This document shows, in pieces, positions 1 through 64,000 of a stretch of 64,000 bases of DNA. Source of the stretch: Apostichopus japonicus (Eukaryota > Echinodermata > Holothuroidea > Aspidochirotida > Stichopodidae). Under the pieces are notes generated by a model, which had not been told where the DNA came from, made no database searches, and was given only the letters and a program-made list of their open reading frames with translations. Position 1 is the first letter of the stretch. Every line of letters begins with the position of its first letter. The stretch is taken from contig NC_092579.1 of the NCBI RefSeq assembly GCF_037975245.1, positions 3,992,001-4,056,000 of the forward strand, written 5' to 3'. The position numbers were made by a program, and so were the translations under genes.

Positions 1-866
1 AAGTTAGGCTACCATCTGAATCTCGCATGCAGTATACAACTAAGGAGTAGTCTTCGTTACCCAGCCGCCGCGCATTCTCACCTTTCGGACTCTTAGTTAA
101 ACGTGTAACAGCTTTGCAGGAATTACTGTGTCACCTGTAACACATGTTACCGTGTTGCGAACACAAACGAGGCATCAAAATGACAGCATAGAAACAAACC
201 TTCAAATGTTCACTTACGTAACCTTAACGTAAATTCCTCAAACAAAATGTATAGGGCGAATGCTCTCGTGGTAGGCTAGAAATGAGCAAAATAAGAGTAA
301 GATTACACGGTATATGAAAGGAAACGACAAGTCTCTATCCCACTCCCTTCGGGTTATGTCACTCCCCACCCCTCGTTTTTTGGGGGGGGAGAGGGGCACA
401 TTTCCTGGGCTACTATAGAACTGACTTGTTCGGCTTAATATTAAGTTTATATGATAAGAAGATATGGCAGAATTTATTCCTTTTTTAAAATAATTTAATA
501 AACTAGGAAGTTCACCAAACTATAACACCAAACTTTAAATTAACACTATAGCTAAATATTTCATATATTAATTCATAATATACTAATCCAAATCTTTACA
601 GTGTTGGTTTTTCCATGCATATGGCCTAGGCCTGTTATGTGTTTTTTTTTTCAACTTTGGACATGGCCATCTCTATACCGTAGAGTCAGGCATGCTGCTA
701 ATTCGGCAAGACGAGACAGAGCGGAGTCAACAGTGATTTTATCAGCAGGTTACCATTTCATTCATTTCATTTATTTCCAGTATAAATATAAATATTTATA
801 AAAAGGACATCAAAAGTGAGTATGTAACAAGAAAATATTTTAAAATGTTAGTGTACAAAACACAAA

Positions 867-906
<40 letters not shown>

Positions 907-1607
907 ATATACACATATGTACACATATCTACACATACATACATATACATATACCACACGTACAAGTGCAGCTGTCTACAATAAATTTTCCAGATTACCA
1001 TTTTGTAAATAAATAGCAGCACGATCAATAAAACTATTTCTATACACATTAGTTCTGAATTTTGGTGTTATTGCTTTGTTTCTCCACGACTATCACCAGC
1101 GGTGTGTGTCAGTATAAGGTCAACGAGCACACTGTACATTTAATATGGATTATATAATATAATTATACCTAAATTAGAGAATGAAATAAAAAAGGTAGTA
1201 ATATATTCAGTTAATTTTATCTTTCGGTTGACCCCTTGTGAAATATTTCAAAATAATCTCTAATGAAACACGGGTCCTCAATCACCATCAAGACTTTTAA
1301 TGTGCAATCAAGAACAGCTAGAATACTATATGAATTAATCCAGTGCAAAACTAAATTGTTCAATTCCACAGATCTATATCCCTTGAATTTAAAAGACACG
1401 CATCGGTCCAACACCCAGTGTAGCTCCATATCTGTTGATTAGAACACAGGAGCGCCAAACTATTAAATCACTAAACAAGGAGAAGGAGGTCCAGTAGGGA
1501 ACTCTAGTCATGGCGGTGAAGTCAGCCATTACATCCAGTTGTGAGCAATAACTTATTGGTTGATTAACAGGTCTTCTGTATCTCGTAATTAGTTGCATTT
1601 TGTTTCT
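1..1607. other. left-edge intergenic DNA
   Basis: No gene recognised. AT-rich sequence with a G-rich run near 385. A simple repeat lies at 871-950. Short open frames here have no recognisable motif and no convincing splice context. Confidence 0.5.
871..950. repeat. (AT)n / (ACATAC)n microsatellite
   Basis: About 13 AT dinucleotides (871-896) run into CA/TACA-type repeats. The short minus-strand open frame that covers it is an artefact of the repeat (YVYMYVCIYIYI-type translation). Confidence 0.9.
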
Positions 1608-1623
1608 GGTTTCCTTGGAAACC
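1608..1623. promoter_or_regulatory. X-box-like perfect palindrome
   Basis: GGTTTCCTTGGAAACC is a perfect 16-bp palindrome. It resembles the RFX-factor X-box (imperfect inverted GTTNCC repeats). It lies about 110 bp upstream of the ATG of a possible plus-strand first exon. A regulatory role is inferred from the sequence only. Confidence 0.3.
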
Positions 1624-1726
1624 TATGACGTTGCGTTTCTTAATGCGGGTTAAATTATCGGAATCGAAAGTACAACTCTAGTTTAGCATTGAAATGTCTT
1701 ACTTTGATTAATAGATGAGAAAATAA

Positions 1727-1793
1727 TGACTGGGATCGCGATAGCTCACAGTGCAGAAGCTGTAGAGCTGCTAGAAAAGATACTCCGGGACAC
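1727..1793 (+). CDS. possible first coding exon, gene unrecognised
   Basis: An ATG near 1727 opens a short frame (MTGIAIAHSAEAVELLEKIL, then RD) that reads as an amphipathic helix. It runs into a good donor, ACAC|GTAGGT; without splicing it stops at the TAG inside that donor. No second exon could be found downstream, where hAT insertions interrupt the sequence. It may equally be a chance frame. No function is assigned. Confidence 0.2.
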
Positions 1794-1798
1794 GTAGG

Positions 1799-3662
1799 TT
1801 GGCTACTTCACTACTACCATATATATGGTTCATTGTGTGGTGTTTAAAACAAAGCTGGAAAGAGCATACCAAAAACAACCAAACAGTGTGAAAGTTTGAA
1901 TGCAGTAATTTAATAAATGTGACTCCCAGAGAACTGACACTCGTTTTAATGTTTTGATTTTAATGACAAAAAAATATCACCACCTCGTTTTATTTAAAAC
2001 TGGATTACTAACGATAGATCCACATGCCAGAATAACATGGGTTGACGATTATGATGTCATGGGCTTATGATCACTAACAATTCAATACTAGGAAAAAAGG
2101 CTTATAGCCTAACTCAGGCCTATGTACGTTGCCTTTCCTTTAGTCTAACTAAGGTTAGCCTAGGTAATAACTCAAGCCTAGAATATTTCAGTCTATGAAC
2201 ATAGCTCCATGTAGAATTATATAGAAATTCATACAAAGGCTCTATTTTGCAACATATTCCCAACACTGTAAATTTGGCAAAAGGACATAAGCAGTTGGTA
2301 TAGGACTAGCCAGTAATCTGAGTTTTAAACATTTGTTAACTAACCCAAAGATATAAAATTATGCAGGCTACTATTTGGTTTGGGCGATACTCACTGACAA
2401 ATACAGTTAGCTGGCGTGACTTATTTGTCTGCCTGATAGCGTTTGGATGTGTTGGTATAGATGGTGCACTAGGCTGGTGACTGGTGACAAATGTAGGGAT
2501 CCACTAAAAGGAGAGAACGCACTTACGCCTGTTGGTAGGAGGAACAAAGCGGAACCAAGATGCAGCTTGAAACTTGTCAAAATGAAACAGAAAAGTGTTG
2601 AAGTATGCAGATTAATTTTTGACGGTATTAACAAGGACGGTCTACGAAATGGGAACTAACTTGTAAGGTCGGTTACACCCAAACTAAAGCTGGGTTCGTC
2701 GAGCATTTTGAATGAGTTAGCGTTATTGCCGTGAATAGTCATTGTGAGTCATTCCAGGTGAAAAATATGTTTGTTCTTCACATGAATACGGACCACGACA
2801 AGCAAAATGCCAAGTCTTTATCATTCAGAGAGTATTCTACACTGCATAGGACATATAAATAATAAAAGCCAACGCGCAATCACATATGCAGGGAGGAAGT
2901 AGCAGTAACTGGTCCGAAGTGTCGCATTCTACTCACAGCAGTCAACAAATAACACTGTAGTCGCGTGTCGATCAAATGAAAATCTCTTGGTCAGAAAACA
3001 CATTTTTTCACATAGGCCTATACATGTAACATGTACACTATGTTTGTTTCATACCAGTCTACATTCTCCAAGCAATTGGCTGGCATTACGTCATTGACTG
3101 CTGCTTCGTCCTGTATGGTTGTCATCGTCGTCAGATTAATCTGTTTTTGATTCAAATATATAGGGTTGTGTGTCTCCCTGAGGTGAAAATTCGAAATTTG
3201 AAAGCTGCTAAGTTTTTGATTGATAGATGTTTCCAATGATTTAGTCACCACACGTTAAGACAACAAAGAAAAAATAAAGACAATCCACCATAGAAAAGGA
3301 TTTGTTTGACTGTATTTCTGCAATGTAAAGTGACGGTGATGACGTCATAACTGTAACCGAGTAACCACGAGAAGAATGTGCGATTACTCGACTACAAAAT
3401 AAATAGTCGAATATCAGCACTACGTAACTATTTCATACATTTCAAAGACTTTGAATACATTTTTCATTCTGCATCAATGTTAAAATATTAAGAGATGAAC
3501 TGTAATATGAAAGTTTATTTCAAACCTTTGCACTGTCTCTACTATTTGCACTTGAAATTTAAAATTCCTTCCAAAGCATCACAATGTAACTGTGTAATTG
3601 CCCTAATACTTACTCAAACTAAGTTAAAGTTAGACCACATGCCTAGGCTAACGATCGCCTAG
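1799..3662. other. gene-poor DNA
   Basis: No supported gene. Overlapping opposite-strand frames at about 2,410-2,660 have no recognisable motif. A short minus-strand frame with an ATG near 3,115 lies about 230 bp from a perfect CRE palindrome (3340-3347). That arrangement would suit a first exon, but no continuation was found. Confidence 0.4.
3340..3347. promoter_or_regulatory. CRE palindrome TGACGTCA
   Basis: A perfect cAMP-response-element octamer embedded in TGATGACGTCATAAC. Chance occurrence is possible, and no adjacent gene is proven. Confidence 0.3.
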
Positions 3663-4775
3663 CAAGGGCGGCGGAACCGGGGGGGCACAGGGGGCACGTT
3701 CCTCCCACTTTTCCTCAGGTTAAAAATGTGCCCTTTTTTCTACATGAAAATTGTACTCTTGATCACCTTATTAGGTCAGCGATATTTCAGTAAGAGATCT
3801 AATCCTAATTTAGAAGTATTAATGAATTTCTGTGGGTCAAACTCAAATGTTTACTACCACAAGGTTTCTAACATTCTGGTGAGTGCTATTCATAGGCGTA
3901 GGAGCCCAGTTTGATTGGGGGGGGGGGGGGCTTGCCCGGAAAATATAACCAAGATTGTTCGCGCGCTCCGCGCGCGTTCAACATGTTAATGTGAATATCA
4001 TATAGGCAGGCATCGGTTATTACATCGCATGCCAATAACATACAATCGTTTGCCGTGTTATTACCCTTCCATATTGGTTAGAATTATTGGGGAAGTCTTT
4101 ACAATAATAATGATCATAATAATATCAGGTTAACCATTGAAAAACACATTCGAATTATTTTTCTTTCAGTAGGTGCCCGAAAAATTCTCAGCATATATTG
4201 CCCGAATTTTCACAAACATTTTTGGTTGGGGGCTGCAGCCCCCCCCCCCCCCAGCCCCACCCCACCCCAGCCTCCTACGCCTATGGTGCCATTATGCATA
4301 TTCAATTTGCCAAAAAATTCCTAATGCATTTCCAAAAATGCATTGCTATATTACATTGTGACTTTGTAATAAGCAGAAGCCATTTATAGCCTACTATGAA
4401 TAATGAGTATAGTTTTAATATCCCATAACCTACCCCATCCTTTTGTATTTTGACAGTTCATTTGCTTTCATGCATGTATTAATCGCGTCTGCAGGGACTT
4501 GGACTTTATAATGATTTCACCTCATTTTGTCTCGAAAGAAAATTTGTTCCTTGTTTCCCAATTTGCACATATTGCAGTGCTAGTATGCATTTTTTCCTTG
4601 AAGGGGGGGGGGGGCGTTAATGGAATGATGTGTATACGCAAATAAGATAATACAATAAGAGTTATAAATGGTACTAAATATGAGGCTGCATCAGTCCTAT
4701 CGAATTTCTGCAAAGTGCCCTTCGACGTCGGTGCCCCCCCCCCCCCCCAGATTAAAAGTGCTTCCGCCGCCCTTG
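3663..4775. mobile_element. non-autonomous hAT-type DNA transposon
   Basis: Terminal inverted repeats start CAAGGGCGGCGGAA and end TTCCGCCGCCCTTG. They are flanked by an exact 8-bp target duplication TCGCCTAG (3655-3662 and 4776-4783). Eight-base duplications and short GC-rich terminal repeats are the hallmark of the hAT superfamily. No transposase frame is present. G- and C-homopolymer runs sit just inside the termini. A second element is inserted at 3891-4285. Confidence 0.88.
3891..4285. mobile_element. nested hAT-type element
   Basis: Termini CATAGGCGTAGGAG and CTCCTACGCCTATG are inverted repeats. Flanks GTGCTATT (3883-3890) and GTGCCATT (4286-4293) match at 7 of 8 bases. The element lies inside the 3663-4775 element, so it inserted later. 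No coding capacity was seen. Confidence 0.78.
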
Positions 4776-4783
4776 TCGCCTAG

Positions 4784-5386
4784 GCCTAACTTACCATAGG
4801 CTAGGGCAAATAGGGGAAATAAGTTAGGGCTTGGATACTTAGGCCTAGTAACTTAAACTGTAGCCTAGTTTGTCGGCCTTAGTTCGGCCAACTCAGTTCT
4901 AATCCAACTTAAGATTTAAAGTGAGTTGGTTAGTATCACTGGTTTAAGTCTCACTCGGATCCGGACCGGGTGTCATAATTTGCACTATACAGCTGGATAA
5001 TAGTTTGGCATCGAGTTAACATTGGATAATAGTGTGGCATATGTTATGGATTTCAAACGTTGTGCTTGTGAATAGTTATTGGTAATTGTTATTTGTATCT
5101 GTGTGTACATTTTGTCGTTGCATTTCAATGTTTTATCATTATTTTGATATATGTTGTATTTGTGAATGATTATTGGTAATTATATGTATAGTGATAGTGT
5201 AAACGGAGAAGAAAATGATATTCTTCATTTGTCTTTGCTTGTTTGTTATGTCGCTGCATTTAAATCACGGATTATTATGACAAATAATAATGGTGATAGT
5301 GTTAATAGTAGGAATATAAAACATTTCATTTGTCCCCGTGTGCGTCAAAGTGATATAATTACATATGAACGAAATGAATACAATAA
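4784..5386. other. spacer between hAT insertions
   Basis: AT-rich spacer with no gene seen. Two short direct repeats (around 5,030-5,100 and 5,130-5,190) share a TTATTGGTAATT core. Confidence 0.4.
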
Positions 5387-5394
5387 ATCATGAC

Positions 5395-7109
5395 CAGTGG
5401 CGTCGCCAAGGGGGGCCAGGGGGGGCGTGCCCCCCTGGAAAACCTAGTGCCCCCCGAGTGCCCCCCCCCCCATCTGAGATTTGGGTTGGTAAAAATATAT
5501 ATATATTTTGTTATATTCAACTCCCATCATCTGAGTTGGTTTTTCATAAGGACAAAGAAGCACAGTAATTCGTATTTTCTTCAAATGAGCTGCGAAAAAA
5601 AATGAAAAAGTTTATCCTTGAACGTCGGGTATCGAAGTCGTAACCCGCGCCATCACAACAGGTGTCGATATTTACATTGAATGTGTCAGTGCTCACGCCA
5701 TACCAGCGGATATACACGTCCGCTTCGCGAGCTACATGACTGTGAGAAGGGAGTGTACTGCAATATGTTGCCTTGGTCTGAAGTTGACAGGTTAGGAGCT
5801 GACGAAATGTGAGAATGTGAGGGTCCGCAGGCACCATACTTGCCTACATTTGTGGACCCATATATTAACCCTGTTGTGTAGGGGGTGCAGAGGTCATTTG
5901 AGGTCAGATGCTTGTAGGAACAAATGGCGAATGTTCACACCTGCATACTGAGCCATACTCGATGTGTGATCAAACTTTGGATTGCATGGTGAGATCCCTA
6001 ATAGGAGCCAATAACGATGCTGGAACCTGTTACATCTTAATAGATAATGGGCGAAAACGAGGACAAGAAAGGAGTCGGGGGTCATGCACACATTAATTCA
6101 ACAAATGTAGGTTCTATTTATACAGGGTTAGGCATAATATCGACAGCATGTGGTTCATATCCTCTGCAAAATTCTGCGCCATGTTAAAATCATTACCTCA
6201 AAAATAGCAAGTTCTGGAGATATCTTCAGATCAAATTTAGCATCAAATGTGGCAGCAATTTGCATCTAGCCCATCCTCCGTATGCGAAAATTTTCCAAAG
6301 GGGAGGGGGGCAGTGGCGGCGGAACTGGGGGGCTCAGCCCCTAATGAAAAAGTTGAAGGGGCAAATGCATGATACGCCCCACCCCCCCCCCCACAATATT
6401 TACCAAGGCTCCGAAACGTGCATGTGCCCATTTTTCAATGCATTCTTGTCGATCTGTCCGATGCACACGTATACTATATAGGTGTAATAATTTTAGTAAA
6501 TGCTGGGGGGACCCTCGGCCCGTCCCCTGGCTATAGACCACATTGTCACCCAACCGCGTCTTCACGCCCCGTGAAAAGTGGAAGCAGTGAGTGTGAGTAC
6601 CGGTAAGTGCAACACAAATTCGTCTTAGGCCAATGACTTGCTTCATTTCAGCCAGTTCTCCAACATCCCCTTACTACACTCAAAAACGTCTTTCGAGTAC
6701 ACTACGAGTAATAGCTACTCTCTTAAAACACCATCGAATATACAAATTACAATGTTTTTACAGACTTTTACGTGCAATCTGAGAAATTGCAGGCTTGATA
6801 CCCATATTTTAGGGCTAGGTATTCGCAGCATAAAACACTCGGGAAGTGCCGTTTCCGGCCATCTGGGGGTTTCAAAAAAACCCAAATTTTCTTGTACGAT
6901 CCGCGCCAACCGATGGTGGCGCTCCGCTTAGATAGTCTCTATACATTAGCCTCCCAAATAATTTTCCCGTTCCGCCGCGCTTGGAGGGGGTACCCCCTCC
7001 CCTTAGACCCCTCCCCCAGGACGGCGATCCGTATCCACCTAAGTGCCCCCCATCAAATGCTGGTGCCCCCTGTGCCCCCCCCAGACTGAAAAGTCTGGTG
7101 ACGCCACTG
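5395..7109. mobile_element. non-autonomous hAT-type DNA transposon
   Basis: Termini CAGTGGCGTCGCCA and TGGTGACGCCACTG are inverted repeats. An exact 8-bp target duplication ATCATGAC lies at 5387-5394 and 7110-7117. There is no transposase. Short open frames inside are not gene-like. A second hAT-type element lies within it at 6311-6983. Confidence 0.92.
6311..6983. mobile_element. nested hAT-type element, same family as 40850-42292
   Basis: Starts CAGTGGCGGCGGAAC and ends GTTCCGCCGCGCTTG. Flanks GAGGGGGG (6303-6310) and GAGGGGGT (6984-6991) match at 7 of 8. Its interior is nearly identical to two blocks of the 40850-42292 element (about 6311-6667 with 40850-41211, and 6673-6960 with 41977-42260). 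It lacks about 765 bp found between those blocks in the other copy. Confidence 0.8.
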
Positions 7110-7117
7110 ATCATGAC

Positions 7118-9664
7118 AGAGCCTGGTTAGGGAAGCTTTATGCGATTACGATGTTCCTTCCTATTCTGCTAATACTGTAACAAGCCAGAACCTTTATAAC
7201 TGCAGTGTCTGAATAGGTTTATACGCCGATTGGGTCCATCAATGTCACCCATAAAGCATATGTTATTAACAATATGAAAAGCGAAGGTTCCTTTCTGCCA
7301 ATAACTTGGACCAGTGGTATGTGTATTTGCCATAAGTCAACAGCTGGGCTTTATCAATCAGCTATCAACTAATCACTAAGCAATACAGCGACGATATCCC
7401 TTTAGAAATATACTAGTCTTCAGAGAGCAGTATTGAGTGTAAGGTCAACGGGCAATGAGTGAGAACAATGGCTTTTACAGGCCATCAAATTCTCAGGAAA
7501 GGGAATTCGTTCCTCCCCTCAAACATGCCAAATGAAAATATTACTCTGAAAATGTAGAAATTAGTTTTATTTCCCACATTAACATATCCAGACACGAGCA
7601 ACAGTCTGCAAAACCCACAACCACACAATGCAACAGAAGCAATAAATTCAGTAAAACTGCTATGTGAGGTACACACAAACTATACAACCTACACACAATA
7701 AGACACATCCCTCTCTAATTATAATGAGGCATGATCCTTTTACTAGCATTTGGCCTAAGGTATCCCGCAGAATTATCCTTGAATCCATGACCTGACGTAA
7801 GACAGCTAAAGCTTAGGAAGGCATAACCTAACAGACTAAGCGTAACCCTACAGGTAGCATACGCCCATTAAAAGCCGCATTGACTCACACACAGTATCAC
7901 AAATGTAACGTGGTCTCTATGTGGTAATGTGGTCTCTATGTGTCTACACGAAAGTTTCCATTAGCTAAACGCTACCCATTTGTGGATAGCTGACAAGTTG
8001 GCCTTTCAGGCACCATCAATCTTCCGTACCATGACCGCGCATTTTTTTTTGCTATTTTGTCACTTGTAAACAAACTGCTTCACTCAGTAGTAAACAATTT
8101 TTTGAAATTGAAATAGTCAACTTGAAAGAAAATAATACATGTCAATGGGTACTGGATTACAATAGCGTAACTCCCAACATTGATGGACATTTGGTTCTCA
8201 AGTTATTGCAAAATACTAGTTTTTGACCACTTATTGACCTTTGTTGACCTTGGATCACATGACCGTTATGTTTGGAAACGATCCCTGACCCCATTCACAA
8301 ATACTTCCAAAATATCAACCATTTCGGACCCTGTCAATGGGAGTTGTTGCATTTTTAATGTTTTGCATTTTTTGACGGCATTTTCCCGGGATAGCCATGG
8401 CACACTGATTGGAGAACTCAAATAATACAAGCAAGAAAAATGTTTGCCACGTACTATTCAGATACCGGAAATGACACTTTTTAGACATTTAAAGTTGCAT
8501 AAAACACTCCACTTGCTCGATTTATTAGAGGCGAAAAACAAGTTTTCAAAGTTGGTTCTTAAGTCAGGAGTATAGAGCTTACCACCTGATCGCTATAACA
8601 TGTCTATGTTGTGGAAAGTACACCTACTTTTTCAAAAAAAAACGGGTAATATCAAATTCAATTTCAAAGTGGAATTTGCAATGTATATATGTACAACGCA
8701 AAGCGCCCTCACTTTTTATCAAGGCTTCACTGCTGAAACACACGGTGATACACTGTGTCAGCATTCTTCATAGTTCAATTTCTATGGGCCCAAATGACCT
8801 ACGCTAGGGTCTAGCCCTAGTTTGATAGTTTACACCTAGATGTTGGCTGGACCATAGGCTAGGCCTTAAATTTGGTGTCTAATACTGACGGCCATTGGGC
8901 CTAGGGAGCAAAAATTTACAATAGTCACAACTCCACAAAACGTATGACATATCTCATGTCTTGGTGATATCGTGTCTTCAAGATTTTCACAATTTGGCCC
9001 CTAGTGACCCTCAATGACCTTTGACCTCACCAAAAACAAAGGGATCTTGAAATCAACTTGCCACAACTACATACTAAATATGAAATTGGCTTCCCTTCTT
9101 GAGATATCATGTTTACAAGGTTTTCACAATCTGACCCCTAGTGACCCCAAATGACCTTTGAACTCCTCTAAAAACCAATAGACTTCTTTTCCTCAATGTG
9201 GTACTCCTACACACCAAATATGAGATTGGTACAAGCTCCCCTTATTGAGATATCATGTTTAAAAGCAAGACGTTACATGCACATACACATGCACACACTC
9301 ATCCGCCTGAATGACTACAAAGGTTACGATTACCATCAGAAACGAAAATGTTTGTTTTTTAGAGACTTCTACAGAAAATTTAATACTGTCATGAAATGAA
9401 TTAACATGTACAAAAAAGAAAAAAACACTTGAGCAACTTGTTCACCATGTGGCCTGACGAAAAATATGTTGTCAATATATCTGTAATATTGTTATGGCTT
9501 AAGCGTAGAAAATGATAGCTTTTCCTATTCCAATCTGTGAATAAATATGTTTGTGTACTATGCTGCTAATTTAGTGCTCATAGCAACTTGTTAACAAGCG
9601 AGAACTCCCTCATCATAAATCTATTATTGACACATTGCTGCTGAAACACAGTATTGTTTCTTCT
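7118..9664. other. repeat-rich intergenic DNA
   Basis: No gene recognised. From about 8,200 it holds diverged dispersed repeats marked by TGACC(T/C)-type motifs and a recurring TTGAGATATCATGTTTACAAG-like phrase. Relatives occur in introns of the minus-strand gene at 12.1, 22, 24.4-25.1 and 30.5-31.7 kb. Confidence 0.5.
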
Positions 9665-9766
9665 GAAATCTCTGACAAGTCTTGCACATCTTTCGGTTTC
9701 TTTCTCTGTCAGGGCTTTTTCTAATTTTGTGATGTTTGTGAAGAAATCAGTGAATTTTCGGTCGGC
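9665..9766 (-). pseudogene. frameshifted ghost copy of the terminal death-fold exon
   Basis: This segment aligns base for base with 10441-10543 inside the last coding exon of the neighbouring gene. On the minus strand the copy reads TKLEKALTEK...CARLVRDF, against TKLENALTEQ...CAKLVRDF in the intact exon. One base is missing, in the stretch matching ATCTCCCACAAATG, so the upstream part (ENSLISS) falls in another frame. The copy covers only the last third of the domain. It sits 0.7 kb downstream of the true stop codon, which fits a local duplication that decayed. Confidence 0.7.
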
Positions 9767-10235
9767 ATCTGTGTAGTTACATCATGATACCAAGATTGAA
9801 CTGAATCGGACATAGGCTTGAAGAGATATTGACATTTTATGAGTTTCATATTAAAGCCCGCCCACTCATAAATATTCACTAGATGGGAACCACAAACAAT
9901 CGGGCACATATACACATCATGGTGCAACTCCTTACCCAGCATAACAATGACTTAACTTGTCGTTGTTGAGATAACATGTTTACAATCTAGCCGTCACATC
10001 TACACACACAATCATCATGACTGCATTGATTATGATTCTCATCGAAACCAAAACTTACAGCATACACAAACACACGCTGACATGAATGTATAAGTTACTT
10101 GTAATTGTTTGCTTATCAAAGCCAAGAATAGAGTATATAGTCACATAAAGTATTTACATAGATAACTATGTAAGAGGGGGAGAAGGATATTGTATATAAG
10201 TCACTCATACAGGTGTAATTAAGCATATAATCCTG

Positions 10236-10241
10236 TTTAAT
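10236..10241 (-). terminator. possible polyadenylation signal ATTAAA
   Basis: TTTAAT on the plus strand reads ATTAAA on the minus strand, about 155 bp after the stop codon of the large gene. It is the closest signal variant seen; no canonical AATAAA was found nearer. Confidence 0.3.
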
Positions 10242-10395
10242 AAGCTCAAACTGTAATTAACAGTGATTACAGAAAGACTTCCTAACTTCCTCTGCCCCTC
10301 TCAAGTAAACAAGTTCCTGGTTAGTGTTACATCATCACTGGTGATATGTTCATATCATTACTTGCCTACAATAACCCACAATATGATTTCAGTCA

Positions 10396-10697
10396 TTATT
10401 CTGGGCACAATGTTGCTTGAACTACAGGATTTTTCCATCTAAAATCTCTGACAAGTTTGGCACAGTCTTCATTTCCTTGTTCTGTTAAGGCATTTTCCAA
10501 TTTTGTGACATTTGTGGGAGATATCAGTGAACTTTTGGTCAGCTTCTCTAACAAAAGAGTTCCTGGCGTTTTGTGCTTCTTGATATCAGTAATTCCTTCT
10601 TCAGGAAGTTGGAAAATATTTGCCAGCAGGGTAGATTGGTCTACATCAAGATGTTCTGATAAGTTCTGCTTTAGCTGATCAAAAGATTTGATGATGG
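10396..10697 (-). CDS. exon 20: C-terminal DED-like death fold and stop
   Basis: The acceptor follows CAACCTTACAG and the exon ends in TAA. Residues 2136-2235. Six-helix death-fold pattern with LLANIFQLPEEGITDIKKH, then TPGTLLLEKL and CAKLVRDF. It corresponds to exon 13 of the first block. Confidence 0.85.
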
Positions 10698-13600
10698 CTG
10701 TAAGGTTGTAAGAGAATGAAATTTCGACTCTACATAAAGTGAATTAAACTAATCCTGTTTTAGGGAAATAATATCCAGAAACGTGAGACAACATAGATGT
10801 GTTTCTTACACTCAGGGGCAAAATAAACCTGAAAGCTCAGAGTTTTCAATGAGACTAAAAAGGAACTCTGATTTAACTCACAGAATACATCTTTAAAGCA
10901 GGTGACTGAATTTCATTAATTGTTGTTTTCCACTGCAATATGACTTGAATACAGTATCAATACTCAGTCTAAGTGTGTTGCTTTGGTATCGAAACTGATG
11001 TTTAAAACCAAAGCAAACACCAATACTTAACATACTTTAGAACTGCAATCCTTTTATATGAGATGTGTACATGTACACTTTTTTCTTACATCAACATTTT
11101 ACATACTGCCGACAATTCCTTACATATGAGATTTGAACACCTGATCCCACTTTGCATAGAGGAGTCCAGGCTGCAGTTGTCATTTCAACTTGTGGACTAT
11201 ATGTAACTATCAGCTATTTGCAATACTTGATATTGAAGAAACTGTTCTAGTTCACAAATCTGGTAGTGAGTACAACATGGTAATGAAACATCTTCAGCTG
11301 CATTAACATGCTAAAATAATTAATTACTCACATTCGGGTAGAATGAGCTGAAATGGAGATGTGATTTGGTCAATGTGTCGTAACTTTTCAATCTGTGAAG
11401 AGGAAACAGAGGAAAGCTTTATGATTGCCCTAGAAAATAAGTTTGTGCATATTTCACCTCTATCAATTAAGAGTATGTCTCCAGAAGCAGTTTAACTAAT
11501 ACTTTAAGATGTGCAAATTAGGACTATTTTCTATACATTTGTGATCTGAAGACAGCTTGTCATAAGATTTTCTTCTGGCATTGTAAAATTATAGTTCAAA
11601 CCTTTATTAATGAAAATCAGTTCATCAACTAAGACCGACAGAGTAGAAAATCAATAGATGATGCCTAAACATATACATAGTGTGGTAAGCCATACATATT
11701 AATATTCATATACTTGTGCACGGCCAAATGAAGAGGATTGTCCATTGACTAATGCTGTAACATAAAAAGGAATGAGTTATCATGTTGAGACAAACTATAA
11801 AAACAGAAAAAACCTCATAAGCATTTATCTATATACTTACATCATATTATCCAAGTACATATGTAAAGCTAATTAGACATACTACTTCAAAGATATCTGA
11901 TTAAGAATTTAATGTTCACTGAATAAAATTCATGATATGCACACAAAAAAAACAGAAAAAACAACACGGTTGATTGTATGAATGTAGTGTGACAAACCTA
12001 ATATGTCAAGTTGGGAAATCATGAAACATTTCGTTCTTGTCATGTGTTAAAACTACTTAAAAGCCATTTCTTGCAATATGTTGAATATTAATGACATGAA
12101 GTTGGAGACATCATGAAAATGTGCTCATTGTGCACCAACATGACCATACCAGTATGAACCAAAGTTCATGTTAAGCCCTGCCCACTCATTACTATTCAAG
12201 AGATGGGAACCAAGAAAAATGGGGCACATCTACTCATCATGGGGCATATATCTCCCAAATATAACATTGATTCAACTTGTGGTTTTTGAGATATCGTATT
12301 TACAAGCTGTTTTTGACAATTTTCCACTCATAAATATTAATGAGGTAACATTGTTGTAGCAAAGAACATGTACATAATATGTAGTTACAGCACCGTACCA
12401 AGTATGAACTAAATCAGACATACTCCTCATATTCAAATCTTTCTTTCTGCTACATTAATTCAAAATCAAGTTACCTGCAACTGAATACTAAGCTGGAAAA
12501 GATTCTTCCTAAACTTCCCATATCTTGCTTCTATTTCCAGATTGAACGTATCTTCGATCCCTTTATACTGAAGATGGAATTCTATCTTGTGTCTGTTCTT
12601 TAACCATATGGTTTCCGTGGCAACATCCTTTGAAAGAGAATAATTAGAAGTTGACATTGAAGTGGTTGAAGTTAATGTGTTAACATTCTAAGGATTACAG
12701 GTTCCAGTCCTGCACAGATGTTTAATCTGTGACCTTGGGCAAGGCACTTATTCCAATCAGCCCCTCTTCACCCAGATGTATACATTTAAACCTACGAGGT
12801 AACTTTCACCGTACTCTGATACCCTCATTGAGTATCATTACAAATTGAGAAGAAAGAGTTTCAATATTACAAATGAAATGTTGATTTGTAATCAATGTAG
12901 TAAAAGAGTTTACAATACAGCAACATATGCTAGCATTATTACATACTACTCAACAGGTGCATAAAACTATTCTTCCAACAAATAGAAATTACCTGTGGAA
13001 CAGGAATTACCTGCTTTCTTTACATGTTGACATAAAATAAATAAGAACATTTGACAGACATTACTAACCACTTTTCTTGGGTTACACTGTGAGGTACTGG
13101 AGTTGGTGCTAACATGTAAAGTTGAAGTCATAGACTTGAGTTGAACAGACACAGGATCATGAATTATGGAACCCTTTTGCTGATAGATTTCTTCATTGAT
13201 AAGGCTCTGTTAAAATAGAAATGAGACAATATTACATTATAATTAATGTATATTTAAACATTACCATAAATGCATACACCCATTGCATTGTCCCATGTAT
13301 GAGCAGGAAGCAATAACAGCTCCCTAGTATGACCCTCTCATTAAAACTGGTGTGGCCTTTAATTGGTAAAACAAGCAGCTACTATAAATATCTGATACAT
13401 GGAGTGCAATAAGGTCTAACTCTCTGTACAGATTTTCTGCCTAATCTCTTGTCTGGCTGATTAACTGGACCAACTAATGTGTTATCAAACACTGAGCTCT
13501 GTTATACAGCACAAGCATGTGACTTGAATCCCCACGTAATGAGGGGAATATAAACTGAAATCAGGGAGCTGTTATTATTATACATTGATTGTCTTCAAGA

Positions 13601-16600
13601 TACATTATCAAAGACCATTCATAGTCTCACGGCTTATGTTCTGAAAAATATAAACTCTTTACTCTAATATTGGACAAGGTGTACGTGTTTACAAATGTGT
13701 CTGTTACAACAATTGTTGTCAGTTGTCAATGACCACAGACCAAAAAATATTGAACATGCAATTTTTGTTTAGGACATCTGGTCAGTGTGTTTTGTCGACT
13801 ACAAGGTTATTTTCGACCATCAATGACCACAGACAGCCTGAACCAGCTAATCTTACATTGAAAAGATTCCACCTTTTGAGTTAAAATGTTGAATTGGAAG
13901 CCACCCGAAGTGTAAGTTGTAATCCATAAGCCCTTGCAGGTTTCTCCCAAATTTGTGGTCACTTAAGTGACGTAAAAATAACTGCTGTTTATTATTATTA
14001 TTAAGTAACTCTGACATCAATTAAGTTTGAATTAAGGCAGATGACTGGAATCTGTGAGATCATTTGCAATACCACTTGAGCTGAAAAAAAATCTACTACT
14101 TACTTTATGTTCCAGTGAGTCATCATTATGAAACCAAAGATGAATTGTCAATTGATCCCCCGATTCAGAAACTCTGTTCACAATTGGTAAGACGCAGACA
14201 CGTTTCAACATCTTGGGTATGAAAGGGACGTGAAGACCAATGAGACATGGTTTCTCAGCTTTAACTGCAAAGTGCTGACTATTCATAGAGCAGCTGAGAT
14301 ATTTCCTTTCTTGGCTCCATTTGATAATTTTATCTGAAGAAGATTTAAAAAACTATTTTGCTAGATAAGTATTTATAACATGGTGAAAGGTAAAACACCA
14401 AGCCTAAAATATACCATAGATGATTTTAAATTGACAGTGTTGTGTTAGAAAATGCAACACTGCTTACAAAGAACATCAAAACAGTACAACATCTTGTTTT
14501 TCACTTAATGTATAATTGCAATGTTGCCAAATAAATTGTGTTGCTAACTACAGCCTGCCATAGCTTGAGGTGCTTTTTCCTCCTTTAATAATCTTGTTTA
14601 TTTATCCCTTAAGGTTGGAACAAATGATTGAGGTCATCAGGTCAATGTACTACTGAGAAGAGAAGGGTTCCTTGAAAAACATGTTGGCTTTGTGATTCCT
14701 TGCCATACAATTTGCTCAAACTTCCACATACCTATCAGACTAAGGTAGAGCAAGTGAGTTAAATTTGTCTATGAACTAAGTGAAAGCCAGGAAAGAAATC
14801 ATGTTATTATATATATATATTATATACATTAGCTTTTATTATGTGTATATTTTCCCTTTTTTCCTACCTATATCAAAGTTTACCAAGCAATAGCAAAAAA
14901 CCACACATTCTCAGCAAAAGTAGGCATTTCATCGGGATATTTGAAGTTTTCTAATACAAAACCTTCAAAACTTAACTATTTTACTACCAAAATCTACTAC
15001 TTTTGGAATTCTGTTTAGAAATTGAAAGTTTAACAGCTGTGTCTGCATGGAATGTAAATGAAATTCATGGAAACTTTTTTGAGTCATTGTGTTAAGAAAT
15101 GTATCAGAGTTTGCCTGCTACATAAAAAGGAGGATACTTGTACATTTTTAATATGGAACCACATACTAAATGTCAATTTACACCATTATGCCCTTGAGGT
15201 CATGGTGTTAATAAGCCAATAGGGGTGACATACAAAAACACACTAACTCATATACACACCTTTGTTGATACAACAAATTTAAGTAACTAAATATAATTAT
15301 CAAAGGAATCAATAAACACAATGCAAAAGAAACAGAAACACACCTGTTTGTAATACACCAGAGTACACATCAAGACCCGTCTGGTCAGCTGGAGTAACAG
15401 CACAGTGTGGAATAATCAAGGTGACAGGCTTGTGTAAGGTAAGGCTCTCAGGACCAAATTTCACAAAAGGGGTCAATCTTAGACTCTTCTTTGAGAAAGG
15501 TTCATTGATGGCAGGTTCAGTAGAAACCCATAGACTAACAATCCTTCCAGTGTGTAGTGCACCAGCTGGTACAAGGAGATTAACACCTGCTATAAACATC
15601 TCTCCTCCACGATGATCAAAGTACTGCTCTTTATAAAGATTGGATCCTGGGAACAAAGGAAGTGTCTCTGGAGGAGAAAAGTAATATATTTCAAGTGAAA
15701 GGAAAGTGATTTTGCCACTTCAATGCTTATTCAATGCATTAACACATTTAATGAAAATAGTCTTTTTAACACAAACTTGTTTCACTTTCTACTTGTAGAA
15801 ACAAAATAATTAAGAATCACAATAAATTTTAATTTTTGACTGAACATCAGATATGAAATAATTGACCTGATTGATGAAAACAGATCTAGAAGAGAATATT
15901 TCGTTGAAAGTAACACGAATTACTTTTATTTCAGGTATCTAGATCATATTCCTATGATGTAGCTATTTTGTGAGTAATTTTCCTAAAATAAATAAAAATA
16001 CTTGTTCTTCCATAAACACTGAAACAGCAAGGGCTTGAAATGTATTCCTAGAGTGTGTTATAACAAGGAGGTAAATTATATCACGTAGAAATATTAAAAG
16101 AAATACCCATGTAGCTAAATACATAGGGTATCTTTACCATGCTCTTCCTTTGCAAGTAGCAATATCCGTCTTCCCAAGTCCAGTTTTCCATTAGACAATT
16201 TCAAGGCTCTTTGGACATCCAGTCTCTTGTAACCCTCTTCTATCAAAATTGTGTAATTTACTGACAATTTTGATTCCCTTTTTGAGATTACTTCCTGTTT
16301 CTTTGGAATTTTTACCTGAAACAATGTTGAAATATTACAATTTGTTTATCAAATCTACATTTTTTTATCATACTTTCATCATGATATTCAACTAATTACT
16401 GCATTTGATTTGGCTTCAGTGAATATTCTACACAGACTTTCTGTACACTTGATCTCTACAAACATAACTTTATGTAAGCAGAAATAATCTAAACCATTCT
16501 AAGATCCTGATGTTATGCAAAGTAACCATTCTTTGGCTTCAAGCTTAAAGTTTCAAAGTCTTGACAAGTTATTGCAAAGCACAAACCATTTTGTTAATTT

Positions 16601-19600
16601 CTTTTCCCCCTTCGTTTTCCTTTCCATTCTTCTCCTGTAACGTATCGATGTACTCCAGCACCATTCTTGCCACCTTGTTAAAGTCAATAGCTTTCAATCC
16701 TTCATACATTCCAATCATTCTGTTTGGCATGATGAGCTCTCTTTCATCCAATATTTTCATCAGCATCTTTCCAGATTTTGCTGCTTCCTGAACTGTATCC
16801 TTTTCTGCTGGCTTCAGATCAAAATACATGCCTAGCTTTGCGCAATGTTGTTTATCCAGAAGCTTTGCAATGTCTCCTCTCAACTTTTCATATTTGTGTA
16901 AGCCTGAAAGTGAGGACATAGCATCCACTTGACATTCGAAGGAATATAACAAAGGCTAGATATCACATGTAGAAATAAGAGCACCTGAAGCACATGCCAA
17001 TGGAGTGGCAGTTATGAACAATGAGCAATGTTCACAGCTTACATGCACAAGTACACAACAGGCCCTCAAGAAGCATGCAACCTGTGTGGAGAACGTTGGT
17101 ATGCAAATCAACCTCTGGTGCATGCACACATTAATTATTGGTTTTATACTGTCCACAACTAGCATACAACTTTTCTACTTTAAGCCCTTGTCTTGTGCAT
17201 AAATTCTGGTCTCATATACAGCTTCACCTTCATGGTTGCTTTGAGCTACCAAGTTGGAAGTGAGCATACTAACTAAAAATGAAAGCGTGCAAATTGAACT
17301 TAGAAATGTTTTGGGTTCAGCAGTATGATTAAATTTCTTGCCATCAAAAATGTTTATGTTGATGAAATATTTCCCAATAAACAATGTTGATATAAGTAAC
17401 ATTTGGTGTCTACTGCTAAAACCAAATGCTATTACCTTTTCACCTCTTCTTAGACACTCACCTGGGTCCATGTACTCTACGTCTGCTTATTTTTTCATCT
17501 TCACTAATACACACTTACCTGGTGTATGTCTACGAATAATAAGCATTCATTTTTCTCTAGCAACTGCACTTAGATGCAGGTCAGGGTGGACATCTAAAAC
17601 TAGCTAAGTCCACCCAATTGTTCCACTTCCACATAAAAACTCACCTGGGTGCAGAATTTTCTGGCTTTCTGGAGATAAGAGAATGTCTTTCACCTAAAGG
17701 AAAACAAAAAAACAAAATTATATGACTAATGAAAACTTTAAATGTAAGAATATTTAACATACAATTATGCAGGCTATCTACCTTACCCCTGTGAATGGTT
17801 AGATTTAAAGTAGGAATGTAATGCAGAAACATATGGCAGTAACAGACATGGAACAACACATAATAAACGTGTGAAATCCAAAAAGAAAAAGGAATGCTGA
17901 TGACACTTATTTATGCAGTATTCATTCATTTATACCTAAGATACCCCACAAAACAAAGTTACTTAGCAGAGAAATGAGCAGATGGGAGAAGATGCCGCTT
18001 AATATTATGTAATGAAGAGACATATGAGAAGACAAATAGGTCAACAGATATAACTCACCTTCGATTGGAGGATAAGGGCTGTCTGGTTCATTTCATGTTG
18101 TGTTACTTTTAACTTCACATCAACCATGTCAGTGTCTCCATCTTTGTCCCTTGTAAGTCTAAACTGATGAGAAACTCTACTGGCAGCACAGAGGTAATCA
18201 ATGTCTACATGCTAATGGATAAAAGATAATGAAATCAATGTACTTTGGATGCATAGAATGATTGTTAAGTATTTAAAGAAAAGGTGCCACATATAAGAAG
18301 TAAGAATTAAGGAAAAGCTGGTAAGGAACCAAGACATGTGGTCATGTACAAATCCTCACATTTCATGGGCAGCTGGTGAAGATTATACTTTCCTATTATA
18401 TTAAGAATTCCATGACATAATTTAGGTTTAGATCATTACCAGGGGTAGCAACTCTACAGAAACATATTCGAGTCATAGGTATTCATGTCATTCTGGATAA
18501 ACACAGACTTATATTTATCAATTTCTGTTTGATGAGTGTTTAGAGATTTTCTAGGCAGACATGTAATTGTCTCAATCGTTCACGCTCTCAGGACAGCCAC
18601 TTAATCAAAATCCCAATCCAAGAACTGAGAGTGTGCCACAATAACTGAACACTGCCTCAGATACAAATGGAGGTGAATTATATACACCAAAAGTAAAGCC
18701 ACGGTGAATGGAGCTATTCGCAATACCGTACGAAAGAACATAGGACCAAACTTAACTTCCTTATAAATTCACAACCCAGGAATACCAACTCACACAAGAT
18801 CCTGCTCAGCAACACTGCACAGCAGAAGGTTGCCTATATTGTGGTTCCTGCTGGGATATTGAACCAGAAACCACATAGTTGTAGGGCGACACTCTAACTG
18901 TTACACAATTTAATCCACTTCAAGTAACCAATCCTTAACTACAAGTCTTGTAATGTTAAAAGAAAAACTTTAATAGCATTGGCAATTACAAACCTTTGTT
19001 GATTCTTCCTTTGTTAGATGGTAACCATCACCAGGTGATGACATGATCAGATCAATGTAAGAAACATGGTCTCTGACGTCATTCAATGTCCGGGTAATTT
19101 GAAATGTTGTATAGTTTCCTAGACACAGTTTGGGATGGTGGTCCTCTAACAGCAACTAAACCATAAGAACAAGAAGATTTAAATTGCAAAGAAACACACA
19201 GAGAGTTGATTATACAATTTGTTGTGCCTTCACTCTGTACAGAGAGATCAATACTGCTATAGCAAGTAACATCGTCTTTGTTTCCATTATTTGCTCACAT
19301 TACCAACGTTGCTTGTTTCTTCGGATCCTCCCACCCTCTTAATCCTTGTTGTGAGCCACAATAAAAATTTGGGCCATCTGCATATTTTGGAGGTGAACCA
19401 CATATTTTGTAAGAAAATGAAATTTTAACCGAAGAAATAAATAATAATGTTAGTAAAATACCATGATCCATTCTCTATGAGACTATCAGCATTCTTCCTT
19501 TATGACTATGGGGATACTGTCAGTTTCATTTCAGTACAAATACTTTTGATAGAAACATGTTTTAAGTTAACGTCAAGTTTACATTTTTTCATTTATAATT

Positions 19601-22600
19601 TCAGATTTTTCTTTTCGATGTGCTACGATGAATCAACAAAATTATGTCACACAAATACCTTTAACAAAATCACTTCATAATTTGCCAGTGAAGCATGATA
19701 AAAGTCACTAAACAAATAAAGTAACATTGCCAGTACTCGACTTACAAATCACAATATAAGCCAGAACTGACCTCTAAGCTACTACAGATATCACCATGGT
19801 AACAAGAGATTATCCTCACCTTGTACTCTTCATCACTGTCCTTACAGAAACAAACAGTTATTAAGACATCATCTTTGGCATCTAGTATCCCATTAATAAA
19901 TGGAACAATACGGAATGTATGCTTCTGTTCTGTTTCTTGGTTGACTAGATTAACAAAGACGTAGCTCAGGATGTTAATATCAAGACTGATTTTCTCCGGG
20001 TCTAGCTTCCAATCAAAAGATTTTTCTTCAGTCCAAGTTACTTCACCTATAATAAATAATATTATATATAAAGTATAGTATTGAGTAAACTTAAAAACAG
20101 TATATATCAAGAGCCTATTTGATAAGATATATATAGAATTCAACAGAACTGATTCTCAGCATATAACTCATTGTACTTCTCCTGGTACATTAGTCAATTG
20201 CATTTTAAAGTGCTAATTGGTTACCATCTTTACCTTCTTGTAAATTTTCTTTGTTTTTCAGACCAGTGAAGATGTTAACATCGTGTCGATCTGGCTCAGG
20301 GATAATAGCCGAGTGAGGAATAGTCAGCTGGGCTGGCTTGTCGAGGGTGAGCCCTTCTGGCTCTAGATTTATCAGAGGTGTCATTCTGCCCCTACGAGCA
20401 CTGCCAGGGAGGTGTATGGTGGGATCATAGATCACTTTAACAGCAATTACACGATCAGAGGATAAAGCACCTTCAGGAATAGTCAGATGTACCCCCATGA
20501 TGCTAATAGTCCCACCTTCATACGTGATCCTGTGTTCAATGTATGAATATTGGTGCCTCATTTCAAGTACTTGTGAATCTTTCCTTTGTTTTGGTAGGTC
20601 TTCTCTCTCCATCAAACTTTCCTTACTACGGTCATGATCATCCTCTCTTTCATCAGAACCTTGTGATGAAGTTGATTCATCATCAGGGTCAAATTTGACT
20701 TTTTCAACTGAAAATAGAATAATGGAAACACAAACACCATTAAATGAAGCTTTTACATCTAAAAACCAAATCTGCCATACTGAGTCACATTCATCCCTAA
20801 TCAGAGAATACTGTAGTTAAGTGTTCAAATTTTGCTTAGACTTTTGTCTTCTAAAAGTACTATGGACAAATTAAATTATTCCCTGCTTCTTAAAAGTTCA
20901 TCATTAGAAATGCTAAGCAATTGATTTATAAAAGAGGCATTATTGATGGCATCATAAAATAAAATGCAATAAATTTGTAATACAAAATAACAAATTGCCT
21001 GAAAGCCAAATATTAACCCCTGACTCACACACATTTCTAGAGTTTGTATTGTACTGTATTAGTTTGATTTCATCTATTCTGATAACATCATTTTATTCAT
21101 TCTTACCAGGCCAGTCAAGTAGTTGCGGTACTTGGTTTTCTTCAAACTGAAAGGGGTCAACTTCAGACTGATATGGAGCTAAGTGATATTCATTTGTTCG
21201 GTTTAGCTGAATATGAACCAAACCCTTCTGTAGGTTAGTGACATCATACATATTGATGATGTTTCTTGTCTTCATGAAGTTAATCAAAGTGATTCCTGGT
21301 GTCTCTATCAGAGAAACCCGGCGTAGCATATCAGTTTCTGCTGGTGGTAGACGGAACAGAGTTGCTAATTTCAGAGTGCTGTCTAGAGTAAGATCTTGGG
21401 CAACGTTGACCATTAATCTGCTGTAATCAGCTGAAAAATAAATAAAAGTAACCAAAAATATAGTTCAGGATCTCACTCAGCACAACAAACCAACTGATAA
21501 AACGGATTGATAAATAATGGATGACATCACATTTTCCTATTTTTCACTTGATGATTAGATTGTTTTCTATGTATTTATATATATATATCAACAAAATACA
21601 TTTCTTTTAAATCAGTAAATTTTCTTTCTGTGGAATCTGAATAAAAATGAATTCCTAGTAGCATATTCAGTCAAGTTGGCGTGTGTGTGTGTGTGTGGGC
21701 GTATGTGCTTTTATTTTGTATTCGGATTGAGGACTTGGACAAACAAATTCCAGGTTCTCGGATGTGACTTCTAAAGTATCACTATGCCTTTGCAAGAATT
21801 CTATAGTTAAGTGGTACTATTAAAGTTAGGGTATGTACAATGATGTCCTTGGACTGAATGTAAAACACAGCTGTGCGTGTGCGTGTGTGTGTGTGTGTAT
21901 GACGCCCACGCTTGTACACATAATATCTCAAGATGGTTAACCTCTGCATAATTAGTACAAGAACCCGATTGTTTTGGGTGAAGGTCAGCAGATGTAAAGC
22001 GGTGGAAATCTCAAAGCGCTGTATCTCCAGGACAAGAACATCAAAGGAGCTCATAAATCCAAGGTAGGGTAGCCGTATGTAATGTAAGGTTTAAATATAT
22101 CCAGATGGCAGATAGGAAATTGTACTGTATATTATGCATGTTACTTCCCTATGAAAAGTACAAAAACCCTATTGTTTTTGGTGGAGGTCAAAGGTCATTT
22201 GCAGTTAGCAGAGAGAAAAATGGGAAAATCACAAAAATGCTGTATCTCCAGAACCTAAACATCAATGGAGGTCATATATGCATGATATTCATGATTGCCT
22301 TACATAGTGTAGTAAAGTTTTTGCATAATTTGGTGTAGGTCAAAGTTCATTCAAGGTCACCAGGGGTCAAAATTTGAAATCCTTGTAAATATAACTCCAG
22401 ATGGGAAACTTCATTGGCTCTCATATTTATCATGTGGCTTCCCTATAATGAGTTCAAGACCCCTATTGTTTTGGTGTCATCATAGGTCACACTCTGTAAA
22501 GCCTTATAAACACAAACCTTGTAAACAGGACATCCCAAGATAGGTTTCATGACATGGCTCATACTTTGCATGTGTGTTTCTTACAGTGAGTACAATAACC

Positions 22601-25600
22601 TTATTGTTTTGGGTGAACGTCAAAGGTCTTGGGGTCAGCAGAGGTCCAGGTGTCAAACTATCAAATGGATCACATCAGGTCAAGTATTAAAAATGTAAAG
22701 TCAGCTCTTTGTTGTTAGAGTGAGCATGCAAAATGAATTACCAACGACAAGCAATGTCCCTCTGGCTTTCTTTTATCGTTGTGGTATTATGTTACACAAT
22801 TCCCTGTCATCAAACCGTGTAAGCACTGACTCTATTAAGATTTATACTGCTCTCCATATCCAGTACAAACAGGGTTATTAGCGTGTAAATACTCTTGCGC
22901 TACGTATATATGTATCTAATTATGCAAGTAACTGCTTGGTGGGTTTCCCTCTGGCTAAAATACTGTTAATGTAACGACTCATCTACACAACAAGCATCAG
23001 TGTTACCATAGCAACTTTAACTGTCACTTTTTTAAAACATAGCAACGGCCTTTCCATGATATTGAAAAATGATTTAAAATCATAAATATACTCTTCAGAT
23101 TTTAGGGAGGTGTGATGTACCTCACTTGATGACATGAGAGTAGTTCACATTATAAGGCGAAATTAGGTTAAGGCTTTTATTTTCTACATATTTCACAAGA
23201 AATACATTGGAGGTGTTGATATGCTTTTATGTTATTTGCTTGTTGACCCCAGTAAACTTTGTCAGAAATTGAATGAGTTTCTTATCCCAAAGAATGCCAC
23301 TACAACAGACATTGACGGTGCAATTAATATTAATTGCTCTGGATGAAGACGATGTTGAAATTTATTTTCTCTGTGTTAAGAAAATGCTTCATCTGCATTT
23401 GTGAAGCCATGTATTAAGGCAACTAGATTTGCGTTGCTATTAAAGGAACAGCGAATCCTGTCGTCTGCTACTTATATCAATGTACATTATGCATGCACTG
23501 TCCTGATATGCTGTATGCATTTCATATGCAGTCCAATCTTTTTAAAGGAACTAGCAACTTTGCAATTGCAAAATTGCAGTAAACATTGATACTTGCATCA
23601 CTTAGCTAAAATTCTGTGGAAGGGATACATTAAGACAAGGTGTAGGATCGAAGTTAAGTGCTACCGTGGAGCACATCACATGACCCTTCATGGTTTTTAT
23701 CTTTATTTTCACACATCTCCTAATTGACATACTCAAGCTTGTCTAGTCTCCTGGTTAAATGTGTCTATGATCGATTCCCAAATGACCTTAGTTAAATTGC
23801 TATAAATTTGTTTCAGATATAGAACCGATACCTAGATGTGTTAGTTTGCTTGTATTAGATAGTGATTACATGACTACCACAGGGGTATGTTTAATAGTTT
23901 GTTTGTATTAGTTTGTATTAGATAGTGATCACATGACTACAAGAGGGATATATTATTTTGTTTGTATTAGATAGTGATCACATGACTAGCAGAGGTGTTT
24001 GTTAGTTTGTTTGTATTAATAGTGATTACATGACTACAACAGGGGTATGTTAGTTTGTTTGTATTAGATAGTGATCACATGACTACAAGAGGGATATATT
24101 AGTTTGTTTGTATTAGATAGTGATCACATGACTAGAAGAGGTGTTTGTTAGTTTGTTTGTATTAATAGTGATCACATGATTACCGAAGGGGTATGTGCTT
24201 TTCTGTACACCATGTCCTTTCACAAAATGTCGTTCTGAAACCAAAAGCTTATTACTGACCACATCCCTAACTAGAAAGAAAGGTTTTCAGAAATTAAATT
24301 CTGCTAGCCTTCAACAACCATTGACTTGTAGCAACTTAGAAGTCCCTCTTGAAAAGGAAAAAATATCCAGCTATAGTGCTTTTAAGGTTTATACAAGTTT
24401 CCCTTTGCTGAGCTCAAATGACCTCTGACCTTCACAATGAATAACTGGGCTCTTGAACTCATTACTGGAAAGTCATGTCACTATGACATCTGATCAAGCA
24501 CCTATCTTATGATGTCATGTTTATAATTTCCAGAATGTAACCTCTGCTGAACCCAAATGACCTGCACCCTCCACCAAAAACAATAGGGTTTGTGCTCATT
24601 ATAGAGAAGCCATAGCCATATATACCAGCCACTGTAGTTTTCTTGAAATATCATATTTGCATAGTGTTAATGTTTTCACACCTGGTGACCTTAAATGCTT
24701 TCTGACCTACATCAAATTATGTACAAACTATACAATACACAAGGCTATCATACCATGCATGTATGAGCTCATTTTACGGTTCTGGAGATTTAGCACTTAT
24801 GATATATTCACATTTTGCCCTCTACTGACCCCAAATGACCTTTTACCTCGACCACAAACAATAGGTTTTGCTGAACTCATTACAATAAATCCCGAAGCCA
24901 CATATAAGAATTGAACACGCTACCTTCAATGAGATACCATGTTTACAAGATTGCCACTCTAGTCTCCCTCTGTTGACCTTTTACATTCACGAAATACATT
25001 ACAGATCGTCTGCTCACCCTCGGTAAGCTACACGCCAACTTTCAACTACCTGAAACTTCCACTTCTTGAGGTGTTGTGCAAACAATGCTTTCAGAATTTG
25101 ACCTCAAATGACCTTTTACCAATACCAACAACAACCCCAAACCAGTTCTATCTAAGGGGAACCTACATACCAAATATCAAATGTACCCCAATTATCCTTC
25201 TGCAGTTAAAGCTTTTACGAGCAAGTGTCATATACACATACATAATACACAAGCAATCATCATCGCATAGATTCCTTCTACCCTCGGCAAGGAATAAAGA
25301 TGATTTTAACCTGTTTCCATGATACTCTTGGCTTTATTTACACCTCTGACGAGCTCACTTGACTGTTCATATCTTAATATAATTGATAGTTTGACAATCC
25401 ATCCTACACTACTTAAATTGACTCAAGTCAACACCCCCCCCCCACCCCCCTTCTAAAATCTCCCCTGACAGATTTGAAAAGTTGCAGGTAGGACTATTTA
25501 AGGATAAACAGACTTTACAGAAGGAAATATTAGTCTGGAAATTGACAGCAAGCAGCAGCAATGATCTTTTCATTGTTACCTACCTGCCAAAGTTGATCCC

Positions 25601-28600
25601 TGTGATATGTCTAGAGTTTCACGTTCTCCAAGCAATGTTTCATCCTCTATAACAGAAGCGGAGTAAGCCTGCAAATAAACAAAACAAGAAAGATATGTTA
25701 CTTGGTGTACTGACACATTAATGAAATAACCTCAGTTTTCATGTCTGTCACCTGTCAAGTTACACCAATTCAGTCTTTAGCTGATAAAAGCAACTGATTT
25801 TAGTATAGGTGAATGTACTCATTACTCACTTCACACTATTTGTAATCAAATGTAGCTTGACTTTGATCATTTTTTTGAACTCCTTGAACTATTTCTGTAA
25901 AGCTCAAGATTATGTTGTTACTTGTAACACCTTTAACAGTGGAGCCTTCGATCATAAATTCAACACAGTAATGGTCTCGTCACAATATTTTGACACTTCT
26001 TTTGCTACTAATGATATACTGGCTACAGATACACACTGTTCTATATTCATAATTCACTTACTATATACTTAATCATATTTACCAATTGTTGCTGATTCAA
26101 GGCTTCCCTAGTCTGCTTCAGGACCTCTTGTAAAGCCATGGATTCTTTGGCATATTCCAGTTGAGACTTCACAAGTTCATCTTTTGTAGCTCTCAGACTT
26201 GATTTAGCTTCTTCATGCTCCTGTCGTGTAAACAACACAGTAAATGAGACAAGAAGGATGCACCTCCCAGTAGTTACTTGCAAAAAATTACAGTTTATAC
26301 CAACATTGAAGTTGCCAGTGTCTGAAGGGAAACATTTTTCAAGTAGACACATTTCTTCACACTTATTTTTAGGCAGGCTGCAATGATAACCTTTTGACCT
26401 TTACTTGAGGGTGTGACTATTGCAAAATGACTACCTTGCTCAGAGAAAATCACATGTTCACAACAGTTTAGTGCTGAAAATTGTGACCTAACCTTCACAC
26501 AAAAAAACTTCCAGGAACTGTGGAACTACTGTTCTAGAAAAAGGAATGTTAGGCCTATCACATTGAAGGACAGACGATCAATTATATCAATTAATTACAT
26601 TTTTCAATGTCTTAAGCTTGTTTTCAGTTGTATTCAATCCATCTCTGAAGTATTGTCTTTCTTCCTCTGTTGTCTTTAGTCTTCCAGTCAGCCGTTGTCT
26701 TTCCTCCTCTGATTTCTTCAGTCTTCCAGTCAGCTGTTGTCTTTCTTCCTCTGTTGCCTTCAGTGCATCTTTGAATTGCTGTCTTTCCTGCTCTGTTGTC
26801 TTAAGTCTTGCACTCAGCTGTTCTCTTTCCTCCTCTGTTGTCTTTAGTCTTGCACTCAGCTGTTGTCTGTCCTCCTCTGATGTCTTTAGTCTTCCAGTCA
26901 GCTGTTGTCGTTCCTCCTCTGGTTTCTTTAGTCTTCCAGTCAGCTGTTGTCTTTCCTCATCTGTTGTCTTTAGTCTTCCAGTGAGCTGTTGTTTGTTTTC
27001 CTCTGTTGCCTTCAGTGCATCTTTGAATTGATGTCTTTCCTGCTCTGTTGTCTTAAGTCTTGCATTCAGCTGTTCTCTTTCCTCCTCTGTTGTCTTTAGT
27101 CTTCCAGTCAGCTGTTGTCTGTCCTCCTCTGATGTCTTTAGTCTTCCAGTCAGCTGTTGTCTTTCCTCCTCTGTTGTCTTTAGTCTTCCAGTCAGCTGTT
27201 GTCCTTCTTCCTCTGTTGCCTTCAATGCATCTTTGAACTGCTGTCTTTCCTCCTCTGTTGTCTTTAGTCTTCTAGTCAGCTGTTGTCTTTCTTCCTCTGT
27301 TGCCTTCAATGCATCTTTGAATTGTTGTCTTTCCTCTTCTGTTGTCTTCAGTCTTCCAGTAAGCTGTTGTCTTTCTTCCTCTGTTGCCTTCAATGTATCT
27401 TTGAATTGTTGTCTTTCCTCCTCTGTTGTCTTCAGTCTTCCAGTCAGCTGTTGTCCTTCTTCCTCTGTTGCCTTCAATGTATCTTTGAATTGTTGTCTTT
27501 CCTCCTCTGTTGTCTTCAGTCTTCCAGTCAGCTGTTGCCTTTCCTCCTCTGTTGTCTTTAGTCTTCCAGTCAGCTGTTGTCTGTCCTCCTCTGATGTCTT
27601 TAGTCTTCCAGTCAGCTGTTGTCTTTCCTCCTCTGTTGTCTTTAGTCTTCCAGTCAGCTGTTGTCCTTCTTCCTCTGTTGCCTTCAATGCATCTTTGAAC
27701 TGCTGTCTTTCCTCCTCTGTTGTCTTTAGTCTTCTAGTCAGCTGTTGTCTTTCTTCCTCTGTTGCCTTCAATGCATCTTTGAATTGTTGTCTTTCCTCTT
27801 CTGTTGTCTTCAGTCTTCCAGTAAGCTGTTGTCTTTCTTCCTCTGTTGCCTTCAATGTATCTTTGAATTGTTGTCTTTCCTCCTCTGTTGTCTTCAGTCT
27901 TCCAGTCAGCTGTTGTCTTTCTTCCTCTGTTGCCTTCAGTGCATCTTTGAATTGTTGTCTTTCCTCCTCTGTTGTCTTTAGTCTTCCAGTCAGCTGTTGT
28001 CTTTCCTCCTCTGTTGTCTTAAGTCTTCGAATCAGCTGTTGTCTTTCTTCCTCTGTTGCCTTCAATGTATATTTGAATTGTTGTCTTTCCTCCTCTGTTG
28101 TCTTCAGTCTTCCAGTCAGCTGTTGTCTTTCTTCCTCTGTTGCCTTCAATGTATCTTTAAATTGCTGTCTTTCCTCCTCTGTTTTCTTTAGTCTTCCAGT
28201 CAGCTGTTGTCTTTCTTCCTCTGTTGCCTTCAATGTATCTTTGAATTGTTGTCTTTCCTCCTCTGTTGTCTTTAGTCTTCCAGTCAGCTGTTGTCTTTCT
28301 TCGTCTGTTGCCTTCAGTGCATCTTTGAATTGTTGTCTTTCCTCCTCTGTTGTCATTAGTCTTCCAGTCAGCTGTTGTCTTTCTTCCTCTGTTGCCTTCA
28401 ATGCATCTTTGAATTGTTGTCTTTCCTCCTCTGTTGTCTTTAGTCTTCCAGTCAGCTGTTGTCTTTCCTCCTCTGTTGTCTTAAGTCTTCCAATCAGCTG
28501 TTGTCTTTCTTCCTGTGTTGCCTTCACTGTATCTTTCAATTGTTGTCTTTCCTCCTCTGTTGTCTTCAGTCTTCCAGTCAGCTGTTGTTTTTCATCTTCT

Positions 28601-31600
28601 GATTCAATTAATTTGTGAGAGAGTTCCTGCCTTTTGCCTTCTAATGCCTGTAGTTGATCCTTTAGTTCTTTCTTGGTAAACTTTGAATCTGAAACAAACA
28701 TATACTGTAAGATGCAAATATGGATAAAGATCGTCTTCCACCCAAGAGATATATTTATGTAAATAAACTCAGTTCAATATATCATAATTTATGCAGTAAA
28801 AACTTCCAGGAAAATATTGTGACAAACTTGCCATAACTTAGTGAGTTCCCATTTGGGTCCAACTTTAGCATGTTATTTGAGGTGACCATGCAAATCTCTC
28901 ACAAGGTGTTGACTTTGGCCCTGCTTCTGAGCAATTGAACAAAGTCATGACAAGCCCCTTTAATGAGTCTTATGTATCAAGGATATTAAATTACAAAATT
29001 TCAAAAGGAGAGGAAATTCCAAATTTTACCAATCTTGTCTGATATACCTCAAATGGAAACTTTTGAGTATATCCCATTAGTTACAGTCTTATAGAAATAT
29101 TTGACTTTAATGTAAGACCTTGACATTGAATGAACAAGTTTTCTTGCCAACTTATTTATCAGATTATTTGTATCAAACGGTGGTATTAATGGAGAATCCT
29201 TCTTCTATCAACCATGGGTTAATTAACTTAAGTTAATACAGTACAATGGTATTACCTCAAATCGCATTTGTTGACTTTGTAGGGCAACACATTTGCATGT
29301 TTTGCGATTCATAACATATTTAACTTGTTAAGCTCTGTGATATAAACATACCTTGAGCTTGTTGGAAGACAGTCAATACTGCGACCAATTTACTCAGTCC
29401 TTTTTCAGAGCATGCTGTCATTAAATAGTTGATATCATCAAAAGAAACCTTCCCTGCCTCTCTGAGATGGTGGACAAGAGATGAAAAGGGTGTGTCACTC
29501 TTAATAATGTCCTTTGATTCCTTAGCTGGAACTTTAAGGTAGTCAAGTAGCTTCTGACAGTCATCTTTCTCAATCAATGACTCTGTGTGGATCAGGCAGT
29601 TATCAAAGGTAAAGATGTCACTCTGTAACAAAAAGACAACGAAAAGAAAATCAAATAAATATACTGGTTGTAGCAGACTATAAAATAGGTTGAGGCATTG
29701 AAACAGCACACATTCAAAGGGAGGGATTAATTTTAATATGAAGGTGTGAATTCTGTGCTGTGATTCACCTTAGTCCCTTCAACTACAATATTACATATTT
29801 ATTTGAGATAAATTAAAAGAACTTAATAGTGGAGAATTGGTTTGATTGATTTTTAGGACTATGCATTCTTTTATACATGAAGCTGTATCAGGCAGATTAT
29901 TGTAGATTGAATCTTGATGCCACCACCTTATAATTACTGTATATATAGTTTAATTGCCTTAACATTTTATTCTCCAAATTTAACCAATAAACACTACATT
30001 GTTACCCATGTTTCTGTGTGAAAGTAATCTTTGACTTAGAACTACTTAAAGTGTCTTTAATTCTGGGCAATGTAGGTGGTCAATAATACAGCTAAACTAC
30101 ATGTGGTGCAGCTCAAATGCTTGAAGAATCAAAGTCCATATGCATTGCACTGTGAAGTATTTTCAAGATTGGTGTATATACACTCAATCATACAGTGCAG
30201 AGCTACTACACTATGAGCTACAGTATACACAGCTTCATGACAAAGAATTCATGTGAAACATTTAATTATTGTGATATGTGCAGTTATCAACTAAAATGCT
30301 ATTGAACCAAGTCTCCTGGGTTACTTTGAGGTTAGACATAATTTAGTAGTTTATGGTGTGGCCAAAATGACATGTAAAAACAAGAGCATAAGGGCACTGT
30401 GGTCCCTTGCGTAGGCATATATGACATAATATTATCATAGCAAGATGGGGCTCAAATAGTCCAAGTAATTGTGGTCCTACATGTACCCATTAAGTAACCA
30501 ACACTATAGCCAACACTTTTGTGATCACAAATTGTGATCGGATTTTTGATTGGAAGGCACTTTTGAGATCTGAATATGGCGTTGAAAATGTAAGAAGATA
30601 AGGTCACCTACAAGCAGGTCAACAGATATGATAACATTGGTGACCTCAGATCACATGACTGTTAAGTTTGAAAATGTTCCACCACCCCATTCACAACTTG
30701 TCCCAAAATAGCAATCAGTGTCAGACCTTGGCAATGGGAGTTAATTGCATTAAATGTCTAAACATTAATTTTGAACTTGTATAACTTCACAAAGGTCACC
30801 CGGGGTCAACCCATTGACATTTTTGATCGATGAGACCTAAATAGAGCATCAAAACTGTAGAAATTCAAACATTTTTCTTTGCCCATTTTCTCCCCCCAAA
30901 ATACTATATATTTTTTTATTAATTGACCTTTGGTGTCCTTGAATCACATGACCGTTAAGTTTGAAAACATTCCTCTATACCATTTGCAATTTGTCCCAAA
31001 ATATCAACCTTGTCACACCTTGGCACTGGGAGTTATTGCATTAAATGTCTGAAAATTAACTTTGACCTTCTATAACTTTACACACTAAGGTCACCCAGGT
31101 GTCAACCCATTGACATTTTTGATCGAAAGGTACCTTTGATATCCAAATCTAGCATCAAAACCAAACATTTTCTTTTTCGCCCGTTTTCTCCCAAACTAAG
31201 CACATTTTTTCTAATTAATGTGACCTTTGGACCTTGGTCTCAAATGAAGTTTGATCTCCTGATTCCAAATATCAACACGACAAGTCTGTACAGCCATCCT
31301 AACTTTGACACCATATAAATTCGCACACAAAGGTCACACAGGGGTCAACCTATAGATATTTATAATCGGAAGGTACCTTTGACATCTGAAAATAGCATCA
31401 AAACTATTAAAATCCCCAAAACACTTAAAGGTCACCAGAAGTCAAATTGAGGTCAAAGGTCACCCAGATGTGGGTCGACAATTGGATTACATTGAAGCAA
31501 CTCCCAACCCTACGGACAATTCGTTATAAAGTTATTGCAAATATACTTGTTTCTTAACATTAATTGACCTTTGGTGACATGACCATTTAATTTCAAAATG

Positions 31601-34600
31601 TTTTCCTAACCAATTCACAACTTGTCCCAAAGTATTAACCTTTTCGCACATTGGCACTGGGAGTTATTGCAGTTCTAGTATTTTGGGTTTTTGGACCATA
31701 ACTGACCTTTGTGGGCACCAAAAACAACAGGGTTCATCTACTCACTATGGTCCACCCACACACCAGGTTTGATCATGATCAGTCAATCCCTTGTTGAGTT
31801 ATCTTGCATACAAGCTAAAGCGTCACACACACACACACCCATGTTTGTGTTTCATTCAGACCGAGGACCCCATTGTATTTTCCATTTTTCAAATCCATGT
31901 ACCGTAACATTAACAATACCCCATACAATAGAATTCTTCCGAGGACGTGGTGATTCTTTAGAAATCACAACCGAGGACCTGAAATTCTTTTGTTCAAGTC
32001 CTCGGTCAGATAGCAAAACAAACGCACACACGCACACACGCATCCATGCAAACCTGAATACATAGGTTCCTTTGCTTTAAGCAAGGAACCATAAAGCCTT
32101 TTACAGGAAGACCATTATTCTTACAGTAACACTGGTTGACATGTGGTAATGCTTTCTCATGCATGGGTAGCAATGATTAGGGAGTTCGTAACAACTCCCT
32201 GAAATGATCATGTTAAATCCATGTGCATAGCTATTGCATACATTACACTGTGTGCTTGGTGACAGATAATGAGTGGGAATCTTTACCACAGTTAATTAGT
32301 GTATTGGGTATTAAGACAATTAAGCAGGATACTGTGTATCATCATTTACACACAGTAATGTCTATTTCGTTACTGTCACAAACTTGACAGAAATACACTG
32401 CAGTAATACATTACTTTCTAAGTTTTTCAAACACAGAAATCAACATAATTTTCAAAACAGTTAATGTTTTGCCTCATTTCTCCTGCTTATTCCCATATCA
32501 CCTACATTATGAGTGTAGTACAGCTAAATTGTACCTACTTAGCATTGTCAGGAATTAATCCAAAATCTGTTACTTATTGTTTCTTATAAAGACTATACAC
32601 TGTGCATTCTTCATATTTATGGAAATCACAAGGCCATCAGTGAAATTAACCACTTGAAGAGAACTGACAAGAAGACTGTCAACTGACTCAATGCAATCCC
32701 TATTAAAGTAAAGCCTGTACTTAGCTACAACTTTCTCTCCTCAGAAGTAATGAAAAATGATTTCAATAGCTTTGTGAATTTTGCAGCCTTTACTCTGTTG
32801 ACAATGTAAAAATAGTACAGTAAGGCTAAGGTCACATTTTCCCTTCTTTTTCTGCTTTTTTGACTAATTTGGACCAAAACAAACCACCCCTACATCCCAA
32901 AACAGAAGCAAGCTTGTGTTATACCATTTTATCAAGACTTAAATACTGTGATCAAATCAAGGTATCACCACTGCAGTATGTGCACTAGTGCAAAACTAAG
33001 CACTATGGCCTTAAATTAAGATAAAACATATTGCCCTTAAATTTTCTTGAATTTTACCTCATTGCAAGGAAAATTGCACCTGTTGTATACTTAACAATAG
33101 TTTGCATTGATTTTTGTCAAATTTGAATATTTTAGCAGACTTTGACAGCCAAAATTAATGAAAAAGGAACTACACTTTTTTAGTCTGAGCTGTTTCGCCA
33201 TGAACCATTCATCTTGCATCAATTTGCAAAGAAGTTTTGACCTAGAATACAAATCATTACCTAAAACATAGCACTTATTTTTATTTGATTTTTTCCAGCA
33301 CTTGAGTGCAACAAGCTTCCAATGGCCTAAATCTTTTATAAAATATTGTGCTAACTTTTCCACCATTTTGATCTCCCTCTTAACGAACAAGTAATAGTTG
33401 TGTTCTTAATAAAATTCTGCATTCACTAAACCAAATTTGTAGAAATTACCAGCTCTTAAGCTCAAAAAAATAAGAAGAAATATTTTCAAAAGTTTGTGTG
33501 TTGCTCTATTATTGGAAAGTGCTACAAGCTACCAATGGCCTAATATTTTCATAAAAATTTGCCCTTACTTTTCCACCATTTTGATCTCCCTCTTAACAAA
33601 CAAGTATTTAGTTGTGTTTTTAATAAAATTCTGCATTCACTAGTACCAAATTTTTATAGCATTAGCAGCTTGTTAGCTCAGAAAATAAGAAGAAAATTTT
33701 TCCAAAATGTGTGTGTTGCTCTAATACTGGAAAGTGCAACAAGCATCCAATGGCCTAAACTTTTCATAAAATTTTGCCCTTACTTTTCCACCAATTTGAT
33801 CTCCCTCTTAACAAACAAGTAATAGTTGTGTTCTTAATAAAATTCCGCATTCACTATTACCAAATTTGTAGAAATTAGCAGCTTGTAAGCTCAGAAAATA
33901 AGAAGAAATATTTTCCAAGTTTTGTGTGCTGTTCTAATATTGGAAAGTCCTACAAGCTACCAATAGCCTATTTAAAAAAAAAAAAATTTCTCTAAATTTT
34001 CCACCATTTTGATCTCCCTCTTAACAAACAAGTAATAGTTGTGTTCTTAATAAAATTCTGCATTCACTAGTACCAAATTTTTATAAATTAGCAGCTCGTT
34101 AGCTCAGAAAATAAGAAGAAATATTTTCCAAATTTTGTGTGTTGCTCTAATATTATAAAGTGCTACAAGCTACCAATGGCCTAAACTTTTCATAAAATTT
34201 TGCGCTTACTTTTCCACCATTTTGATCTCCCTTTGAACAAACAAGTAAAAGTTGTGTTCTTAATAAAATTCCGCATTCACTAGAAACAGTTTTGTCTACA
34301 TTTGAAGCTCGAAGACTGAGAAAATAAGGAAAACCAATTTTACTTTAACATTGACAGAACAAATCACTTCCATGACAACCTTACCAAAACCAACATATCC
34401 CAAGGAAAAAAATGTCCTTATTTTTCTTTAAATTTTGCAAGGTAGATCTCTAAACATCTAAAAGTGTCTTCTTCACACTTGTTCGCATTGAATGAAACCA
34501 AATTTGTTGATCTTCATTCAAAGGATTGTTTGAACAAAAGTGATAAAAAGTCCTAATTTTTACCAAAGGCCTATATATCCTGTATTAGTACTTACTGTGT

Positions 34601-37600
34601 GATATTCATAGACTTTTCCAGTTGTCTGGGTCACCAAAAACAATCTGTTTATGTTATTATTGATCCTGATTCTCATGAAATTATCAGGAACTTTAAGAGA
34701 AGCCAAGATATGACCCCCAGAAATGGACGAATGACCCCCAGAGATGGAAGAATGACCCCCAGATAAAGAGTAAACAACAACTTGTCTACCCTCACCACCA
34801 AGCCATAATATAAATATTAATCCTTTCTCTTCACTGACTGCTATACTATGGGCATATCTGTACTGTTTGTGTGTATATTTCTGTTCTATTTCTCCCTCAC
34901 TATTATACATTAAAGCTCTCCTACCATTGAATGTACAGATAAACAGTTTATCATTACTAACTGCTATATCAATGGGACAGTCTAATCCTACTAATCCTGT
35001 TAAGGTGATTGTCTTCTTTATTCTCAATTCTCTCGAATCTAAGACAATCACCTCATTGGAATCTAAACCGACATAGACTAAACCATCTCTGGTTGTCATA
35101 CACCAGGCGTTATCGTTAAACTTCCCTTGATTGACCAGACCGCCATTACTACTATCGTACAACGCTATCGTATTCTTCGTCGTCGTTAAAAACAGACGAT
35201 CATCCAGTAAGCAAACAGTCCGCCATGATGAACCAAACTCGGTAAATTCCTCAGAATAATAAGGTTCTGACGTCAATAATAACGGTTTTTCTGGAGAATC
35301 AGGATCAAATTGTAACATAAACAGATCGATAAAGCTGCAGTTTGTATTGTCATTATATCCAGCGACAGCCAAACGGCCTGTGTCTAGCACGTCCACCTCC
35401 GACACCTTGTAACCGTCTTGTACAGTGAATCGTGGTATCGTTGTATACACTCTGTGTGTGTGGAAGGCAAAAAGTGTAAAGTTAGGTCAAGGTTGGAAGG
35501 TTGTATCCATGGTAACGAAGAATTTAGAGTGAATTTTGATCGAAGGAATGATGAACAACATATCTCAGACTGCGAAGTAGCCTAGGCAGATCTTGCAAAC
35601 GGTACTGAATTAATTTATGCATGGAATTACAATGTTGTGACCACATTGGAAGATGTCCAGAAAAAATTAATTCAAGAAAGCTAACTTTGTTTGTGAAAGG
35701 CTCAGGTAATCATTGAATGATGGCGCTATTCAAGAAAGCCAACTTTGGTCTAAAGTTTTCACGGGGTAACTTCAGAGAGAAATTTAGTCTTGAGTTCTTT
35801 GACATATTAAGTCCAAGAAAAACAAAGGACAAAGTTGACTGCTAGTAATAATGTTTTCTATAGCTACGCAGCTTTCCACTTATATTAACCTCCTGACCTT
35901 ATACTTACCTTCAAAATATGCTTAAACTCTGGAATGCTCGGGTCTAGAGATCGATGCATCGGCGCCTCAATGCGATCCTAAGTCTTTATGTTAATCCATT
36001 GCTTAGAAATTCTAATAACTCCACCAAAACATGTTCTTTTATCTGCCTAGAAGCAAAACACATCCTTGGATGACGTTTAACACCTTTTTACACGACAAAT
36101 TTGCAATGCATCTTAATATATTGCATTGGAGGCAATAAAAGTCTTCACAGTGAATCTTGTGTTGTATCAGAGAAACTAATCTAACGGTATTTGTATGAGA
36201 CTAAATACGGTCCAGTCACTTCAAAGTGATGAACTTCATTTGTATAAAGGACCATTGCTTTAAAATGAAAATTGTTATAGACTTCCAACATGGGCTGATA
36301 GCAGAGTATTTTAAAAGTCTACAAAACCTTAGGTTTATTTTGCATTTAAAGTAACCCTTTATGTCTACCAGGTTAAGCTTTGACATTGTGTCATATCCAT
36401 GGGCGATTGACCCGATGCGGGGAATCCGAGGATTCAAGTTCCTCCTGTTTTGTAACAGAAACGGTAAGAAGTGCCCCGTTTCGTAGATTAGAAGTGCCAA
36501 TTTTTGACAAGTTCCGTTCTTTGTTATTCTTTGTTATTCTTTGTTATTTAAAACGAGTCATTTCGTTTAGACATTTAGGAAAAGTGTAATCAAGAAGTGC
36601 CTTTTTTGCTGATAAATTGAACTAATCAATTGAACGGTCCTATATCGTTGAAAATAATGGAAATAATGGAATTCGTGGCATAGAATGCAGAAAGGAATTT
36701 ATTTTATTGGCGTTTTGAGATGGCTTTGTACTTTACCTTCTCAATTCAACGCCACCGTGATGTCCTACCAATCTTAGGAGTTTTTTACCACGCCCATCCC
36801 ACCCCTACCCCACCCCTTCGTCACTGAACCCTTTCCTCTATTTCAAAAGTTATCTGAGGAACGATCAGCCCGGTTTGTGAAAGATTTTCAGTATTCAGCA
36901 TTGCTTGTATATAGATGAATGTAAAATAAACAAATAATAAATATTTTTCTTATACTGTCATGTATAATCGCCTGGTATAAACACATTTGAATCTTTTATA
37001 AAACAAGAAAACAATAGTAAATCTTACGAGGTTTTTGTGGCGGCCATTTTGAAATGTGCTTAATTAGTTCTGAGAAATTATTTTTATGCAGCGGGAGTCC
37101 TGATCTGCGGATAAAATTAGAAAAGTCTTAAGAAACAAATACTACTTTCTAAAATATATTCTTATCGAGGAATATAGAAAAAAAAACAGAGATCAGTGGA
37201 ACGGAAAGAAGACTTCTTTTGGGTGAATGCTGTGGCCTTTATGATCCTTAATCAACAATCTTGCACTTAATGATGTGTGAAATGATGTTTTTGGTCATCA
37301 AGAAAGGTTCCCTGGACATACTCTTTAATTTCAGCTATCTTTAGTTCATGCTGGATTGAGAAAAAGACGACGAAATCGTGACAAAATAGTTTAAATTTCG
37401 TAAAATTAATGAATTGATATATACGATGGTGAAAAGAGGAAATTTTGTTTAAAGAAATTGATATTTTATTTAAACTGTCCCGTATAAGCATGTTGTACAA
37501 TTGAGATATACTTCCCTATACTGGAATGCTGCTAATAAAAATTCATAAATGTTTTCTTTTTACTTACAATAATAGACGTCTCTGTAAGATAGGTGCAGGT

Positions 37601-37743
37601 GAGGAACAGATAATATTCTTCAATAGGTCTTGAATATAACCTTGTTCTTGATATAATTCGATTTTCTTATGCTGAGTTGTTGGCAAGTCAACAATGTGTG
37701 AAGTGATAACACAAATTTCAAACAGATGGCCCTTTGAGATCAT
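10396..37743 (-). CDS. propeller / DED / coiled-coil / (ZU5-UPA-DED)x2 scaffold protein
   Basis: Twenty coding exons with GT-AG borders join in one unbroken frame of 6,708 nt (2,235 aa). By residue: 1-58 N-terminal segment; 59-344 six-bladed beta-propeller; about 350-432 DED-like death fold; 436-1177 coiled coil of 14-residue repeats; 1207-1290 DED-like; 1373-1460 ZU5; 1472-1652 UPA; 1669-1760 DED-like; about 1795-1830 UBA-like; 1848-1935 ZU5; 1942-2115 UPA; 2137-2215 DED-like; stop at 10396-10398. Known relatives of the ZU5-UPA-death-fold block are PIDD1, UNC5, ankyrins and the FIIND of NLRP1/CARD8, which signal through death-fold assembly. A cytosolic immune or cell-death scaffold is inferred: there is no signal peptide or transmembrane segment. 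I know no named orthologue. The weakest joins are exon 1-2 and 2-3, which span larger introns but keep phase exactly. Confidence 0.82.
11332..11392 (-). CDS. exon 19: linker before last death fold
   Basis: 61 nt, 20 codons plus one base (IEKLRHIDQITSPFQLILPE). Donor T|GTGAGT. It is the counterpart of the 49-nt exon 12, with the same phases. Confidence 0.8.
12475..12627 (-). CDS. exon 18: second UPA domain, last part
   Basis: 153 nt, phase 0 at both ends, beginning DVATETIWLKNR and ending in FQLSIQLQ. Exon 11 of the first block is also exactly 153 nt, also phase 0/0, and ends in a similar KLKVTQ-type strand. Confidence 0.85.
12695..12810 (+). mobile_element. tRNA-derived SINE remnant
   Basis: A B-box-like GGTTCCAGTCC (about 12700-12710) is followed by GACCTTGGGCAAGGCACTTA (12731-12750), a phrase shared by many metazoan tRNA SINEs. 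It lies in the intron between exons 17 and 18. Confidence 0.6.
13069..13206 (-). CDS. exon 17: second UPA domain, middle part
   Basis: 138 nt, 46 codons, phase 0/0, beginning SLINEEIYQQKG. The donor is the weaker GTG|GTTAGT; it is chosen because it keeps phase with exon 18. Confidence 0.75.
13859..14000 (+). mobile_element. 5'-truncated SINE with (ATT)n tail
   Basis: This matches the 3' half of the SINE at 57029-57145 (shared TTGAATTGGAAGCCA, GTAAGTTGTAATCCA and CAGGTTTCTCCCAAA-type blocks) and ends in an ATT tail. The tRNA-like head is absent. Confidence 0.7.
14104..14333 (-). CDS. exon 16: start of second UPA domain
   Basis: 230 nt, residues 1942-2018. It contains SQHFAVKAEKPCLIG. The H1962-F1963-A1964 tripeptide sits where FIIND/PIDD proteins have their HF-S or SF-S self-cleavage site, but Ala replaces the nucleophilic Ser. 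It is the counterpart of the 227-nt exon 9. Confidence 0.85.
15344..15667 (-). CDS. exon 15: second ZU5 domain
   Basis: 324 nt, residues 1834-1941. Canonical ZU5 features: RGGEMFIAGVNLLVPAGAL, then KFGPESLTLHKPVTLIIPHC. Phase 1 at both ends, as in exon 8. Confidence 0.92.
16138..16315 (-). CDS. exon 14: UBA-like segment
   Basis: 178 nt, residues 1775-1833. ILIEEGYKRLDVQRALKLSN followed by GKLDLGRRILLL fits the three-helix UBA pattern (LxExGY, then DVxRAL, then a final LL). Ubiquitin binding is inferred and was not tested. It has no counterpart in the first block. Confidence 0.72.
16587..16903 (-). CDS. exon 13: third DED-like death fold
   Basis: 317 nt, residues 1669-1774. YEKLRGDIAKLLDKQHCAKL, then GKMLMKILDERELIMPNRMI and ARMVLEYIDTL form a six-helix death-fold pattern. 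A Lys/Glu-rich tail follows. The donor is ATG|GTTTGT, slightly off consensus but in phase. Confidence 0.82.
17645..17693 (-). CDS. exon 12: linker before third death fold
   Basis: 49 nt, 16 codons plus one base (VKDILLSPESQKILHP). Clean borders AG|GTGAAAG and CCAG|GTGAG. Confidence 0.8.
18059..18211 (-). CDS. exon 11: first UPA domain, last part
   Basis: 153 nt, phase 0/0, residues 1602-1652, beginning HVDIDYLCAASRVSHQFRL. It has the same length and phase as exon 18. Confidence 0.87.
18805..18910 (-). mobile_element. tRNA-derived SINE remnant
   Basis: On the minus strand, GGTTCAATATCC (18854-18865) resembles a B box, and a GTTAGAGTG-type A-box region lies about 30 bp upstream. It lies in the intron between exons 10 and 11. 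Confidence 0.45.
18994..19155 (-). CDS. exon 10: first UPA domain, middle part
   Basis: 162 nt, 54 codons, phase 0/0, residues 1548-1601, beginning LLLEDHHPKLCLGNYTTFQI. It is the counterpart of exon 17. Confidence 0.85.
19820..20046 (-). CDS. exon 9: start of first UPA domain
   Basis: 227 nt, residues 1472-1547. It begins GEVTWTEEKSFDWKLDPEKI. S1481-F1482-D1483 lies at the position of the FIIND self-cleavage site, with Asp instead of Ser after Phe. It ends in DVLITVCFCKDSDEEYK. Confidence 0.87.
20234..20707 (-). CDS. exon 8: acidic linker and first ZU5 domain
   Basis: 474 nt, residues 1314-1471. A Ser/Asp/Glu-rich linker of about 55 residues precedes ZU5: YEGGTISIMGVHLTIPEGAL, then LINLEPEGLTLDKPAQLTIP. 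The linker explains why this exon is 150 nt longer than exon 15. Confidence 0.92.
21107..21430 (-). CDS. exon 7: second DED-like death fold
   Basis: 324 nt, residues 1206-1313. KLATLFRLPPAETDMLRRVS, then TPGITLINFMKTRNIINMYD and LNRTNEY give the same helix pattern as exons 3, 13 and 20. The PxE and TPG positions match exon 20 closely. Confidence 0.82.
21681..21697. repeat. (GT)n microsatellite
   Basis: Short GT run in intron 6. A second GT-rich tract lies at 21872-21898. Confidence 0.85.
23839..24197. repeat. about 59-bp minisatellite with three-unit higher-order period
   Basis: Six units each carry GTTTGTATTA(GATA)GTGAT(C/T)ACATGACTA. Three variants (ending GGGGTATG, GGGATATAT and GGTGTTTG) alternate in fixed order twice, giving a higher-order period near 176 bp. 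Confidence 0.85.
25584..25668 (-). CDS. exon 6: linker after coiled coil
   Basis: 85 nt, residues 1178-1205, beginning AYSASVIEDETLLGERETLD. It joins the coiled coil to the second death fold. Borders are TTGCAG|GCT and GCAG|GTAGGT. Confidence 0.82.
26083..26220 (-). CDS. exon 5: end of coiled coil
   Basis: 138 nt, phase 0/0, residues 1132-1177. EHEEAKSSLRATKDELVKSQ continues the helix but without the 14-residue repeat sequence. Confidence 0.85.
26599..28688 (-). CDS. exon 4: giant 14-residue-repeat coiled coil
   Basis: 2,090 nt, residues 435-1131. Preceded by KKELKDQLQALEGKRQELSH, the exon encodes about 46-47 repeats of TEEERQQLTGRLKT alternating with TEEERQQFKD(A/T)LKA, so the basic DNA unit is 42 bp and the common pair is 84 bp. 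It ends in TENKLKTLKN at donor GTAATT. Each 14-mer equals two heptads. Such a rod would be roughly 100 nm if continuous (inferred from 0.15 nm per residue). The long plus-strand frames here are antisense shadows of the repeat. Confidence 0.92.
26650..28590. repeat. coding 42/84-bp tandem repeat array
   Basis: The tandem array inside exon 4 keeps frame throughout. About 462 bp (11 x 42) at 27180-27641 recurs almost unchanged at 27642-28103, so the array last expanded by block duplication. Confidence 0.9.
29352..29622 (-). CDS. exon 3: first DED-like death fold
   Basis: 271 nt, residues 345-434. LIEKDDCQKLLDYLKVPAKE, then FSSLVHHLREAGKVSFDDIN and KLVAVLTVFQQ match the DED pattern (hLxxLxxxGKVSxDDhxxL). 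Borders are TTACAG|AGTG and CAAG|GTATGT. It joins exon 4 in phase 1. Confidence 0.87.
30600..31690. repeat. imperfect tandem/dispersed repeat, about 310-bp period
   Basis: Phrases like GATCACATGACCGTTAAGTTTGAAAA, CACAACTTGTCCCAAAATA and GGCACTGGGAGTTATTGCA recur near 30,650, 30,950 and 31,600. A diverged copy lies at 8,215-8,370. Confidence 0.7.
33300..34310. repeat. 214-bp satellite, about 5 units
   Basis: TTTTCCACCATTTTGATCTC recurs at about 33356, 33570, 33784, 33999 and 34212, with the surrounding sequence conserved. The array lies wholly inside intron 2. Confidence 0.88.
34596..35451 (-). CDS. exon 2: six-bladed beta-propeller
   Basis: 856 nt, residues 59-344. Six blade-like repeats: GRLAVAGYND, DRLFLTTTKNTIALYD, DGLVYVGLDSNEVIVLD, DKLFICTFNGRRALMY, KGLIFILWLGGEGRQVVVY and NRLFLVTQTTGKVYEY. 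This suggests an NHL/YWTD-like ligand or partner-binding propeller. Before the last blade, SGGHSSIS is repeated in tandem (24-bp unit at about 34706-34765). The donor CACACA|GTAAGT joins exon 3 in phase 0. If it is not used, the frame continues 11 codons to a TAA at 34560-34562, giving a propeller-only product. Confidence 0.85.
35452..37567. other. intron 1 (2.1 kb)
   Basis: No coding exon needed: exons 1 and 2 join in phase 2 (TT|A). A short minus-strand frame around 37,310-37,345 (HELKIAEIKE, acceptor-like AATCCAG before it, GTATGT after it) could be an optional small exon. It is not required and is not included. Confidence 0.45.
37568..37743 (-). CDS. exon 1: N-terminal segment
   Basis: 176 nt, residues 1-58. 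The ATG at 37743-37741 is the first ATG after the TATA box and is preceded by an in-frame TAA. IELYQEQGYIQDLLKNIICS looks helical, and RRLLL follows. The strong donor ATTATT|GTAAGTA fits exon 2 exactly in phase. Confidence 0.72.
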
Positions 37744-37897
37744 TGAAAAGACAACAAATTGTTATGGCTTTGATCAGAGCACGAAAGAAATTCTCCACAG
37801 AATAATCGATAATAAACACTGAAGCGTGGATCACGAAAGAGGTAATGGAGGGTTGACTGCTACAGCAAGAGAGGAGTGCAGGCTTGATCTGATCTGG

Positions 37898-37905
37898 TAT
37901 ATATA
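37898..37905 (-). promoter_or_regulatory. TATA box of the large minus-strand gene
   Basis: TATATATA on the minus strand lies about 155 bp upstream of the exon 1 ATG. A start site near 37870 is inferred from usual spacing, giving a 5' UTR of about 125 nt without upstream ATGs. Confidence 0.55.
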
Positions 37906-37909
37906 GCAA

Positions 37910-40475
37910 ATGAGTAAAAGACTAAATTACGCCCACTAACCCTTGACCTCTTTGATATAAACCATATCGCGTGATTTTTAAGTCACTATTGAACTTAAAG
38001 CAGTTCGTTGATGTTGTCCTTCTTGTTTGTTTGAACCTATTTGAATCTTACTTGGAATGTTATGTCGTACCTTCAAGTACTGCATAGAAATTCATTCTCG
38101 ACAAGGGAGGGGGAGGAGGAGGGAGGGGGAGGAGGAGGGTGGGGACTGGCTTAATATCAATACAGGTGGTCTTCCTGTAAAGTCTACATATCATTGAGAT
38201 AATCACTTAGCCTGAGATATCCCTATCCCTCAATCTAACTTCCATTGAGTAAGTGAACCACCATATTTGTCTCTCTAACCAATCCAACATAAGTCTGTAA
38301 AAGGCGAATACAGCTATAGCGTCTTTCAAATAGTTACGGCGGACGTGTGTGGTCAACGGTCCTATATAGTCGTATCTAATGGCGGAATATTGGGAAATTC
38401 TCTACTAGTTTCCGTTATTATTCAAAATAGAAACCTGACAAAATAAGGAGATGAATTATTTCACATCAGAGTATATTGGGCAGTTTAGATTAGTGGGGGA
38501 TGTAGTGAAGTTGGGGGTTCAGACGGGAGTAAATAGGTTGGATGTAAATATGTTCTAAAATCGGTTCATCGTGTGTGTTAGTGCACATGCATGTAGGCGA
38601 AAGATGTTGAGCTACCTGTATGAGCTTCGTTCTTCTTTGAGTCAGCCTTAATTAACTTCCATTCCCATTGGAACATGCATACACTTGTTCAGTGCATAGC
38701 GGTGTAAGTTAAGAGAAACCTTAAATACATATACTGTACTGCTTAAATACTTAATATCAAGAGTAGTTAGCTTATATGGCTATACAAGATAATGACTTCC
38801 GACACTGCTGTTCCAATGCATTGTATATAACACAATACCCTATGCACATGGCACCGTTTATGGAAAGTTCACGACGAAGTTTCCTCATCCTGTATCTATA
38901 GCGAGGCCTTTCCCACACTTTGCGTGTACAAATGAAAACATCGGGATAAAGGTGAACAATGGCGTAGATATCTTTTTGACATCGGTTGGGAGGGGAGCGA
39001 AGGAGGATGAGGTTATCCATATATTTTGAGATGAGGGGTACGGTAGCGAACCAAGAGCAAAGTGCAAGTGAGATTCCCGGGGAAGGGTATGAGAGGAGGG
39101 TTGTCCGTTAACATCCTACCAATAATGTTTCGCCAAGGACGCGATTACCAACTCTTCCGAGCTACAGGCACAGTCATAGCGACATAGACACGTACAATTA
39201 CAGTATTTACGTTCAACTTTCTAACGATGTAACATATTTGTTAGGGTCTATATATAACATGGGGGAGATGATTAGACGGGTCATCCCCTCGCCCCCCCCC
39301 CCTCAGTCAGATGAGGGATATATCCCCATTTCCCCGATTTTGTAACCTTATTTCAACATTAAAAACCCTATTAAATGACCACTCTCTCTTTAATTAATCA
39401 TTATTTTCCATGTGGAGAAAACCTATACTATCTGGCACACGCATATACATAACATTGGGGTAGGGGTGGATGATTACATGGACCTTCCCCCTAGTCGAAT
39501 GTTTGGGGGATACATCCCCCATCCCCCGGGTGCACGACAATAAAGGTTAATATTGACAAAGAACCTCACCATGGAATAGGAATAAATCTTACCCTTCTCG
39601 CTGTAGCCCAAGGGTTCCCTAACTGGGGTGCATAAATCCCCAGGGGGTGCGTGAGTCCATCCCAGGGGGCTCGTGAGACGTTTCTGAAAGTGAAAACTAG
39701 AGTGCTTTTTGCACATATCGACAGACTCTTTTCGCGTTCCATACGCAAATGTTGCCATAAAAGTAGGCTACCGTAACGTGCATGTGATAAATAACTGAAT
39801 TATTCCAGACACAGGCCGCGTGACTTTGGTGAAGTTGTTGTACGCATGACAGTACGTCGTGAAGATAAAGAGCTGATCTGATCTTGAAGTTTACAAATAA
39901 ATATTTGTTCATCTCTTGTCTATTTTCATTACAATATTACACTATGAACTTGATCTTTTACGAAGCACTGTTATGCGTATTATAGTATAATAATGACTCA
40001 GATCTTGTCTCGAAATGTTGTGGGTTCGTGGACAACTCTGACATCCACAGGGGGTTCGTGGGGAGGGGATAAAGTAAGGGAATCTCTGTCCTACACCGTA
40101 CTAAAAATGCTAATCGATTCAGCTAAAGCAAGCAGAAGCCAACTCCCACTGAAAGATTCCACAGAATTACATATTCCTTCATTTTGGATTATTTACTACA
40201 TTTTTCAAGTTGGATACGTTGTTCGGTACGAGCTAGACATCTTAAGCCGTTTCCCAGTACCACTGCTCTGATAAAATACACCTTTGCATACTTGACACAA
40301 TAACATACTCTATCAGAGCAGGCCTAAAAATCACCAGATGACGGCGTATGGGTTGGTTCGATTGTTTCATGTCCATTAAGCCATCCATATTCGATATGAT
40401 AACATACAAGTCTCATTTAACGAAAAATTGTGTTTCTACCAAAGTATTCTCTTACTGGGGATCGATTTGATTACT
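37910..40475. other. intergenic DNA
   Basis: Holds a G/A-rich tract (38105-38146), two diverged copies of a C/G-rich repeat (39264-39345 and 39460-39540) and a hAT-terminus-like stretch (GGGTTCCCTAACTGGGGTGC near 39609). No gene was recognised. Confidence 0.5.
38105..38146. repeat. polypurine (GGGAGGGGGAGGA)n tract
   Basis: About 42 bp of G runs, with several runs of three or more G, could form a G-quadruplex. It lies about 200 bp upstream of the TATA box of the minus-strand gene. Confidence 0.7.
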
Positions 40476-40483
40476 CTAGACAC

Positions 40484-42709
40484 CAGTAGCGTAGCTACGG
40501 GGGAGGGGGGGGGGCCTGGGGCCCCCCATGAAATCGGCTCCCCCCACTGGCCCCCCACTGGGAATGGGGTAAAAGAAATGTTGTAAAAAAAAAATTGAAA
40601 AAAAAAACACTCATCAGTGCGATTCACTAATATTTTTTATTCAATAATTTGGGAAATAGAGTTACACAATTTTCTCGTCTGCACCTGGCAGAATAAGAAT
40701 AATACAATATCTGGAGTAATCATGAGAATGGTCACACAGCATGGCATGGCAATGGTCGATGCGACGATTGCGACCATACACCAAGAACCTTGTGCATATG
40801 CTGCGCGATATCGATATCTACTGAAAATATGTTCAGTGCTTCCACCTAGTGGCGGCGGAAACGGGGGCTTGGGGGGGGGGGGGGCTCAGCCCTCAATGAA
40901 AAAGTTAAGGGGGCAAATGCATGATAAGCCCCCCCCCCCCCAATATTTACCAAGGCCCCGAAACGTGCATCTGCCCATTTTTCATACTTGTCGATCTGTC
41001 CGATGCACACGTAAACTATATAGGTGTAATAATTTTAGTAAATGCTGGGGGACCCTCGGCCCGTCCCCTGGCTATAGACCACATTGTCACCCCAACCGCG
41101 TCTTCACGCCCCGTGAAAAGTGGAAGCAGTGAGTGTGAGTACCGGTAAGCGCAACACAACTTCGTCTTAGGCCAATGACTTGCCTCATTTCAGCCAGTTC
41201 TCCAACATCCCCTGAAGGATATATCCTTCTAATGGTAGCACATTTCCCATGGATATATCCTGCATGTACACAAAAAGATCGCAGCATCAACTGGACGAAA
41301 GAATCACTGCGAGAAAATTCATCAACGGCGTTGATCGACGAGAGTGCTACCTCGGGAAACGTTAAAGTCTAATGGATGACTAGATGATGACTATTTGGTA
41401 TTTTGGACTTTTTGGTACTTTCTACATTGAGGAAATCTAATCTCTGTTCTGAAAGAATTGCAGTCGATACGAGGGTAAAAAACAATGGGATAGTGGGATG
41501 GTGGTGGTCTAGGTAAGGAATCACAAAAGGGGTGGGGTGGGGTGGGAGTGGTGGGGAGAAGGGAGAACATGGGGGGGATGGGGGTAGGTGCGGAGCATTG
41601 CAGCCAGAGCATTCAAACGATATGATATTTGATTGTCTGTATCATGCCTCATCGAATATTAGTGTTTTAAATAAGAGTGTAATAAGCTAAACGCTACACT
41701 CATCAAAATTTGAGTTTACACTACGAGTACACGCAAGGCGTTGAACATGGCTCTATGTTTAAACGCAATCAATTATTAAACGAACAAAAACACAATATTA
41801 GCATTTCACCTGTACTGTATAGGGCACATGCATTCGTGACATTGCTTGGTTCATAGAAATTTGTTGGCAACTGTACATGGTTTTGGAATTACCCATTTGT
41901 TAACATTAAGAAATGCTTTCTGTTTTTCCTTATGACATTTATTTAATTATTGCATTTAATTGCAAGTAGTAATTAACCACACTCAAAAACGTCCTTGCGA
42001 GTACACTACGAGTAATAGCTACTCTCTTAAAACACCATCGAATATACAAATTACAATGTTTTTACAGATTTTTACATGCAATCTGAGAAATTCAGGCTTG
42101 AGACCCATATTTTAGGGCTAGGTATTCGCAGCATAAAACACTCTGGAAGTGCCGTTTCCGGCCATCTGGGGGTTTGAAAAACCCAAAATTTTCTTGTACG
42201 CTCCGAGCCAACCGATGGTGGCGCTCCGCTTAGATAGTCTCCACACATTACCCCCCCCCCCCCCCAATAATTTTCCCGTTCCGCCGCGTCTGCCACCTAG
42301 CGCAATAATCTATCAAAAGATTGGCTCCGTTTGTACTGAGCCGAGGTATCAGGTATTCATATATTGCCTAGAGTCAAATGAATAAGGCCTTCACACCTTG
42401 AAACGATAAATGATGCCAACTTCCCTCAAGTTAAAAGTCTGGCTGAGTTGGCAAGGCCAATCAGCATGAAAGAGAAAAAACTTTTTTGCATTTCTGTCAC
42501 CAAAGTTGCACATCTTTTTGGTTGCTATTTTGCCTCACAGGTGCCATCTCCTGCGATCTGGGGGGGTGCTGAAATCTCAAATTTTCTCTGTACGCTCCGC
42601 GCCAACCAAGGTGGCGCTCCGCTTAGATAGTAACCTCCGCCCCCCCCCCACAAGAAAGAACAGCCCCCCATGGCCCCCCCCCCACTCAAAAATCCTAGCT
42701 ACGCCACTG
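40484..42709. mobile_element. non-autonomous hAT-type DNA transposon (outer)
   Basis: Termini CAGTAGCGTAGCTACGG and CCTAGCTACGCCACTG are inverted repeats. The exact 8-bp target duplication CTAGACAC lies at 40476-40483 and 42710-42717. No transposase. It contains another complete element at 40850-42292. Confidence 0.92.
40850..42292. mobile_element. nested hAT-type element (inner)
   Basis: Starts TGGCGGCGGAAAC and ends GTTCCGCCGCGTCTG, with exact 8-bp flanks CCACCTAG (40842-40849 and 42293-42300). It is the same family as 6311-6983 but longer by about 765 bp at 41212-41976. The first bases of its left end (CAG) appear lost or merged with the duplication. Confidence 0.82.
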
Positions 42710-42717
42710 CTAGACAC

Positions 42718-43434
42718 TTATAAACGTTTGAAAGATGTAAGGCATATCTATTTTGAAGCAGTATTTTGCGAATAATGTTCAGTGTTCAACAAATCTACCA
42801 ACCTAGTACAGGCCTACTGTTAAAAATATGATGACACTCTCAGATCAAAGAGAGACACATTGCACTTTTAATTTGACAAGTTTGGCGCCCAGAAAGAAAC
42901 GTTGCAAAATTTGACCTTCATTATTGAGTCCTATAACCGATGAGTTCATTACAAAGGGTTGATTAAGGGAATAAAATACCAATTTCTATGCTTGACAGCA
43001 TCGTTTATGAAACAGTTGGGTGAATAGTTTCCTTGTATATGATGTGCTACCTCAATTTTTTAGTTGTTACGAAACTCCCTAAATCTCGAGTGTTTCAAAC
43101 TTACTTTATGCATGTCGACAAAATATAATTTTCCATCGATTCTGTGGGTAATTTAAAATAAAAATTAAAAATGAGGGAAGATTTATCCTATGTTATGAAC
43201 TAAAAACATTAAAAGTTATTTAAGGTACTTGTTTGTACGAGCCCCAAGTTCAAGACCAAGGAAAGACCAAAACTTCTGAGTTGGAACGCTCAGGGTTTAG
43301 GGCCATGCCGACGTACCTTGCTTGGAGAACATACGAGACGACTGGACTGGAATCGCATGTACCAGCGGCATATGTATACTTAGTGAACTAAGATTAGCTG
43401 GAACTAGCCAATTTTAGAATATATACTACTTAAA
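42718..43434. other. upstream region of the CCDC137 homologue
   Basis: AT-rich DNA with no TATA box or clear promoter motif identified. The transcription start is unknown. Confidence 0.4.
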
Positions 43435-43505
43435 ATGGGTAAACATAAGAGGATCAAAGCGATTGACCCCTTTCTCACGGGACCCAGAAGAGATAAACGA
43501 GTCCG
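43435..43505 (+). CDS. CCDC137: CCDC137 exon 1
   Basis: Begins MGKHKRIKAIDPFLTGPRRD and ends in phase 2 at CCG|GTAATT, which fits the acceptor at 44756 exactly. Confidence 0.82.
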
Positions 43506-46500
43506 GTAATTAAGATTTGTTTATGGCCCATCTGATGGAGAAGCTAATTTTACAGAAGCCTCATTTTAGGGAGTTCGAACGTTGTAATATTTCGTGGAAG
43601 TGGTTTAACCTACCCTGTATCCCATTGTTTTGTACAGTAGTTGTCTTTGCACTCAACGAAGTTAGGTCGTTAGGGTTTTGCGGTTGTTGTAAAATACCCG
43701 CTCATATCGAGTGTGTACGTCGAGATTTCCAAGGTTTCCCCGTGAGTGGCTACATTGGCACCATTAAGAAGAAGTCTATTGTTATGCGAGTTTACTGAGA
43801 AAGTATGAAACTAATTTCTAAGTCTAAAGCAATCCTGTGGAGTGGCTACACAAACTCTGCCAAAAAGTCATCAAAAACCCTTGCATTATAATGAGAACGA
43901 CCCATCATTAAACCCAATCGTTTTCTATGCGAGTTCAATGTGAAGAATGTTTTGAAATTATTTTTTAAGTATCTATAAAGGAACATAAAATCTATTTTGA
44001 AATTTATACATCGCCACTACTGTATATTGTAGGCTATGTGAAAGTTCTGCCATATTGGTTCCAATTATAGCACGGTATAGCTAGAAAAGTTTTGTGATTA
44101 CGTAATCGACATGCCACAGTTGTAAATCCACCTCAGGCAGTCTAAGATTAGCCTGCATAGCTTCTTAACAACATTAGGTTATTTGTGTAAACACTGTGTG
44201 GAAATATGTTCATGTTTACAGTGTAGTTTATCATACAGCGTTCACATAAAGACCCTCACACAAGAAAAAATATGTGGCAGGCCTTGCAGACTAATTGGTA
44301 AAAAGAGGTCATTTTAAGACAGGTCGATTATGTTATCTCAAGAAACTTTTTCGTGATAGCATGCTATAGTTGTGGTCTATACAGAAGACCTTAAAGGTAA
44401 TTGTCACCCTAACCCTAGCATCTTAGAAAAGACATAACTATGTCTTGAAAAAAAGTGGATTTACTTAAAGTTCTTAATGCAGACCCATTTCTGGAAAAAA
44501 AAATTAGGTTTGAGATAATCCCATAAAATTAGGAGAGATGTGAGATTGCCTTTAAAAACTGGAAGACACCTTGTTAAACTGGCTTACTGGCAGCGTTAGC
44601 AAGTACAGTATGCAGTCTTAACATTTTGTGTTCTTATAATCTGCATACATGTAATTTGTGTCTATGATATTACACATACAGATGGTAGCTTGCATTCACT
44701 CTGTATGTGTTCCCAAATGTCCTGTGAACATTGACTAGTTCGGTTTTCTTTTACAGCGAGCAAAAGCGATGGGAAGAGAAACAGGATGTGGCACCTATCA
44801 ATCCTGGAGAACAGTCTGCACCTAATAGTTTCAAGTCCATGCTGGGAACTATTGAAGATGCAAAGAAAACAAAAGCAGAAAAGAAAAGGGAGAAGGCAGA
44901 GAAGAGAAAAATTGAAATAGCTGCATTGGAAGAGGGTAAAATGTTTTTGTTTTTAGATGAGCATGTAAACAAATGTTTGTGAGTCTGCAAACATCGTGAC
45001 AAATAATCCATGTGATCAGATTTGTCATCAATACATCATCATCATCAATTAAAATACCAATTATTTCATAGATATCTATTGTTCTTGGATTTTTTTTAAT
45101 GTAGTGGGAATAAAGCCAGTTACTTATCCTGAGGAAGGTGAGAAAATGGATGCATTCGTCCAGCGAGTTTCGTCATCGGCGAATAAGAAAATCAGAGAAG
45201 AGAGGATGAAAATACTTGTAAATAGTCACGATGAAAACAGCGATCGAAAAACGAAAGTATCGGACAGTAACAAGAGGTAAATACAATCACAAAATAATTT
45301 TAAAAATTTTCTTGTTTAGTTTTGGTCTTGAATTATTCCTCATCTGATTTTCTTTACTGCAAGTTTATATTCTAAAGATAAATGTGCATGTTTTATGACA
45401 TCTCAAAGTTTAACTTAAATTTTGAAGTATGGAAATTTTTGAACCCAAGTTTGTTGAGTTGTGTAAGATTATGTCGTTGTTGTGTCACATCATGACACAC
45501 TTTGGTCATATTTTGAACATAATATCTCTAAAATTGTCATGAAATGTGTTGTTACTTTCATGCATATAAGTTTTTGGTCAGAAGAGATGTTTAACACTTG
45601 AAGTTGGGAATTTACCTTCTTTCACAGAAAATGTGCAGAAGTTTCTACACCTTGCCAAATTTGTAAAAAAGAAAAGTCTTGTCAGAACTTGTTATTATTA
45701 AGTGGTGAAGGCAGTTACAACCTGATCATGTATTGTTGTTTGAGAAGAAATACTGTATGGCATCCAGATCAACTCAGTAGTTAATATTTGAATGAAAATA
45801 CATCTTTTTTCCGGTTGGGGGGGGGGAGGGGGGAGGGGGGAGGAGAGACAAGGTATGTTTCTATTGTCATGGTTGTACATTTTAGCAATTTGATAAAAGT
45901 TAAAAGTACCTAATTACCAGTTATGTTTCCATCTTCATTAAAGCAATGGTTTCCATTTCATGATTTTGTTTCCTTTCCCATCAAATTCACTCATACTGCT
46001 ACATGGTCTATGCTAACTCTATGTAATATATCATCAAGTTCACTCGTACTGCTACATAGTCTATGCTAACTCTATGTTATATATCATCAAATTCACTCAT
46101 ACTGCTACATGGTCTATGTTAACTCTATGTTATATATCATCAAGTTCACTCGTACTGCTGTATAGTCTACGCTAACTCTGTGTTACATATTATCAAATTC
46201 ACTCGTACTGCTACATGGTCTATGCTAACTCTACGTTATATATTATTTGACCACAAAAAGAGGAAAGTTACATTGTTTTTATAGAGATATATCTTAAAGT
46301 AGTGAAGAGTCAACAAGTTGCTTTTAGTTTCTTCATGGAATCTGAGACATTAAACCTAATTTTCTTAGTTAGCTTATATGTTTTATATTTTTGTTGATGA
46401 ACACCCCAAAACAGCTAAGAAAATAAGTTATGAAAGAAAAACAATATTTGAAGCACAAGTGGCATGAAGATGCCACATTTAGACTTGCTCAAATCTTCAG

Positions 46501-49010
46501 CCTGTTATATGAAGGAACATTAAATCTCATTGATATCACTTAAAAAGGAATGAGCCTTTTTGTTTCAGTCATGACCTTCAGGTATTGCCTTCTCCTTAAC
46601 TTAAAACGTCATCTGTTGTAAAGCTTTAACGTTTTGTATCACTTTTCTGTATTCTGCAGAAGACTGGCGCTACTAAAGAAGAAAGCCGAACACAAGAAGA
46701 TAGAAAAGAATCTAGATCAGTTGGAAAAAGATTTTTTCACAGGTAGAACATAATATATTTAATGAAGTTCATGTAAAGATGATAAGTTATTTAAATTATA
46801 TCATATACATTTCTTTTTTAAATTCCCCCCCAAAAAATGCTCCAAGCAAGTTTCTGTTTTGAAAGTAATGGAGGTGATTGGTGACAAAAGGCTGCTGTGC
46901 TATTAATAATTTACCTGGTAAAGCAAGATCATGAAATTTTTGCACAATTGCAAAGAATTTTGAATCCACAGATTTGTAGTATTTTCATTATTCTACTGTC
47001 AACAGGATTCAGTAACATAAAACTTGCTTTAACAAATTCAAAACAATTCATTGTCCCCTGCTTTTAATTTGTTTAAATTTTATCATGATTTATATTAAAA
47101 CATGGAAGGAAATGTCTGTAAGTTTTACAAAGAGCTTTTAACCATATGTGCTATTATTAGGACATATGAACCCAGGCACTAAATAAAGTTGCAAAAGTTA
47201 AAAAATTTGTCAAACTGGTAATAATCTTGAAAACCACTACAGCAAGATAATGTCAATTCTGTTTTTGAAAAAATATCTTTGCAATGTCATGTTTTCTCTT
47301 TCTGGTACAGTCATTAAATCTAAAGAGATATTATGTTTGTGTAAAAGTTGGCCTGACATTTCGATCCTAGCAGGATCTTCTTCAGAGGCTGTATGACAAG
47401 TAACAGTATAACAGAAGGGACAAATACAAGCAGAGAATACAATACAGACATGTTGATGAGCAGGGTGAAACACAAAAGAGATAGATGTAAGAGGATTAGT
47501 AGACAAGGGATGGAGCGAAGAAAGAAACCAACAGGGGGAGGAGGAGAGGTAGGAGATAAACTGTAGAGAGACAAAGAGAGGACTAAGGGAAGATATTATG
47601 TTTGCAAAAGTTAACTGTATCAAGTTTTTACTATCAGTAATGTAAAGGTTACCCTCATATTTGTGCCTTCATATTCACTTCTAGAAAAAATTGCTTTTGG
47701 TGATGTGGCAAGATGTCCTCCACAGTTTACAGCCAAACCCAGAGGAGGGAAAGCCACAGAAAAGGTAAGTTTCAAACCAGAAAGAAGTTAATATGGCTCT
47801 TGATTGACATTAACTAGTGCTGCAAACTAAACAAAACACAACCTCTTGTCTGTTATTATGCGATAGATTAAGAATATTTCTATGTATGTATGTGGTGATA
47901 AAATGGTTCAGATGGATTCATTGTTTCTTGACAGTTCAAATGGTAGATTAATCACATATTACATATGGTATTGTTTTATAAACAACAAGAAATGGCTTGC
48001 AGTAGTATCACCTAAGGCTCAATATGTATAATTTTGATAAAGATACATATTGCCCGTTAGGCAACAAAGAATTTTTTTACTGACCATCAAATCACAAGTG
48101 ACCCACAAAGAGTACCTACTGCAACATGAAAACTTCATCTTAAGATCTTGTTGCTCTTAGCTCAAGATATTTAAATGTGACATACCTTAATTTGTAGTGT
48201 CCAATGAAACCGCCAAGTGTTCATGCTACTTTGGTTTAATCAGTGACATGCGCCCCTGGTATTCAAGGTGGGGTCGCTACCCCTGTTAGCGTCATCAAAC
48301 GATTTTGGAGGTTCATCAAAAACAAAGCAAAAACAAACTGAATTGCTGCTATTCGTGGCAAAGAAAAAGGTGGAAAGTCTTGAACATAAATTGCTTGAAA
48401 ACAAAAGTTGTAAATTTCAACACCCTTTGTGCAACTGAGCACCTTCATAGTCATATAAAACTTTTTCAAAAGGTGGAAAGTCTTGAACACAATTGCTTGA
48501 AAACAAAAGATGCAAATTTCAACACCATTTTGCAACTGTGCACCTTCATATTCATATTAAAAAGGTAGTGGTTACCTTCTCCCCATAAACCACCTTCCTA
48601 ACATCTGCGGGAGGGTTGCCAAGCTCAAGAAGGTGAAAACTGGGGTCAATAGGCCAAAAAAATGTTTGAATACGAGTGACCTCCATACTTTGGTAACTCT
48701 CTGATCAGATTCATCGTTGTTGGTTAAGTCATATGTTTCTCTTTTGGTAAGCCATTATTATTATTATTATTATGATTTATTTTTCTTAAATTTATAGAGC
48801 GGTAAGAAGCAACTTCATCTGAGTGCAATGCTATCAAAGAACGCTACTGCTCCTGCCAAACACCAAGAAAGCAGTTCCTCCAAGTACAAGAAACGGAAAG
48901 CCATGACTCTATACGAGAGGAAGGCGTTCGACGAGAAACAGAGTGCGGCTATAGAAGCCTACAGAAAAGTTAAAATGCAAAGGATGTCAGGAGGAGGGAA
49001 TCGAAGGTGA
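43435..49010 (+). CDS. CCDC137: CCDC137 homologue (coiled-coil domain-containing 137)
   Basis: Six coding exons: 43435-43505, 44757-44935, 45105-45276, 46660-46742, 47685-47764 and 48798-49010. They total 798 nt (265 aa; the human protein is about 289). The protein is Lys/Arg/Glu-rich. Points of agreement with vertebrate CCDC137 are a basic N terminus, a segment EEGEKMDAFVQRVSSSANKK, the hallmark KIAFGDVARCPPQFTAKPRG, then LSAMLSK and a C-terminal helix DEKQSAAIEAYRKVKMQR. The start has A at -3 and G at +4. CCDC137 is known as a nuclear/nucleolar, RNA-associated, chromosome-bound protein; its role here is inferred from homology. Polyadenylation signals follow at 49570 and 50378. Confidence 0.9.
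44090..44330. repeat. dispersed repeat, inverted partner at 51185-51430
   Basis: Phrases GCCACAGTTGTAAA, AATATGTTCATGT and AATATGTGGCAGGC-like recur in reverse complement at 51185-51430. It lies in CCDC137 intron 1. Confidence 0.75.
44757..44935 (+). CDS. CCDC137: CCDC137 exon 2
   Basis: Acceptor TTTTACAG. The exon encodes EQKRWEEKQDVAPINPGEQS and then a Lys/Glu helix ending IEIAALEE. Donor AGAG|GTAAAA. Confidence 0.9.
45105..45276 (+). CDS. CCDC137: CCDC137 exon 3
   Basis: Encodes GIKPVTYPEEGEKMDAFVQR and then NKKIREERMKILVNS, the conserved mid-region of the family. Borders AATGTAG|TGG and AGAG|GTAAAT. Confidence 0.9.
45980..46243. repeat. 53-bp minisatellite, about 5 units
   Basis: Units of TCAAATTCACTCATACTGCT followed by ACATGGTCTATGCTAACTCT and a TATAT tail. 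It lies in CCDC137 intron 3. Confidence 0.9.
46660..46742 (+). CDS. CCDC137: CCDC137 exon 4
   Basis: Short basic helix RLALLKKKAEHKKIEKNLDQ followed by LEKDFFTG. Borders TCTGCAG|A and ACAG|GTAGAA. Confidence 0.88.
47300..47605. repeat. retroelement-end-like repeat in intron 4
   Basis: TTTCGATCCTAGCAGGATCT followed by TCTTCAG is a phrase found at the ends of many metazoan Penelope-like or similar elements. Near-identical AAGAGATATTATGTTTG(TG) / GGAAGATATTATGTTTGCA phrases bracket the segment (47317 and 47588) like direct repeats. Confidence 0.45.
47685..47764 (+). CDS. CCDC137: CCDC137 exon 5
   Basis: Carries the family signature KIAFGDVARCPPQFTAKPRG. Borders ACTTCTAG|AAA and GAAAAG|GTAAGT. 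Confidence 0.93.
48364..48568. repeat. two-copy tandem repeat, about 103 bp
   Basis: AAAGGTGGAAAGTCTTGAAC and the following sequence through GCACCTTCATA occur twice in a row in CCDC137 intron 5. Confidence 0.85.
48798..49010 (+). CDS. CCDC137: CCDC137 exon 6 with stop
   Basis: SGKKQLHLSAMLSKNATAPA, then YERKAFDEKQSAAIEAYRKV and a GGGNRR C terminus. Stop TGA at 49008-49010. Confidence 0.92.
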   Translation, partial: SGKKQLHLSAMLSKNATAPAKHQESSSSKYKKRKAMTLYERKAFDEKQSAAIEAYRKVKMQRMSGGGNRR

Positions 49011-49569
49011 TGGATATTCATGACTGGTATATGGATGGAAGAGAAACGCATGTTATGCCCTTTACTGCAGAGGAAAGAGGATCAGATGGATGGAAACGAC
49101 CCCCATCAGAAGTAAAGGTTCCTAGCATCTGGGAGGCCGTGGGTTTACCACACACGTCAGTCAAGATTAAAGCATGTTGCTCTTTCGGTGTCATTCCCTG
49201 AATTTCTGCATCAAAAGTGATCCTCCAAATTATAAAAGAATTCTGCATTACAGTTAACCTGTTAATGGACAGTATTAAGTGGATTTAACAATTGAACTTG
49301 CTGCTGTAGCTTGGTGGAATGCCTGCATTCCAGGTGGATCATTAACATAAGTTAGAAACAAATGGGGATGAAGAGCCAGACATTTAATGCAAACCAGCTA
49401 TTGATGCAATTGACCATAAGGAGACAAAGGGTTACAGCCTGCAGGTGGAACGGGCTGTAACCCAAACTGAAACTTTTGCGCCAGTTTTACCAAATAAGGG
49501 TAAAGGCATCTTTAGTATTTTTTAAACCTAAACTTAAAATTTGAGTAATTGTGAAGATTGCATAAAGAC

Positions 49570-49575
49570 AATAAA
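49570..49575 (+). terminator. polyadenylation signal AATAAA
   Basis: First canonical signal, 560 bp after the CCDC137 stop. A second lies at 50378-50383; which is used cannot be told from the sequence. Confidence 0.45.
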
Positions 49576-50377
49576 AGAGGAAAAAAGGAAAGTGAGCACA
49601 TACTTCCGTTTACCGACCCCCGAAATATTGCATGGGCCATTTGTCAATTGCGTCTCATGGATTGTATAGTGTTATGTATAATCCATAGAGAGGTTTCCTT
49701 TGTTCTTGTCACGTACATTTAAAGGAGTGTTTGCACCTCATCATTGATAGATTTCTTAGCAGAACGTTTTACTTTAATGTATTCTATATGATATTGTGCA
49801 ACCTAAAATGGTTTTAACTCCCAGTGGATCCCTCTCTATGTGTATTTCTATGTATCTCTGAGTGATTAAAAGTAGCCTTACTAGACAGGGGGCCGGTCTG
49901 GCAGTATCAACAGGAAAAATTTGGAAAGCCATAAACCAAGTATGCAAAAAATTTTATCAAGATTAGGTTCTTAGGAATACTATTTAAACGACACTATTTA
50001 AGCAAGAGATCAAAAGAAAATAAGTTGGAAAATGTTAACATATTTTATTAGGAGAACTTTTGGCTTAAGCTAGAATTAGATTTGAAGCAGGGACCTTGAT
50101 GGTTATTTCTGACCAGCACTCGCATCCTAAGTTAATATGGGCAGCTTCTTAATGTAGAATGGATGGCACAAGGGTATGGTGTGCAACAAGGCTGTATTCC
50201 TGGTCTCACTGTTTCAAATCTAATTATGATTTATATCGTTTTATTCTATTAAACTGATATTTATGATGCAAGATCTCATTTAAACTTTTTTTGAAGATTC
50301 TCTAGGTTGTCATGGATTGTGTTGAATATGAGTTGCATTAAAATGACAACTGTTGAACACTTAACCTTCTATTTACA

Positions 50378-50383
50378 AATAAA
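50378..50383 (+). terminator. distal polyadenylation signal AATAAA
   Basis: Followed about 25 bp later by a GT-rich stretch (GTGTGTTTATTC), the usual downstream element, so it is a good candidate for the CCDC137 transcript end. Confidence 0.5.
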
Positions 50384-50704
50384 TATGTAAGTGAAAGCTA
50401 AACATCAAGTGTGTTTATTCTTTTGAGTATTTTCCCCTTCATTTTTAAGGCTTACAAGTTCCAATACCCCTCCCCCCCCCCACCTCCACCAGTATCCGCA
50501 CATCCATGGCACTCTTCTGTATCATGCTTGGATTAAATTGATATTACTATGTACGGTATCTGAACATTTTCATTGACCTCCACCCTAGCTGCTAGCAGCA
50601 AATATTTCACCTTTTAGTTTCGAATCTGCGTAATTTCTTAGAAAGAGACAAAGAATCGAAAGGAAAGCAAATTATGTGAAGACTTGTGTGTGTTCTGAAT
50701 CAAA

Positions 50705-50816
50705 ATGAAAGAATCGTTCAATAGAACAGTTAGTGTTCTCAGAAACTTATATAGGATCGTGCACCCTCCATCAGATGAACTTCAAAAATTTCCACGGTCT
50801 CAGAATCTCAGTGAAG
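50705..50816 (+). other. possible upstream exon of EEF2KMT or short LYR-like frame
   Basis: An ATG at 50705 opens MKESFNRTVSVLRNLYRIV, ending at donor GAAG|GTAAGC. Joined to the acceptor at 51698 it stops after a few codons, so it would be 5' UTR. The LYR tripeptide may be coincidence. Confidence 0.3.
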
Positions 50817-51184
50817 GTAAGCGTTAGCAATAAAAATGGCTTTAGTGTATTATGTAAAATCAAAGATATCGTTTCATATGATGTAGATTTTGGCCCTCAT
50901 AGTTTTGTCTCATTGGCAACTTGGCAAGTATGAAGCAGCTACAGAAATCGCCATTCATGAACATGATGCAAGTGTAGAATGTAAACCAATGCTAGTACTA
51001 GTTCCGCTAAATCTCCACAGTGCGTATCCACTATAAATGTCATACTCATAGACATGTGCAGGCACTCCCAACGATACGTTAAATTTTGAATGTGTGATAA
51101 AATATAAGCAGAAGGTTAGGCCGATCGACGACTCCAATTCTAAGTTCACAACATAACAAACTAAAATGTCAGCATTAATTAACC

Positions 51185-51430
51185 ATCAATTAGTCTGCAA
51201 CGCCTGCCACATATTTTTCTTGTATCAACTAGGGTCTTTGGGTGAACACTGAATGATTAACTACACAGTAGACATGAACATATTTCAACAAAGTGTTGAC
51301 ACAAAGAGCCTTATAGTATGAAGAAGATATGCAGGCTAATTGTTGAGCCTGAGGTTGGTTTACAACTGTGGCAGGTCAATTATGTAATTGCAAGTCTTTC
51401 CTATCTATAGCATGCTATAATTAGAGCCAA
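51185..51430. repeat. dispersed repeat, inverted partner of 44090-44330
   Basis: Reverse-complement match to the intron 1 repeat of CCDC137, including CTGCCACATATTTTTCTTG and ATAGCATGCTATA. Confidence 0.75.
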
Positions 51431-51735
51431 TAAAGCAGGTCTTTAAATCCCATTACCCTGTTTTCAAGAAGCAGATTCTGTGTCTATATTACACCTTATG
51501 GATACTTAAAATGTTTGCTAGACTTTTTGTAAGATTTTTTGCTGAATGGTTCAATGCTCAGTGAATTTTTGTTCCAATTTATTTGATTAATTCAACTTGC
51601 ATCAGAATTTATGGAAATAAATTTCAGTTGAGTTGTTTTAAATTGAAGTCTAATATTCTTACAGTACCAGTTTGATATGCTCCATGTTTACCTTTCAGGA
51701 CATTCAAGACTACTGTGACACTTATCATGTAGAGG

Positions 51736-51834
51736 ATGGATCCTGAACAGCCAAATAGAACTGCTCAATTCAAAGAGGTTCAAGTCTGCTTTTTCCAAAA
51801 AGTGCCCGCTAAAGAAATCTTTAAAAAAGTCAGT
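51736..51834 (+). CDS. EEF2KMT: EEF2KMT exon 1
   Basis: 33 codons, MDPEQPNRTAQFKEVQVCFF onward. The donor is taken as AGT|GTGAGC because it keeps phase 0 with exon 2. A 3' splice site at 51698 implies a spliced 5' UTR. Confidence 0.82.
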
Positions 51835-54800
51835 GTGAGCAGAATTTTGCAAATTATAAGCAACAAATGTAAAATTTAGATTGCCAGATCTGGCTCATGG
51901 CTGTTCCGTTTGTAGCCTACATGTTTCCATCAGCCAAATTCATTGAACAAAAGTGAAAGGTATAATAAATTAAATAATGTATCCTTTCAATTTAGCACTG
52001 TAATTTACAGTGCTATGAATTCTATGTAACTGTTTTACCATAGATATATAGAAAACCAGTCTTCTCCAATTTAATACAAGACGTTTTATCACTTGATCAC
52101 CTGTACCCCAACTGGAATTCATTTTTACAGTATATATTTAAAGGAATGCATGACTCCACTGTTCATGTTTTCAAGTCTCGCCTTACCAACATACTTGGCT
52201 TTTTTTCTTCGCTACCATATTGTAAAACTCATATGCAGCTTGAAAGAAACAGGTTTATGTGAGTAATGGTAAAGATTAAACACACATTGACAATGGTTTA
52301 TTCATTACAGGAATCAGAATGGATGAAGAAATTAACAACCAGAGAACAAGAGGAAATTCTTCATTTGGTGAGTATTTGGTAGAAATTGTTCTCCCACTCT
52401 CCTGTCCAGTTTTCAGAAACAGCTCTCCCACCATCCTGTAAAGTTTATTGATACATTTTCCCACCCTCCTGTCCAATTATAGAAACAGTTCTCCCACCCT
52501 CCTGTAGAGTTTATTGACACAGTTTTCCCACCCTCCTGTCCAGTTTATTGAAACAGTTCTCCCACCCTCCTGTCCAGTTTGTGGAAGCAGTCCCCCCCCC
52601 CCGCCTGTCCAGTTTATAAAGCAGTTCTCCCACCCTGTCCAGTTTATTAAAAAGTTCTCCCACCCTCCTGTCCAGTTTATAGAAGCAGTTCTCCTCCCCC
52701 CCTGTCCAGTTTATAGAAGCAGTTCTCCCACCCTGTCCAGTTTATTAAAAAGTTCTCCCTCCTGTTCACCCTCCTGTCCAGATTATAGAAGCAGTTCTCC
52801 CTCCCCCCCCCCCTCGTTCCTGTCCAGTTTATAGGAGCAGTTCTCCCACCCTTCTCTCCAGTTTATATGAAAATTCCTCTTTTTAGATGTTAAGAATATG
52901 TACATTACATTATTATTGTTATTCAGATATGCCCATACAGTAGCTCATTTATCTTACTTATTCCTCTTCACCAGGTCAAACATTTTCCACAACTATCCCA
53001 TTCACATTCCCTGTCATATTTTTGGAAGCAGACAAATTGTTTCAGGAAATAATTTATCCAGTATCGCATCGCCCGACTGCTACAACAATTGGTCACGCTG
53101 CTTTAAAACTGTAAAGATCTATAGCAGTTTCTACACACTACACAGGAACTATAGTCTTGAACGAGAGAAATAATTCAGAACCTTTCCAAAATGCTACACA
53201 AAAATTTGAACACTAAATTATTCCCTGGGATTGTGCATATGAGAAAAGTTTAGAATTAAAGTTTGTTTGTAGTATAAAAATGTTGTTATTTTTGCACACT
53301 GTAACAGTTTATTTGTATATGCCTGGTGGTCCTAGACATAATAAGACCCTCATTAACTCTTGTCTCTGATTGTCTTTGATCCCCCACAATCCCTGATTCA
53401 GCTGGGTATGACATCCATATTAATGGTATTCATTTTTCTTTTGTCCCTTTCTCATCTTCTTAAAGCTGACCAGTGCCAAGTCTGGCTTTACTCAATTCTT
53501 TTATCTCCCTGCAGACTGTTCTATCCGAGATCAATGAAAACTTTCCTATAGCCTTGGAACACCAAAAGAAATTCTTGAAAGCATTTATTCAACTGGTAAG
53601 AAATATTGAATGATTTTGGGTGTGGGAAGAGTGTATTGTCAGGGCAGGGTCAGGACACTTTTGGTTTGGAAGCTAAAATTTGCAGTTTCAGATTTTGTGA
53701 CTCATCAATCAAGTTGAGTCGAGTCAGGAGTTTATCTGGCTTGAGTGATATCCTTGGTGGAGATGCTGTAGATAAAAAATTGTTTGCTATATGATAATCA
53801 GTGTATAATAGAAGTAATTAATTATGCATAACATATTTTGGGCTTCTTAGCACTTTCCATAGTGTTAGCAATACGGCAAGATGTCATTGTAAAACGTGCC
53901 GCTATGGATCTTGGGAATTATATTGCCATTTTACAATATTTTTTTAATACCCTACTATTCAGTAGGAAACAATTTTATTGTTTGTTTTAAATTACAAATT
54001 ACCTGATATTTGTAATGTATTAAGAGTTTTTAGATTTCCTGTCTAAATTTGACATTTTGTGTTACCGGATTACTCTGAAATATTTGTTCTTCTGTTCCAG
54101 ATGGAAGATGCCAATTTGGAGGTAGCAGATGCTTTATATGAATCCTATGCTGCTCTGATATCCTCCGTGACCATCCAAGAAGAGCTCCACTTCAAAACGT
54201 TTATTCTGGTAGGTACCAATTAGTAACTAGTTCTGAGCGGAATTATTTCAAGAGTACAACAACATGCGTATGAGTACAGTACCAGTGGAATTCTCCTTGC
54301 TATCAGTACAAGTACACCGCTCAATGCATGAGTACCAACACTGAATCTAACCATAATTTTATTTCCTTATTCATTATTCTAGGAAGAAGGTGGGATGTTG
54401 ACACTAGAAGAATCAACAAGGATGTTGTCTCATGGAACAACGGGACTACAGATCTGGCCTGCTGCTCTGTGGTTAGCTGAGTGGATATTAGAGAATCCCG
54501 ATGTCTTTGAAAATAAGTACGCCCTCTAAGCTACATTGATAGCATTTCTAGTATTGAATGGTAATATTTGTACTATTTCTTCATACCTGATATTGTTACC
54601 AGTCCTCAAAACATGATCACTTATGGTGTCCAAGAACTTAGCTTTTCAAACACACTTTTTTCAATATTTTGTAAATTTAGCCTGCATTAAAAAAAAAGAA
54701 GATTAGTTTGAAGGATCATTGATCTCATTGCATCCAACGTTTAGTTTGCTAAAATTTGCTTAAAGTTGTCAAAAGGTGTGGAGAGGGTGGGAGGTGGTGG

Positions 54801-56714
54801 TGGAGATAAGAAAATATGATATATTTGGTTATTGAGATTAATATTGAGACTAATGAGACAACAAACTTTCTAATTGAACAATATAAATTAATGAATTAAA
54901 TTATGATGATTAAATATATCCCTATTTCCATTTCTTTTAGATCTGTCCTCGAGTTAGGCTGTGGTGTAGGATTCACTGGATTATTCACTGCATTGACTTG
55001 CAATGTTCAACAGTACGTCTTCACAGATTGGCACAGAAAAGTTCTGCAGTCGCTATGCCGTAATCTGAATTTAAATTTGAAACAGAGACGAGATGCTAGG
55101 CTCTGCAGAAACTGTTTGGATAATTTTGATAATCCTGATTCTGATTCTGACATAATTTGTACAACATTGAGATATTCAGCTGACACTTTAAGCGTTGGAT
55201 CTTGTAAGCAATTGAAGAAATCTGGAAGAGATTGTGTTGAAAGATGGCAGGATTCCTCTAAATTAGAGAGCTGTAGTTGCAAATTAACTCTGGGCGAACG
55301 TAAAGACAAAAGAACTAAGGTTGATAAATCAAGTTATGGTCCAGAAGGAATAGAAATAACTGGGGGTGAAAACACTTCTCTTGATGGTATGGAGGAGGAG
55401 GAGGAGGAGGAGGAGGAGGATCTTCTGGAAGTCATCGGTGATGGCAAAGAGGATGGAGCTGGTGGAACTGTCCATTTAGCCTCCTTAGACTGGGAGCAGG
55501 CGGACTGTGAAGTCAAGAGATTTGTGAAGCCAGATGTTGTTTTAGCTGCTGGTAAGATCTATTCTCTGTGGTTTTGAAAGAAACTAACAAGTCATTTTAT
55601 AACAAGTTTAAAGGTACTATAAAGTGAGGAAGTGTACTCGGTGGTACAAGGACAGGAATTTGGTTTCGATTGTCAGTGTGGTAATCTAACTAACTCATTT
55701 ACAGTATGTAGGCCTAGATTAGACTATTTAATTTTTATGAGTGGTTGATTTACATGAAATTTCAACAGTTCACAGATGCAAATTGATGAATATCTATATA
55801 TATATTTAACAAAATTATGCATCATTCCAACAAGGACATGATCAATAAAATAGTCCCAAAGACAGAAACCGATGAAAGTTGTAAGTAAAAGACCTCTCTC
55901 TGTAAGTGCGATAGTTTGATGAGGTCTATAACCACAGAATGCTCATGTGTGTGTGAGTGACAGGACAAGAGTTATAGCACAAACAGTTGCTTTATGCCAA
56001 AATAACTCAAAACCAACATCTCTAACTTTCTTCAAAGATGTTATTTTTGAGCCAAAGTTATTACCTTCCTTGGCGGAGACGCTGAAAATGTTCCTTAACA
56101 ATCAAAGAGGAAATGAAGTCACTGCCTACATCGCTTCTTCTGTTCGAAACGAGGAAACTTTTGCTCATTTTCTGAGCGAAATAGGTGAGTGTTGTTCCTG
56201 GCTGCATGTAAAGCCAATATATGTGAGTGTCCACTGGGTCATCAGGAAAGGTTTTTAGATAACTCAAATGGAGAAAAAGTCTTGTTCTGATGTGGAAGCT
56301 CGCAAAAATTTCCTTTAGAAACCAGGCCAGTTGTTGAATGTGTTTTGCCCTCCTTTATGGTCTTGGAAGGTGGTTTAAGTTTACTGTATACAATTCCTGT
56401 GGCTTTTTATTCTTTGTATTTATTTGAACTACCAAACGAATTTCTAATTGTTGTAATCATACTGTATCAGCAGAAAGATAAATTTACTGAGAATCACCTC
56501 TCCCCTCCAATCCCCTTCCCACCCCCCCCCCCACTCCATAAAAATCAAACAAAATGGATTGACCAGAGTTCAGACTTATCAGCATTTGCAATGTTTTTTT
56601 TTTATAGATTCATCTGAAATTGAAGCAGAAGAAGTAAATGGTCCCTCGAAAGAAATATTCCATTTCGATAGATCCTGTCCTATGAAACTTCTGAAACTTT
56701 ACTCCAGAAAATAG
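51736..56714 (+). CDS. EEF2KMT: eEF2-lysine methyltransferase (FAM86 family)
   Basis: Eight coding exons: 51736-51834, 52311-52367, 53515-53595, 54101-54208, 54383-54516, 54941-55551, 56038-56184 and 56608-56714. They total 1,344 nt, 447 aa (human is 330). The enzyme trimethylates a lysine of elongation factor 2 using S-adenosylmethionine. Evidence: the FAM86 N-terminal helices, LSHGTTGLQIWPAALWLAEW, motif I LELGCGVGFTG (163-173), FTDWHRKVL, LDW (342-344), the family-16 motif ADVIF (363-367), then SSVRNEETFAHFLSEIG. The ATG has an in-frame TAG two codons upstream and A at -3. Residues about 208-335 are an insert rich in Cys, Lys and Asp/Glu ending in an Asp/Glu run (310-320), absent from the human protein. 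Confidence 0.93.
52311..52367 (+). CDS. EEF2KMT: EEF2KMT exon 2
   Basis: 19 codons (ESEWMKKLTTREQEEILHL), phase 0/0, borders TTACAG|GAA and TTG|GTGAGT. Confidence 0.9.
52386..52865. repeat. about 36-bp minisatellite in intron 2
   Basis: More than ten variable units of CTCCCACCCTCCTGTCCAGT followed by TTAT(A/T)GAAGCAGTT. The plus-strand open frame over it is an artefact. Confidence 0.9.
53515..53595 (+). CDS. EEF2KMT: EEF2KMT exon 3
   Basis: 27 codons, TVLSEINENFPIALEHQKKF onward, phase 0/0; matches the human region before KYARCFLSELI. Confidence 0.9.
54101..54208 (+). CDS. EEF2KMT: EEF2KMT exon 4
   Basis: 36 codons, MEDANLEVADALYESYAALI onward, phase 0/0. Confidence 0.9.
54383..54516 (+). 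CDS. EEF2KMT: EEF2KMT exon 5
   Basis: Encodes EEGGMLTLEESTRMLSHGTT and then AALWLAEWILENP, one of the best-conserved FAM86 stretches. Ends in phase 2. Confidence 0.94.
54941..55551 (+). CDS. EEF2KMT: EEF2KMT exon 6: SAM-binding core and acidic insert
   Basis: 611 nt. Motif I LELGCGVGFTG at the start, FTDW (post-I), the long insert with a (GAG)n-encoded Glu run, then ASLDWEQ and FVKPDVVLAA. Ends in phase 1. Confidence 0.94.
56038..56184 (+). CDS. EEF2KMT: EEF2KMT exon 7
   Basis: Starts with the DVIF motif (human DVLY), then ETLKMFLNNQRGNEVTAYIA and SSVRNEETF. Borders TTCAAAG|AT and ATAG|GTGAGT. Confidence 0.93.
56608..56714 (+). CDS. EEF2KMT: EEF2KMT exon 8 with stop
   Basis: C-terminal 35 residues ending MKLLKLYSRK, then TAG at 56712-56714. 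Confidence 0.88.
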
Positions 56715-56825
56715 AAAAGGAAGCCGGATGCCTTCAGGCGAAGCTTACAGTATCAACATACCAGCAGACTGCATATGTGAGACTTGGATGGGATAAGAAA
56801 CTGGACAAAATCAAAGAAACTTCTG

Positions 56826-56868
56826 GCTAGAATGAGATTCAAACCAGTGATATCAGATCACAAGCGGT
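56826..56868 (-). mobile_element. partial tRNA-derived SINE, minus orientation
   Basis: On the minus strand CTGGTTTGAATCTCATTC carries a B-box-like core. It abuts the plus-strand SINE head to head, 110 bp after the EEF2KMT stop. Confidence 0.45.
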
Positions 56869-57146
56869 CGGTGATGTGGCCGAGTGGGTGAAGACGATGG
56901 CATTTGAAGCAATGAGGCTTCGCAATCGGGAAGTTCTGCGTTCGATCCCCGGCTGGGTCATAGTAAGGTGGGTTTTTTCATCCAAGGGCAATCTACGATT
57001 TTCCCCTCTGAAATTACTTTCTAAATTGAAAAGATTCCAAATTAGAGTTAAAATGTTGAATTGGAAGCCATGTGACATGTAAGTTGTAATCCAGTTGCCC
57101 TTGCGGGTTTCTCCCAAATAACTGGTGATTATTATTATTATTATGG
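56868..57146 (+). mobile_element. tRNA-Leu-like SINE with (ATT)n tail
   Basis: A box TGGCCGAGTGG (56877-56887) and B box GTTCGATCC (56940-56948) are spaced as in a tRNA-Leu-type gene. The body ends in a run of TTA triplets. Its 3' half recurs at 13859-14000. It lies in the 3' flank of EEF2KMT. Confidence 0.85.
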
Positions 57147-57238
57147 GCTCTGCTTACTGAGATATCCAGTCCTCAGTTAGATGTTCCAATGCTTTGATAG
57201 TGTTGTACTCTACATTAGGTTATTTACATAAAAAATTA

Positions 57239-57244
57239 AATAAA
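57239..57244 (+). terminator. possible EEF2KMT polyadenylation signal AATAAA
   Basis: First canonical signal after the stop. If it is used, the SINE becomes part of the 3' UTR. Confidence 0.4.
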
Positions 57245-57787
57245 TAATTGTTTAAAACATTTTCATGTGGTATCTATTTTGTTAAGAATAATTTTTTAAT
57301 GATTGAATGAAATTCTTATCTCACAGTACCTGAGTCTTCCCTCTTAATCCCACTTACTCTGCCCCCATCCCCCCCCCCCCCCATCCCCACTTACAGCCAT
57401 ATTGAGATCTTGCCTATGAATAAGGCCTCTTTTCTTGTCATTGTTTTACTGTCTTTATCCATACAAAAGAATATTAATATATGGTAAACAAATTTCCTTG
57501 AAGGACATTTTGTGTGGAGGTTGCCTCTTTGCTTGACCTTTTTTTTTAAACCTTAAGTCTCCGTCGTGTAAGAGAAAAAGATGAGACTCGACTTAATATC
57601 TTATCAAATAACTGAATCTCATATTTTTGTAAGTTCTTGTATTGCCTTTGATTATTTTGGTTTTCCGCTTTAAATATGTCAAATTTTTAATCTCTTGGTC
57701 ATTGAGGGGGTTAATTCAATGATTAAATAACATTTTATTCCATGACTTCATGGTTTGTGACTTTTTTTTCCAAATCCAAGCTTAAAA

Positions 57788-58133
57788 CTTTCATCTTTAT
57801 TAGCAAATATAATATAATACATCATGGAATCTAATTATTTTTTATAAATTTTTATGGACCTTATATAAGCAGTCATCTAAAGTGAATGTCATAAGTCTGT
57901 TGTTTTAAACCACAGACGTTCCTTGTGTTTTGGAGATGACAGTGTAATAATGTCCAAGTGTCATCTTATTAGAAAATATAACTTAATACATCATGGATTT
58001 CTGATTTTCGTATTTTCACTTTTATGGACTTTGTACATATGCAATCATCTAAAGTGAATATCAAAAGTCTGTAGTTTTAATCCACAGAAGCTCCTTGTGT
58101 GTTAAATAAAGATGACAGTGTAATAATGTCCAA
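57788..58133. repeat. two-copy tandem duplication, about 172 bp
   Basis: ATCATCTAAAGTGAAT, GATGACAGTGTAATAATGTC and intervening phrases occur once in each half, with moderate divergence. Confidence 0.8.
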
Positions 58134-61100
58134 GAAGCGTCTGTCACTCTGTTTAATACTGAAATCTTGTGGTGATAACTTTATGTTAGCTGATTTATAT
58201 TGACATAGTCCTCTAGCATGTGATTTGGATGAACTTATGGTCACCGGATATGTCCTCCTTCCTGTCTCCTGTGTTATGTGACCCTCCAGATGAATTATCT
58301 AAATAGAAGATCAACAACTGTTAGATCAGACAATAAAGTGGAAATACTTTCTCAATATTCATGTGATCAACTAGCTAATCCAAATATGAGCACAGAACCA
58401 CAAATTGTCAATCGTAACCATCAACCCTTCAACCATATCTGAACTTACAAGGCATAAGGCATATTGTAATTTTGTTGAGTTGCATTTTGGGTACCCCATG
58501 GAAATAAACTTTGTTTGAAGAAAGGAATCCTTCAACTTAGATTACCACCCTTGGCCATAAACAACTTGTTCTTCTTTTGTCTAAAAAAATATTTCTAAAT
58601 CTAGCTCTATAATTTTTTTTAAATGTATCATGATATGTTATGGTAATAATGGTATGTTACCATATATGGTACAGTATATGACATATATGTTATGTACCAT
58701 TTTGAATTAGTTTATCCAAGATGGAGAAGGGGGCAGGAGGAGAGAGGGTTGGGAGGGGAGGGTAGAAGTTGTTATATGTCAGAATTTACAATAGAAATTA
58801 GCAGAATTCTTTTCTTAACTTTTATGAAATAACATTTATTAGAAAAGATATCTCAAATAAATATTTAAATCATAGATAGAATAAAACGTTAAAGGAATAT
58901 AAATGACTTTGGATATTAATGAAACAGATCTCTCGAGAGCAAAAACTCTCATTGCACATCAGTAGGTTTTGTGTGATTTAAATCTTACTCTAATATAATA
59001 TTTACAGAATACACATATATAGTATATGCTAATTTAATATAAATTAATGATTATATCTGTTTAAAACACATCTGCATATAAAGAGAAAGAAAATATTCTA
59101 CCATGAAAAATACTTAAATAGTTGATATATATTCTTCACTTTTTATATAAAAACAAAATGAAGTATATTATTTATTAATAAGCCTATGAATTAGTAAAAA
59201 ATAACACAGGGATTAAGATATGGTAATCTAAAAGTAAAACTTGTACTCGAAGATATATTTTGTCCTCGGACATTTCTGTAATGGTTTTATATTTTTCGTG
59301 GGCAGCAAGTTTTACCGTGACTCTTTTAGTAACCTCTCGTTTCATAGTTTTAAGGGATTAAGATGGGCAGAACAACTTAGGCAGATTGAAGTTGAAATAA
59401 TTTCATTAATACAAGGTCATATATTGAAAGTAAGAGGCATTTACTATAGAGAATAAGTACAAAGTTACCAATACAGTACTAATTTTAGTCAATGTATTGA
59501 ATTCTATTCTATGAGTGTCAAATGAGTAATTAAAGTTTGAAACTTGGTTTCACAATGCATTTGTCAAATAACATCACCATATTCCAGTTCACAAGCAAAT
59601 TTACCCAAATTAGTGTTTAGACATTATAAATGCATGTGAAGTATTTATTCCTTCTGAATTTTGAATAGGTGTAGGTAGTTTCTTATAGAAAGGCTACAGT
59701 AGGTTTACTACTTGCAGCATTAAAAATTTGATAGGCAAGGCTTCCACATCCTCATTAATGCAGGTGTTTTAGATTGGTCTGCAGTTTTCATGAATCCCTA
59801 GCAATTATTACTGGAATTGAAAATGGATGGACCATTTGCAAGATGTCCTGCAAGGTTTCCATCTGTCCCTGATTAGAATTAATCCCATGTAGAAAGCAAA
59901 CTGTAAAATTTCTAAAAATTTGGACTTCATTTACATTATTTGAAATCAAACTTGATTGATGAAGTTAATGGACTACGTTGCTACGGAAACTGTCAGATCA
60001 GATAGCATTGACGAAATATATGAACTGAAATAGGTGTCTTATTGTAACAGGTTAAAAATATACTTTCTACTGCAAGATTATTTTGCATGATATGTTTATT
60101 GAATGATTTTGGTCACTTTATTTGAGATATTTGTTTCCTACATTAGATTTAATTCTACAAGCTAACATTCCAAACCTGTACTTTCAAACTTTTGTCTTGC
60201 AGATCCCAGTTGTTCTTTCTGTAGGGCTAGCACTAAAACCATAAATTTGTAGGGATAAAAGCATTGCCCAATATCTATACTCCCTGGTGATTAATTTGAA
60301 TACTACTTACTGATTGCATAAATTTGATAAACATTTATTACAACTTACTTAAAATCTTCCATTTATTCTTCCATTTATAAATATTGTATCAAAAGTTTTT
60401 AAACAAATCACTGTGTGACAATGAGGAATGGTAAATGCTATTCCACTGGAAACATGTTCAATGATCAAACATGGCTTGTGACTCACAGCAACTCATGTTT
60501 TTGGGGTCATATCCCACAGTTTTAAAAGAGTTGTTCTAAACTTTCTAATTTCTGAAACACTATATTCAACACATTGATACAGAGGGCATCAATGTCAACT
60601 GTCAAGTTAACTTTACAAAAGCCTGACATATTTTCAAGAAAATAATATCAGATCAGCAAAGTGAGTCCATGTCAAACTCTAATCGACAAATAGTATAAAA
60701 TCAATAGTTTCTCGTCTTTTCTTCCAATAAAGGGACTGAAAAGTGAAGCCCGACCCCCCCTTTAAAAAAAAATCCAACAGTATCATTTGATGGTACCAAA
60801 CTTTAGGGCAGACTTTCTTGATTACATTTTATGACCAATCATGGAAAAATTCTGACCAAAAAAATTGTCACAAAAGGATGATTACCTAAGCGACTATAAA
60901 TTGCATAACTGTCAATACATACATGGGCATGCCAGGATGTGGTTAATAGTTTCTGAAATGTTACCACTTTGGCATATGTAGCCGATTTGATATTGTCCCC
61001 TCTACAGATCATCAGTATCGCTCCCAAATTATTTTATTAATTTTCCTATTTCGGCACTCCTCGATGGCCGGGGAATAATTACAAGAATGTCGAGAGTGTC

Positions 61101-61521
61101 TAGAAAAATACTTTTGAAGACTTGCAGCAAGTTTTTAGTCTGCCAATCATTTTGGGCCAAAAACCGATTACCTTTTAAGCACAACAGGAACCAAATATTT
61201 GACAGGGCAGTGTAACATGAATTGCAGAGTAGGAATTAAGAGAAAACACTTCAAGCAGTTACTCAAGCATTATACTTTGACTAAAAGGGCCTGACCTACA
61301 CCAGGGAGAGGTTTGCCAACAGTCTCTTCACAGCCAGCAATGATTTTGACGTGAAAAGGTGCCGTCACAGCTTGACCACCAACAAACATGGTTTCTAATT
61401 CTTCCTCTCCTCCCCCATTCAGTGAATCCATTGCAGAACATTTTGTCCCTTAACTGCCCTTCCCCTCCCCTTCCCACCAAGATATAACTCTTAATGTCAC
61501 AAATTACCCCATTTCTAAATA

Positions 61522-61729
61522 TCAGAGTGGACTGGGTTTTTCTTCCACTTCCCAGGGTGCGATTAGGTTCTGCTTCGGTTGTATAGGAACGCTGACAACG
61601 AGAGAGGTGGAGCGAGAATCGCTGACTTCCAGACTCGAATCTGACATCCTGCGAGGTGGGACGTCTATCGTTGCGACCGTCTTCTTGCCTCGGGTCCTGA
61701 AAGGTGAGACGGTTTGGAATGTTCCGATT
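61522..61729 (-). CDS. possible terminal exon of a minus-strand gene, unrecognised
   Basis: A strong acceptor (CGTTCCACTTCTTGCAG) opens a 68-codon frame ending in TGA. It contains KKTVATIDVPPRRMSDSSLE and QNLIAPWEVEEKPSPL, a polar C-terminal-tail look. A second frame in the same place stays open longer (to 61328) but is Arg/Gln-rich and less protein-like. No upstream exon with the needed phase was found inside the window, so the rest would lie to the right. Function unknown. Confidence 0.35.
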
Positions 61730-61754
61730 CTGCAAGAAGTGGAACGCAACAGGG

Positions 61755-61828
61755 GATCGTGAATAAACAGACAGTCGTGAATAAACATAGAGTCGTGAAT
61801 AAACATAGACGGTCGTGAATAAACATTA
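61755..61828. repeat. about 18-bp tandem repeat, 4 units
   Basis: GTCGTGAATAAACATAGA and variants repeat four times. It gives the short MFIHDSMFIHD-type open frame, which is therefore not taken as coding. Confidence 0.8.
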
Positions 61829-62462
61829 ACTCTTTTGTGCATCGATAGACAACACAAGTATTTGAAATATCAATATGAATCTACTGCCGTAGACTAATAC
61901 CTGATTTACTCCGGAAACAGGCCTGTGATTATAATGCAATGGCATATGCTCAGATTATCTTCATGGCTTGCAACATTTTAGCATATAGCTTCTTTTGAAT
62001 TCACAAAAATTGCTGTGAATTAAAAAAATATTCCTGTGATTGATGCAATCACTGTGGGAGACACTGATTTGATACTTACTAACTATTTCGATACAAAGGC
62101 CATTTAGTATTTGTCACAACATTGTATCGTTTGCCACTGCAAAATTTTGATTACAGATCTAAACAGAATAATTCCACTGTGAGTACAGCATTTGTGTGTT
62201 TGACACATCAACCTAGTTGTTTGCTGTATTTCGTGATAAGATCCTGCAAATTGAGGGGTTTGAAGTTTATTAAAAATCCAGTATAAATATATGAAAGTAC
62301 ATATTTATATATAGGATATGAGAAACAGATATGAGTTATAAGGCTAAAAATAGCATGTACTGTATGTACAAATAATAAATCAAAAGTTAATAAATGAATT
62401 TAACTAAGTTTTCTGGAACAACACCCTGAATAAATATGTCAGCCCTATAAACGAAAGAATTT

Positions 62463-62669
62463 TTAAAATGTACATGCAGTTTGAAATTTTGGCGTGATTT
62501 TCCAATTAATTTTAGTCTGTGTAAGAAGTGACTTCAGCTCGTTATGGAGTGGGTGTTTCTCGTCTCTATTAATTTTATGAGAAATCCTGTTAAAGTCTCT
62601 CATGGCTGAATTGTTTACTTGATTAATACGGGTGTTAACATCTGGGCTAAAAACACTGAAATCTATCAA
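62463..62669 (-). pseudogene. scrap of non-LTR retrotransposon reverse-transcriptase C terminus
   Basis: The frame reads NNSAMRDFNRISHKINRDEK followed by HPLHNELKSLL, which resembles the post-RT tail of LINE ORF2 proteins (HPL motif). No RT core or second ORF is nearby. Weak call by eye. Confidence 0.35.
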
Positions 62670-62879
62670 TATCTCAAAATATTCCTTTCATGAGAATGTG
62701 AAGACAAAGCTAATAAGACACTGTGTTCGAAAGAACAGCTGCAGCAGCTGGTTAATCCCCTGCAGCTAAGCTGAGTCAATATAAAACAATACTAGAGATT
62801 ATCTACACAGACCAGCAGTGCCTATATTGTGTGAACATGCACTGCTGCACGAAAGATTGGGTCCTACACATACAGCGCC

Positions 62880-62942
62880 TGGCTGCAAGATGCTTAAAGG
62901 GGGCTGGCTGCAGGATGTTGCAGCCCCCTTTTAGCATCCTAT
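62880..62942. repeat. imperfect inverted repeat (hairpin)
   Basis: AGATGCTTAAAGGGGGCTG (left) pairs with CAGCCCCCTTTTAGCATCCT (right), leaving a loop of about 13 bases. It could be a small MITE end pair or a transcribed hairpin; no flanking duplication was noticed. Confidence 0.7.
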
Positions 62943-63487
62943 TTCTGACATGTGTGCCTAAACTCTCGAATTTTTACTGTTCCTGACAAAGTATGTTAAT
63001 CGACAGAATAAGTAACGATCTCATTAAAATAAAGAATCATCTGAATATCATAATTATTCTCATTTGTGACAGTCAATACTGCTGTGTGTACTATGTCGCC
63101 TATTGTTATTCCTGAAACCGAATGAACGTACGATTGCTGTATCAAACAGAACGAAACCAGTGTCTCGTCTATTTGAGTGGCACATAAGATACACTCATAG
63201 AAATGCTCTCAAAGTAGAAAGAAACGATCAAAGTTATCTTTGAATAATTCATTTACTCAAGGAAATCATGAATATTTTCTCCCTTTTCGATGCCTGATGC
63301 AGTCAAGAGAATGGGATGTGCATTAAGCAATGATTATCACAGGCGACATGACTCACATGAAAATCTACTCAATTGCCTTTGCAAGTTGTAATAGCCAAGG
63401 GTAAATTTGAACCTGTGTATATATGTTTATAGAACAGAGTGTCTTAAGTGTGATAATTTATCTAGGGAATAATATGTCCCATTTCGC

Positions 63488-63757
63488 CAGGCGCGTAGCC
63501 AGGGGGGGGGGGAGGGGGCGTCTGTTCCCCCCTTGAGCATATTTTTTTTGTATGTTTTATGATATCGCTAGTAATTTCAAGCTAAGATGCAACTTACAAG
63601 GCCTGGGAAGTGCCATTTTCAGCAATCTGGGAAGCCTTTTCAGCCAAAATCCAACTCATAGTGGCGCTATGCTTAGATAGTTTTTGCAGAATCTACCGCT
63701 CTGATAGTTTGCCTACAGGTTCTCCCCTCCCTTGGCAAATTCCTGGCTACCCGCCCT
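63488..63757. mobile_element. decayed short hAT-type element
   Basis: Starts CAGGCGCGTAGCCAGGGG and ends CCTGGCTACCCGCCCT. Flanks CATTTCGC and CATTTTTG match only partly. It shares the GGAAGTGCCATTTTC and TGGCGCTATGCTTAGATAGT blocks with the other hAT elements here. Confidence 0.65.
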
Positions 63758-64000
63758 CATTTTTGCATCTATAGCAAAAATGGCCGAATAGTTGAACAAA
63801 TACAACAGTGTACAGCAGTTCTTTAAGACATACACATATAAAAGTATTTTCTAAACAGAAGTAATGCAGTAATTCAGAGCCATAAAAATTGCTAGACAAA
63901 TTATTTATTCACTGCCTTCTGATGTGAAACCTTGCGAATAGCTGTTATCACTCTTCTTTAAAAAGAAAGTGAGAATAAAAACAGAAGAAACATGAGCTTT

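What the first reader, a model, noticed from the sequence alone, without database searches (positions are those of the whole stretch)
10396..37743. A 2,235-residue scaffold combining propeller, four death folds, a giant coiled coil and two ZU5-UPA modules
Twenty exons read by eye join without a single phase error into one frame. I know PIDD1 (LRR-ZU5-ZU5-UPA-DD), UNC5 (ZU5-UPA-DD) and NLRP1/CARD8 (FIIND-CARD), but no described protein with a propeller sensor, an oligomerising rod and duplicated ZU5-UPA-DED blocks. It is a strong candidate for an undescribed innate-immune or cell-death signalling platform; the function is inference.
Basis: partly seen in the sequence, partly recalled or inferred. 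Interest (0 to 1): 0.88.

Follow-up and report, generated by a model that had tools for sequence, protein, structure and literature searches.

The report
Sea cucumber propeller–DED–coil–ZU5 giant scaffold
A sea cucumber gene really does encode one giant protein that joins a sensor-like propeller, a long helical rod and two ZU5-UPA modules with four death-effector-type folds, and it belongs to a large tandem gene family that databases partly label as netrin (nerve-guidance) receptors.

Summary
Confirmed, with corrections. The 20-exon minus-strand chain joins in phase. RefSeq's Apostichopus japonicus P0047 (2,235 aa) is identical over residues 1-1208; its remaining C-terminus matches the next tandem copy, about 46 kb downstream. 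Four head-to-tail copies repeat the exon order (rod exon not compared). The same order occurs in Holothuria leucospilota. Folds: six-bladed propeller nearest Brat-NHL; DEDs nearest PEA-15 and caspase-8; ZU5-UPA nearest UNC5B; a CBL-like UBA. The genome shows about 52 ZU5-exon loci. NACHT-bearing relatives and a fast-changing propeller favour an innate-immune or cell-death scaffold; that is inference. Neither ZU5-UPA junction keeps a complete autocleavage motif. At least 17 of 72 relatives are named UNC5, but the 5 of them scanned lack Ig, TSP1 and Death hits. A 2017 paper gave a 234-gene 'netrin receptor' expansion a neural explanation; at least some proteins so named appear to be this family.

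The parts
37028..37047 (-). likely main first coding exon, MAATKTS, joins exon 2 in phase
   Evidence: 17 of 27 other relatives with the TIPRF motif begin MAxxxTS; exon and surroundings conserved in all 4 tandem copies
   Evidence: 100% in P0047; frameshift in copy 2, GT lost in copy 3, open in copy 4
34596..35451 (-). exon 2: six-bladed NHL-like beta-propeller
   Evidence: AlphaFold pLDDT 88.0, pTM 0.88, 24 strands; best PDB match Brat NHL, E 3.7e-12
29352..29622 (-). exon 3: DED-like fold a
   Evidence: Pfam DED E 0.031, below cut-off; profile match to DEDd, probability 71, but 1.6 to DEDb
26599..28688 (-). exon 4: 697-aa helical rod of about 14-aa (42-bp) repeats
   Evidence: tandem repeats; rod about 71-893 aa in full-order relatives
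26083..26220 (-). exon 5: end of rod
   Evidence: 71-98% identical in A. japonicus paralogs where it is found, P0047 100%
25584..25668 (-). exon 6: linker
   Evidence: phase and copies; only partly aligned in copy 2
21107..21430 (-). exon 7: DED-like fold b, the most conserved module
   Evidence: profile match to DEDc, probability 89; 96-97% in copies 2-4; mean identity 90.8% among 21 A. japonicus proteins
20234..20707 (-). exon 8: ZU5 a
   Evidence: Pfam ZU5 E 3.8e-9; end as in P0047
19820..20046 (-). exon 9: start of UPA a; junction motif ILS
18994..19155 (-). exon 10: UPA a
18059..18211 (-). exon 11: UPA a
17645..17693 (-). exon 12: UPA a end
16587..16903 (-). exon 13: DED c
16138..16315 (-). 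exon 14: UBA-like
   Evidence: family profile matches CBL UBA 2d9s, E 0.0029
15344..15667 (-). exon 15: ZU5 b
   Evidence: Pfam ZU5 E 7.9e-14; UNC5B 3g5b E 4.3e-6
14104..14333 (-). exon 16: UPA b start; junction motif HFA
13069..13206 (-). exon 17: UPA b
12475..12627 (-). exon 18: UPA b
   Evidence: donor not kept in copy 3
11332..11392 (-). exon 19: UPA b end
10396..10697 (-). exon 20: DED d and stop

Best explanation
It is one gene of a holothurian multigene family of cytosolic death-fold scaffolds. Proposed working: the NHL-like propeller binds a ligand; the variable-length helical rod spaces or pairs the molecules; the ZU5-UPA modules clamp neighbouring DEDs in a closed form, as in UNC5B (that closed form is recalled), without cutting themselves; ligand binding or clustering frees the DEDs, which nucleate a DED assembly that recruits caspase-8/FADD-like partners, possibly tuned by ubiquitin through the UBA. 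Shown: gene structure, domains, family, tandem expansion, constraint on the C-terminal half, faster propeller change, no complete autocleavage motif. Inferred: ligand, location, the switch, DED partners, and an immune or cell-death output.
For: Exon chain in phase, matched by P0047 over residues 1-1208 and by 4 tandem copies. Full order in 26 of 72 relatives, 22 A. japonicus (isoforms included) and 4 H. leucospilota. Fold matches to ZU5-UPA and DED structures and the Brat NHL propeller. NACHT joined to this family's modules in P0055, P0066 and P0037; Death in P0055, P0028 and P0032. Separate expansion in two holothurians. Propeller dN/dS 0.72-1.18 against 0.36-0.44 for exons 7-20 in the same copies. 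Highest 19-residue hydropathy of the window protein 1.33. Junction motif: the Phe position is Leu or Met in 61 of 63 readable UPAa rows; the catalytic Ser position is never Ser in 47 of 47 UPAb rows.
Confidence: 0.55

Rival explanations
1. It is a netrin receptor (UNC5) family member, expanded for neural reasons, as published for a 234-gene 'netrin receptor' family in A. japonicus.
For: UniRef or NCBI name at least 17 of 72 relatives 'Netrin receptor UNC5' or UNC5-like (names are cut in the tables); ZU5-UPA closest to UNC5B; the claim in PMC5638244 (passages).
Against: No Ig, TSP1 or Death hit at E up to 0.01 in the 5 such proteins scanned, and none in the precomputed Pfam lists of the 17; the window protein has no transmembrane-like stretch; the N-terminus is a propeller.
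Confidence: 0.04
2. A structural or trafficking scaffold (ankyrin-like), not an immune or death sensor.
For: Long rod; ankyrin ZU5-UPA among the best fold matches; non-cleaving junction motifs.
Against: Tandem birth and decay, NACHT and Death fusions and rapid propeller change are unusual for a structural scaffold; inference.
Confidence: 0.25
3. Two neighbouring genes (propeller; ZU5-DED) wrongly joined.
For: About 5-kb intron between exons 2 and 3; the exon 2 frame runs into a stop if its donor is ignored.
Against: Exon 3 has no ATG in its first two thirds and needs an upstream exon; same order in 4 tandem copies and in another species.
Confidence: 0.04
4. A FIIND-like autoproteolytic sensor such as NLRP1, CARD8 or PIDD1.
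For: ZU5-UPA fold match to CARD8 and NLRP1 FIIND; a relative, P0028, has HFS plus a Death domain in its second module.
Against: Window motifs are ILS and HFA; Phe and the second Ser are needed in CARD8/NLRP1 (PMC3210808, passages).
Confidence: 0.08

Closest known systems
UNC5 netrin receptors (UNC5B cytoplasmic domain, 3g5b)
   Same: ZU5-UPA with a death-superfamily fold; Leu at the cleavage-Phe position in block a
   Different: no Ig, TSP1 or transmembrane part found; DED-type folds; two ZU5-UPA modules; propeller and rod added
PIDD1
   Same: ZU5, UPA and a death fold in one signalling platform (recalled)
   Different: LRRs instead of propeller (recalled); here whole ZU5-UPA-DED blocks are repeated and no HFS is intact
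NLRP1 and CARD8 (FIIND-CARD)
   Same: ZU5-UPA fold
   Different: no NACHT in this gene, no intact SFS motif, last fold DED-type
Ankyrins (ZU5-ZU5-UPA-DD)
   Same: ZU5-UPA fold
   Different: no ankyrin-repeat hit in the Pfam scans; DED-type folds
Brat/TRIM-NHL propellers
   Same: six-bladed NHL-like fold
   Different: no RING or B-box in the gene model; identity to Brat 13-14%
DED/TRADD-N expansions of marine invertebrates (PMC8195603, passages)
   Same: lineage-specific expansions pairing DEDs with propellers (amphioxus) and, in the DEDD2 clade, fusions to FIIND and UPA-ZU5
   Different: built on a TRADD-N domain with WD40 propellers; no double ZU5-UPA-DED block with NHL-like propeller seen in the passages; TRADD-N was not specifically sought here

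Membership tests
UNC5 netrin receptor | ZU5-UPA module | tested here: met
UNC5 netrin receptor | extracellular Ig and TSP1 domains | tested here: not met
   no such Pfam hit in the three stretches scanned or in 5 UNC5-named relatives
UNC5 netrin receptor | transmembrane helix | tested here: not met
   highest 19-residue hydropathy 1.33 in the window model; hydropathy scan only. Among 21 proteins scanned, others peak at 1.2-1.9, P0035 at 2.39 and P0040 at 2.14
UNC5 netrin receptor | C-terminal Death domain | tested here: inconclusive
   no Pfam Death hit up to E 5; fold rows for a close paralog are DEDs, but Pfam also misses DED here
PIDD1 | LRR N-terminus | tested here: not met
   N-terminus is a propeller
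PIDD1 | HFS autocleavage motif | tested here: not met
   ILS and HFA in the window
FIIND proteins (NLRP1/CARD8) | ZU5-UPA with cleavable SFS/HFS | tested here: not met
   motif needs from PMC3210808; by sequence only
FIIND proteins (NLRP1/CARD8) | C-terminal CARD | tested here: inconclusive
   no Pfam CARD hit; last fold matches DED
DED proteins | six-helix DED fold | tested here: met
DED proteins | Pfam DED above curated cut-off | tested here: not met
   13.7-15 bits against 35.9 for exons 3, 13, 20; none for exon 7
NHL/TRIM-NHL | six-bladed NHL propeller | tested here: met
   Pfam NHL 19.3 bits, just under its cut-off of 20
NHL/TRIM-NHL | RING and B-box | tested here: not met
   none in residues 1-494; a further upstream exon was not sought
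NLR | NACHT in this gene | tested here: not met
   seen in relatives P0055, P0066, P0037
DED/TRADD-N proteins | TRADD-N domain | not tested
   only general Pfam scans were run

The most novel reading that the evidence does not exclude
Tandem copies may be spliced to each other, so that one copy's propeller-rod half is joined to a neighbour's ZU5-UPA-DED half. RefSeq isoform X1 (P0047) takes residues 1-1205 from the window copy and its C-terminus from copy 2, whose own propeller is frame-shifted. At another cluster, P0034, P0038 and P0054 (isoforms X5, X6, X2) share an identical propeller but carry two C-terminal cassettes about 88% alike. This would be a combinatorial repertoire of sensor and output halves in an animal without adaptive immunity. 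Against it: P0034's rod also shares exact stretches of 125-234 residues with P0050, so mis-joined gene models or gene conversion are plausible.
Probability: 0.2. Interest if true: 0.85.

Novelty: new variant of a known kind. Interest (0 to 1): 0.62.

Why it matters
It defines a class of ZU5-UPA-DED scaffolds with a sensor-like propeller that none of the papers searched describes, with about 52 ZU5-exon loci in one sea cucumber and a separate expansion in another. It also casts doubt on a published reading: the A. [quoted passage not shown] How many of the 234 belong to this family I could not test.

Tried and rejected
Pfam alone: finds only ZU5 above cut-off; DED and NHL stay below and UPA is missed, so fold and profile comparisons were needed. 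Exon 11: an automatic start at 18179 broke the phase; reading the sequence gave 18211, in phase. A second C-terminal cassette inside the window: none found; it lies about 46 kb downstream. A relative outside Holothuroidea: none among the hits of three protein searches, which need shared words and limited lengths and in 17 and 39 scored only the 7,987 candidates sharing most words, so absence elsewhere is not shown. Genome-wide propeller census: not obtained; that each of the 52 ZU5 loci has a propeller was checked only for the four copies on C19. Papers naming this family: none in searches of an open-licence library; PMC5638244, PMC3210808, PMC8195603, PMC13228809 and PMC11925454 were seen as passages only, other papers as listings; supplements could not be read. 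The rod as a certain coiled coil: not supported beyond half-filled a/d positions. The transmembrane-like stretch of P0040 resembles the window's exon 15 read into its intron; that of P0035 was not followed.
Full report
Observation. The minus-strand chain was rebuilt from raw sequence. P0047 (NCBI, A. japonicus, 2,235 aa, isoform X1, cluster of 15) is identical to the model over residues 1-1208 and then differs at scattered positions. The genome search placed the window at C19:3992001-4056000 of a 671.6-Mb assembly. C19 is 32,433,329 bases long, the length given for P0047's contig, so I take the window to be from A. japonicus.

Tandem copies. C19 from 3842001 to 4106000 (plus the window) holds four head-to-tail copies with the same exon order; the repetitive rod exon was not compared. 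AG..GT is kept at exons 2-19 in the three other copies except e6 in copy 2, e18 in copy 3 and e8 in copy 4; exon 20 keeps its AG. Pooled dN/dS of exons 2-20 without the rod is 0.47, 0.46 and 0.53. Copy 2's propeller is frame-shifted; copy 4 has a stop in the propeller and a frameshift in ZU5 a. Of the pieces printed (98% identity or more), those of P0047's C-terminus lie in copy 2, with one shared by copy 3, and those of P0045 and P0030 in copy 4, apart from one short exon that several copies share.

First exon. Of 27 relatives other than P0047 that contain TIPRF, 17 begin MAxxxTS. The window has that exon at 37047-37028; it and its surroundings are conserved in all four copies and identical over 80 bp in copy 4. 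I take the 20-nt exon as the main start, giving about 2,183 aa.

Family. Of 72 database proteins from three searches, 26 carry all eight core modules scored (propeller, DEDb, ZU5a, UPAa, DEDc, ZU5b, UPAb, DEDd): 22 A. japonicus and 4 H. leucospilota. Some are isoforms and some propellers (P0003, P0013, P0057) are partial. The rod is about 71 to 893 aa. One search lists 119 matches, a lower bound; by hand I count 54 rows close to exon 8, which are 52 loci as two are split, and 48 rows of the ZU5b kind, all on contigs C11, C15, C16, C19 and C23, and 17 other rows. Only the four C19 copies were checked for the other exons. A midpoint-rooted tree of ZU5-UPA-DED blocks of 330-520 aa (41 and 33 A. 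japonicus with the window, 16 and 8 H. leucospilota) separates block a (support 0.997) from block b (1.0), and in each block the species separate (supports 0.846 to 1.0). So the block duplicated before the species split and each lineage expanded on its own. The two blocks share exon phases, as expected of a duplicated six-exon unit.

Mechanism. CARD8/NLRP1 cleavage needs the second Ser and a buried Phe; UNC5B has Leu there (PMC3210808, passages). UPAa has Leu or Met at the Phe position in 61 of 63 readable rows (10 more were gapped; one of the two Phe rows, P0042, is a doubtful alignment) and mostly keeps Ser or Thr; UPAb has Ala, Glu, Val, Asp or Gln at the Ser position in 47 of 47 rows. I predict no self-cleavage and a clamp-type switch. 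P0028's second module has HFS and a Death domain, P0032's NFS, and P0055 has RFS with NACHT. Propeller dN/dS is 0.88, 0.72 and 1.18 against copies 2, 3 and 4; exons 7-20 give 0.36, 0.43 and 0.44. This fits a changing sensor on a conserved output, but decay of copies 2 and 4 contributes, and among 21 A. japonicus proteins DEDa and DEDc vary as much as the propeller.

The UNC5 name. By UniRef or NCBI at least 7 A. japonicus and 10 H. leucospilota relatives are called Netrin receptor UNC5 or UNC5-like. The 5 H. leucospilota ones scanned have no Ig, TSP1 or Death hit. Hydropathy of 21 proteins: window 1.33; others 1.2-1.9, often inside ZU5 b; only P0035 (2.39) and P0040 (2.14) higher. The 2017 genome paper reports 234 netrin-receptor genes and a neural explanation (PMC5638244, passages). 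The members seen here do not fit it; its gene list was not available to me.

Limits. No expression data; only two holothurians among the hits; functional steps are inference. PMC8195603 already reports UPA-ZU5 fusions among marine DED/TRADD-N proteins (passages), so the kind is known even if this architecture is not. Cross-copy splicing rests on NCBI gene models alone and could be a mis-join between near-identical exons.

Noticed in passing
window 9641-9739 (-): A decayed extra piece of the last DED exon lies downstream of the stop; a like piece follows exon 20 in the other three copies.
   Followed up: partly
window 27032-28618 (+): A 528-aa open frame runs antisense through the rod exon, probably a by-product of its repeats.
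   Followed up: no
window 33305-34328: Tandem array of about 213-bp units in the intron after exon 2.
   Followed up: no
   Followed up: no
P0034, P0038, P0054: Annotated isoforms X5, X6, X2 share an identical propeller but have two different C-terminal cassettes; P0034's rod partly equals that of P0050.
   Followed up: partly
P0055, P0066, P0037: Relatives that join family modules to a NACHT domain; P0055 is propeller, DED-like folds, NACHT, ZU5, Death.
   Followed up: partly
P0028: Second ZU5 module has an HFS motif and a Death domain, unlike the usual DED block.
   Followed up: partly
window 54900-55577 (+): Exon of a lysine-methyltransferase-like gene (Methyltransf_16) on the other strand.
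   Followed up: no
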